A stretch of 64,000 nucleotides of DNA from Glandiceps talaboti (Eukaryota > Hemichordata > Enteropneusta > Spengelidae), in the NCBI RefSeq assembly GCF_964340395.1, contig NC_135559.1:13550759-13614758 (forward strand), given 5' to 3'. Below the pieces are notes generated by a model. That model did not search any database. It worked only from the letters and a program-made list of their open reading frames with translations, and was not told where the DNA came from. How positions within the stretch are numbered: position 1 is the first letter of the stretch; every line of letters begins with the position of its first letter. The position numbers and the translations under genes were made by a program. Below, piece after piece: positions 1-64,000 of this stretch.

Positions 1-317
1 ACTGGAGGGCATTCCATCAATATCTTGGACAGCTTCGGTGAAGCATGCTGCAAGAGGACACTGGAGAATGACTGTGTTATACCTTGTGGAACCAGGGCAC
101 AATGACTAAGATAGTATGATCGATATACCTGTCACAAAATACATTTAATTCTACTCTCCTTCATTCATGTCAACTGAACTGTTTTAAAAACAAGTCATGT
201 GATCAAGACTGCTGCACTAATCTCAGCAAAACATGACATTCACCTCTGAACTTTGACCTTGGTGACCTCCTTTAACTTTCACTGGGTAGTTGACTTCACT
301 GGGTATTAGGCATTTAT

Positions 318-343
318 GGGGGTGGGGGGTGGGGGGGGGGGTG
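318..343 (+). repeat. Poly-G tract
   Basis: Near-uninterrupted G run with three T interruptions; a possible G-quadruplex. Similar G or C homopolymers lie near 23682, 25926, 32902 and 50484. Confidence 0.8.
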
Positions 344-1610
344 TTGTTCAAACAAATTACAGGCAATGCTTTGTGATGCTGAATTTTGTGAAATATGAAA
401 ACACTAACCAGGGCTTGCAAAGATACATTTGCAGTAAACAAACCCCTCTTTTCCATCAGACCAACCTGTGGCAACTCACCATTCAAACAACAATCATGTA
501 ATCATGTATTACTGTAATGCTGTTAAATTTATGGAAATCCATAAAAAATGGGCCTCAATCTTTTTTTCTTCAAATATATCTGGCAGCCGAGAGATAACAC
601 ATTCTGAAGTTGAATGACATGTTAGTAGGTCAGGGTTCTGTTCAACAGTAAGACTTGAACTGTTTTCAAGGCTATCTGGTGAACTGACATGAAATTACTT
701 TCTGCAGGATTGCGATTTATTTATGAACACCCCATACATAATACATAAAATCTATATCACTCACAGCTGACGTCGTTTCATCTGGTTATCTTAAAATATT
801 ATGCAGCAAAATAAAACCTTGTCATAAGACAGGATTATGTCTCAGTTTTTACACGGAAATCCAGGGATTTTTTCTAGAATTGCTGTGAACTATTGTATTC
901 CCTGCAGTATACTTACAATAATTTTGTTCTTTTTTTTTTCACTCTGTAAAAGGCAATGGGTTCAATAATGTTGCAAGACCTACCCTCAAATTCGTTGTAA
1001 ATATTTTTTATTTCAAGAGTCCATGACTGACCAACATTTACAAAAGGTAGCTGAAAGTCAACTAACTCGCCTCTTTCAACCAACTTTGTTAATAAATACA
1101 AAATGTATCTGCCTTGAGTTGGCTAGGCTTGAATAATCAAGAGACTACACAAAACATGTCATTCAGTGAAACCCTGCTGAACAGCACTCTAGCTTCTTTC
1201 AATTCAGGGTTCTCCCCAGACTCAAAATGAGTGCTGGTCAGTTACTAAGATTCATCAAGACCAACATGCACTATGTAAATTTAAACAGCCATCAATGTTT
1301 GTTATCACTGAAATCGGTAATTTTATCAATAATGAAATAACTGGAAATATTTTGTAAAGATTCCATTTTCTGAATTCTAGTTGTCCTAACCAGGGTGGAA
1401 AGAACCCTGTTTGATCAAATTTTCTATATTTTAATACTGTGTGGAAAATTTGTAAAATGCTTGTGTCTTCCAACTTCATAAAAATTTCTAATTTATCAAA
1501 TTAATTGATATTTGTTTTAAACCTATGTTGGTGTTTAATATCAAATTACAGCTACCAATGCAAAATGTTCCTGTCAGCAAACATGCTACTGCTGTGCCTC
1601 TATGCTAGGC

Positions 1611-1975
1611 TAGTTCCAAACTGGTACAGTATTACGTATCAAAAACTTCATTACTTTACCAGTCTAGTCAAGACGATTACTAAAGGTGTTAACTTGTGGT
1701 GCTCCCCTGTAGTGAGTGAAGCGTGAAGGGCGCATGTCAGTAGTAATCCATCACAAACTGACAAGCTGTCGTCATCGGACTGCACTGATATGCAAATGTC
1801 TAACCAGGACTCTTCCTCCTGTCTGTTTAAACTAAAATCACACGGGGATGCGACAACGTCATCATGTTTATATGAACACAGTTGGAGGGGGCACAGAAAC
1901 ATGTGCTCGAACTGCATTGACTAAACTGGTAAAGTAATGAAGTTTTTAATCGTAATACAGTACCAGTTTGTAACT
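1611..1975. mobile_element. 365-bp TIR element
   Basis: The first about 65 bp (CCAAACTGGTACAGTATTAC, CTTCATTACTTTACCAGT) are inverted at 1912-1975. The interior contains GTAGTAATCCATCACAAACT, which recurs in inverse near 32430-32470. Non-coding MITE-type repeat. Confidence 0.6.
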
Positions 1976-3544
1976 GACTACCTCTATCCACCCATTGTGT
2001 ATAAATTCATCTAAATCCCAAATATACCAACTCATTTTATACATAACAATACATTATTGAAATGCAAATATTACATCCACTAATCTCTGAAAGTTCCAAG
2101 GAAGACTAGTATGTGTGTTGGATGTCATCCTGACCCCCGTTCATATAGTATATTTGGTATTTGACATTAAGTGACAGATGGCGCAAGCTGTTGTTACTTC
2201 AGCACAGATTCCTCAAACTATTCCATTCAATACAGCCCCATCTGTTACTGTTTATGTGTTAAGTGATTAATTATTTATGTTGAGCATACTCCAAGATATG
2301 ATTAGCCTTAGCCTCTGTAGCTACAGCACGCTGGACGGTTAAACCTTGGCAAGCATTTCTCTCCACTCGGCCTGCAAACTGAAGTATTGGAAACTCAGTA
2401 ATGTTGGCCAACATTGCCAACACTTCCTAATATTCCAAATTAGGCCACATATTTTCAACTGTGGTTACTTTTATATTGATGTAGAGATGAATATAGATAT
2501 GTATGCAATAATGTCAACTTGTCCATAAATATCAAGAAATATGAATTTTTGGTTCAGCTATACCAACCATGCATCACACTGTAAAAATGAAATACCTGGT
2601 TTGAATACTAATACTACACTAATACTTTGTACATTTTCTCAAGGGTCTACCTTTTGTAAATTTTCCATAGCACAAACCAAAATCTTCACACACCTTACTT
2701 GTCAAGTTGGTAATCTATTTCTGCTTATTTTGAGACAGAAAGAACTCCTTTGTATTGATATATTTGTATATTGTTATGCTGATAATTTTATGGTTATTTA
2801 TCATGTGCTAAGCAGGTAAAACCTTCTAGGGGGCTCCAGTCATTTTACTGGGGTTACCAAACAAAATTATGGTAGATTGTATGGAAGCCATGCAACTTTA
2901 CCTCTTTTCTCCTTTCTGTTATAGGGGTTTCCCAACCTTAGCAAAAACACTGGTTCTAAATCATTAACTACATTCACTGCACTGTAGTCACTGACCCAAA
3001 ACTAAAATTATTTCATTTTTCTACATTTGTGACTAGGCTTGAGGAAGATACAGGACTACAAAATGGTCAAGAGATTTCATATTTTGTGACAAATCACTCA
3101 CACTTTTCATGGTCCTTCATATCCTACACTGCTAGTATGGTGGGTATACTCCTAATAGAAATCTCAACAGGAATGAGTTTAACTACTGACACGATTTTTG
3201 ATGAGCCAGACAGTACAATGTAACAATATTAAGATTTTTGTTGAGGTACTTGACATTTTTTCAGCTTTACTTTACTGTTGATACAAAACAGTCCTCGATA
3301 CAAGCGTAAGCTAACGGGTCGAGGTGGTCATTACACGCCGTACAAAAAACGTCAATTGATCATCAAAAATCAATTGCCCCAGCATCTGCATATTTTTCGC
3401 ATGGTCAAGGGTACCTCGGGGAAGTCACTGAACTAACGTTTTCTTTCTCTGACTCCTCGGAAGGGGGCAGCCCTTCAAAGATTGACTTTTTGGGAAAACA
3501 AAAATCACCGACCTGCCCTGATTTACATGACATTTTGACCTATG

Positions 3545-3690
3545 CTGACCACCAACTTGACCAGTTAAACCCCACAAGGTGAATTTATCACATACATGAT
3601 TTCACCCACACTGACCACCGACTTGACCGGTTAACACCCACAAGGTGAACTTATCCCATACATGATTTCAGCCACACTGACCACCAACTT
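3545..3690. repeat. Tandem repeat, about 69-bp unit, about two copies
   Basis: The TGACCACCRACTTGACC unit with CACAAGGTGAA and CATACATGATTTCA recurs twice, and a third copy is partial. Confidence 0.6.
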
Positions 3691-6233
3691 GACCTGAAGA
3701 GGATTTAAAGTTAAATTCGAGCCCAGCCATACCATTTAACTAGTATAAATGATGTCACATTTCATGCAAAACATTCACAATAAACAAACTGTCTGGTGCC
3801 GCCACCCTGGATGTTTAAGGTCACTGTACTTATTTCCTGACAAAATACAACACAAGAACAGTAACTCAGCTGTATGAAAAATACATACTGTTTCTATTAA
3901 TATTTGATACTTAGTCACCTCAATTCTCCACTACACCCAACAAATCACAAAACATGAGAATTGGAAACTAGTTATTTTACATTCACTGCCAATCTTCTGA
4001 CAACATAGCACATAGAAACAGCAACTGCGTCACAACCATTACAACCACAAATCTCGGCCATATTTTATAAATGATTGACAACAAAAGGTCACGACCTCCT
4101 AGTTCTACAGGAGTCAGCCAATTTGACAAACAGCTGCTACAATCAGAAGTACAACCTTCATCCTCCATTGAATTCACATGTATCTGATCAGCTATCCTTG
4201 ACACAGCAACAATCAACACCTAAGAACTCCTTACACTTTCCGTAACACCTTGTATTGAGTTGATAATCTGTTCCTTCCTACAGCATGGGTTCTTCAAACT
4301 GAAAACTTGACACTAACAAGTTGTACGGCCATTGTACTTGTTTCATTTCGTTAGAGTGCTTCAATATTGCAAATTACAACAATTGTTTTCCTTTGTTCTT
4401 CACATCGAACACAGTAACTAAAGAAACACTATCACAAAATGATAAATCTACCTGATCAGTTTTGTGCAAAATGTAGTCACATGGAATTATGAATAAATAC
4501 ATTTTTGATGCAACTGGCATTGTGTTGTTCAAAATTTAACATGTACATGTGGTAGTTTGTTTGAGCAACAATTTTCTATTGATTTCCATTGACTTAATAG
4601 ACAACCACCCTAAAACCATGGTATGCTTTTTTTCACTCCAATGTTTAACTGGAAGCAAACACTACAATTCCTGCTGGTCAAAGTCAAAGAGACGAGATCA
4701 CGCTGAAAACGTGAGTGAGATGTCAGCATACTACCCATTTCAAAATGCTCCATGTGTTGCTACTTTTGCCGATTTTGACCATTTCTTGGGTCTTGAATGT
4801 TCTGTAATTAATGTTGGAGTTAGGAAATGTCTGATCTTTTGGCAGGTAAGGTGTAATTTAGCAGAGAAATCAACCCAACTTTAAGATTCAGACCTAAATC
4901 GCTTCTGTTCATTTGCATTTACGTTACAGGAATTGTAGCATTTGCTTCAACTTAAACATAGCAACAACAACAAAAAGCACAAAAACAGAAGAAAAACCCA
5001 TCAAAATTACAACGCAGACTATAATTATTGCAGCTACTATCTAAGATACTACATGAAAGACAGCACACATACAACCAAGATATGATAGCGTTCAATTGTA
5101 AAGATGAACACAGAAAATACTTTGTATTCAAAGCATGGATACAATATGCAAGGTCAATGCCCTTTTCTTTTCATATCAGGAATTGTAGAAAAAGCTTCCA
5201 CAATCTCTACGATCTGAAACAGGTTTTGATTCAGGAAGAACTGATTATTACCAGTGTTATCTATCATATAAGATTTGAATATTTTATCTCCATATTTCCT
5301 ACTGACAGACGTATTTAAAATTTATCAGAGCGTACATTTTACCCAGGTTCTCCTACCATAAAATGTACAGATATTATTTTTTAATAGATTTCTCCTCTGT
5401 AAAGATGACAACAGTCTAATGCTATCCATGAAATTGAATGTTAAGATCTTTACAGATGACAATGACTCCATTTCTCTCTCTTTCGTTACTTACGCAAAAC
5501 ACTGCTTTTAAATATCCTTACATTTATTTGGCGACAATGTAGAAAATTGTTGTATCTTTGTACAAACCTGTCAGTGGGCCTCAGCTCGACTAGAATCCAG
5601 TCAATGACTTGGGTTTAGGAACCCTCTAGTAACAATCAAAGGGGAAATCGGGTAAAACTGATATAGCTTTCAATATACTACATACCATAATTATGGGACT
5701 CCTGATAGAGTGATTGGGGGAACTCCGGGAGATTTTACATGTGTACCATCCTTCGCACTGCTTCCATGAATCAATCATTTGAAATGATGACATGTACTCT
5801 ATCACTGATTCTGTTTGGGAATATTGATAAAGTGACTTGGAGCTCATGTACATGTATGTATGACACAGCACATGTATACATACTATCCTTAGCAAAAACA
5901 CTGCTTCCAGGTATCAATCCTTTGAAATCTGGCACATACCCGGTACTCTATCACAGGCAACTCCTGGAAATTATTCAGAATTGGACCATTCCTCCTTACT
6001 TTTAGCTTTGAAGAAGATTAAATCCATCCCTCCATCTTACAAAACCACAAGATCACTCACTGGTTGTTTTTATTGGAGAAATCTACTGCCAAGAACAGGG
6101 ATAATCCAGGAAACACAAGACTAACAAGAGGACATCTTGATAAGCTAATTCTTCCATACATGTGCAAGAACAGATCTTTACCTTTCTACTTTATTCTTTC
6201 CTTTGACAATACATATCTGAAACAACCCAACCA

Positions 6234-6400
6234 ATGTCCCCTCTAACGATGGCCAAATTTTGTTGTTGGGAGTCAAATGACAAAAGTGTCATCTCTTATG
6301 AGTCACAACTTAGTACGAGATAGGGGAACATCAAATTTTGATGTGTCACTAGATATTGTGTAGGTCAGTGGGTGCGTCAATTTGGCTTAGAGGGCACACT
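6234..6400. mobile_element. hAT-like MITE (GTGCCCTCTAA ends), copy 1
   Basis: About 165 bp. The left end TGTCCCCTCTAACGATGGCC and right end GGCTTAGAGGGCACACT are imperfect inverted copies. The CAGTG...CACTG-type ends recall hAT transposons. Landmarks such as GAGTCACAACTTAGTACGAG recur at 19107 and 52389-52645. Confidence 0.5.
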
Positions 6401-7084
6401 ACTCTCCAGATATACAATTCAATCAAAATCCATAACTATCTAAATCAGCTGTAGAGGATGGAACTCAGTCCTCATAACCTTTCAGACATGTATGAACACA
6501 ATTGTAAGATATTTTCATAATCTGACTGATGAGGATCTGCACAATTCTGATGAAGCAGGAAAGAAATCGAGTGTATCTGAATCACAAATTATGTTAAAAC
6601 TGAGACCTGTGGTGAGTTGTGATACAGGTCAAATGATGTGACATCCCATAATGTTTTCCCCATGCTGTAAAACCTTTAGATACAGCCTGCAAATTGTACA
6701 GGTCTTGTAAAAACACTAGTGACACTAAAACACATTTTGTTTGTGATTTAAAAATAGAGGCATTGATTTTTTAAGCAGGCAGCCCATCATATTTCACTTT
6801 GTTTCCTTTGTCACCATTTCAGTTTTACTGTATGTGTTTCTGACAAGCAGGTTTATAACTTATTGGAACTACATTGTATATTATGCTATACTTATCCACA
6901 AAGTCTGCCATCACAATGGTAAGTGTTTTACTGTTTCAGGCTTTGAATTTAGCAGTAGTCTTGGACACACAGACTACAAAAACATCATACATGTATCTAG
7001 ACATAGCCTTGAGTTAAGTTGTATAGGGATTTGTAGTCTATTCCAGGCTTATTCCAGTTAGAAGGTTATTTACTCTAAGGAAAA

Positions 7085-7860
7085 CCTTGACACAACAACA
7101 GGAAGATCCTGGGAATTATATCAAGGGAATTCTATTCCTCACTGTGGTATTTACATTGTAATCTATTCTAGGTGTACAACTTGTCAAAATTTATCAGCTC
7201 TGTGGAAAACCTTGACACAACTATTGACTGTGATATGTACATTGTAATATATTCTTGGTGGAAATTTATTTATTCCATGGATAACGTTGACACAACAAGG
7301 AGAAGATATTGTACAAGATACCAATGTCACTATATTCCTCACTGTGGTATTTACATTGTAATCTATTCCAGGCCTTTTCCAGGTACAAATTTGTCAACTC
7401 CATGGATAACATGGATATGATACCAATGTCACTATATTCCTCACTGTGGTATCTACATTATAATCTATTCCAGGCCTTTTCCAGGTACAAATTTATCAAC
7501 TCCATGGATAACCTGGATATGATGCCAAGGTCATTCTATTCCTCAGCTTCATATTTACATTGTAATCTATTCCAGGACTTTTCCAGGTACAAATTTGTCA
7601 ACTCCATGGATAACCTGGATATGATACCAATGTCATTCTATTCCTCAGTTTCATACACATTATAATCTATTCCAGGCCTTTTCCAGGTACAAATTTATCA
7701 ATTCTATGGATAACCTGGATATGATGCCAAGGTCATTCTATTCCTCAGTTTCATATTTACATTGTAATCTATTCCAGGCCTTTTCCAGATACAAATTTAT
7801 AACCTGGATATGATGCCAAGGTCATTCTATTCCTCAGTTTTCATATTGACATTGTAATGT
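7085..7860. repeat. Minisatellite, about 105-bp unit, about seven copies
   Basis: Each unit carries TTACATTGTAATCTATTCCA, CCAGGTACAAATTT and CTCCATGGATAACCTGGATA. Open frames across it simply reflect the unit. Confidence 0.8.
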
Positions 7861-9442
7861 ATTCCAGACTACAGAAGCAAATAACCAATGCTTTATATGT
7901 ATCTCAAGATTTTTTGAGGGATAGAGGTCTCTAACCCACAATTCTACATTTTACACCACATGAATTCATAATTACATTTGCATATGCATAAAAAAAAAAT
8001 TTTCAACAAAGTTTTTTTTCAAGAAGCTTCTTCATAATATTTGACGTTACAGCTAATTTTATAAATTAGTAACTATGTGCTGTATGAATCTGGAACAACT
8101 CCAAATGACTGCACTATATCAATATCTGGGCCAAGATTTTGTCATATTAGATCATGAAATATTGAGAAGAACACACAACATCTTTTCCACTATACTTCCT
8201 CCAACATTTCTCCATCAAGACATATTGGTACAATATATCATTCTACAATATACTATCACTCAACTGAAAACCACTTGGGAACAAAAGGCCCCTTATGTCA
8301 CTCATAAAATTCTGCTGGCTGAAAGAAGAAACCCTGCAGTACATAAATGTTATCTCTTAGAAATGATACTTCACTAATTTGACAAGATAGATGAGAATAT
8401 TATGGTAGAAACTTTGTATTCACAGATCTAGAATAGAATAAATGGCGTCAACCTCATATTGATTTTCAGTGAATGAAACTGTATATAACACCTGCTAGCA
8501 ACATTTTTTAAGGAGGCCCCCGACTGTATGTATATACACAACAGTGTGCCTTTTAAGACCAATTTGACACACCTCTGACTGTTTTAGCCAAGGTGTGAGA
8601 ACCCCGGTAACAGACAGAGTAAAACTGACATAGTTAACATACTTTGTAATATAATATTGGTGGGGAAATCAAGCAATATGACTGGGGAACTCAGGTAAGT
8701 TTTACCTGTTTACCGCCCTTAAAAAACACACCGACACTCTATTTTTGACCAATCACTCACTATGCAGTGACTACCATGACAATTTTTCATTATGTTTATT
8801 AACCCCACAGCAATAAATGTTGTATCTTTATTAGAGGACACACTGATACTATGTCATGAACCCATCAACTTCATGTTTACAAATATTGATGTTTATCAAT
8901 AAGGGATTTTACGTCTTGTTGCAGATCTCGTGATATATACAAATATGCCTAGCAACAACGGTTGTTAACATGTGATCATGGTTAAGCTTTCGCCGTGGCA
9001 ATATGTGATGATGTTGAGAAAGAATAGTGTTGTTAAGAGCTTGACACTTCCAGCTTGACCACCCCTCAAGTGACGGCTGCAATGGCTAACGCTCGTGAGA
9101 TCTGCGCTGAGACAAAAAACGGCTTATTCAAACTTGTCAAAGGAATTGAATGGGAGGTGTGAAATTGACAATGGTGAAATTGATCTGTTTGTTCTCATTG
9201 TTTCAAATAAAGCTGAAAACAATAGAATCTTGTTTTATACAATGTATTTATTGTGAGTGAATGATACAGACTCAACAGGTGTCAAGACATCTCTAGCTGT
9301 AAATCAGTGGAGAAATGACAACCAAATAATAACTGTAGACAGTTTTACTAACGAGTATTTTTGCAAAGTTTTTACAATTTGGGGGAAGGGAGATAACATT
9401 TCTCAAATTAAATGACATGACTGCATACATTTTTTTATTACT

Positions 9443-9822
9443 AGGGCCTAGAAAAAAAACATTATTTGATTCCGGTTACCCAACCCCACCTAGATTTTCA
9501 CTGACGACCCTAAACTTTTTTTTACATATTCGATAAAAAAATACTAAAATCGTAAACATTGTGTCGCCAGAGATAGTGGATGCAGAAACTGACATCAACT
9601 TGAAAAGACAATATACAACTGTTCTTCAAATGTGTAATGGCTGTACATCTGATAGGAAGAAATAAACAATACAGAGACCATTTGGAAAGCAATGGAAAAC
9701 CTGAACTAGACACTCACACATGAAAAAAAAAATTAATAAAAATAAACTAAAAAATCTACCTACCCACCTAATTCTAAAATCTAGTGTAACCAGAACCATG
9801 CAATTTCATTTATTAGGCCTAA
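9443..9822. mobile_element. GGCCT-ended MITE family, copy 1
   Basis: About 380 bp, non-coding, with terminal inverted repeats of the form AGGCCTAAAAA...TTGGTTCCGGTTAC and internal landmarks TAATGGCTGTACATCTGAT and GAACTAGACACTCACACATG. Further copies lie at 15850, 32926 and 42717. Confidence 0.72.
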
Positions 9823-9995
9823 CAGGTCTTTTTTTTCAAACTTTCAAACAATTTGGAGAGACAACATTTTTCAAATTGATGAATAAAATAACTGCAAACA
9901 ATTTTTACTGACAAGATGTTTTTGCAAAGCTTCCACAGTTTGAGCAGGTCTTTGAAGGGTAGGAAGAATTTGTGATGATTTTTTTCTTCAAATGT

Positions 9996-10070
9996 ATGAA
10001 TGAATGAATGAATGAATGAATGAATGAATGAATGAATGAATGAATGAATGAATGAATGAATGAATGAATG
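9996..10070. repeat. (GAAT)n microsatellite
   Basis: About 18 uninterrupted TGAA/GAAT units. Confidence 0.95.
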
Positions 10071-10257
10071 CTAAAAGTTAATAACATCCCCATTCATTAT
10101 AAATCTCACAAACAAACCTGCTAAATACTATGATATAGTATATGTTTCATTTTAACTGACATGACTGTCTATTTCAGTATATTTCCATTTCATTGCACCA
10201 TCTTTTAAACGATTTGAAAAGACAGGATCAGAATGCTTCAGAAGATACAGTGAGTGT

Positions 10258-10270
10258 ATATGTGTATGTA

Positions 10271-10330
<60 letters not shown>
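10258..10330. repeat. (TG)n microsatellite
   Basis: TG repeat preceded by a few TATG units. Confidence 0.95.
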
Positions 10331-10331
<1 letters not shown>

Positions 10332-12069
10332 AATATTGCATCTACTTTCAAAAATAATACCTAACTATAAGTAAACTACAAAATTTTCCTCAAGACATTT
10401 CAATTCAACCTTGTTACACATCTGACTATATTTTACAACCCCCATCAACTATACTACAATTCTACACCCTACATACACACATAGACTCAAAATTAACTGT
10501 TTTCTTTGGTAGTCCTAGTAGGCTATACCGATTTCAGAAAGTGGTAGCCCAAGGATAGTATATATATTCCTGAACAAAAAACAGAGTTCTATTTGAAATA
10601 TGTGTGTTATTAAAATATTTTAATGTCGGTAAACCTTCCATCCTTTAAATCATCACATTATCAGTGGCAGCCTCAGTGGGCTACCACCTGCAAATTACAG
10701 TAGCCCCATGATATGAATTGGTAGTCTGTGGACACAGGACTACTGTTCATTTTCAGCCCTGCACACACTCTACATATTGCTAATTATTGTCATTTATGTT
10801 TTCAAATGGCTCTCTACAACTATAGTTGGCTCAATGCCAGGTACTAACAACCTGTTGCCTTGATGCTTTACATGGCATGCCCTTGACCTTCCTACCCATA
10901 GTGCACTGCAATTCCAATTATGTAACTGTTATATGTAGGTTGACTATCAGAAATGTTTATGTTGTATGATGAACGGACAAACACAGCTCTCCTGTAAGAC
11001 CAGAAGTTAATTGACAACATGGTAGCTCACGAAATGGCATCTAATACCAATTGACACAATGGAAAACTAGCATTACATAAAAATGTATGAAAACCACGAA
11101 AAAAACTCATCAACATTTTATACTTAATGTCCTACTAGAAGTCAATACTATATTGTCATGATAACAGTATACTTTAACGTAACAATATAGCTAATTATTC
11201 TGTACATTAACCCATGTTGTGATCATTTCCAAACGAGAACACAGCACAGCTAAATGGCCTGCCTCCATTTTTTTATGAATTTTCACTCAACATTTTCACT
11301 GAATCAGAATCCATATCTTGTGTATAATTATAAATTTATCAAAACTGAAAATAATCAAAGGATAATAAATCACCTGATTTAAGCTTGCCGACGTAAAATT
11401 ACTCCACAAAATGAATGGCTATGTGATATACGTTTTCATTAATTTTACATATTCAAAATATGCAAGCATTCAGATCTATCATTATTGATTTTCCTGTTAC
11501 ACTCCACTTGTAGCAGCATGGTACTGTTGTATTCTACATAAGGTCTATAAATGGTGATTAGACATAGGGTCACCAAACACGGGCCATCGAAATCTAACAG
11601 CCCTATACAAAATCTCTAATTACATTCAATGCACCTGGAAACTAAGCTCATTATGCAGACATTTTGCACTGATTATAATAGATGGTGCTGTAGGCAAGCT
11701 AAGAATGCACATATCCTGTTCTTGCTGGTTTCTTGTATGTAGATTTCCAAACACACAGAAACACCTGTTGCTAACCATGAAATATACTTCACTTTAATTC
11801 ATCAATTTATTAGTTGGCTAACAAGAAATTCTGTACACTAAATATTGTTTTGATCAAGCATGTGAATCATAATTATTATTCATAATTAATACATTTCAGC
11901 ATTTTAACTTTGAGAGAATATTAATATGTATGTGAGAATATAGTGATATTTGTATGATGATAATCTTGTGTCTACTGACAATGTCTACTTTCATAGCATT
12001 ACAACGCTGATGCATTAAAATGGGCATTTCATGAAATGTATCAATTGTTTAACGGCCTACATCGTTCAT

Positions 12070-12485
12070 TTGTCTGTCCCTGTCTCTTTCTCAAACTACA
12101 AACCTTGTTCTTATGTTATGTGTGTCTTTCTATCTTTCAAAGGTTTCTTAACAAATAGTGTTGTCTTTCTCAAACTACAAACCTTGTTCTTATGTTGTGT
12201 TTTTCTATCTTTCAAAGGTTTCTTAACAAATAGTGTTGTCTTTCTCAAACTACAAACCTTGTTCTTATGTTATGTGTCTTTCTATCTTTCAAAGGTTTCT
12301 CAACAAATTGTGTTGTCTTTCTCAAACTACAAACCTTGTTCTTATGTTATGTGTCTTTCTATCTTTCAAAGGTTTCTCAACAAATTGTCTTGTCTTTCTC
12401 AAACTACAAACTTTGTTTTTATGTTGTGTCTGTGTCTTTCTATCTTTCAAAGGTTTCTCAACAAATTGTGTTTATCTGTCTCTCC
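12070..12485. repeat. Minisatellite, about 75-bp unit, about six copies
   Basis: Unit with TTTCTCAAACTACAAACCTT, TCTTATGTTATGTGT and TTTCAAAGGTTTCT. The unit length is a multiple of three, so all frames stay open and repetitive peptides of up to 153 codons appear; these are not genes. Confidence 0.85.
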
Positions 12486-15400
12486 TTCTTAAACTGCAAT
12501 GATTATTCATGTCCGTCTGTCCGTGTCTATTTCTCAAACTGCCACCATAGTTCATGTGTCAATTTTACTCAAACTGCCTCCTTTTTTCTGTCTGTCTGTC
12601 TCTGTGTATCTATCTTTTTCAAACTGCCAACACTGATCAACTGTCTATCTGTCCTGTCTATTTGTCTTTGTATATACATCCAATCTATGCATACAAAATT
12701 AAGTGTGTGAGGTATGTCTTCCATTCATTGTCTTTGTATCAATCTATTGTCTCAGGTAAGTATATCCCCTACTTCTCAGTGTGCCATATTTAAGGCTGTC
12801 TTTACAAATAAACATTAATTAGCTAATGTCACACACAAAATATTGTGAAAGGCCCCCATAGTGTGATAAATACTGTACGGACTTCATATATAAACATGAT
12901 TTTTGTACTATGTGGTTTGGTCATTGCACGGGACACAATACTAATCACAAAGCAAATTATTAATGGGCACAGTGGTTGCAATTATCATTACAAACACTAT
13001 CATGTTTATTTATCAGTTTCTAACCACCTGCAAAACAACCCTTCATACATCTAATCTGAGGTCGAAGCACGTACATGGATGACCTCTGGATGACCCCAAG
13101 TATGCATCCACTCTACACTTGTGTATCCATGGACAGACAAACAAAATTTTCAAACTCAGACATCCAATGCGATCTTTAAACAAGGCACCTGGGATTTTCT
13201 CCAGACTTCAAAATTTCCGTAAAGATTAATTGGTGGAAAACATCATAGGTTTGATAACAATGGCTTCATGGGCATACACACTAATTTGAGATAAGCTGGA
13301 TTTCTAGGTAAACAAGTACTAAAATGAAAACTTTCATGGGCAATTATTATTAAGAAAGAAAAGTGCACACAACACAGACATACATTTTTCACTCGAGAGT
13401 CCCTAATTGCCGCAAAACAATTACTACCACGACAACCACCTGCTATTTCACAAAAGAAACCAGTCTGACCTTTGATGACCTCAGCCACAAAAGAAAATTA
13501 AGTCTTCCATTGAAAAACATCATGAACTACGCAGCTTTCAAATCAGATGCTATTATTCACCAAATATGCCAGTCTACATGATGTCACTTCAGGAGGACCA
13601 ATGTCCTCTAAGAATTAATAAAATAAAATTACTTCCTCACTTACTAGATTAGCAAACCTGTGTTCCTCAAAACCTGTTTTTTTCTCCAATGAAAAAAACA
13701 AACTCTGGGAGTAATATGGTCATGGAGTCTGAATTTTGAAACGAAAGTTAGTGAAAAGCTGAGATTGTGTACCTCATCACAATATATCTATGCACATAAA
13801 AAAAAACATGATTTTTTTTACCAGCCCTACAAATAGTGGGGTTGGTTTGGAACATTTGCATGCACAGTTTTCAAATCAGCAAGAAATTGTCACAAGGACT
13901 GCAAAAGGTAAAAGGCTGACAAAACACAAAATGTGGTTTTATTATACGTCTATAATCAACAAATTAGTTTTTGTTTTTTGCGACTGAAAATACAACAATA
14001 ACAACAACACATTCCAATCAAATGTTCTCACAAATATTATGGACATGAGTACAATAAATTTCATTTTCCCAAATTATCCCGTTCTAAAACCTGAGCAGAA
14101 CTTTAGTTTGTATTTGGTAAAATTCTACAATATCCTATCCACAATCCTTCCAGTCTATATATTCATAGTTTTAAAATCATCCTAAAAGGAAGCAGTATCT
14201 TGCCTTGTTTAATATCTTCAACTAACATCATTGATAATTCAACTCCAGTTTCTTCAAGTCATGTGCAAGATTCTGCCCTCTATGGCAACATAGGAAAACT
14301 CTCCTGGTATCCTTGTAATCAAACATTGATTCACGTCTTCACACAGATAGAGCAGGAAATTTGATGTCAACGACGTTATTGTGTCTTCAGAACTAAGTCA
14401 AACAAGGAAGCCTTGCTGCTGAGACTGTAAAACCTAGTTTACTATACTACCCCATTTACTCTACACAACCAAATATCTTGTGTAACTGCCTCAAGTCACG
14501 TCTGCCTGGGTCAACATCGTAGCGTAATTAAGTACATATTACAAATCTTTCATTAAGTTGCACACTTAATTTTGTATTTTCTTTATGAAATACGGAGATA
14601 CAACGGTTATAGCTCTTAAATGTGTGACGCAACTAATACACATATTCCATATTCCAAAATTAAATTTATGGTGGATCACAACATTATCAAATGTCTATTG
14701 TGAGAAATTTATCAAAGTAATGTTCTTATATATTTGGCTCTAAGTTTATCAATAATGCAAATATGCACCAGTGATACAACTACAGCAGAGATATCAACAT
14801 GACTTACCAATCTTATTTATACATTTTTTATGGGTAAAAATAATTACTTTGTTTTCAACCTAACCATGTATGCAATTTATAAGTAAAGGATGGCAAACAG
14901 ACTGTGTTTTTTGTCTTTTTTAGGCAGTTTATGAGACATGAGACAAGCCTTCAGTCAAAGAAATACTCCCCAACAGGTGTGTTACATGCCAAAGTTATCA
15001 GGCAAATTGGAATGATTTCCCTAGATACAAAACTGCATAATTTATGGGGCAATTTGCCATTTGACCTTGAATATTGAGATCAAAGTCAAAGGTCAAGATA
15101 TAAAAAGAAAGCTTACCTTTGGGTATAGATATATAAATGGAATCTTTGTGCATTCAACTTTTCAGTTAATGTTTGTCAAGGTCAAAATCTCATCATTGAT
15201 AATATGATGAGGGTAGGCACTTGACGCTTTGCTTTATTAATATTTTATTACTTTTGGTTGTGTGTGTGATATTTGAATGTATGAATTTGCAATTCTGATG
15301 TAATATTCAAATAATACCATATTTTTCAAAAAATATACAACTCAAAGTATTTTTATATCAATTTGATTACACCACACTCACTCTCACCTTTATGTTAGTG

Positions 15401-15849
15401 AGGGGGCTGGTGGTGAACAAACAATCCCATGAGGCAAATGGTGGTGAAAGAGTTAACGTGTTTGCTTTGTCTTCACATGGTGTCAATCACAGTGGTGTTA
15501 CTACAAATTTCACAATGGTTTATACCATATATAAACGTGTTGATGTTGTGCACTTTTGTTCATTTAGGAGGATGGGGAGAGGTTTTGGCCTACATGAAGT
15601 TAATTTATGGGGGGGGAGGGGGGGCACTTGTGTGACTTTGTGAAATCATTCCGTAGGGAGTATCAATAAAAGATGACCATGCATGCACTCATGTGATTTG
15701 AACTCTACAATCATTTTTTACCCAAATCTTAAAATATAATTTATATTTATATATTTATGAATAAACACTTGCTATGCATGATACTAATTTCCAAGAGAGA
15801 GGAAGCACCAATACCATTCACATAACAGATACAAACATTTAAATATTGA

Positions 15850-16201
15850 TAAGGCCAAATTAAAAAAGTCTTTTGGTTCCAGTTACCTGACTCTACCCCC
15901 ACCTAGTTTTTCACACCAACCCTTAATTTTTTTTTTTACATATTCGAGAAATATAATAAGAAAATCGCAATTGACATCAACTTAATAAAGACAAAATAAA
16001 ACTGTTCCTCCAATCTGTAATGGCTGTACATCTGATAGGAAGAAATAAACAATACAGAGACCATTTGGAAAACAATTGAAAACCTGAACTAGACACTCAC
16101 ACATGAAAAAAAAATATAATAAAATAAAATAGAAAATCTACCTACTCCACCTATTTTAAAATTGAATGTAATCGGAACCACACAATTATTTTTACGCCTA
16201 A
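15850..16201. mobile_element. GGCCT-ended MITE family, copy 2
   Basis: Same ends and internal landmarks as the 9443 copy (GGTTCCAGTTACC at the left, GGAACCACACAATT at the right), with small deletions. Non-coding. Confidence 0.72.
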
Positions 16202-16324
16202 TCTGAATAACAATGGACAGATGACCTTGTCCAGTGACATAGAAATATATCTTCTATATTCTCTCTTCTAGATCACACTAACTTCTTTTAGACCATACAC
16301 AAGCAATGTTTATGTATTTGAACA

Positions 16325-16640
16325 GAAAATTTGATTACACACCCTGGTCATTCTACATCACGACAATCCATGTTTACATCACTGTTTCTGCGGTGCTCGA
16401 GATACAAGTCAAAACATTCCAAATCACCATTATTTCCCCATTTTCATAAATTATGCTTCAGGAGGTATAATTATATTATTCTCCCATATTTTACTTTATT
16501 AAGCCGGAAAATACTCATCACAACCAAAGGGTTTTGTCCCTACTCGTCTCGCAACTCGTAGTGACAAGGCCCCTTAGGTCACTTGTATTTTCCTTGGCTG
16601 AAAAAAGAATAATATTGGGAAATAGTATCTAAATATGTTA
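16325..16640. repeat. Dispersed hairpin repeat, copy 1
   Basis: Contains CCCCTTAGGTCACTTGTATT, TCCTTGGCTGAAAAAAG and an AATATTGGGAAATA end that recur at 30445-30735, 35605-35925 and 51515-51765. No coding potential. Confidence 0.6.
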
Positions 16641-19106
16641 AAGTTTATTTGGCAATACATCACCTGTCAATGGAGGGAAGCATGTGTGCTCTTCACAGCA
16701 TAATGATATGTGGATGACATGTAAACAACAAATCACTACATTGTTATGTAAAATAACCTCCCTTACTTTTGAAGTCATGGAACAAACCCATTCATTCTAT
16801 TATAATCTGCAGAGAACCCTTCAATGTCATCGAAAGTAGCAGTGTCACTCCAAATAACTTGGAATGCTATTTTTACCTTCTTGAAAGTTTCAATCCTGGG
16901 TCATTGCATTAGTGTTATCTTAATAAGAATTCCATGGCATCATTCTTTTGTTGTAGACCAACTTTTCTATTGTTCTGACAAACATTTTCACTTTTAGATT
17001 TTTGAATTTTAATCCTAATTCAAAGTGGGCCTACATAACAAATGAAAGTTTGATGTTCTCAACAATACTTAACTCATCAGGTTTCCAAAAATTATAACTA
17101 GCATTCGCCATGACAAAAGTATCATAAGGTAAGCAAAATCTGAACACTTTGAAATATGTCTTCTAATTGTTTATCAAAAAATGTCATTATCATTTGTGCA
17201 AGCAAATATACTTGACATGTTGTAGTTACTGTAGACATTACCAGCTTTCATTATTCTGTAAACGTACCAAATTTAGGATGAACTCTTTCATTGTTTCATT
17301 GTGTGTAGACAGGAGGTTTTTATCACATTTAGGACACTCAACTCTGGAATATAACCAGCAACAGTCAAGCATTTACAAGGGGAACTTGTTACAAACTGGG
17401 AACGTAAATAAATGAATTGGCTCAATAACACTTGGCACAGTATAAAACTGTTCATATTAAACCATGAGATGTAAAAAGTGTGTTTGTAGTTCCAACATGT
17501 GCCAAGTGTTCTGTTTGAATTTACTTTCCCTGTTGGTAGTAAGTTGTGCTTGTAACTGCTCGGCTGTCACTGGTTGTATCAAAAGTGAATGACATTGCTA
17601 AAGTGTCACAATGAACTGTGAATTGTTGTATCATTACCTCTGTACCTCAGGAATATTTTATGGTGGCAATAGTGTGCACTTCCTGACCTTGCCCGCATGC
17701 AATACAAACACTGAGGACACACACATGAAAGACAGGCAGGAGGCATACTGTCCACAGATACCAGTGTTTTTGCCAAGGATTTGAATTTCAATAACAAATT
17801 AAAGAAACTGCCACTACTTCCGGTACATTATACCATAAATTTTGATGGGGAAATTTGATCAAATTGATGTAAGGTCTGGATGGATTTTATTACAAAACTG
17901 CTGCACACCTTCACAAAATTATAAGCGGTATCAAATCATATGCAGTATTATAATAATGCATTATGCAGGGCGGAGGTAATAAAATCCTTTCTCCTAAAAT
18001 TTAAATAAGTGATTTCAATATAACCTATGATATATATCACATTATACCATCGTATCCAATGCCACGTTACACAATCAAACAACACCCAAAATCATTCCTT
18101 GACCAAGACCAATGTTAATAGAAGTCAAAATTTCATGTTGAGCGCAAAAATTATAACAAGTGAGTTTTCTTGTGAGTCAACACAAAGTAAGGGATAGGAG
18201 AACATCAACTTTTTTGATGGGTAACAAGAAATCAATGTGAGTCAGTGGTGTGTCAAATTGGATAAAATGACATGATTTCGTCAATGAATATCAGATCCTA
18301 CATATATGAAAAAGAATATGCAAGAAACTAAGACTATTTATAGAAACAATAAGTAGAGATTATACTTAGCAATAGAATTACTTCAAATAATACCACACCA
18401 TCATGGCGAAACAATTCAATATTATCATTAACTGGCTATCCTTCAGACTGTCAACATTAGGTTAAGAAGCTTAGCCTTACATTTCCAAATAACATCTGAA
18501 ATATACATTCATTCAGAACATTCAGTTTTTGATGGGACAAAGACAGATTGAAAGCTCAATGCTAAAAAACTTTGCACTGCTTGTGTTATAACATTTGTAA
18601 ATCAATATCAGGACTGTTAATTCTAACTGTACAATTTGACCATCCTGTCCAGGGATTTCGCATTTATAACTTACAATATAAGTATAAATTCAGTCTTTAC
18701 ACATAAGGTTAGAAACCCTGATAACTACATCAAATTTTTTAAACAGCATGTCAGCCTCAGTACAAGTAATCCTCTACACCATTCCTGATGACTTTCCACT
18801 TTGTTTTTACTGTGTCTAGAAACAATTGTTACTTGTAAATATTACACTAACGTTGTTCATTGTATTCTAAAAAGATATCCTGTCAAGATTGTAAATTAAT
18901 TCCTAATATACAAACAGTACACATTTGAAATAAGCGACAGAGTTAGGGTCAGGGTCAACTCAGCACTTTTGAAGCACCACACCTGATTTATATTGCTAGT
19001 ATGAAAGGTTCACTATACAAGTGTCCCCCACTCCCTCTGCACTGTCACATTGCTATATAGTAATTTACCCTGCCAATTAATTATGTAGTGTACACTCTGA
19101 AGCATT

Positions 19107-19240
19107 GTGCCCTCGAATGATAGCCATATTTTGGAGTTGTGAGTCACAATGATAAAAACATAGTAGTGGAACACCACATTTTGGTGCGTCTCTAGAAATT
19201 GTGTGCGTCAGTGGCACGTCAAATTGGCTTAGAGGGCACA
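19107..19240. mobile_element. hAT-like MITE, copy 2
   Basis: TGTGCCCTCGAATGATAGCC to GGCTTAGAGGGCACA, same family as 6234-6400. Diverged or partial relatives lie near 18130-18265, 20441-20500 and 8548-8580. Confidence 0.5.
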
Positions 19241-19609
19241 GTTTTCAGCAATGTCAAATTTCACCACCAATATCTTGACTTCAAATTCAGTTTCATACAT
19301 TTTCTATAGCATAATATCACATTGTTCTTGTCAAGGACAGTAACTGAAAATATCTTCAAGTTCCATGCTCCCAAGATATTGCGAATGTACCACATTCTTC
19401 CTATTCTAGTAATTTATGTTTGATAAAACTTCGCAAAGGCATTGTTATCAAGTTATGATGACAACAAAACCAACCAGCTATGTGTGTGTATGTGTATGTA
19501 TGTATGAATGTATGTATGGGAGTTAGGGGTGTCTATGTTGATTTAAATGCATAGTTTCAATATCAACAAAGAATGAACGGTCAATGATGTTGAAGTGTGC
19601 CCATCCCCC

Positions 19610-19672
19610 AACCACCACCCCCACACCCCCCACACCCCCCCCCCACCCACCCCCCACACACACACACACAGA
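19610..19672. repeat. C-rich / CA low-complexity run
   Basis: CCACC-type C-rich sequence passing into a short CA repeat. Confidence 0.85.
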
Positions 19673-20931
19673 TGTTTGCTAAACTCACTACTTGGTTAAC
19701 AGGTAGTTAAATACTATACTGGCAACATTTAATGTCCGCTAGTAAACTTTTGAGTAGAATTAATTTTATCATGGGCAGAAATCCCCATGATGTTATGATA
19801 ACAATCAAATCTTGTTTCAAAGTCTGATTGTTGCACTAACTGCACAGCAGGCAATTCTCAACAGTATTTTTTTACATTCAAAACTAATTTGGCTATGTTT
19901 GGCTACATAGTACAGAAGCTTGTTTTTTATATTTTTGAAATTAACATGTACATACCCAAAACTGCCTTTGCTCTGTGAAAAACATGTCTTGTATGCATAA
20001 CTCAACATAGGCAATAACAACAGACACACACACACACAGAACATAACCAATCCATTTCATCAAGCAGAAATAATGAAAACTGTCCCCAAGTGAAAGATTG
20101 CGTTTTACTGTGATCATCCTTACTGTGTACTTTTCTGATTGCTTAAACAGGTCATCTGACCAAGACTACAATCGAGATGTCGTCTGACTTCATTACCTTT
20201 GCTGAAACTAGGTCATCATTCAATGCTACAATGAATGGTAAAGCTACACGCAGAGTGACAATTTTATGGTTATTTCTGTAAAAACCACATCTAGTATTAG
20301 CAGTAATCATCCCCAATGTCAGAAAAAAAGGTCTATACAATCTTGTAGTCATCATGCTTTAGGATACTTCAATATGTACAACATCACATGTAAACAATAC
20401 ATTCAAACACCATGCATTGTATTGTATGTATAACACTACCACAGTGTGCCTTCTTATGATAGCTAAATTTTGTTGTTGCGAGTCAAAATGATAAAAACTG
20501 GCATTTCAGAAGTTTACCTGTGTTTATCTTTACAATGACAAATTTATATTTTCAATCCATATCCAAATACCATTTCTGACCCAAATTTGTTGATCCTGTT
20601 CAAGCAAAAAGTTAATGTTTTCCAACACAACAATGCCAGGACTAGATTAATAACCTAAATGTATGCTAATTCAAGTTGACCACAGAAGTCATATGGTGTC
20701 AGTTTGTACAAGACATTTACTATAGTTTGGTTTTGAATGTTGAAATGGAAATTGTCTTAACATTTTCACTTGTAAACTGGTTTGCAGTAGGATATTTCTC
20801 ATTTTCATCTGATAACATACAAATAACAATTAGGGTATAACATCAGATATAATTTACACTTCACAGAGTCATAATGTACATTTAACAAATAAATTCAACG
20901 TCAGGTTTGGTTTACTTTTATGTAAGAATGT

Positions 20932-21061
<130 letters not shown>

Positions 21062-22715
21062 TACTTATGAATATATATATATACTTATGAATCTCTGTTA
21101 TGAAACAGTTCACAAAACACAAGAGGCTAGAGTAGACCTCTACCATCTAAAATATACAATGCCCCATTCGCGTTATCATTCAAAAAACAAACACTGTTTT
21201 GTATCAAAGAAGTTGAGATCAGATTGCAAATTACTTCAGAGATCAATAACACTAATAATGAATTTTTGGAAGATGTGATAAAATCATGATTCAAAATTTC
21301 TAACTTGTAAGTTGTATAATAATAAACGACTGAACTAATCTGAACTAATCCTTGGGGTCAACCACTGAAAAACTGGGCATCATCACTTTCTTAGTTTCAA
21401 CTGGGGAGGTCAGTTACTATTGTTTCACCTGCCAATTAGCATGATTAGCATTAGAAAAGACATGCCAAAATGTCCTCAAATAATCAAGAAAAAGAAAGGG
21501 GTACTTTACAAATAACCAAATCTAACTGAACTCGTTATTGTGTCTGTATTCACACTTTTCTGGAAGTTTTAAGGGGGGAATTATACTGTCACCTGTCAAA
21601 GTGTTACAACGTAGATCTAGTTTTACATAGATGCAATATCCATTTTCACATCTAGATCATAACAGTTCAGTGTTACTCGCTTGACCTCATTTTGCACAAA
21701 TTTGTTTCGACCTCTCCTGCAGAAATTTCCGGTAAAATAATCCACCATCTTGTGTACATGCATTCAAGGTCAATGTTTTCTCTTGTACCATCCATACACA
21801 TGGAAACCTAAGACGCCAGCTATGATGGTCGCGGTTCTCATGAAATATTACAGTAGCAATGACGTGCTGGATACATGTTACATAAACCCGGGAAGTGTCA
21901 CTCGTGTATATGGTTAACAAATTTTATTTCGTTTCAACACACGCGTGTGCTTTGCCCCGCAAATTAGAATAACGAAGGGCGTGACATGGCCGGACACCAA
22001 TAGAACCGGACAAAATGTACAATATGCGATCAGTGCACAAACTATAACAATGTGCGTTATGGTCGATATATGTGTGAAATTTAAAAAAAAAATCCGCATA
22101 AAATGATATTGGCTGTACTTTATGAGAATATCAAGGTTCCTAACATATCTGGTAAACAAAAACAAGGGTTTCACTGCATGCTGCACTCACTCCGAGCAGC
22201 GAGGCTTCCGTTTAGCAGTGAATGGAGCCATTTGCATTTTCACCTTCGGCGCGCGGTACGGACTTTTTGACTGTCCCGTCCACCAATTCTATAGCTAAAA
22301 ATCATCAAACATCTCACCCACGTGAAAATCTTACCAAAAGTTTACCATAATAGTCCATAGAAACTACAGATTCAAACAAAGAACGCTGCACAATTTAGCA
22401 AACGCAAACCCGCCATCTTGGATTCATTTCATGTTCGGTCCATGCATGGTACCGTATACCGTCTTTGGTCCTAACATTCAAACTTTCCAAGTCTCGTTAT
22501 TTCGCCTACAGGCATCGCAAATTTTGCAAAATTCACAAAAATTATACATATTCTGCATCGATACATATGCCAGTCTCTTTAGAAAGTTTTTAAACATTTC
22601 GGCCGAGACTAGATTTTTTGTTATTATCAAGCAAGAATTATTCTTTGTGTGTATATTTATGAACGACAATTCACATTGAATGATTACCCATACGTAAGAA
22701 TATAGACAACCATAC

Positions 22716-22782
22716 CTTCTGGATAAGGGCTTTTTTCTCCGTCCCACCTTCCCCATTGAAGTTCAGAAATCCAAACAGCCGA
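22716..22782 (-). CDS. KDM6A: KDM6A-like exon 2
   Basis: This 67-nt exon follows a good acceptor (TTTTCCTTGCAG on the minus strand) and ends in phase 0 at AAG before GTATGG. It encodes S-R-L-F-G-F followed by a Gly-rich linker and K-K-A-L-I-Q-K, the entry to the first TPR helix in the family. In known orthologues the next residues read like V-R-C-Y-E-S-L; I did not find that exon to the left in this window. Confidence 0.82.
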
Positions 22783-22957
22783 CTGCAAGGAAAACACTGA
22801 CATTTAGCATGCTGGAAAATAACAAGATGGAAAACAAACTCAGAGCGAATGGCCAAAATTTTTGTAGATGTTGTCACCTATCGAACTCAGCGAGCAAGTC
22901 CTTTTCCTGTGCTGTGAGACCTGACTTTTCTTCTCCCTGCAGCTGCCCGCTCGCCAT
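22716..22957 (-). CDS. KDM6A: KDM6A/UTX-like histone H3K27 demethylase, first two coding exons (5' partial)
   Basis: The coding segments are complement(22878..22957) and complement(22716..22782), separated by a 95-bp GT-AG intron, and give 49 residues. The ATG at 22957 starts a short acidic leader, and the joined reading frame contains L-T-A-Q-E-K near residues 14-19 and D-S-R-L-F-G-F at 26-32. These match the N-terminal region just before the TPR repeats of KDM6A/UTX as I recall it (L-T-A-E-E-R, then D-S-R-L-F-G-F, then K-A-L-L near K-A-L-I here). The intron splits the Ser codon of D-S-R, and the frame closes only with this splice. The family removes methyl groups from H3K27 in the nucleus within COMPASS-like complexes. 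The TPR repeats, JmjC domain and zinc-binding region are not seen here; a consensus donor at 22715 points to more exons beyond the left edge. The identification rests on about 25 informative residues plus its neighbours. Confidence 0.83.
22878..22957 (-). CDS. KDM6A: KDM6A-like exon 1 (coding part)
   Basis: This is 80 nt of coding sequence from the ATG in the context AAAATGGCGAGC, ending in phase 2 (AG) before a GTGACA donor. It encodes residues 1-26 and the first two bases of Ser27. The leader is short compared with the mammalian protein, whose N-terminus carries an alanine-rich stretch. Confidence 0.8.
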
Positions 22958-24274
22958 TTTCCAAACGCATCTAGCCCAGAATTACGGAGATCAAATAATA
23001 AACTCCAGGTTTGAAGCTCATGGTGCAAAATCGCGACACGGATTTGGCGTTAATTCCCAAAGAACTTGTGGGTCCACAAGAAAAGTTGGTAGATGACACG
23101 AGCCACCTCACGCCGTACAACTGTATTGCCCTAAAACGTGTCCAATCAACGTCCTTTTCAGTAATCACATGATTCAGCCAACTTTCGCGCAGAATTTCAG
23201 TTCCGAGTTGCGCAGATTATCAAAACAATGTGGGTACGGGTCCAATTTTCGTGTGTTGCAGCTTGGTGAAATCCGAATTATATTATTTGCTTTGTGTGTA
23301 CGTGGGCGATTGCTAGTACACCTCCAGACCTTGCAGCTGCAAGTATGAATGTCCGGCCAGCGGTTTTATTATTTGTTGTATTATCAAGGGGAATTTGTCC
23401 TCAATGCGGAAATAAACAATACCACTTTATGTGGTCCAATCATTTAGCATGATTTCGTCACATGGTTTAATCGCATGTTTGTAAGTGTAACGCCAAATTA
23501 ATCTCCGTTTGCCGCCAAAACATGGCATATTTATAAACTATTCTACCTAAGACAATCTTTTGGCCCAAACAGTCACATACATTCGCTTTTGGTCATTTAC
23601 GATATTCAACCTGTCGGTCGGTCACAATGAAATCCTTCAACGTTCAAGGGCCTCCATGTGAGGGCGGGTCATTTCATATCAGCGGGGGGGGGGGAAGCCC
23701 ATAATTGAAAGCACAGTTATATTGATAAAAGGAAACCTCGGTGACAAAAAAAATCGTGCGTGGTGTAAGTGTATGATACATGTGTTATCACTACTCTTGT
23801 ACATCATGAACATGTAAATTTATATGCCAATATTCACTTTAATTATAATTTATCTAATCTTACTTAATTATAATTTATTTCACTATATTTTGCATCCCTC
23901 CTTTTTACTAGATCTATACTCAGCTCAGCTCATTTCAATAAGAAATATGTATTTTGTAATGATACAAGAGGATATTGACCCAACACTGTTTTTGTCAAGA
24001 AAAAAACACCAGGCTCTATCTTTGCAGAAGTCACGTAATGGATTGTACGCAAGCCTGGCAAATACTGTCAACACTTTGGACTCTCAGATTTAACATGATA
24101 AATAAACTGATGATTTTTTTTTTACAAAAGTAGTGGTATATTTAAAAAACAGAAAATAATTTTGGAGATATAGTAACCAGGTTATTGAAATGGTGTTAAG
24201 GTATTGTTTGAGATATGATATATGATTTATTGCAATAGGTCTACTGACCAATGTCAGCATACATTGCAAAAACA

Positions 24275-24320
24275 ATACATACATACATACATACATACAT
24301 ACATACATACATACATACAT

Positions 24321-24407
<87 letters not shown>

Positions 24408-24408
24408 T
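24275..24408. repeat. Compound (ACAT)n-(AC)n microsatellite
   Basis: About 15 ACAT units pass directly into about 30 AC units, ending with two to three ACAT units. Confidence 0.95.
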
Positions 24409-24636
24409 ACAAAGTATGTATATTTATGTATCAACCCCGGAATCAAATACAATACAATTATGATATGCATTATGCATTGTTATCATGATTTTGTGCATGC
24501 ATGTACATATTAATTTACTACTTTGTTTTAGCACCAAACACTTATTGCAGAAAATCCAAGGACGAAATGTAGTTTTCCTCAGGGATGCAATAAAGATTCT
24601 ATTCTATTCTGTATATATAGACATATAAATCTTTAG

Positions 24637-24764
<128 letters not shown>

Positions 24765-24770
24765 TCATTA

Positions 24771-25077
24771 ATTAAAGTCGATTTCTTCCCCCTGGTGGGG
24801 GGTCACCGACTGTCCTTCTTTCCATGTGGCAATCACATTATTCCATTTCTGCCTGTTCCCATAGTCATTGATGTTTAATCCAATCTGTTTACATTGTCCT
24901 TCCACCATACTCTTCCATGTCAGCTTTGGTCGCCCTCTCCCTCTTTTTCCATCCACCTCCAGATTCCATGCCCTCTACACTCCTTCTCCCTCATCTTTCC
25001 TCAGCACATGTCCACACCATCTCAGAGAGCTACACCTTGCTACCTCCACAATTGACTCACATAGAATCCTTCAATGA
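24771..25077 (-). pseudogene. Non-LTR retrotransposon (LINE) ORF2 C-terminal remnant
   Basis: Read on the minus strand, one frame shows L-R-W-C-G-H-V-L-R-K-D, then after an in-frame TAG, G-K-R-G-R-G-R-P-K-L-T-W followed by a Trp-containing tail and a TAA. L-R-W-x-G-H-V-x-R and G-R-P-x-x-x-W are the usual last landmarks of LINE reverse-transcriptase polyproteins in invertebrates. The internal stop and lack of upstream reverse-transcriptase domain show a dead, 5'-truncated copy. The TAA is followed directly by a TGATGATAT-type tail that runs into the AT microsatellite. Confidence 0.7.
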
Positions 25078-25588
25078 AACAGTCACTTAAAGTTTGCACC
25101 AAGAATGTTTTTTTTTTTTCAAGTTTCCACCTTGGCTTCTGAGTGAAAATATGGAAGGAATTGAAATCCCTTACTTCCATCATCGAAAGAATGAAAATTC
25201 AAAGTATAATATGTTGACATTAACATATATTGAGAACAAATTAGAATTAAATTATGGAATTCATCTTCTGCAAAGTTAAGACTAGTCTAGATGCCAACAA
25301 GACCTTACAGAATCATTCATATGCTGGTATCTCGGGTTGAGAGTAGACGGTCAACATTGTCTGAAATTCTTATTACATAGTAATTTTAACCTGCCCATAT
25401 ATTTACTGTGGTTTTCAGAAAATTAATGACTTCCAATTAAAATCAGGTATATACATAAACAGGGAAAAGGTAGATCAAATTTGTAGCAATATTTGACTGG
25501 AAACAATTTATAACAAAAAAGGTAGGACAGCTGGAATCCCCCCCTGTCATAGTTATTGGGCATTTCCCTTATTTTGGTCAACGTCAAA

Positions 25589-25607
25589 ATGGCGGAAGGC
25601 GAACAAG
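25589..25607 (+). CDS. FUNDC1: Candidate FUNDC1 exon 1 (M-A-E-G-E-Q + 1 nt)
   Basis: The sequence AAAATGGCGGAAGGCGAACA leads into a donor (AAG, then GTTTGT at 25608). Nineteen coding bases end in phase 1, exactly what exon 2 needs, since exon 2 starts with the last two bases of an Asp codon. The result is a short acidic leader ahead of D-D-E-H. It lies 2.6 kb from the divergent KDM6A start. The weak point is that so short an exon could match by chance; transcript data would settle it. Confidence 0.5.
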
Positions 25608-28600
25608 GTTTGTGTGCATTAGATATATGTCGTCAGAATATAATTTCAGTGTTATTATTACTCATAATGGTATCAGCAAAGATCGCAGATTCGTCTCATT
25701 TCAAACAGGTTGCCTGAAATCGTTCAGTTTGACCTCGCTGAAACATTGTTACACAGTACACAGTATAATCGAGTCGGTTTCCTGTCTGGACAGGAAGTTG
25801 ATTTGTTCATCCCCATAACACACTTTTACAAATGTAATACAGTACTTTAAGTTAAACACGTGCAGTTCTTCAAAGGATGTGGTCTTGGCATATGTGATTT
25901 CTCGAATTATGAGATTGCATAATTGGGGGGGGGGGGTGTACCCTTACTTACATTTGCAAACCTCAAATTGAATTTTGAGAAAATAATGTTTTCAGTTTCA
26001 CAAATTTTTTACTGACAAACTGAAGAACGAGGTTGATCTTGAGTTTCTAGTGCAAAATTGAAGAAAAGGAGATTATTATCTCAAGAATAAAAATCCGCTT
26101 GAATATATGCATGTACAAAATCTAACATAATATACTATTATATTGTTTTTTCATAATATCATTATGAAATTTTCTATTTTCAACATTACACTACTTATCC
26201 AAGGCATCCTATTCAAGTGTAATGTATTTAGTTTTATCACTCGGGATGTCTGTAAGCAATACCTCAATATGAGCTTTTTTGCATGGGAGTCAGAAAATAC
26301 TACTGCATGCTCAAGATGACATGATCGACGCACTGTATAATGCATGAAAGCATACAACAATTGAGGCACATGAGCGCCTAGTAACATTCATACTCAAACC
26401 AGGTCAAATTGACAGGTTGTCAAGGGCAACATGGTATTAAATCTCATATATATATAGACTTAAAGATTCATTACTAAGTTTGTGCTCAGTATAAGGCCAG
26501 GTTTAATTGTCAATGTCACTTATGTATAGGGAGAGCAATTGTAGAAGACTTATTGATTTACAATAACGGTGACTTTGTCAGTCTAAATATCGAAACTGTA
26601 ATATTTTCATTTGTAATATGGGCATATTGGTAATATCATAAGTATAGGCAAAGCCCATACGCTCGCACAGGGTAGATTCATTTGTGACCGGCTGCCGACA
26701 CGATGATAATTTGTAGATAGCACCCTTCGCATGGAGAATGCGCATAACATATAGAATCTTGGGATTTGTTGTTTTTACTTTAATCAACACTATTGGCCCT
26801 TTACCAGGTGTACACAAAGACAAGCTATTGTCAACCAATGATTAAAGAGTCTTGGGATTTGTTGTTTTTACTTTAATCAACACTATTGGCCCTTTACCAG
26901 GTGTTCACAAAGACAAGCTATGGTCAACCAATGATTAAAGAGTCTTGGGATTTGTTGTTTTTACTTTAATCAACACTATTGGCCCTTTACCAGGTGTACA
27001 CTAGCAAAGACAAGCTATGTCAACCAATGATTAAAGAGTCTTGGGATTTGTTGTTTTTACTTTATTCAACACTATTGGCCCTTTACCAGGTGTACACTAT
27101 TAAAGCTAGCCAGTCAATGAACTTGTCAAACAGTCGTGTTGATTTGTTGTTTTTGTTTATCACTATTGGACTTTTACCAGATGTACACTGGGCTAGCTAG
27201 GGTCAATGATTCATTGAACTTGTCAAAGAGTGATGTAGCCTAGATTAGTCATTGGCTTTCAAATCTAGCGATCCCTCCAAGTTGGAATAAGATCTTCAGA
27301 TTTAAAAGCCACCAGATAGGCTCTAGACTAAGAGTCATGGTGATTTGTTGTTTTTCTTTATTACTATTGGCCCTTTACCAGGTGTACACTGAGGCTAGCA
27401 GGTCAATGAACTTGTCAAAGAGTCATGGTGATTTGTTGTTTACCTTTAATGACTATAGTGGCCAGGTGTACACCAGAACTGCTATCAACCTAAATGCAAA
27501 TTTGTGTTTCTTGAAGGTTGTTTTCGATTGGCTTATTCTTATCAAAGGGACCCCAGCAACCAATCAGAGAGTTAACCTGAAGTATGTAATCTACCAATCA
27601 CTAACTATGTTATTAGTGATGTTGGTTAAAGGTGATTCAAAATGCTCACATTCACTATCGCTAATTTGCTAGACGACATGTTTGTGAAATGCATTCTGGT
27701 TTTAAAACTTTTCAAAAGCGTCTGCAAACACCTTAAAATGACCCTTTTTCAGTCACTTCCCTTCGGATTTACTTCGAGAGTTTTCGGGTATTTCCGGTCC
27801 CACCTAGGCCACGGGATTTTATGACGTCATAAGGGGTATACGTTAGCACTAAGACTATGACGAGCGTAGTCACTAGGTGAATAAAACTCAACAGCATTGT
27901 GAAAAAATACATTGCTAGTGGTTGTAACAGACATCAGTAAACAAAAACTACACTCTACATGTCTTATTAACCAACATTTACCGATATTTACTCACATTTT
28001 CTCCACTAATTGGCAGTGTCTGTGGGTATAAATGCTAAAATATTATCTCCCCATATTATGGCAAAATAAATCAAAACGGCTCGACTACAGTGTAGATATA
28101 CATAAACACTTGTAATGTCGGTCGCGTGTTTCAATTTATTTATCTGATTTTTTTTATTATTTGCCGAGGAGAAGCATTACAATATCTTCGACATGCATGG
28201 CGTCGACAGCATATTTTAGCCCACTATACTCACTGATGTCGCCTTTTGAACGGCGCATTTAGCAACAAAGTAAACATATTTATCTTGAATAAATAAACTA
28301 GCTATTAGATTGCCATATTATCAGCAATAAAATTGTAAAGAATTGAGGAAATTTCGTGAGTTTAGTGTTGTCATTTACATGACTTTAGCAACTCGTCTGG
28401 AAGAAAACTTGTATGGTTTCCCTTGTTGCGATATCACTTAATTTAATGCAACAAGCCTATTTAATATTCATTAGAAGAATTTTGTAACGAATCATGGTAT
28501 TCGAAGTATACAGTTTAGGAAACCAACAAATCAAATATCGCGATGTGTTAATGATATTAAATATGATTGGACAATATTGACGTCGGCAATCAAGGTCGTG

Positions 28601-31544
28601 ACCCCAGCACATGGTTATGAAAGAAAGCCTGCAACTAGATACTTAGCCACGTCCGGTCCAATTTCTCAGGGTTTGTTTTGAAGTTAGAGACGTTATTTCT
28701 GTACAACTTGAAGAATTTTACAATATATCTGATTGATAAATATGGATTACATCAACACGTGGATAAATTTAACCCGACACGAATGTGCGCTGTGCTCTCC
28801 CGATTCCATACGTACATTGTACATACACTGCTTCAACTTTAATCGGCGGAACTATCCTAGTATAAGCTTACTGCCGCGGCCGCGGTGACTGCACAAAACT
28901 TGACAACACTACCCCTCTACCGATATATAATAATCACCTGTATACCGTGATAAAAACAAGCAATAATTCGAGTCCCCAACAAGTCGATGAGACCTCAGTA
29001 CTTCTGTTCATTCCGATCCAAATGCGAGTATCTTAGGTTTTATATGGGTTTCAGACTCGGACTAGAGTATTACGCCCTAGACAATAATAGATGTAAACTT
29101 GTGTTCACAAGCCAAACATGTGACAATACAAGACCACAACGAAAACTGTGAAAAATTTACAGGTCACAGTTCCATTTACATGATGCAATGACTCGGAGCG
29201 TGCTTCCTTATGCTCCGAGCAACTTGAATCGAATCAATTAGTGTATTATGGGACCAACAAATATATTGTGGCACATGTCCCGATACACCTTCTTGAAGTT
29301 TCCCATTGGTATTCTAATAGCTAGTATATTTATTCGAGATGAAATATGTTTACGTTGTTGTTAAATGCACTGTTCAAAAGGCAACGCGAGTACGATTAGG
29401 CTAAAATATGCCGTCCTTGGCCCGGGGATGCCGTCAAAACGTCACGACGGTATCGTATTGCTTCTTATCGGCAAATAATAAAAAATCAGATAAATAAAAG
29501 TCAATGAATGTGAAACACGCGACATTACAAGTGTTTATATATAACTAGTCGAGCCGTTTTGATTTATTTTGCCATAATATGGGGAGATAATATTTTAGCA
29601 TTTATACCCACAGACACTGCCAATTAGTGAGAAAATGTGAGTAAATATCGGTAAATGTTGGTTAATAAGACATGTAGAATGTAGTTTTTGTTTACTGATG
29701 TCTGTTACAACCACTAGCAATGTATTTTTTCACAATGCTGTTGAGTTTTATTCACCTAGTGACTACGCTCGTCATAGTCTTAGTGCTAACGTATACCCCT
29801 TATGACGTCATAAAATCCCGTGGTCTAGGTGGGACCGGAAATACCCGAAAACTCTCGAAGTAAATCCGAAGGGAAGTGACTGAAAAAGGGTCATTTTAAG
29901 GTGTTTGCAGACGCTTTTGAAAAGTTTTAAAACCAGAATGCATTTCACAAACATGTCGTCTAGCAAATTAGCGATAGTGAATGTGAGCATTTTGAATCAC
30001 CTTTAATGGTCACCTGTAAAATTAAAATATGACATCTTGTGAGATGTTTTGCATGTATTATTTTCATCTGTTTTCAAAATAATTTTCACAAGCTGTGTGT
30101 TTATACAAAGATGTTAGATCGTTCTTATATCAGACAAGTTGTCACTTCTGTAACAATATATAACCAGGTGTATAAATAGTAATATGCAAATATTATGTAA
30201 ATTATGTAACCTTATATGCAAATTACTGACTTGCAAGCATATGGCAGCATGGTATTTGAGTTCACTATCTTCTTGATAAATTATACTGATCACATCATAG
30301 TTTGATTATATCACTAAGGTGAAATTAGATTTCTAATGATGATTTTTTTTTTAAATGAATATATTTTGAAGAATTAGGAGACTTAAAAAAAAATCCCCCA
30401 ATTGATGGTGCCAATCTAGAAAGACTATGATATATTTATACCATGCATAGGCCAAAATATGGAATATATACTAGATGGTTGTTGTACGTCATGACAACGC
30501 GTGTTTATGTAACTAGTTCTGCTGTGTTCGAAATAATAGTCAAAACGTTCCAAATTGCTATTACTTTCCATTACTTGACATTACTGACACTGGTATAATT
30601 ACGTTATTTTCCAATATTTTGCTTGTGACCTAATGGTTGTCAATACTGTCTAGCGACTGGTATTTACAAAGCCCCTTAGGTCACTCGTATTTTCCTTGGC
30701 TGAACGAAGAAAAATGTTGGAGAATAACATCTAATTAACGATAAGGTAATAGGCTTGGTAAAGTTCAGCTGATTTTGTGTTATTTCCTTCCAGAAAATAA
30801 TTAAGTTGCAATTGTTGATTTACATGCCACTTCCACCAAATTTTCAATTTTCTGTTGTAAAAACATCACTCACCATATTCCCAATGTGAGTGGCGCCCTC
30901 TGTGTCAGCATCCATCATGATGAGACTGCAGGGTGTAGGCTTCCTTCTATGACCTCTAACCTTTATCTTTTTTTCTGTCAAGACTATATAACAAGCGAGA
31001 CAATATCACAGTATATAGTATTTTACCCACAAGTCTCTCTGATTTTTGTTGTTGAACATACTATCCTTGCAGTCAGACGAATCTCAGACAAATACAAGTT
31101 TTTGTAAAAACATTTTTGAAATTTTTAATAGAAGCATAGAATTATAGAATTGCAAACATGAGTTTTTGAATACTCATTTTCATCAGTTCTGATATCAAAG
31201 GTTTATTGTTGAATTCGTAGAAGATACTAGTACAAAATTCATAAATTTGTCGATACTTTCTTGAAAGACATGCAGAGTATTTGCTAGGAAACTAAGGAAA
31301 ATATATACATCTGATCTATTAACCGTGTTCAGACACACACAGTTACACTGGCGCTGCACCGGCTTATTTAGTTACAACTGAATGCTTTCAAGCTACCATG
31401 TTTGCATCTCACTCACCACCGTACATAGTCTTAGGGAAGCATAAGACAAGCCAAATTGCAGGAATAGAATAAAATGGTCGGAGAAACCAAAATATAGAAG
31501 AAGTGTAGTGGGTTTTTCATGCAGTGCATTTCAGATTCAGAATA

Positions 31545-31635
<91 letters not shown>

Positions 31636-34600
31636 GGGGATTATAGTGCATGGAGGATATAGGGTTTTTGGTATGAGGTACAATAATCTTATGCAAATAT
31701 TTGCAATTAATGTGATTAGGTAGTTGATCTAATAATAGGATTAACTGATTTCAATAGGTTTATGATTCCTAAAGACAATCAAATTTAATTGAACACCTGG
31801 GTCCTAGAAAAACCAAAAAATTGTGTGGTTTTGAATGGTGTACCTATATACTCTGATTCTTAGCTTGAACAGTGTGTTCCGTTCCAATGGTGAAAATGAT
31901 AACTTATACTGGTATAATGTTCTGTTCCAATGGTGAACTTTTCACAAAGATAGCGTGGACTATGTGGTTCCATTCCATGGTGTATTTTTCAAAAAAAATC
32001 ATTTATACTGTGTGATTTCATTCTAATGATTGTGTGGTTTGGTTCCAGTGGGGAACTTTTCAGAAACATATTATTGGATAGTTTTAAAATGTATTTTTAA
32101 GTTCAGTTGCTGATTTTCAAAATGATTCTTTTTATGTTTGACTTTTGTACTTGCTGAAGCTTGTGTGATCACACCTAGTGATCAAACCCTACCACTATCC
32201 ACACATTTGAAATACAATTCGTTGTCAAATGATTCAGTGATTATTTTTCTATTATCTCTCTCTCCACCATTTAGTCAAATGCCTTTCTCTCTCATGACAT
32301 ACCATTCTTACCACCAACAGTAGTAGTTTAATGAAATGTTGATATAAATATGATGACAGTATTGCATCCTCACGTGACTTATTTAAGGTTGCGTTTGTAG
32401 TAAACTGAACAAAGTAACCAATTACAACTGCCTGTCAGTGTGTGATGGATTACTACTGATATGCACTGTTCACACTTTCCCCAGCAGCAGATTTAGCTAG
32501 ATTTTCAATAGAATTTGTCGCTTTGACCATAGACCCTCCACCAACAGAGGGTCTATGATTTGACTATACATGGAGAGAGAGAGATCGTAAAAAAGAAGCC
32601 CACATGTATAGTTTCTAGACTAATGGAAAGAAACTGCCCCTTCAACGCCATATGTTGTTTGTTACACTCGTTAAGATTTTACCCTGAATAAAAATATGTT
32701 ATAATAATAATATTAACAGTAAAATATGGAAAGTTACAGGCCTTAAAGGTGAGAAGCGTAGAAAAAGAAGGTATTATCATGAGTCATGGTTTGTCATATT
32801 GTATAACTAGATATTGATAGCATTTGGTGTTTGCTGTAACCGTAGGCCAAATATGTAATAAATAGTGTGTTTCCGATAACATGACTAACTACAAGTTTGA
32901 GGCCCCCCCCCCCCCCAAAAAAAGTAAGGCCTAAAAAAATTGTTTGGTTTCTGTTACCCAACCCCACCTAGTTTTTCACGCCGACCCTAAACATTTGTTT
33001 ACATATTTAAGGAAAAAATAATAAAATTTTTGCAATTGTGAAGTTTTACACACAAAAAAGTGCATGCGAAAACTGACATCAACTGTTCTAATAAAACTGT
33101 TCTTCCAATCTGTAATGGTTGTACATCTGATGAGAAGTAACCATATGATAAACAATGGTAACTAACTGAACTAGATACTCACATATGAAAAAACAAATAC
33201 ATGTATATATAAAAAAATAGAATAAAAAATCTACCTACCCCACCTATTCTAAAATTGAGCATAATCGGAACCACACAATTTTTTTTGTTAGGCTTAAAAT
33301 GGTAACAATTTACCTCTATTCCCATGTACTACATCTTCATGGCTTTGCCTTGTCTTTGGTCACTTTTTTAAAAAAAATCATATCCCAGTCAGAAAAACCA
33401 GGTCTTAGACTCTAACAGTACAGTCTGCATAACGTGTTCGTCTACTTAACTTATAATTGTCTTCATTTACTTATTTTACACCTCATCAAACTCTCACAGA
33501 AGTATTGCGACCAACGAGAATCTTAATCTTGGGGTCGAAGTAATTTTTAGAAAATCAAAGTACAATAACATAACATTCCAACTTACTTACCCTATTTTCG
33601 AAATCATATCAGAAACAAACATTTTTTTTTAATTTTGCTTTCGACAAAATCAAAATTTATGTTTTCTGTCCCCAGTAAATAAAATTGAAGTTGCTTATTT
33701 ATTTTAATGTACTGTAAACATGGAAATTTTAGCTAAAGTCTTATTTTTGATTATGTACCCTGGACTACTGTAAATAAACAAACACAAGTAAAAATATGCA
33801 CTATAAAACGCTAAAAATAAAAATTTCGAATTATCTTGCAATCTTTGCAGGATTAGATGTATTATTTGTTAATTTCATAACAGTTTAGAGCGTTGCCATG
33901 GTTTCACCATCACAACTTAAGTGCTTAAAGGTGAGATGGGCAAAGATGAATATGTTAATTAGTGTATATTTTTAGCTGTTATCTGTTACTCACTGATTCC
34001 ATTGAAGGCCATTGATGCGAGGACACTGAGTCAGTAATATTGTAATATTAATACAGTCATGGAAAAACAGGACCAAAATGGTATTTATTTTATTTATGTA
34101 TCGATATTTTTTGTTGGCAGAATTAATGGATTATGTATGTCCAATGTGGTATACTTGTAATACATGTGTTATATCATCACAGAGTAAGGAAAATTGGGAA
34201 ATACTGATACAGGGTATCATAACATCTGAGCATGGTTTTTATAACTGATTGGAAACCAGGCAGTGCTAAGGTTTGTGAATGTAATGTTAACAGAGTAGGG
34301 AATCTAGTAAAATTACATAGATTCATTGCCATTCCGTTTGGTGCGGAGTCTTGTAGGGGAATTCGGGTAGACTTTACTTGCAAACAATATGGGGGTTAGG
34401 GGTGGAGGGGTTGGGGTTGGGGTTGGGGTTGACAAGCTGATTTTATCTCCTATAATTGCCTATGACATTACAGGTAAAACATTATTGCACTTTGACAAGG
34501 CCACAAATTTAACTATGCTTCAGTCATCGTCAGATTTAGCCAGGTGAACTGTTTCAACTAAAATTTTCTATTGATTTCCATATGTTTAAAGATTCACCTT

Positions 34601-37600
34601 ATAAATTTGGTAGTCTAGATACAATGTTTAGTAGTCTATGTGTCCTAGTGCTAATTTGGTAGTCTAGATACAATGTTTAGTAGTCTATGTGCCCTGGACT
34701 ACTGCTAATTCGGTAGTCTAGATACAATGTTTAGTAGTCTATGTGTCCTGGACTACTGCTAATTTGGTAGTCAAGATACAATGTTTAGTAGTCTATGAGT
34801 CCTGGACTACTGCTAATTTGGTAGTCTAGATACAAAGTTTAGTAGTCTATGTGTCCTGTACTACTGCTAATTTGGTGGTCTTGATACAATGTTTAGTAGT
34901 CTATGTACCCTGGACTACTGCTAATTTGGTAGTCTAGATACAATGTTTAGTAGTCTATGTGTCCTGTACTACTGCTAATTTGGTGGTCTAGATACAATGT
35001 TTAGTAGTCTATGTACCCTGCTGTTGCTGTTTTTGACAAACATATGTAATAATAACAGAACCCTGACATGTGAATACAGGTGTGTTATATGCCCTCATCG
35101 TTACGGTGACTATACCCGGTACCACTTGCTACAGTTAAGTACAGCTACATAGAACATATACCACAAGCTCTTGTGCAAATACATGGAGTACAAGCCACAC
35201 TTACATTCACGCATCATCATGGGATTCTCTGTCATAGGTCTAAGGTACAAGCAGATTTGATAGCGTGTTAGGCATTGTGACAGACGAGAGTACTTCTATG
35301 TACAAACACATAATTTCACCACTTGACTCACAGTCAGTAAAGAACTCTGTCAATAGCAGATTACCACTCATTCATATAAATACACACACACAATGGAATT
35401 CATGGACTGACAGATAAAAAATACACAGATGAATACTTGAATGCATTTCATATTGTTTAGTTTATTGCATGAAAGACCACAGACCCAGAAAGCATACAAA
35501 ATATACAAAAGAAAAAAATACAAAACAACTGGTGAAGAGACTCAAAGACTTTTAAGTTACCTACTATAAATACTGCCGATAGCTGTATGACAGATGTTTT
35601 ACTGTTATTCTCCAATATATTTCAGCCAAGGAAAATACTCGTGACCTAAGGGACCCTTGTCGACGAGTAGTGACAACCTTTAGGTCACGAGTATTTTCTG
35701 GCTAACTGAAAGAAAATATTGGGGAATAATATAATTATGCCATTGTCAGTAATAATATGAGTAAAAAATCAGGGAAAGCACCGTAATGGCAATTTTGAGC
35801 GTTTTGACTCATATTTCGAACACAGCAGAACCAATGACGTGCACATGCGCTGTGTGACATGTGCACATATTGTTGTGATGTAGAACGACCAGAGTATATA
35901 TTCCATATTTTTTGTTAAACCTGGTTCATGCATGCTATACATATCTTTTGTATTCAGTGTTTTTTCGTCAATATTGTAGTTATAGTGTTGAAGCCCCTGA
36001 TGAAACACAACTTTATGGGATGTTAAAAAATCATTTGTGTGCTCATTTATTGCTACTATTTGTTTGTATTCTGACATTTGCTTTGATGTAATCAAATAGT
36101 ATGTGTACTTTTGTATGTATTCTGATATTTGCTTCAGTGTAACCAAATAGTATGTGTAATGTGAAACACTGGATAAGGCCATAAGGTGCTGGTACTGAGC
36201 ACATAAAAAAAATTCAAGCAAGGAAAATATCAGGGCTACTGTAATCAAGCACATTTTTTAGTGCTTTTTGTAACATTTTCATTTCAAAATGGCTGCCAAG
36301 TTTCCAAAAGTGTGTAGAAAGATAAAGCAGGCACTCTTTTAAAAACTACAAAGTGAATTAACATCTAGATCTTTTACGTTCTCATGAACAACTTGGTTTA
36401 TACTTTCATACAGCAGAATTGGAAAATTTTTGAGGGACGATCGCACAATTTCTTCCAAGCTCAATAAATGAACTTTGGTTATTTAAGAATTGAGTGGTTC
36501 TGACATCAGAGTGATTGCTGAGTTTCAGTTAAGCACTTCTGACTAAATTTCAAAAACTTTCACAACTGCCAGAACTGGAACATGTTTTGTATTTACTGCT
36601 GAGATGTTGATTAGTTGATTAAAATTTTTACTTCTAATGTGAGATATAGTACTGGGTTTCTGGTTAGTATTTTGATGTGTTTGCAATGTTTTTACATAAT
36701 GTAATAGCTAGATCATATTAATTCTATTTTCACCATGGTTTTTACGTCATTTTTCACACTTGTGAATATTTGTTATGGGGAGAAGGAACGGGTACGTCTA
36801 AACAAACAAGAATAATTTATTGAGTTTGTGTGACATCGTATGATTGTCCCCAAAGCATTTTGTCAGTGGTTTGTCATATTTTGTTGTTAATTTTTACTTT
36901 TGGTAGACATTTCACAGTATTGACATACTTTTCATCTGTTTATCCTTAGACGATGAACATTTTGAAATTCTTGACCTGACAAGGGAAAGACGTCATGAAT
37001 TGATAGAGAAAGTCTTGGGAGATGTGACGACGAAAGGAGCTGTCACACAACTTGCCATTGGTGGTGCTACAGGATGGTACGTATTACAACTGCTGACATT
37101 AGACCATGGACAAACGAAACCTTATAGTATTACAAACAGGGAAAGTAAACAAATGAATTGGATTGATAACACTTGTCACAGCATATTGGAAGTACAGAGA
37201 GACTTGTATTGCATGTCATCATTTGATAAGAACAGTTTTATGGCCTCTTTACATAATAGTTCACAAGTTCATGAAGAAATTTCCAGTTACCCTGGCATTT
37301 CATGTGCACATAAAGAACAATTTTCATAACATGTTCAGTGATATGATGCCTTACAGGAAAATATCTTCACACAGCTTTTACAAAACTTTAACATTTTGAT
37401 TTTGGCAGGGTGTCAGGATATGTCTTCCAAAAAGTTGGAAGAGCAGCGGCAACAGCAGTAGGTGGTGGACTTCTACTCCTTAGGGTATGTAGTTGAAGAT
37501 CTTCTGTTAAACTGCTTGAAATGTTGTACAGTAATGATACAATCTATTGACATTGCATATAACGAAAGTTACCAAACACACACATTTGTGAGTGTCGCCT

Positions 37601-40600
37601 GTTGTTTTACACACTGAATTTGTTTCACTTTGCAAGGACATCATATAGATTATTATATTAATTGGCCTTTGCAAAATTTGCCATGGTGGCACTCTACTTC
37701 CTGTCTGTGTGTACCTTGGGGGTATATATGGTATAGGTTACTCAGTTAATCATAGAGTACTGCTGCTTTCCTCGATGTCTGAACAATATGAAAAACATCC
37801 CTGATTTACACTTTTACAGAATACCAAGGGACTAAACTCTTAAACGATACTATGAGGTGATCCCAATTTGAGTGAGGGCGCTGTATTCTCAATTTCCTCT
37901 TTGCAGTCTGGAATGGCCAAATGGCCACAAATGATAATTAAAAGCATACAAATATCTCAACTTTTGAAATTTACATAAGGCTGTACACACCTCTGCCTAT
38001 GATAAGTGTGGGTTAATGCCAGCTTCGGAAGTGAATACCACCAATGCATTTTACCATGTTTGATAAAAAGTGATTATTTCAATATAGTGAATTCACAAGG
38101 TAAAGAGAAATGGTGCCTTGTTGGTGTCTCTTTCTCATTATAACAAAAATGATTAGGTAACTCATTCTAAACTTGTGGTATTCACAGCTAATTTGTTAAC
38201 TTTCCCTCTCACAAATGAGAATAAATAGAGGAATGAAATGTAACTGTGGCCAGCCCAGTGCATCTGTTGCTGTATGCAATGAATAATATGTTTATACCTG
38301 CAATATCAACTAGGTATAGCTATGCTGAAGGAAAACTGATTCAGGAAAATTGATTTCAGTAGTTTTATTGTTGTTTGTTGATTTTCTGGGAGCGATTACC
38401 GCTTAGAAGGTGATAACGTGGAACAGCAAAAATTGAAAACCAATGACAATAAAATGATGGAAGTAGAGATAAATAAATAAATCAAGCCACTTTTACCACA
38501 TCGGATTTTATTCAGATTGTCACATGAGCTAATCAATCAAGCTCATTTCTAACTGTTTTTGACCAGAGACATATTTCAAACGCAATTACAAAAAAAAATT
38601 TTTTTTTTAAATAAAAAGTAAAGTAAAAAAAAGTAAAGTGTGTACTGTGTATAAATTACGAAAAATCTTCATCACCTTGGTAGATTTTTATTGCTGGTTC
38701 TTTTTCTGTGTTTATGTAGCTATTGTACTATTTTTTGTCATTTTTGTTGTTAGTTTGTTGTACAATGCACTGAGATGTAGTGTGGTGTGTTTCTATAAGA
38801 ATTAAAATAATTAAATAATAGATTAAATAACTTAAACAGGTTATAACAAACAAGCAGTTCAAAGATTTTTCATAAAAAAATTTTGAACTGCTTGTGCATA
38901 TCGCATAACCTATGTGGGTGTATAAAATATTAGTCACTCCATGGCTGCAATCGCTGTTTGCATTTTCAAAAATAGACAACAATGGAGTCCTAAAGGGGTA
39001 AAAAATATATCAAATATGAAAACCCAAGAGGTAATCATGTAATACACTGTGCCAAGTCTGTGTTTATCACCATGTTTGATTTCACAAAATATTCCCATAA
39101 CTGGTATGAGGAAATGACAGCAAGGTTTTAACCAATAATATGTTGAATTGAGTGACAGAATGTAAACCAATAATTGCAGATTCCAAGTATATTGAGTCCA
39201 GATAATAAATGTCATATCCTTTTGTTAATTACGTCCCAAAATTACCAGAAGGCAAGCATTGTTGGAAAAGAATGGTTCCTACTACAATTTTGCATATATG
39301 TGAATTATTTCTAATCAACTTAATTGCCTCTTTTTGTTTGAAATTTATCATGAATTGAGTTGTAATAACATATTGATATTAGTAATGACATTTGCCCTCT
39401 TATTCATCAATATTGAGACCCCAAGCTGACATTGGGGGCGCTGTTCATCTTACACGTTCATTCTGTAAAGTGGCACAACCTGAGTTATAATTTATAAACA
39501 TTTTTACTCAAGTGACAACACTTACGATAGAACCTTAATTAAACTATTTTAATTAATATTAATGTCAATGCATGTCTTCTGTAACATTATAATTGTCTTC
39601 TGACATTGTTGATTGCATCGTAGGGATTTCCTCGACATTTGTGTAACGTTTGATAAATTTCGTCATCAGATCGTTTTTCATTGCTATCTTAATACCTGGT
39701 TTGAGTTCAGCAAATTTCAAGTGAGGTTAAGTATGCTTTAGTAAGTAGAATACTGCGAGTATGTTTAAAATATACAGTAAAAATTCCATATAAACTTAGT
39801 GTTGTGCCCCTTGACCTTTTCAGAGCAGCAGTCAGCCATCTTTACACTTTTTCCAGAGGTCCTATGACTTTCATTAATTACTATATTTTGATTTAATTTG
39901 CATAGATTGCCAACTATAAAGGCTATATCAAGATAGACTGGAGAAAAGTTGAAGGTGATGTCGATACTGCACAACGCCAATTGTCAAAGCAATCCAGAAA
40001 ACTACGAAGAGAAAATCCAGAAATGGCAGGCTATTTACAGAAGGTAAGAACTGAAGGAGGGGGCTATTGTGATGGGCTGGGTCCATCCGTCTGTCCATTC
40101 ATCCATCTGAGAATTCAGACGTAGTACGTCATTTCTATCACATGTAATATCAATTTTCTTTCAAACCTGGCACAAAAGTGATATATCATATGGAACATAT
40201 GCCTGCCATATGCAAATACAAATGCAAATGCATATGCAAATGTGACTGAATGGTGGCCATATTTGTAGCAAAAAATCATGATATACTGCTAACCTCAAAA
40301 CCTGTAGTACACAAAGACTCATTCAAGTGTCTACCCCTATATTATCAGGTGCAAGCTTTCTTTTAAGACCTTTGACCTTGGCCTTCAAGGACAATTATGA
40401 AAATCAAGCTTTTTAATGCTAATTGCAGACACTGATATTTAACTTTTAAGTATGGGCAATTTTTTTTTTTTAAATCTTGGATGGGCACATTGAATGAAGA
40501 ACAAGGGAAATACACACATGCATGTATGTCATCTATTAGTCACACAGAAGTAATGTTTTTGAGGGGGTGTCTCTTCGACGAAGACTTGCATGATGTCAGG

Positions 40601-40815
40601 TTGGCAGGACAGAAGTCCAAATTCTGACATCAACTCTTGAAAAGGTGAAGTTTAATATTTACAAGAATTCTAAAAAAAAAAATTGTGATTTTGATTTGGA
40701 AAGTCATTAATCAACTTCTGTAAATTCTTTATTGCAGTTAAAAGAGCTATGTCAACAGAATGTAATGTTATCAAGTGGTTTCATCGGTGGATTCCTATTG
40801 GGTGTCGCTTTCTGA
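25589..40815 (+). CDS. FUNDC1: FUNDC1-like mitophagy receptor (FUN14 domain), 5 exons
   Basis: Coding segments: 25589..25607 (candidate), 36950..37076, 37409..37484, 39906..40043 and 40738..40815, giving 145 residues (human FUNDC1 has 155). Exons 2-5 show the family signature: acidic patch with F-E-I-L-D-L at 11-16, then A-V-T-Q-L-A-I-G-G-A-T-G-W (37-49), F-Q-K-V-G (55-59), A-A-T-A-V-G-G-G (62-69), I-D-W-R-K-V-E (84-90) and the C-terminal F-I-G-G-F-L-L-G (135-142). Three hydrophobic spans (about 37-56, 60-74, 129-145) fit the membrane topology of outer mitochondrial membrane FUN14 proteins. In vertebrates the protein recruits LC3 to mitochondria during hypoxia. All splice sites are GT-AG with consistent phases. 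Exon 1 is less certain than the rest. FUNDC2 also has F-E-x-L at this site, but the KDM6A and EFHC2 neighbours favour FUNDC1, or the single ancestral FUNDC gene. Confidence 0.88.
26750..27480. repeat. Minisatellite, about 93-bp unit, about seven copies
   Basis: Unit GATTTGTTGTTTTTACTTTA...CCCTTTACCAGGTGTACAC. The first four copies are nearly identical at roughly 93-97 bp spacing; later copies decay and are interrupted near 27210-27330. Confidence 0.85.
27630..28325 (+). repeat. Left arm of the fold-back element
   Basis: Inverted copy of 29305-30002. It includes a 60-codon open frame that is repeated in mirror image in the right arm with about one residue changed; this reflects arm identity, not a gene. 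Confidence 0.78.
29305..30002 (-). repeat. Right arm of the fold-back element
   Basis: Inverted copy of 27630-28325. The outermost half is near-identical to the left arm; the inner part (about 29305-29500) matches only patchily. Confidence 0.78.
30445..30735. repeat. Dispersed hairpin repeat, copy 2
   Basis: Same order of landmarks as copy 1 (TCAAAACGTTCCAAATTGC, then CCCCTTAGGTCACTCGTATT, then a TTGGAGAATAA end), in the same orientation. Confidence 0.6.
31547..31632. repeat. (GT)n microsatellite
   Basis: About 43 GT units. Confidence 0.95.
32526..32555. repeat. Perfect 11-bp stem hairpin
   Basis: CATAGACCCTC, an 8-base spacer, then GAGGGTCTATG. A similar ATAGACCCTAC/GTAGGGCTAT hairpin lies at about 63202-63228. 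No function is evident. Confidence 0.5.
32926..33295. mobile_element. GGCCT-ended MITE family, copy 3
   Basis: Starts AAGGCCTAAAAAAATTG and ends with the inverted counterpart before TTAGGCTTAA. It is more diverged in the middle than the other copies. Confidence 0.72.
34391..34431 (+). repeat. G-rich (GGGGTT)n tract
   Basis: Four GGGGTT units preceded by GGGGGTTAGGGGTGGAGG; capable of forming a G-quadruplex. Confidence 0.8.
34608..35020. repeat. Minisatellite, 54-bp unit, about 7.6 copies
   Basis: Unit GGTAGTCTAGATACAATGTT...CTGGACTACTGCTAATTT with a few substitutions. The sequence TAGTCTRTGKRCMCWGGACT also occurs singly near 10710, suggesting growth from a dispersed repeat. Confidence 0.85.
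35605..35925. repeat. Dispersed hairpin repeat, copy 3 (inverted)
   Basis: Opposite orientation to copies 1 and 2. Its outer 120 bp form a palindrome: CCAAGGAAAATACTCGTGAC is followed by GTCACGAGTATTTTC about 50 bp on, then ATATTGGGGAATAA. Confidence 0.62.
36457..36836. mobile_element. CTCAATAAA-ended TIR element, copy 1
   Basis: About 380 bp with ends CAAGCTCAATAAATGAAC and its inverse TTATTGAGTTTGTGTGACAT. It ends only about 115 bp before FUNDC1 exon 2. No coding capacity. Confidence 0.6.
36950..37076 (+). CDS. FUNDC1: FUNDC1 exon 2 (LIR motif and first membrane span)
   Basis: The acceptor is TTTATCCTTAG and the donor is ATG|GTACGT, which splits the Trp codon of T-G-W. The exon encodes the LC3-interacting segment D-D-E-H-F-E-I-L and the start of membrane span 1. 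The upstream frame within the intron has no ATG before the acceptor, so a separate first exon is required. Confidence 0.88.
37409..37484 (+). CDS. FUNDC1: FUNDC1 exon 3 (FUN14 core)
   Basis: The acceptor is TTTTGGCAG; the first G completes Trp49. The exon then encodes V-S-G-Y-V-F-Q-K-V-G and A-A-A-T-A-V-G-G-G, the glycine-rich membrane core that is the most conserved part of FUN14 proteins. It ends in phase 0 before GTATGT. Confidence 0.9.
38838..38911. repeat. Short hairpin
   Basis: GGTTATAACAAACAAGCAGTT and its imperfect inverse AACTGCTTGTGCATATCGC form a stem of roughly 25 bp across an A/T-rich loop, in FUNDC1 intron 3. Confidence 0.4.
39906..40043 (+). CDS. FUNDC1: FUNDC1 exon 4 (amphipathic loop)
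   Basis: The acceptor is AATTTGCATAG and the donor AAG|GTAAGA, both phase 0, with 46 codons. It encodes Y-I-K-I-D-W-R-K-V-E and a charged, Lys/Arg/Gln-rich helix (residues about 87-118) corresponding to the intermembrane-space loop between spans 2 and 3 in the usual topology. Confidence 0.88.
40738..40815 (+). CDS. FUNDC1: FUNDC1 exon 5 (last membrane span and stop)
   Basis: The acceptor is CTTTATTGCAG. The exon encodes 25 residues ending S-S-G-F-I-G-G-F-L-L-G-V-A-F and a TGA stop at 40813-40815. The G-G-F-L-L-G motif at the extreme C-terminus is characteristic of FUNDC1/FUNDC2. Confidence 0.9.
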   Translation, partial: LKELCQQNVMLSSGFIGGFLLGVAF

Positions 40816-41061
40816 ACATATGCAAATTAACCAGATGTTGTCTTCATCCACCAATAATACTCAGAGTATTAAAACGTCTGGTTGGCTACAAGTTTCAAGA
40901 ATTTTTTTCACATTAGAGTGCACTTTACCCACAGCATATTTATTTTATGTCAGACATCACCTTTACAAAAGATGTCACCTCGGAATTCTTTTTGTTTCTT
41001 TGACTTATATCATCTTGAATATTTGCAATATTTTGATAATAATTACAATGATATTCAAATG

Positions 41062-41478
41062 ATCAGCATGAAAGGAATAGACACAACATTGATTTTCAAG
41101 ATAAACTCAATTGATAAGACCCCTGTATATAAATAATTACACTCTTTGGTAAGTTCAATTCAAACAATCAATGCCAAGTGTTGTATCTGATAGCAGGAGG
41201 TAGTAAAATACAACAACGCCAATATCTAGACTGAGTGAAGTTGACCTTACTAGAAACACTATTTTTATAGACAATCTTGCAATACAATGGATTGAACCTT
41301 AGACTGAGATTGAACACAAGACATCTATTTTACAACCTCCTGTTATCAGATACCACATTTGGCGTTGACTGTTTGAGTTGGGCTTCCAAAGACTGTAATT
41401 GTTTATGTACAGGGGTCTTATCAATTGAGTTTATCTTGAAAATCACAGTTGTGTTTATTCCTTTCACACTAGTCATGT
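41062..41478. repeat. 0.4-kb palindrome (arms about 155 bp) after FUNDC1
   Basis: 41062-41215 is the inverted copy of 41325-41478, including GATTTTCAAGATAAACTC and GATAAGACCCCTGTA in both arms with scattered mismatches. The spacer is about 110 bp. It starts about 250 bp after the FUNDC1 stop and has no coding potential; it is probably a small TIR-type element. Confidence 0.75.
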
Positions 41479-41794
41479 GAATGTCATTGTATACGTAATA
41501 ATTTTGTCCCCCTGGTAAAATTGCTTTACATTAATTTTTCCCACCTACATTGGTATGGACACTAGTTTCAGATATCAAAATCTGAATTCAAAAATTTATT
41601 TTTTTATTGCAATATGACAAAAAGCATTAATCCCAGAGTGTTTGTGTAAAACCATCTTTTCTGTGTCATAGTTGCCATGGTTATCATGTTTAATAATATA
41701 GAGACAAATGCATTGTAAACATTTGCGTCATTTGATGAGTACAATTTGACAATTTGAACAGAAATGTAAAAATTGATATTATAACATGAATAGA

Positions 41795-42115
41795 AATTTG
41801 AACAGACATGAATAGATAATGTAAACACGAATGTGATTGGACAGTGTGAAGAGATATGGATAGATGTTATATAAACATGAATGTGATTGTAAAGACTGAT
41901 CTGATTGAACAATACAATGCATCGTGAATGTAAACATGGATGTGATTGGACTGTTGTAAAGACGGGTCTGATTGGACAACACAATGCATCATGAATGTGA
42001 TTGGACTATTGTAAAGCACTTGATCTGATTGGACAATACAATGCATCATGAATGTAAACATGAATGTGATTGGACTATTGTAAAGACTGATCTGATTGGA
42101 CAATATGATACATCA
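41795..42115. repeat. Minisatellite, about 60-70 bp unit
   Basis: Repeated ATGTGATTGGACTATTGTAA and CTGATCTGATTGGACAATAC modules in about five variable units, just after the FUNDC1 palindrome. Confidence 0.75.
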
Positions 42116-42716
42116 TATAATTTGGCACAATGCCATCTATTTACAACAAAGAATGCACTGGATATAGAAGACATGCTAAGAAAGTAGCCGGACCAATGTG
42201 AAGGATGTATACCTGTATTACAAACCTACTAATGCCATTCATTTATTACAAGTTGTACAATAAATAGAGTACATTCACCCGACAAAAATATAAAATATTA
42301 ATATTAATAATTATGATGAATTAAATGACATACATCATAGCTCAAAATGTCACCTGAAATACCCCTCAGGTTAGTAATAAATCAACATTTATACACCCTA
42401 GGTTTATGATAAATTGTTGATCTGTCATGAAATACCCCTGAGTTATAATGTCATGACAAATTATAAGAAAATGTACTACCCTTTATGTTATTGATAAATA
42501 GTACCAATATACCACTAGTGTGATTGCTATATACCTACCTGTACTTGTAAATCTTGGTATGAATCAATGAGTTAGGGATACCTAGTAGTTTAGTTTTTGC
42601 TGTGGTTTTGATACTGCATTTTGCTTTGGAATAAAATCTGACATAGACACAAACAAGACAGTTTTCCAGTGTCTGTTCCTTGACTCTGTTTTTCTTTCCA
42701 TGGTTCATCTCTTTGA

Positions 42717-43078
42717 TTAGGCCTTTAAAGTTTGGTTCCGGTTACCTGACCCCCACCTAGTTTTTTTACCGACGGCCATTTTTACGTATTTGAGAGAAAA
42801 AAAATAAAATCGCAAAAAATTGTGAAGTCTCGTGAGAAACTGACATCAACTTAAAAAGACAATATGAAACTGTTCTTCCAATCTGTAATGGCTGTATATC
42901 TGATGGGGAAAAACCAATAACACAGAGACCATATGGAAAACAATGGAAAACATAACTACCTGAACTAGACACTCACACATGAAAAAAAGTCTACCTACTA
43001 TTCTGAAATTGAACTATTCTGAAATTGTCTATTCTGAAATTGAACGTAATCGGAACCACACAATTATTTTTAGGCCTT
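42717..43078. mobile_element. GGCCT-ended MITE family, copy 4
   Basis: TTAGGCCT at the left and AGGCCTTAG at the right. Near the right end a short segment (TATTCTGAAATTG) is repeated three times, an internal expansion not seen in the other copies. Confidence 0.72.
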
Positions 43079-43181
43079 AGGTCAGAGGTCAGTGTGATAA
43101 CATTAGGTAATCATATTTGATAACATGGATGAGCTATGAAGTTGATTTCTGGCATCACTCTAAGTAAGGACAATCACATAA

Positions 43182-43595
43182 TGTCACAAGCTCAATAAAC
43201 GAACTTTGTTCGTTTAGGACAAACTCCCTCCCATAAATGAACGTTCACAAGTACGACATCGATACGTTTATATATGATGTAAACCATGATGAAAATTGTA
43301 GCGGGCACACCACTATGATCATACAATGCAAGGTAAATACATGATGGTAAACTCATTAAAATACTACCGAAAACCCAGCACTGTATCTCACATTAGAAGT
43401 AAATTTATCAACTTCAACATCTCAGTAGTAAATACAGAACCTGTTATCATTAAAGGCGTAAAGGTTTTTGAAATTAGGTTAGAAGTGTGAATATGACTTT
43501 CAGCAATCTCATTGGCACCAGACCCCCTCCCCTCCCCTCCCCCTCAAATGAATGCAATTTGTTTATTGAACTTGTGTGACATTGTGCCAGAGTCT
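43182..43595. mobile_element. CTCAATAAA-ended TIR element, copy 2 (opposite orientation)
   Basis: Same TIRs as copy 1 (ATGTCACAAGCTCAATAAA at the left, TTTATTGAACTTGTGTGACAT-like inverse at the right). The interior matches copy 1 in reverse complement, for example the CTCACATTAGAAGTAAA stretch. Confidence 0.6.
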
Positions 43596-43724
43596 CTAAC
43601 AGAATGACCATAATGTCTATTTCTGCACACCAAGTCTTTCTTCCTTACAGGGTTCATAAACTCACATACTACTGGTATGTATACATATGTACCATGGTTT
43701 TGACACACCCCATTCAATCAATTC

Positions 43725-43955
43725 AAGCCAGTATGTCAAATCAGATAGCCAAGTCTCTGGGCTATACTGTCAAACCAGTACATCAAGTCAGATAGCCAAG
43801 TCTCTGGGCTATACTGTCAAGCCAGTATGTCAAGTCAGATAGCCAAGTCTCTGGGTTATACTGTCAAGTCAGATAGCCAAGTCTCTGCTATACTGTCAAG
43901 TCAATAGCCAAGTCTCTGCTATACTGTCAAGTCAGATAGCCAAGTCTCCAAATCA
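43725..43955. repeat. Minisatellite, about 38-55 bp unit
   Basis: Repeats of GTCAGATAGCCAAGTCTCTG and CTATACTGTCAA, five to six copies, with the spacer segment lost in later copies. Confidence 0.8.
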
Positions 43956-45646
43956 ACACCATTTCAATGGAAATCCTCAACATTAACTTTTATTCATAGC
44001 ATCCGTGAAAAGAGACATACAGTGGCTAGAGCTACAATTGTTTATAGACAGCTTCACACAAAACAGCTTAATCCTTCCAAAACAATTTTTAACCTATGGT
44101 AGTCAGCCATCAATGGTGTCCCTGTAGTGCAACCTTTATTTCCTGTGCAGTGTAATATACCATATTCCCAGGATAAAACATTTCATGATTTGGCCACTAG
44201 GAGTGCTGTTCACAAGATGTTAGGGGACCAGAAATGAGGGTAAGAATAGTTGGGTATTGTAGCATAAAGACAGCAAAGATACCATTCATTTTCTGTGTTG
44301 TTCTCACTATACTGTTTTATTAGTGACTACAAGTAATCAAAATATATCCCTACTGTATAAGTCTGTAAGGTATGCCATGACAGGGCGCCCTCACAGAGCA
44401 GACCGGTGAGGGCAGAGTGAATGACATATCTTACTTACTGTAATGCTCTATAATGCTCAATGGAGTTCTGTTAGACACATTTCATTGATGACTTTGTGCA
44501 CTTTCATATGATCAGCAACCTCGACCAAATTGTAGATCTTGATCACTTTTCCAAACCTGACACACCCTCTTGAAATCAACACATGCAAAATGGTGGCAAC
44601 TTCGGTAACCAACATATGGCATATTGGTGTTATCAATTCAAACTTATTAACAATCAACAATTTTACAACAAAATTGCTTCTGACCATAAATGTTTATCAG
44701 CTTGATAGATCAATGCATAACTTCTGGTAGACTTCTAGGTTATACACAGTGCTTGACAACTAGGAGATAACAGATGTTTTTAGCCACAGTAAAATGTATG
44801 TCTGGCCCACAAGAGGGGCAGAAAACCTTAAAAGTGTGTCAAAAATGTAACAGTATTTAAATAATTAATAAACCCTCAAGACACTGACACCAATTACAAT
44901 ACATTTACATAATATGTACACTATTTGCATAAAGTCTGTCATTTGTCAAGAGCTAGTGTCATCCCTTTTTACATCACAGTAGTACAGCCCTCCCATGGTA
45001 AACAATAGGTATGTACCATATTATTGGCTGGGTAGGGGTGACAGGATTACTATTACTGGTAACAACGAACCACAGTCTGTCATTTTCTATACAGTAAAAC
45101 TACTTGCTATTTTTACAGTATTTGAAAATTGGCAACAGTGAAAATGATTTTCTCTGAAAACGTACCACAAGGTAAATTACAAATATCTTAACAAAAAGGT
45201 ATGTTTTCTACTAATTGAACATCTTTCATCTACTCTCTCAATTACTACAATAACTCTTCAGAAAAACTTTACCAATATTACAACTTGTTTGGCTTTGAAT
45301 GATCAATCAATCTTACCATTTCACTGGAAGAAATGGAATACTTCAGTATACCAGTAAATGACGAGCGCCCTCTAGAGTCCAAGGACACATCTCAAGTTCA
45401 TTCTTAGGTTGTATGTAACCCATGGCAACAAAAAGTACATATATTTGACTTTCTTTCACACAAAAAAATGAAGGACTGTTATTTGTCAGATAGATGGCTG
45501 GGTTTTAATAAAGCATGGTATGGTTACAGTGAATATAGTTTGAACATTAAAGTATCATCTTTGTGCAAAGTTTAATGAAAGTAACTTCTACATGTATACA
45601 TTTAGGTACATACAACCTTCCAGATTGTAATGGCCTTCCTGTATTT

Positions 45647-45962
45647 AATAATAATAATAATAATAAACGCGATTTTTACTGTGCCTAATTTCGCTGCGCT
45701 TTAGGCGCAGAGGACAGAAGCAGAAAGGAACTAAGTAATGATGACAGAGTGATTTACTGCTTGAAGAAATGAGATTTAAGTGTTGAGCAAAAAGATAATA
45801 AGGAGATGGCGAGTCGGAGGCTGGATGGGAGTTTGTTCCAAGTGGATGGACCGGTGAATGAGAATGATCTTTCACCAAAGCATTTTGTGGTTTATACACT
45901 GGGTATTCTAAGACGATGAGTATCAGAAGAGGACCTGAGATTTTATTATGAGAATATCTCAA
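45647..45962. repeat. (AAT)n plus adjoining probable dispersed repeat
   Basis: A short AAT run followed by GCGATTTTTACTGTGCCTAA and GCGCTTTAGGCGCAGAGGAC. The composition differs from the flanks, and it has the look of the 3' end of a retroposon, but no coding similarity is recognisable. Confidence 0.35.
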
Positions 45963-46129
45963 GTCAAAGCAGTTTCCATCCTAAACAATATTATCAAATC
46001 AATACTTGTTTTTATGTTTTATCTTCTATCTTCAATGAAAATATATCATGTGTGGTACTGTTCTTCCTAAGTCTATATACCTTCCCTTTGATTTTTGTCT
46101 GTACAACATAGCAACTCAATACAGAAGTA

Positions 46130-46450
46130 GGAAATAAAACACATCCTGAGCTGTTTTGCATATATATTACATGATTTGCATATTTCTTTCATAATCATTG
46201 CACTCATGACACCAGTAACCATGGTAATAGATTTCGCACTGTTTGTTTTAATGTTTATTATGAAAGTGTATATTCCTTTCATTGTATGACAATCAATGCA
46301 CAGACATGTATCAGGTTGTCATGGTAATATATTTCCCATTTTCTGCTTTGCATATCTGTTACATGATTTACATCTTTTTTTTATTTTATCACACTCACTG
46401 CACTACACTCATATTTCAAGTTACCATGGCAATATATTTCACATTTTAAG
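46130..46450. repeat. Tandem repeat, about 115-bp unit, three copies
   Basis: Each unit ends in an ACCATGGTAATAGATTTC-like block preceded by CACTCAYTGCAC. The units are diverged from each other. Confidence 0.55.
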
Positions 46451-46646
46451 TCCAAGACTTTTCAGGTATGTTCCATGTGCATGTTTGAATCCTGAGCAGC
46501 AATCCGAGTCTTCAGTACCAAATTTCTCACAACATTTTGCCATCTGCCGAATCACATCTCTACAGGCTGTTTCATTGTACTTGTGAGCTGTGAGAAAAAT
46601 AATGAAAACACAAAGACATCAACAAAAAATACCGCCAATGGCGTTG

Positions 46647-47820
46647 TAGCACAACTGTAGTTTTTAAAAATGTTTATCCATATGCTAGTCTATGTTGCTA
46701 TGGGCGTGGTCTTGTTGCTAGGAAAATTTACATACATTTTTTGAATGTTTATTCAATTGTCTATTAAACCCTGTTGTTATCTTTGTGAAATACACCACCA
46801 TTTGGCTGTTGCTATGGGCGTGGTCATGGTTACTAGGGTATTTGCATACATTTTTTGAATGTTTATTCATCTGTCTTTCTATTCCTGTTGTTATCTTTGC
46901 AATATACGTGATTATTTGGCTGTTGTTATGGGCGTGGTCTTGTTGCTATGCAAATTTACATACATTTTTTGGATGTTTATTCAATTATCTATTAAACCCT
47001 ATTGTTATCTTTGTGAAATACACCACCGTTTGGCTGTTGCTATGGGCGTGGTCATGGTTGCTAGAGTATTTGCATACATTTTTTGAATGTTTACTCACTT
47101 GCTTACCAGATGATGTTGTTATCTGACCAAAATATACTGCCATTTGGTTGTTGCTAAAGGGTGTGGTCATGGTTGCTAGGGCCAATTTTGTCAAAATGTT
47201 TTTAAGAAAATCTGCAGAATAACAGTTTCAGAAACATCTTGCCAAGTTTCAGACTAATTGACCAAGTACTTTTTGAGATATAAGTTTTTGACCAAAAATG
47301 AACATTTTTACACCTAATTTGCATATCACTCATGGAATCATGGTATGCTTAATATTTCTTCGTCCATACATCCCTAGATACATTCCCATTAAATTTCAGC
47401 CCAATCTGCTCAGTAGTTTTAGAATTAAAGATTTTTAACCAAAAAGACACATTTTTAGCCCTAATTTGCATATCACTGATGGAATCATCCCGTCATGAAC
47501 AAATCTTACTTTACACCCCCTTAAGAATGTTCCCACCAAATTTCGCACCAATCTGCCCAGTAGTTTCTGAGTTTAAGTTTTTTGACCAAAAATCACATTT
47601 TTTGACCCAAATCACACACCTGTGATGCGATCATTTTGATTTGAACAATTTCCCAACTAGACACCCAAAGTAATGGACCCACCAAATATCGTGGCAATCG
47701 GTTCAGCGGTTTTTGACTTTAAGTTGTTTACACACACACACACACACACACATCCACACACACAGACAGACAGACGCCGGGCGATCCCTATAGCACTACT
47801 GAACAAGTTCAGTTGTGCTA
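46647..47820. mobile_element. 1.17-kb element with short TIRs and internal minisatellite
   Basis: The left end TAGCACAACTGTA (46647-46659) is inverted at the right end (47808-47820) with one mismatch. Inside are four to five tandem units of about 116 bp containing GCTATGGGCGTGGTC (46690-47170), then about three related units with CAGTAGTTT and TTTGACC-type motifs, a CA run and a GACAGACAGACG tail. A further end-like sequence lies at 58627. No open frame for a transposase or Rep/helicase is seen. Confidence 0.6.
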
Positions 47821-49044
47821 AAAATCATTTTTGACAAGAATTGGTCCATCAATGCTACCATACCCAATATGCTACAATGTTTTGTAGCTAGTATTGCTGT
47901 AAAGAGGACAGTGTGTTCCCTGAGAAATCGGGTACAGCAGAACTGACAACTGTGTTCAATTTCAATGACCAAACATGTTTGATAGGAGCAACATTCAACC
48001 AAGTAACTTGGACAAAAACTTAGATAAGTAATATTTGTTCAACTAGTACAATTAATAAACTCCAATGAGCTGATGCAACCAGACTATATACTTAGGCTGG
48101 GTAGTTTGAATTTCACACATATTGTCTATAGTATGGATCTGGTTGCATCACAGTTTATTACTTACACTAGTTTGGCAGAGTTTATTTATGTGAGTTTTTG
48201 TTGATGTAGCCTGGCTGAACATGGCTCTTATCAAACATATTTGAACACTGAAACTGAATAGTGAATACAATTATAATTTCCGCTGTATATGTCAACCTCT
48301 TCACTAACCATAGACAGTGTCTATGCACTCACCTAACCAAAATCAGTGAATTGCACTATATATAGAAGTTTTTGAGTTGATTGTAATATTACTGTAGAAA
48401 ATGTTGAAGGCAGTGTAATTTTTTTCCACAATAGTCTTAACTATGATTTTTGCAGTACACAACATGTGACAACAACTTTGGGCCAAATCGCTGACAGTCT
48501 CTTGTACTACAAGAAGCCCTGTTGCAGAATCTCACATACCTTTCAAACATCTCTGAATTTCACAAGCATATTTTTTACAGGGTTCTGTCTTCTTCTGAGG
48601 CTGTGACATTTTTAGAGTCTTCGTGCATTATTCTTTTCGTTAAATCACCCTAATGAGTCGTGAACACCGATTCACGTGTAGATTCGATGTTATCAGCTGG
48701 GACATATATTTACCGAAGTGTGTTGTGGGAGAAGTTTAAATAGCACTTAAATTTGCGCAAGCGTAGTTCATACCAACAGTGGAGAAACGAAGCATAAAAC
48801 AAACATCATTGTTTACTTCCTGGTTGCTATGCTATGCCTTTTTACGAATAGACAAAGAATTATTTTTCTACGCGTGATAAGTAGTGCAAAATCTTTATTT
48901 CCAAAGATAATCTGTCTTAAGTATTGAAAAAACTATTTTAATTGCTGTATACAGTTTAAATAAATAAAAACGTTAATAGAATAATTTTGGTGCAATATAT
49001 CTGCAAAATTTAAAATCTGCGGATGAATATTTTGCACGACGGAG

Positions 49045-49058
49045 ATCCCGATAGCAAC
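49045..49058. promoter_or_regulatory. Candidate RFX X-box upstream of EFHC2
   Basis: ATCCCGATAGCAAC, about 157 bp before the EFHC2 ATG, has a perfect AGCAAC half-site and a degenerate other half, roughly 10 of 14 positions of the GTTRCCATGGYAAC-type motif. RFX factors commonly drive ciliary genes from X-boxes at this distance. A weaker GTTGCTAT half-site lies near 48823. Confidence 0.35.
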
Positions 49059-49214
49059 CAGTCAACACCGAATCGAACTGAGCAGTGGTTCACTCAGCAA
49101 CTGGACATCATCACTGAGATCCCCATACAACTGAGATACTCTCGATTTCTCTTCGATATCGCGACTAGTTTCGTGCATTACTGAATTTTGGAGGCCAGAC
49201 GTTAGCGACTAAAT

Positions 49215-49256
49215 ATGTCGTTGCCATTTCTACCGGGAAACTCCTTCAATTCCAAA
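49215..49256 (+). CDS. EFHC2: EFHC2 exon 1
   Basis: Fourteen codons from the ATG at 49215 to AAA before GTAAGT (phase 0). The [10 protein letters not shown] motif is the conserved start of EFHC1/EFHC2 proteins, which supports this ATG. Confidence 0.92.
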
Positions 49257-52200
49257 GTAAGTCTCAGTTTACGAACAATTTTTCTCGTGTTTGGAAACCA
49301 CTTCGTGCACATGACAACATCATGGCTGACTATTACGAAGATGATCGAGGGTGGGTCATTGAAAAGATGACAGAGAAACTTTGCAAATCCCAATACATAC
49401 CGCGTCATAATAAGCAATGTGCAGAAGAAAGCCAAGAACGTCATTTTAGTAAATTTAATGGAATATTATTTGGGCATTTATAATGTAGACACAGACAATT
49501 CCTTACCACTGATAATGTTATGTACCATAACCATAGGGATCATACGATTTGTGGTTCAGTATTTATGTCAAGAAATGATTTTGTCATGTGTGCCAAATTA
49601 TTTTGGAAAAACATAAGTAAATGTCCCATCGATTTACTTTCTGCTGCTGTAAATAAACTGTAGACTGAATGTAAAACACTGCCTTGCCCCGGTTGATATG
49701 ATAGGAGATAATATTAGCAACCACAACAATGGCAACATTCATATTATTTTGTTTTGCCTTGCTTTGTTTTGCTTTAAATAGCTGAACATATACAACCAAA
49801 TTACTGTTATTGGGTATAGTGAACTATTGCAAATAAGGAATAGCTGGGAAGGTATAATTTGAATATAATAACTTTCTCTAACTACTGTCTGTTTGTAGGT
49901 ATATGTGTAGTTACTATGTTATGGTTAGAAACATTACAATTCTGTTCTCCTAAAAATACATTTTCTTTGACATTTCCAGCTTGGACAGGAGAATCACCGC
50001 AAATCCCACCACTTTGACTACACCAATGATGTATCTATGTTAGTTGGTGAACATAAACCAGGTATTGGTGGACAGAGACTTCTAGGCCAGAAACCCAAAC
50101 CAAGACATAGCAACATCCCTAGGGGTGAAGGCAACGCTGCACCAGCATGGGTTGCCTTTGACAGACAAGTGTTGTGTTTTGATGGCTACTTCCAAGAAGC
50201 TGTCCATGAGAAGAGGGAAGAACAGTTCAGGATAAGGAAATGTAGAGTTTATTTCTATTTAGAAGATGACTCTATCCAGGTGACAGAACCACAAGTAAAG
50301 AATAGTGGTATCCCACAAGGTATGTTGTCAAATTTATAGAGTTCAGTTATAACATATAAATAGTTATAATTTTCTTGTAATCTAATAAATTAATGTGTAA
50401 TCTTATTTTCCAATATCATATTTGATCGTATATAACATGAAACAATGGCTGTCTGATTGGATGGATACTTTTTGTTGAAACACCCCCCCCCCCCCAACTG
50501 ATATCGAGAAGGTATACATATGAATTGTAACAAAAAAGTTACAATGTTACATGAACAAAGTGAGACTTGATGCCATACTGTGGCACAGCTGTTGTTGAAA
50601 TTTAACTTTACTTTACTTGAAAGCTCATGGTGAGGTAATCACAGTGGTATGTCATGTATTATTGAAAGGGTTCTTCTCAAGTATGACATCGTGGCTACAT
50701 AATCATATAGACTTCAACAAATGTTCCCCTCCCTCTTTTCCTTAGAGGATGAGAATTGAAATGGAAATATATCGGTTGGTAAGATCATCATCTCATTGGC
50801 ATGGGATACAAAGTATAAGAATGATAACTGAAAATCATTTGATGTGTTGGTTTTAGGTACCCTGATCAGACGCCATCGTATTCCACTGCCTCCACCAAAT
50901 GACGACCAATATTACACAGTAGAAGATTTCAATGTTGGCAAGGAAATCACCTTCTATTCACGTACTTTCAAGATTACAAACTGTGATCAGTTTACATACA
51001 ACTTTCTGCGTAAACTTGGTGTGAGGGTTACCTTACCCGATGATATACCAAGTGATCCTTACACAGAGCATAGGAAAGACGTAAGTATATGAATTAACTG
51101 GTACAATGTACTATAGTTCTTTAAAAGTTGGCAATGAAATGTTAAGAGTAAAATTTATAATACAATGTACCCTAATTGTCTCAGCAGGTGAACAGTTCTT
51201 TTGCCAGGTGTTGTGTACATTTGTCCCACTTTTAAAAATTTTTCTTAGATATTGGGCGTTGTAAAAAGTTCATGTTTGTATAGCTGATGACAGTTACAGT
51301 ATTTTTATCATTACAAATACATGAAATGTATCTCTCCATTGAAAAATATGGGAAATACATTTTTACAAAATTTAATACATAGATACATCAGTGATATTCA
51401 AGACAAAGATCTATTTCAAATTTCAGACCATTTTCCTGTTGAAAGGTGAACATATCAAATACGAAACTTTTAGCCTTTAGTCAATTTTCCAAACCAGTGT
51501 AAAACTATACTTATATAATATTCCCCAATATTATCTGAAGAAAATATGAGTGACCTAAGGAGCCGTGTAACTTTGAGTCACTAGTATATTCTGGCAGAAT
51601 AAAGTAAAATATTGGGGAATAATATAAGCATAATTTATGAAAAATTAGGAAAAAATAAGGTTTTGACATTGATATTTTGAATACTGCAAAATCAGTGATG
51701 TGGACCCAAGTTGCCATGGCATTGAATGACCGGGGTATATAATCCATATTTTCTGTTCAAAGGGAACAACTTGGCTTGAGTATGGTATAATTGATATTTA
51801 TTCTTTCCTTTCAATAGATGGATTTCACTCAGCAACCTCTACGTCCCTATGAAAAAGTTGACACACTCAAACAGTTCTTGGATCATGATCGTCATGTACT
51901 ACGTTTCTACTGTTACTGGGATGACACTGATAATATGTTTGGAGATTCTCGTGAGATGATTCTCCACTATTTCCTCGCTGATGATACCATTGAGATCCGT
52001 GAAGTTATTCCAGCTAATTCTGGTCGCGATGCAGCTCCAATGTTTCTGCGTCGTGCTCGTTTGCCGAAACAAGCACCAGAGTCATTACGACAACCAGGTG
52101 AAGTGACTGGCCGTACAGTGCTGAATGTATTTGGACCCATGGGACAGGGTGGAAGATATATCCTTGATAGTTTGAAGGTGAGTTAATTGTGGCAATCAAG

Positions 52201-55200
52201 CTCAATGCATAGTTTTACAGGATTCCATCTCACCAATTGCTAACTGTCTCTAGTATCTTTTTCAATAAATTGTATTTTGGGAAGAATAGAATATAGCTCA
52301 TATTCCAAAATTTTCATTATTGTTTATATTTGTATAAGTTATAACTCATTTTCATACGACAAAACCTGACGATGTTTGAAAAAAAACAGTGCCCTCTAAG
52401 TCAATTTGATACGCCACTGACACACACAATTTCTATTGACACACCAAAATTTGGTGTTCCACTATCTCTTACTATGTGGTGACCAGTGTGCCCTCTAAGC
52501 TGACACACACAATTTCTAGTGACGCACGAAAATTTGGTGTTCTCCTGTCTCTTACTATGTGGTGACTCACAAAGAAATCCCAGCTTTTCTTATTTTGACT
52601 CACAACAATAAAATTTGGCTATCAGTATCATTAGAGGGCACACTGAACAGAACTAAATATAAATCTATACTAGTAGAACTAGACTGTAAAATACAGTCGT
52701 GTTGTTCAACCCAATCATGCTTCTTAATCGGCGAGTGCTGGCTGATAGCATGACATGAATGTCATATCTTACAGTCTATACTAACTACACATATTCAGTT
52801 TGTTCTTTTTTGTCAGTATGAATATTTTGAAATATAGTCGAGGATAAATGTGACATGATTTGCCAAAGATGTCTGATAAAATTTATGATTATTTTGTTGC
52901 AGACTGGTGCTGTACAAACTGATTATTACAAGGACAGTGATCTTCAAATTGGTTCCGTCCTCAATGTTTGGGGAAGAAAGTACGTCCTGTGTGACTGTGA
53001 TGACTTTACTAAGGAATATTATAGCACCAAGTATGGTCTTGGTAAGTCCAAATACTAAATATACTAAACTTGTCTATTTCTACATTCCTACTGTGCACAT
53101 CACCTCTAAAATTGTTTTTTTGCATTTAAAGTTGTCTGAGTGTGTGTAAAAATATCATGTCACATGACTGAACAACCAAGGTGTCTTCATTTCTACTGTA
53201 ATAGATCTAACAATGAAGGCCACAATAGATTTCTGTTTGATGTCTGTACTACTTACAGTGATGCTCATTCATTCCTAATGTATTCATATTCTTATTTTGT
53301 GTAGCTAACTTTGCTCCAATCAAATACAAGGGTGATCCAATGCCAAGACAAGGCAAACAATGGCCACCATACAATGGATTTGGATCTGAGGAAGACTCAT
53401 TATGTTCATGTATGGGTCTCCTACCTAAGCCACCACGTAGAGACTTTGTCAAATTTATGGAGAGAGACAGGTGAGAACTTTAAGCTAATAAGATCTATGC
53501 ATGTTTCAACTTTGGCCTTTAGTTGAAAGATTCCTTGACGTCTGACAAAACAATGTCCCAAACTACTTTCAGGGGTCATATTTTAACAATTGGTAATCAT
53601 AATTTCCCTGATTAATATATTGCTGTCTCCTGGTGTCTTAAACTTGTTATTGTATGTGTAGAGATTGTGTGTAATTTAACAATTCTGATGTTGTATTCCT
53701 CCGTCAGACATGGACTTGACAGCAACGTGCTGCGATACGTGGCTCGTCTGGATACAACTAAACCCATTGATATGGATAGAAGGTTTATCATTTCATACTT
53801 CTTATCAGATGATACTATTGCTGTATTTGAACCACCACAAAGAAACTCAGGTAGGTAGTTTCCCTCCCATAGTCAGTAAGACAAGCCACGTCAGGACACA
53901 CTCATGCATTGGTCAACCCCTTTCACTACCTAGACCAACTAATGAGGGCAGAACAACACAAGTTATTGTTCAGTGTAATTATAACTATGCTGTCATCCCA
54001 TTAAAGTAGATTTAAACTTTCAGAACTTGTCAAAACAAAGATACTATTTTCATAAATTATGGAATAAACAGAAAAATATATAGTTCAACTTCATGGTGAT
54101 GTACATTCAATATAATTCCATGTATCTGAAATAGAATATTACTGCCTAGGCACATTATAAAAATAACAAACACGTAATTTCCTGGTCCACACCATAACTT
54201 CCCTCTAATATGAGGTCAAATGGTATTGCAGGTACTGAGAATAAGTCAACCTTGTTCTATTTTGACCCGCTAGCATGAGGTAAAATACTATTGCAGGAAT
54301 TGTTTTAAGTTTTGTCATAAATTCAGAGGTGAATGAAATTATGATAATATACAGGCTTCATGTAGAAAGAAACCTATTAGTTATGATATTATTAAACATT
54401 TATGTTATTTGTCACTCATTCATTTACACAATTTTACTAATCACAAACTATTTTTTATCTTGCCAGGTATCATTGGAGGTAAATTCTTGGAGAGAGGTCG
54501 TGTCAAGAAACCTAACCAGCCACGATTCAGCACCACATTATCTGAATACTACCAGGCTTCAGATCTGTATGTTGGTAGTCGAGTTGACTTCAATTGTCAT
54601 ATGTTTATACTTACTGATGCAGATGAATATGCTCTTCGTTACATGGAGAAACAAGCTGGAGAAGTAAGTATTGAACTCTTTCATTTTAATCTTACTCCAA
54701 CCATTTCTATTTTATAGTTATTTATAGCCTACCTGTAGACGTGTAGGACTTAATGGTACAACACTATTTCCACTATCCTAACTGAGTTTAGCAAGTCAGG
54801 TAGTATGAACTATAACTGAATGTACTCTCTGTCTTTTGTTTTATAGTTTCCTGTTGCTGACATTGGAAAAATTATAAGCAAACTGAAGAGCTTTGGACAA
54901 GCTAATGTTGAACACATTGCTGATTTCTTCAGAAGGAATGACCCAGAAAACCAAGGCAAAGTACAGTATGAACAGTTTAGGTAAGGACGAGTCATTTTTA
55001 GGGTATACTGGTATTTGATTATATTGTATGGGTCATATCAAATACTAATTCAATGTTATCACACCGATGTTTAATCGTGTCGCACTGATCTGTGGTCATA
55101 TTCTTTGGGTATGGGATTGTATCACACTGATGTAATTATATCGCACAGAATGATTAGGTATCATTTTCATTTGTTAATTAACTTTTCGATAACAAAGACA

Positions 55201-56561
55201 TCTTGAGTTCCCTACTTAGAAGTAAAATACTAAAAAAAAAAAGACTCAAATTTTAAAGTCGATAAGTCAGTATGCTGGAAGGAGGAGGTACATATTATCA
55301 AATGTAAAATGTCATTTTCAAATAATGTCTGTCCCCCAACTTTATTTAAAACCTGATTCTAAAATTCCATGTTTTGTCTTTTGCCATGAACAGAAACTTA
55401 CTGGTACAGATTGCCAGTAGCAATCTAACAGATCATGAAATCATCACCGTAGCACGTTACTTCAGTGACAGACAAGAAGAGAAGGTGGACCTTAGTGTTC
55501 TTGTGTCTATTGCACAAGAACAGCTCCGTAAAAACAACTTTGAGATCTTTGGTAAATTGATAGAGACTTTCACCCATCAAGACACCGATAGTTCTGGTTA
55601 CATTGATCCTGAACAAATCCGACAGGTCTGCCATGCTTTCCATGTGCCCATCCCAGATGATCTTCTCCGGACAATAATTTCAAGGTAAGGAATGCAGTCC
55701 TCAATAAAATGATCCGTTTCAGTGGAAATATATACCCTAAAAATCATCTGGTGTTAAGACTTACCCAGGCATACACATACATATTTTTCATAGCTCTTGT
55801 TGACTGTAGTGCACTTAGATCAGTTTTCGTAAACATATTTACTTCCATAAAGTTATATTCCTTGCCAGTACAACACAGTAGGAATTCATACAATAAATTA
55901 ATACTAGTATTTCAATCAAGTAAATGTTTTTTGACTGAGAAACAAATTCCATAGTGCTTGTTAGGGCATACAAATAGTAACACACTTAATTGTAACGTTG
56001 GGGTTATCAGTAGCAGAGCAGTTAGTTCATGTGGCCTTTACCACTGCAATCTGGGTTGGAATATTGGTTGATCTGTTTGTACTATAATTTCCACCTGCTT
56101 CAACACACAGGCAATTGGACATTGCACAAGTGGCAACCATATTTGAATTTCCAAATATGATTTACATGTGTGTATATAAATAAAAATATTTCCATTTTTA
56201 ATTTATATTACTTTTTGCAATGTTGACGTTTCATTACATTTTACAGATTGGAAATATATGTTATCAAAGTCATGAATAAATCATTTCAATACATTTATAT
56301 TTAAGTAATATTTACCATATTTTCTAATATATGTATTTTGTTATCTGTCATAGAATGGAGATGAATGAGCAAGGTCAAGTTAACTATGCCAACGTTGTCA
56401 GACTCCTGAACTGGAGAGAGAATCCAATCACTAACGTCAAATACACACAGCCTCCAATGTCACTAGACCAGACGTGGACAGGAAACAAACCTTCTGATGG
56501 TATCCAGTATGTCAACTATGTTGCCCTCATGCAGACACTGTTTGGTGAGGCAAAGCAATAA
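49215..56561 (+). CDS. EFHC2: EFHC2: DM10/EF-hand ciliary microtubule protein, 11 exons, complete
   Basis: Join: 49215..49256, 49980..50319, 50857..51080, 51818..52177, 52903..53041, 53305..53470, 53708..53850, 54467..54663, 54847..54980, 55394..55684, 56354..56561. All introns are GT-AG and phases are consistent; the total is 2,244 nt, 747 residues plus TAA (human EFHC2 749). The N-terminus [12 protein letters not shown] matches the EFHC2 start. Three DM10 domains lie at about 77-190, 229-368 and 430-535, followed by EF-hand-like segments near 569-580, 645-656 and 680-692. Landmarks include [30 protein letters not shown] and the C-terminal L-N-W-R-x-N-P. It resembles EFHC2 much more than EFHC1. 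The family consists of microtubule inner proteins of motile cilia doublets. No frameshift or premature stop was seen. Confidence 0.96.
49980..50319 (+). CDS. EFHC2: EFHC2 exon 2 (start of DM10-1)
   Basis: The acceptor is TTTCCAG and the donor CAAG|GTATGT (phase 1). It encodes residues 15-127, including K-P-G-I-G-G, L-G-Q-K, W-V-A-F-D and most of the first DM10 domain ([10 protein letters not shown]). Confidence 0.96.
50857..51080 (+). CDS. EFHC2: EFHC2 exon 3 (end of DM10-1)
   Basis: The acceptor is GGTTTTAG and the donor GAC|GTAAGT (phase 0). It encodes residues 128-202, with [15 protein letters not shown] and F-L-R-K-L-G-V, closing DM10-1. Confidence 0.96.
51515..51765. repeat. Dispersed hairpin repeat, copy 4 (in EFHC2 intron 3)
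   Basis: ATTCCCCAATATT at 51521 is inverted as AATATTGGGGAAT near 51615, enclosing a GAGTGACCTAAGG segment. It continues with the same flank as copy 3 (GGGGTATATAATCCATATTT). It lies fully within an EFHC2 intron. Confidence 0.6.
51818..52177 (+). CDS. EFHC2: EFHC2 exon 4 (start of DM10-2)
   Basis: The acceptor is TTTCAATAG and the donor AAG|GTGAGT (phase 0), 120 codons. It encodes [22 protein letters not shown] and [12 protein letters not shown] of the second DM10 domain. Confidence 0.96.
52389..52645. mobile_element. hAT-like MITE, two copies in tandem (EFHC2 intron 4)
   Basis: A truncated copy (52389-52483) abuts a fuller one (52484-52645) that starts CAGTGTGCCCTCTAAG and ends TTAGAGGGCACACTG, inverted relative to the 6234 copy. 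The second has lost some interior sequence. Confidence 0.55.
52903..53041 (+). CDS. EFHC2: EFHC2 exon 5 (end of DM10-2)
   Basis: The acceptor is TTTGTTGCAG and the donor G|GTAAGT (phase 1). It encodes Y-Y-K-D-S-D-L, N-V-W-G-R-K and C-D-D-F-T-K-E-Y-Y, the end of DM10-2. Confidence 0.95.
53305..53470 (+). CDS. EFHC2: EFHC2 exon 6 (inter-domain linker)
   Basis: The acceptor is TTTTGTGTAG and the donor CAG|GTGAGA (phase 2). It encodes the linker with [12 protein letters not shown] and [12 protein letters not shown], a highly diagnostic stretch for EFHC2. Confidence 0.95.
53708..53850 (+). CDS. EFHC2: EFHC2 exon 7 (start of DM10-3)
   Basis: The acceptor is CTCCGTCAG and the donor CAG|GTAGGT (phase 1). 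It encodes [24 protein letters not shown] and E-P-P-Q-R-N-S-G of the third DM10 domain. Confidence 0.95.
54467..54663 (+). CDS. EFHC2: EFHC2 exon 8 (end of DM10-3)
   Basis: The acceptor is TCTTGCCAG and the donor GAA|GTAAGT (phase 0). It encodes [21 protein letters not shown] and [12 protein letters not shown], the end of DM10-3. Confidence 0.95.
54847..54980 (+). CDS. EFHC2: EFHC2 exon 9 (first EF-hand-like segment)
   Basis: The acceptor is TTTTATAG and the donor TTTAG|GTAAGG (phase 2). It encodes a helix and the loop D-P-E-N-Q-G-K-V at 569-576. Its last loop position is Gln rather than Glu, so it is a degenerate EF-hand. Confidence 0.93.
55394..55684 (+). CDS. EFHC2: EFHC2 exon 10 (central EF-hand region)
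   Basis: The acceptor is CATGAACAG and the donor AAG|GTAAGG (phase 2). It encodes a helical region and the best EF-hand-like loop of the protein, D-T-D-S-S-G-Y-I-D at 645-653, followed by P-E-Q. Confidence 0.95.
55996..56160 (+). repeat. Possible tRNA-derived SINE fragment in EFHC2 intron 10
   Basis: AGTAGCAGAGCAGTTAGTTC resembles a pol III A box, and GGGTTGGAATATTGG, about 45 bp later, resembles a degraded B box (GGTTCGAATCC). It is too diverged for a functional tRNA. The 3' limit is unclear. Confidence 0.3.
56354..56561 (+). CDS. EFHC2: EFHC2 exon 11 (C-terminus and stop)
   Basis: The acceptor is ATCTGTCATAG; 68 codons run to a TAA at 56559-56561. It contains [13 protein letters not shown] and a final aromatic/Leu-rich segment ending L-F-G-E-A-K-Q, matching the EFHC2 C-terminus. 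Confidence 0.95.
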
Positions 56562-57370
56562 GTTGATGTGTATAGTATATTGCTGATGTTAACACAATAC
56601 CGCGGTCTGGACAGGATCAAATACTTGATGCACTCTGTACAAACGATATGACAAACTGAGAAAACTACTTCAATGAACTATATATATATATAAAATAACC
56701 AAATGGTTTGTTTACCGGGTCTGTAAATTTGAAAAAAGATGAATGTCATCTACTGACTGATATGGACAGTGTTTAAGATAAACAGGACGTTTCAACCTAT
56801 TTTCAGATGTCAGATGGCTATAGGAAGAAACACGTACCTTAATATTTGCAACTTTGTGAGCATATTTTGGGCCAATTGTGTGCAACTGATTAAATCATAC
56901 CAAAATAAATAAACTGTACAGAATATTAAAAAGAAATTTGAATAAAACAAAACTGATCTTGAACCCCTTTTCTAGGCTTGGAATTTTTTAATGCATATAT
57001 AGTGCCTCAAATGCTTTTATTTTGTAAATGATTCAATTCACAATTTTAATTGTGATAATTGCTTGTATATAAAAAAAATTGTTAATGTCTTGTATGAGTT
57101 AGTTATTTCTTTCCCATCCATAAAGTGCAGTCTTTGCCAGAACACCACAGATGGTAGTCTGATGGTGTTTCCTTTTGGTGTAAGTAACAAACAATATGAA
57201 GCAAGCTAATAAAAAGTTAACTTTTGTTTTTGGTAGAGCCGACAGTATGTGTAATTGATACAGATATATGTCATTTTTTATTCACATCCTTCTGTCAGTA
57301 AACTATACCAGATATCCTTGTGTATTCTAATTGTTATTATTGAAATAAACTTTTTGTTTTGAAATACTGA
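56562..57370 (+). other. EFHC2 3' UTR with candidate polyadenylation signals
   Basis: An AATAAA lies at 56904-56909. A second one at 57344-57349 is followed by a T/GT-rich stretch typical of a cleavage site, so the mRNA probably ends either near 56930 or near 57370. No coding sequence is evident. Confidence 0.55.
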
Positions 57371-57401
57371 TTGTGAGTCATGTTATTTGACGCTTGTGTC
57401 T

Positions 57402-58028
57402 GAATGGTAGCTTTAATAGCTTTGGTCATCAGGCATGTACATGGTAGCTTTAATAGCTTGGGTCATCAGACATGTACATGGTAGCTTTAATAGCTTTGGT
57501 CATCAGGCATGTACATGGTAGCTTTAATAGCTTGGGTCGTCAGACATGTACATGGTAGCTTTAATAGCTTTGGTCATCAGACATGTACATGGTAGCTTTA
57601 ATAGCTTTGTCATCAGACATGTACATGGTAGCTTTAATAACTTTGGTCATCAGACATGTACATGGTAGCTTTAATAGCTTGGGTCATCAGGCATGTACAT
57701 GGTAGCTTTAATAGCTTTGGTCGTCAGACATGTACATGGTAGCTTTAATAACTTTGGTCATCAGGCATGTACATGGTAGCTTTAATAGCTTTGGTCGTCA
57801 GACATGTACATGGTAGCTTTAATAGCTTTGGTCATCAGACATGTACATGGTAGCTTTAATAGCTTGGGTCATCAGACATGTACATGGTAGCTTTAATAGC
57901 TTGGGTCATCAGACATGTACATGGTAGCTTTAATAGCTTGGGTCGTCAGACATGTACATGGTAGCTTTAATAGCTTTGGTCGTCAGACATGTACATGGTA
58001 GCTTTAATAGCTTGGGTCATCAGACATA
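57402..58028. repeat. 37-bp minisatellite, about 17 copies, just past EFHC2
   Basis: Unit CATGGTAGCTTTAATAGCTT + TGGTCATCAGRCATGTA with point variants (TTTGG/TTGGG, CAT/CGT, GGC/GAC). It begins about 50 bp after the distal EFHC2 poly(A) signal. There are no spacers, so this is not a CRISPR-like array. Confidence 0.92.
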
Positions 58029-58280
58029 GACAGTTCCTAAGATGCTATCAAGGATAATTTAACTTGATCCATTTGATGACAATGTACTCTTTTACATATA
58101 TAAAGGGGAAACCATTCTGGGAAATACAGACGTTTTCATAAACTATGGGTTCTGGGGAGCCATTTCATGATTTTACAGCACCTACAATTACTTGTGATTT
58201 CAGAGAATAACATTACAAGTCAATCTTGTACCTTTAGAGGCTATGCTATGGGCCATTGCATCATGGGAGTCAGCAGAAGT

Positions 58281-58386
58281 AATATATTCATGGTCGCACA
58301 ATGAATATTCATGAGATGTTTTTACACTGAAGGGAAGAGTCACTTAGTAGTCGTGAATATTCATTGTGCAACCAGGAATGTATTAT
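58281..58386. repeat. Short inverted repeat (hairpin)
   Basis: AATATATTCATGGTCGCACA...AATATTCATGA is followed by its inverse TCGTGAATATTCATTGTGCA with about 35-bp arms. Probably a minimal MITE. Confidence 0.5.
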
Positions 58387-58959
58387 TTCTGATATATGGG
58401 TTCTACAAACTTATCAGAAAGGTTATAAAAAATGAGTTTCAGTTGAAAACTGCTTTTTGTCATTTATTTTCTGGCCTAAAGCTGTACAGCAAAATGCTGC
58501 ACTAGTGTGGCAGAACCAATTTACATATTTAAAAAAAGCTGCTGTGTGCACTAGTGCCACACAGTGTGCAATGCTGTACTGCAACCTGTATGGGAAAGCA
58601 AATTTTAAGAATGGTGGCCACCTATTTTAGCACAACTGAACTGAGGTTCACTTTCCTCTTTAAATGTATTTAGACAGTTCTTATATGCATATCAATTAAC
58701 AAAATTTGTTTATCTATAAAAGAACTTGTTTAGGCTAAGTGGCCACATAGATTAACAATTTGGATTTATTTTGGATTTTTATTTCACGAAGAGATCATGA
58801 AGAGTTTATTATGAAGGGCGCCCCCAGTCGGCGTATATTTTATATATTTCGTTTAATTACAATACAATGTTTTGGCTATTTTTGTCAGTTTATTAGCCTT
58901 GATAGCACATAATTCGTACCTGGTTTTCTTCACCTTCATTTCTCACTATTGCAGCTAGC

Positions 58960-59083
<124 letters not shown>

Positions 59084-59762
59084 AATGTTGATATATTTTC
59101 AACAGGTAAATGTATTTTCTGAAAGTATCTATGCTGAGGTAGGCCTTATAGCGAAGACACCCCCGGGAAGACACACCTGTCGAAATATAATGCGATCATT
59201 GCATCTTGTGGCATCCTTGAAACATGTGTCAGGTACAACCAACGATTTTCCAGTGGGAGGGGATTTTTGTATTGGTTGGTGGGATCGATGGAAAATACTG
59301 AGCCATTGAGTGTGAATTTGTATTTCAGCTGATACGGGAGAAGGGAATATTTAGGCAACATGGGTATCATTTAAAATAGAGTAAACTTTGGCAAAAAGTG
59401 TCCAGAGTCACTCGTCGATGTTGTTGTCTTGGGGTGTAGACTAATCTAATGGCGTGTTTGAAATATACATTTTTTTAAGTGGCTGGGGAGAGGGTAGTAT
59501 GCAGATATTGAGAGACTATTACATGTATGGGGGACAGAAAGACGTACGCAGATATTTCTGGGTAGCTGACAGTAAACAATAACTGTGTTTCATACACAGA
59601 GTAACTTAGTAACTTTTCCTGACACTCACTCATAACAGATGTGAAACATGAATTGAGTAAAAGGTAAAACGTTGTAATACAAGCGACGTAACTTTCCTTA
59701 ACACTCCTTGACAAAAAATTGTGGTAAAAAACACATCTCGAGTTCAACACCCTTGTCGCAGT

Positions 59763-59820
59763 ATGAATATCGATGTCACTAGCCTGGACGACACATCATT
59801 GTTTGCGTCCGACCAGCAGT
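59763..59820 (+). CDS. Possible alternative first exon (19 codons)
   Basis: The ATG at 59763 opens a frame (M-N-I-D-V-T-S-L-D-D-T-S-L-F-A-S-D-Q-Q) running into a consensus donor, CAGT|GTAAGC, at 59821 in phase 1. The acidic/Ser composition differs from the surrounding AT-rich DNA. Its phase differs from the 60900 exon, so the two cannot share one acceptor in the same frame. It may equally be chance. Confidence 0.2.
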
Positions 59821-60489
59821 GTAAGCGACAGCAGCAATGTGAATTCCTTCACTCTATAGATCTAGAATACATGTCTTTCACCGTCTTCAAATTTTTCACG
59901 AAGACGTGTTGGAGTTAGTGTTTGCTGAATGACGTCATGGTTAGGCTCCCAAGCAAACCAATATTTGCACACCTTATTTAGACGTCTTTAATAAATATAC
60001 CCCTGGAGTTGTTCTGTTTTTCTATCGCCAACCGCGTTCCATTATTTGAGAACGAATCCGTGTATACCTATATGTACAGAAATATTAATAGTAATAATGC
60101 ATAGCTTCAATCACTTTAATATACTACCGAATTCCTTTCAGGGTAGTGTCAGATGAACAGTATATCTGGGTCGGTAATATCGCTGTTTCTTTAGGATCGC
60201 ATAAAAAATATAAAATAAGGAAAAAAATTGATCGCATAGCAACAACAAATATCAAAGTTCAATAATAGTAATATAATACTTCAAATGGGACTGACTTCGT
60301 GGACAGTTATGACGTAGACAAATGATTGACACTTTCTAACGTTAATTAAAATTTAATTCATTCATTACGTATGTAAATGAAGTAGGGGGTACATAAGCTC
60401 CGAGGCGAATACTTTTCATTATAAATATGAAAAAAGCTAATATCGCTTACAACCAATCAAACACGTGCCTCGTTTCTCTTCGGTCTCAT

Positions 60490-60496
60490 TATAAAG
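60490..60496 (+). promoter_or_regulatory. TATA-like box
   Basis: TATAAAG in a non-repetitive context, 404 bp upstream of the candidate ATG at 60900. A start site about 30 bp downstream would leave a 5' UTR of roughly 380 nt. Confidence 0.3.
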
Positions 60497-60899
60497 GCTG
60501 ACGTACATATTGTTGTCATTGCAAATGCGTGACTGTACAACAAACATTTTAATGTCCATGGTTGAGTTCTTTCAATATTGAGTGTCTCTTTGTGTTAAGC
60601 TGTGACGAAATGCAGTACCTTCATTTTACGCTCAGTATTCTAGTTTCTGAATAGCATAGCAGTCGGGTGCGTCGTACAAGGAACGAACGTACGGTTATGC
60701 TAATAGCAAAGGGCATACAGTCATAAACGAGATCCTTGGTGACTGTGTAGTGTTCTTCTCCGTTAGGGTAGCCCCCATCAACGATTATTTTTGTAACTCC
60801 TAGTTTGATATACAATACTGAGATCGTAGGAACATAATGTAGTAGTTGAATCCTGGCTTAATATTAACCAGACTCGTTTCTACGTGTAAATATCTCCAA

Positions 60900-61013
60900 A
60901 TGATCGTCAGCATGCCAGGGAAAGGTGACGGGGACGTAGATACGGAATCCGAAGCCAGTAAATCCATACCACCGTTTCTACCGGGATTCCCTCATCCGCT
61001 GAATTCACCTCAC
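60900..61013 (+). CDS. Candidate first coding exon of an unidentified gene
   Basis: An open frame starts at the ATG at 60900 (second Met at 60912) and reaches a strong donor, CAC|GTAAGT, after 38 codons in phase 0. It encodes an acidic segment (G-D-G-D-V-D-T-E-S-E) and a Pro-rich segment (S-I-P-P-F-L-P-G-F-P). The region is CpG-richer and repeat-poor, and a TATAAAG lies at 60490-60496. I do not recognise the protein. The composition would suit the disordered N-terminus of a regulatory protein, but that is only a guess. No further exon is recognised before the window ends. Confidence 0.4.
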
Positions 61014-64000
61014 GTAAGTACAGCTACCTGATTAATAATATTAACACGGGAACCTTTTTTAATGACATTTTTCGATCGTCAGGTACAGAATCAACAGTTT
61101 CTTATTTCTGTGTTTTTATAAGTTAGACAGCTAGATTGAGATGAACCCTGGAGGCTAAATTATTCATTACATGTCTAATATGACTTATTTAACCTTGAAA
61201 TTCATCTACACACGGTGTCTTTTTTTACATTTGTTTACCGTTGTTAAGTGTCTCTGGTGAAATGCCCTAACACATTTTCTGCTATTGAGCTCTGCGTCGA
61301 GTTTCTCTCATCCGTGCAATGGACAACACTGACCGAGTGTCAGGGGACAAACCCTGGGATTAGAACGTTGAATGACCGTATCTAAGTAAAACTGACATTT
61401 GTTCACCTCCATGTTTAAACAGTCTCAACAGACTCGTATTTGTATGATGTTCAGTTTGACATAAAACACCTGAAGAAAACCACACAGAAAGTATATCTTA
61501 ATGGCAATAAACTAAAGCGTTGCTATGCGTATTACTAGACCTGAAGTCAGTGAAATGTACATGAAATGGACAAGATGGTAATGGGTAATTCACATTGTGT
61601 GTTTACTTTATATGGCTCGGGTTCTTTTGTTTTCTATATATCACTTATGGTGAGGACATATAAAGCAAACAGACGCGTACATTTATTGTTTAATAAAAAC
61701 CGCGAAAATGCGTCGTGTTAACTGTTCGCCGTTAGCGTTCGCTATATACCCATGGAGGTAGGTCCTTCCTATACTTAAGTATACATTGGTATAACGTGTG
61801 GTTGTTAAGGACACATTGTGTCCGTATAAGAGTCATTATTCGCTATTGTCACATTTCCTATTGTTGACAGTCATTCTGAAACACACTGTCGTAAAATTGA
61901 ACATATCACCCGACGTTCAATAACACACAATTTTCTGGTTTCGAACGTTCTGTATGACCCGAATTTATAATCACGTGATAGCTACGTTATACGCGTAACC
62001 ATGGAAATGAAATCGTAATAGAAATCACCTTTCGATCTTACGATCGATGCGACGTTTCCAGACGTTAAGCTTATATGTATGATAAGGATATTACGAACAC
62101 CTGTCATAACGTAGTCTGTTTCATGATATAATTTTACGGTTTTAATTTCGTAATATCATGGCTGGGCTAGTAGTAATTAGCTCACGGAAATCTGTTGGAT
62201 ATCTGCCAGTGTGCAGTATACTTATAACATAGTTTCTACATCACCGTACCGTCACCACTATAAAAAAACAACAACATGAAAATGTACAAAATTATCAGTT
62301 TACCACCAGTGACCATTTGTAGACCCAATATTTCATGGATATAACAATTTCCTAACAAAACGTTTATACGAACAAATTAAAGGGATGTCGTGGTTTATGA
62401 CTGTTTGGACCAAATTACGGAATAAACTGACAATGATGTTGTCTAGACGCATTTAATTCTCAGCATGTTGCTCCGTACATTATACAGGCAGCCATATTGG
62501 TTACCATGGCGACGACTCGCCACACTCGTGTCCTCAGTATGTGTGGAATAACATATACATAAAACTTGTTCAGCGCTACTCAGCTCTACTCAGGTAGGGC
62601 CATGTGTCGATAACAACGACAATACCCACCGACAACTATGTCTTTTGATAATACAGGACTTCTACTGTACACACACGTCAGGAATCAGATGTGGTCACAA
62701 TTTACCAAGTATGGGTGTTAACCTGATATACAAAACGCAGTTTACTGTGGTGTCTTTATGTTCATAGTTAACATGTCTATCCACACTTTGACTATGTACA
62801 GTTTTTTTAAAGCTTGCACTACAGAAGACATATAATTACATTACACACAAGGTCACGGTAACCCAGAAACGATCCGAATACCGCAACCCAGATATTGACA
62901 TTTGTACTGTAGTTGCATCGCGGGACTTACTATTTGACTTTGAAGCAGTGGACATCGCATATCCAGGCCACTGTCAATTGTACAAGGAATAACATTTAGT
63001 GATCGATTTACAAACAAATAATGGGTGATCGCAACTTGAACAAAACTCAACTCTATATATTTGTAAACACTCTGATCAGCTTTTACCCCGTATACAGAAT
63101 CATAACTGACAACGTACCGGGTTAGATTTACACAGCCTCTTTGCTTGGCAAAAGTCTATGTACTGTTTACATGTAATTATATATTTAAGCTAAGTTTAGA
63201 CATAGACCCTACACATGTAGGGCTATGTGTGCATGGGTTTAATTAAACCTCGCTAGGATCGGACAGTTAAAATTGAACTGCTACGCCACTTACGTTTAAG
63301 TGTACCAATTCCACTATATAGTAGAACCCATATACACACTCATACCGTTTTGACCAAGGTGCAACTCTTTTCTTCTTTAAATCCCGGGTCATTAAATAAA
63401 TTTGGATCAGTGAATTGTCACAGAGCCTTTGGTCACGCTTGTTCGAATTCGCCAAGGGTTTCTTTATTGTTATTACCGCTAACCTACACGACACTAGGTC
63501 GATGAAAAGAAACAGATTCTACTGATTAGGGCCTTCTTGACAACCAGTTTCCTTTAGTAGAGTTTCCACTTATCATATCTGTGGGCAAGCGTAGATAGCA
63601 GAGCTATAAATAGACCAACAAACACATTAAAGCGAAAGTCAGCGTAAATTCGCGTGGAAAGTCGTTGACTAGATTGCATTTAAAGTCACAATATAAAAAT
63701 GTAATATATTCAAAAGGACAAAAGCGAACACAAACAAGCGCACAAACAAACAAACAAACAAACAAACAAACAAACAAACAAACAAACAAACAAACAAACA
63801 AACAAACAAACAAAAACCAAACAAACAAAACAAAAAAAAACAATAAAAAGGCCTGAAAAAGGTTAAGTGATAACTGTAGACGTTACAACTATTCCATCTG
63901 ACCCTTCCAAAAATATTAAATGATGAAACATTGTAGGTAAACTTTCATTTTGATTTCCTTTGAGGTGATACTATGATTTAAAGCATTTACTAATCACTAC
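61014..64000. other. Downstream of candidate exon: largely single-copy DNA
   Basis: I see no further coding exon. The stretch is comparatively rich in CpG and free of dispersed repeats until the CAAA run at 63738-63812. It would be an intron of the candidate gene starting at 60900 if that gene is real. Confidence 0.35.
63738..63812. repeat. (CAAA)n microsatellite
   Basis: About 18 ACAA/CAAA units, then an A-rich tail. Confidence 0.95.

Follow-up and report, generated by a model that had tools for sequence, protein, structure and literature searches.

Why should KDM6A, FUNDC1 and EFHC2, three functionally unrelated genes, be neighbours in this genome in what appears to be their human order and orientation? 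A sequence-only reading of the locus had recognised in it the arrangement of human Xp11.3 and had proposed that the linkage has persisted over bilaterian time, and the question is taken up here for a window (the whole stretch of DNA that was analysed) of 64,000 bases with 35% G+C, corresponding to C12:13,550,759-13,614,758 of an assembly of 590.4 Mb in 47 contigs. The first of the three genes is represented by its 5' end on the minus strand, together with a compositional feature at its start:

22957-22878, minus strand: KDM6A (UTX) exon 1, coding part; ATG at 22957, translation starting MASGQL, GT donor, frame, tblastn match
22782-22716, minus strand: KDM6A (UTX) exon 2; AG acceptor, GT donor, translation ending ALIQK, frame, tblastn match
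21601-23800, no strand: CpG-rich plateau at the KDM6A start, from 400-base windows

Residues 1 to about 510 of human KDM6A served as tblastn query, and the two exons were its top two matches (E 0.004 each, all others having E of 2.0 or more). Taken as a collinear pair they scored 49.3 bits, which was reached by none of 200 dinucleotide shuffles (shuffle maximum 37.0). The join between them leaves the frame intact, with a split codon that yields the D-S-R-L-F-G-F typical of KDM6A, and the N-terminal KDM6A-type signature, DSRLFGF and the residues after it, is present in the exon pair; 24 of 48 aligned residues are identical to the human protein. With its splice sites and frame, this score bears out the earlier proposal that 22716-22957 holds a KDM6A-like 5' end. 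The portion within the window amounts to the first 49 residues, in a gene model made from sequence alone; the assignment rests on these residues and a detached 5' fragment is possible. Searches with the 49-residue peptide gave nothing in the PDB at E values up to 10 and nothing in Pfam up to E 1, and the tblastn search with the human residues found no TPR exons of KDM6A in 1-22715. Since the 22.7 kb to the left of exon 2 gave no further exon, intron 2 is presumed to be long, with a minimum of 22,715 bp, and the rest of the gene, if present, would lie to the left of the window. CpG observed/expected in the plateau is 0.90-1.20 in nine of the ten windows starting at 21601-23401 and 0.73 in the tenth, against a mean of 0.46 for the whole stretch; to judge by its composition the plateau is probably an unmethylated promoter region.

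The second gene, on the plus strand, was located by tblastn with the human FUNDC1 sequence, and its first exon was predicted:

25589-25607, plus strand: FUNDC1 exon 1, predicted; MAEGEQ and the first base of a split codon
36950-37076, plus strand: FUNDC1 exon 2; tblastn E 2.4e-6
37409-37484, plus strand: FUNDC1 exon 3; tblastn E 6.3e-8
39906-40043, plus strand: FUNDC1 exon 4; tblastn E 4.7e-8
40738-40815, plus strand: FUNDC1 exon 5 with stop; tblastn E 3.2e-6

The spliced model has 145 residues, identical to human FUNDC1 at 70 of 142 aligned positions, and combines the two features by which FUNDC1 was recognised, a FUN14 domain (Pfam E 2.3e-27, profile 1-92 of 92) and an acidic N-terminal segment ending (E/D)xLDLT. 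The predicted exon 1 is one of 28 ATG-to-donor candidates in the right phase and has the lowest-ranking donor (score 5.1); it was picked by hand because AAAATGGCG is found at it and because its product continues into DDEHFEILDLT. The choice is a judgement, since rival candidates score better donors. Two alternative first exons, 23627-23657 (MKSFNVQGPPY) and 32881-32923, were set aside despite donors of 7.4 and 8.3. Given the predicted exon, intron 1 measures 11,342 bp, and a 2.4-kb foldback element, a transposon-like insertion, lies between exons 1 and 2. The PDB held no relative of FUNDC1, the single match being an amylase at E 0.19. When the whole genome was searched for the FUN14 family, two candidates were scored and no match resulted; the search missed FUNDC1 itself, probably because it runs exon by exon, and is uninformative on other copies.

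The third gene is complete:

49215-56561, plus strand: EFHC2, 11 exons, complete; DM10, EF-hands, PDB sequence search
49215-49256, 49980-50319, 50857-51080, 51818-52177, 52903-53041, 53305-53470, plus strand: EFHC2 exons 1-6
53708-53850, 54467-54663, 54847-54980, 55394-55684, 56354-56561, plus strand: EFHC2 exons 7-11

Its model of 747 amino acids is open throughout from ATG to stop (56559-56561) and contains three DM10 stretches (E 4e-108) followed by C-terminal EF-hands. It was compared with PDB chains, the species of 8SNB and 7UNG being taken from the relevant part of PMC10973386, where 8SNB is a sea urchin doublet. The five best of 37 PDB sequences are all named EFHC2 (799.1-1215.8 bits), sea urchin EFHC2 scoring 1215.8 and human EFHC2 814.4, compared with 456.4 for sea urchin rib74, the best of the EFHC1 type, and 433.6 for human EFHC1. 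Because the scores are far higher for the EFHC2 chains, the gene is EFHC2 and not EFHC1. Sea urchin EFHC2 is the closest PDB match, with 67.8% identity over 742 aligned positions, compared with 49.2% for the next-best chain, 9cpc_4H. Within this set of PDB chains, the match points to a genome that probably belongs to the echinoderms or to a group close to them. When 368 of the 747 residues were used to search for further relatives, viral contigs gave no pattern matches and genome contigs gave 11, none of which was confirmed.

The order in the window is KDM6A (minus), FUNDC1 (plus), EFHC2 (plus), with KDM6A divergent from FUNDC1. The start codons of KDM6A and predicted FUNDC1 stand head to head, 2,632 bp apart, and 8,400 bp separate the FUNDC1 stop from the EFHC2 start codon. 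That FUNDC1 and EFHC2 both lie on the plus strand had been read from the letters and is confirmed by the FUN14 match and by the full-length model that matches EFHC2 best. No further recognisable gene was seen among the three in a Pfam scan of ten hand-picked open frames; these lay outside the coding exons, with none from 8.4-35.7 kb, and gave no domain above cut-off (best E 0.038). A gene between the members could have been missed, since the scan covered ten chosen frames. Scans of the window for Rfam families (gathering score) and for tRNAs gave no hits. For NDP and MAOA, the next genes in human, there was no credible match in the whole window (best E 0.78 and 2.7), which extends 7.4 kb beyond EFHC2 on the right.

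In human, EFHC2 and FUNDC1 presumably lie on one strand and KDM6A on the other. The human order is given by the THP-1 deletion table of PMC2729307, which runs CASK, MAOA, MAOB, NDP, EFHC2, FUNDC1, DUSP21, UTX, and a passage of PMC5082909 on an Xp11.3 duplication lists DUSP21, FUNDC1 and KDM6A together. The claim that the window reproduces human Xp11.3 thus holds for gene order on the evidence of that list, with DUSP21 intervening, and presumably for the strands as well. For other vertebrates, a passage of PMC4831167 that leaves KDM6A unnamed gives FUNDC1, EFHC2, NDP and MAOA as common to chicken GGA1 and pig X.

Outside the deuterostomes, evidence for linkage of two of the genes comes from flies. 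Table 6 of PMC4981424 places Utx (CG5640) at 2L 31C7 and CG5676, which is fly FUNDC1 according to a passage of PMC10640645, at 2L 31B1. In the same paper the D. virilis orthologues of both fall in scaffold_12963:13,968,303-14,371,342, an interval of 403 kb with 50 genes, and the rows between them are CG5381, GJ26652 and gus; to count these as the genes between is our own reading of the table and assumes that its rows follow the map. PMC6932890 lists Utx and CG5676 in one cluster, an entry that is left out of the argument here. The D. pseudoobscura entries in PMC4981424, Utx on 4:group_2 and CG5676 on the unplaced U:group_3, are neutral on linkage. Judged by label, none of the table rows examined for the Drosophila interval is an EFHC gene. 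A bilaterian origin of the KDM6A-FUNDC1 pair is plausible from this linkage, and to that extent the proposed persistence over bilaterian time can be retained; the triple is supported only in human and this genome, and can on that evidence be traced no further than the deuterostome ancestor. It counts against descent as a block that the triple is seen in only two genomes, in one of which, human, DUSP21 intervenes.

The genes could also have been brought together independently in two lineages, and loose searches do find many blocks in shuffled genomes. In a survey of 49 genomes, under a rule that allowed up to five intervening genes and did not require order, 256 new three-gene blocks were placed at the bilaterian ancestor, where shuffled genomes gave 45, 48 or 56; for the vertebrate ancestor, the 70 inherited blocks fell short of the 110, 120 and 124 obtained by shuffling (PMC8851819, in the parts cited here). 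The same parts report that bilaterian-ancestor blocks were largely retained in ambulacrarians and that vertebrates lost 84% of them. Given these losses and shuffle counts, it is uncommon for human to share such a block, and under the loose rule sharing would not exceed chance; the case for descent therefore rests on the kept order and orientation, together with the fly pair. Conservation of both order and orientation is far rarer by chance: a rough null of random order within linkage groups predicts 0.003-0.04 such triples genome-wide, a crude figure that assumes linkage groups of 500-2000 genes, full scrambling inside them and no account of human DUSP21. The fly pair would need a second coincidence, of about 0.3%, an estimate for which the arm is assumed to carry 2,700 genes. 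Independent assembly of the triple is very unlikely on these figures. In terms of the survey's requirement that a block occur in at least two child clades of Bilateria, the triple is seen in deuterostomes and the pair in flies. KDM6A, UTX, FUNDC and EFHC do not appear in the main text of PMC8851819, the supplement of which may list the block, and titles and abstract openings of the papers found on these genes and on synteny contain no description of the block outside vertebrates, though published block lists may contain it.

The most probable reading, to which we give a probability of about 0.65, is that the neighbourhood is the remnant of an ancestral animal gene block that has lasted chiefly because little rearrangement occurred there; that the arrangement goes back to common descent is what we infer from the observed identities, order and strands. 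In the ancestral arrangement KDM6A would have been divergent from FUNDC1, and EFHC2 would have followed FUNDC1 in the same orientation. Such a block would go back at least as far as the last ancestor that this genome's lineage shares with the vertebrates, and the KDM6A-FUNDC1 part of it may be as old as the bilaterian ancestor. It may have survived mainly because breaks inside so small a neighbourhood would be rare and not favoured by selection; some regulatory link of KDM6A with FUNDC1 could have contributed but would not be needed.

Selection could, alternatively, be what keeps the block together, if cis-regulatory elements of KDM6A or of an unseen developmental neighbour were located in introns or spacers belonging to the other genes, as in a genomic regulatory block. 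Enhancers of this kind were one of two causes that the sequence-only reading had suggested, the other being that an ancestral block was kept by chance. The shared order in human and the window would agree with this, as would the closeness of Utx to FUNDC1 in the fly sources, and there is room for such elements in FUNDC1 intron 1, if exon 1 is right, and in the at least 22,715 bp of KDM6A intron 2. However, the foldback element is tolerated in the DNA that separates FUNDC1 exon 1 from exon 2, and KDM6A, a chromatin enzyme with wide expression, is not the kind of gene on which genomic regulatory blocks typically act. That the vertebrate block has regulatory DNA at its far end is shown by a pigeon copy-number variant between EFHC2 and NDP that raises NDP expression and leaves EFHC2 and other nearby genes unaltered (PMC6050045, in the passage cited), but the gene on which that element acts, NDP, was not found in the window. 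Selective retention of this kind is unlikely.

A narrower tie would be a divergent promoter shared by KDM6A and FUNDC1, with EFHC2 as a passenger. Bidirectional promoter pairs are usually defined by head-to-head starts within about 1 kb. The start codons here do face each other, that of FUNDC1 by prediction, and both carry the window's only copies of AAAATGGCG, which on the two strands occurs at 25586 (plus) and at the KDM6A ATG, 22952 (minus), and nowhere else; the nearness of Utx to FUNDC1 in the fly tables points the same way. Sharing of AAAATGGCG is no proof of a common promoter, because the related motif AAGATGGCG has one further site at 22411 (minus), inside KDM6A. Against a single promoter, CpG observed/expected falls to 0.19-0.65 in the eight windows starting at 23,801-25,201 and climbs slightly where FUNDC1 is predicted to start (0.74, 0.66), and two promoters look likelier than one because this CpG-poor gap separates the KDM6A start from the FUNDC1 rise. 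Since DUSP21 sits between FUNDC1 and UTX, a shared promoter is not common to human and this genome and cannot explain the human arrangement, and in the fly list of PMC4981424 three genes separate Utx from FUNDC1. A shared promoter as the cause of the linkage is highly improbable. More speculatively, and with small probability, a regulatory tie dating from the bilaterian ancestor may have kept KDM6A, an H3K27 demethylase, and FUNDC1, a mitophagy receptor, as a divergent pair, with EFHC2 as host of shared elements.

Human KDM6A is a gene of Kabuki syndrome and of cancer. Should the triple be ancestral, the gene order around human KDM6A would be older than the vertebrates, and simple deuterostomes kept in the laboratory could be used to look for any KDM6A-FUNDC1 regulatory tie; for the present, the locus is a further data point on the decay of animal gene order.

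Set beside human Xp11.3, the window has the three genes in identical order and presumably on matching strands; it differs in that DUSP21 separates FUNDC1 from UTX in human and in that NDP and MAOA were not found within the 7.4 kb to the right of EFHC2. At Drosophila Muller B 31B-31E the KDM6A and FUNDC1 orthologues are again linked at short range, but there Utx and CG5676 are near one another, three listed genes apart, and EFHC2 was not identified (PMC4981424, in the rows cited). As a whole the neighbourhood looks like another of the ancient gene blocks that have been described in animals: it shares with the microsyntenic blocks described in PMC8851819 the occurrence of three unrelated orthologues within a few genes of each other across phyla, and differs from them in that order and strands also agree here, neither of which is asked for by the definition given in that paper.

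AAAATGGCG was found at only two positions in the window, 25586 on the plus strand and 22952 on the minus strand, the former coinciding with the predicted start of FUNDC1 and the latter with the KDM6A start, and AAGATGGCG occurred once, at 22411 on the minus strand. The repeats and CpG-rich DNA are as follows.

9455-9822, 15969-16201, 32933-33297 and 42731-43077: dispersed repeat, four copies, all in the same orientation
27626-30006: foldback or MITE-like element, between predicted exon 1 and exon 2 of FUNDC1
57404-58027: minisatellite, 37 bp unit, 16.9 copies, 94% matches, immediately right of EFHC2
58960-59082: perfect (TGT)41 microsatellite
59600-63000: CpG-rich DNA on the right side of EFHC2, with observed/expected CpG values of 0.71-1.66 in 400-base windows

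The four dispersed copies in the window are approximately 200-390 bp long and 66-88% alike, with one lying inside FUNDC1 intron 1 and another in the spacer between the FUNDC1 stop and the EFHC2 start codon. The microsatellite translates as polyglutamine within a minus-strand open frame and is probably non-coding. No recognisable gene was found among the open frames scanned in the CpG-rich stretch, which may be either a promoter or a repeat of recent origin.

The foldback element is also rich in CpG, in contrast to the DNA around it. Its outer arms (378 and 84 nt, 99-100% complementary) are nested in a roughly 700 bp inverted repeat with 89% identity, and TTAA is present at both flanks, the ends having been judged by eye, which would suggest a piggyBac-type target.
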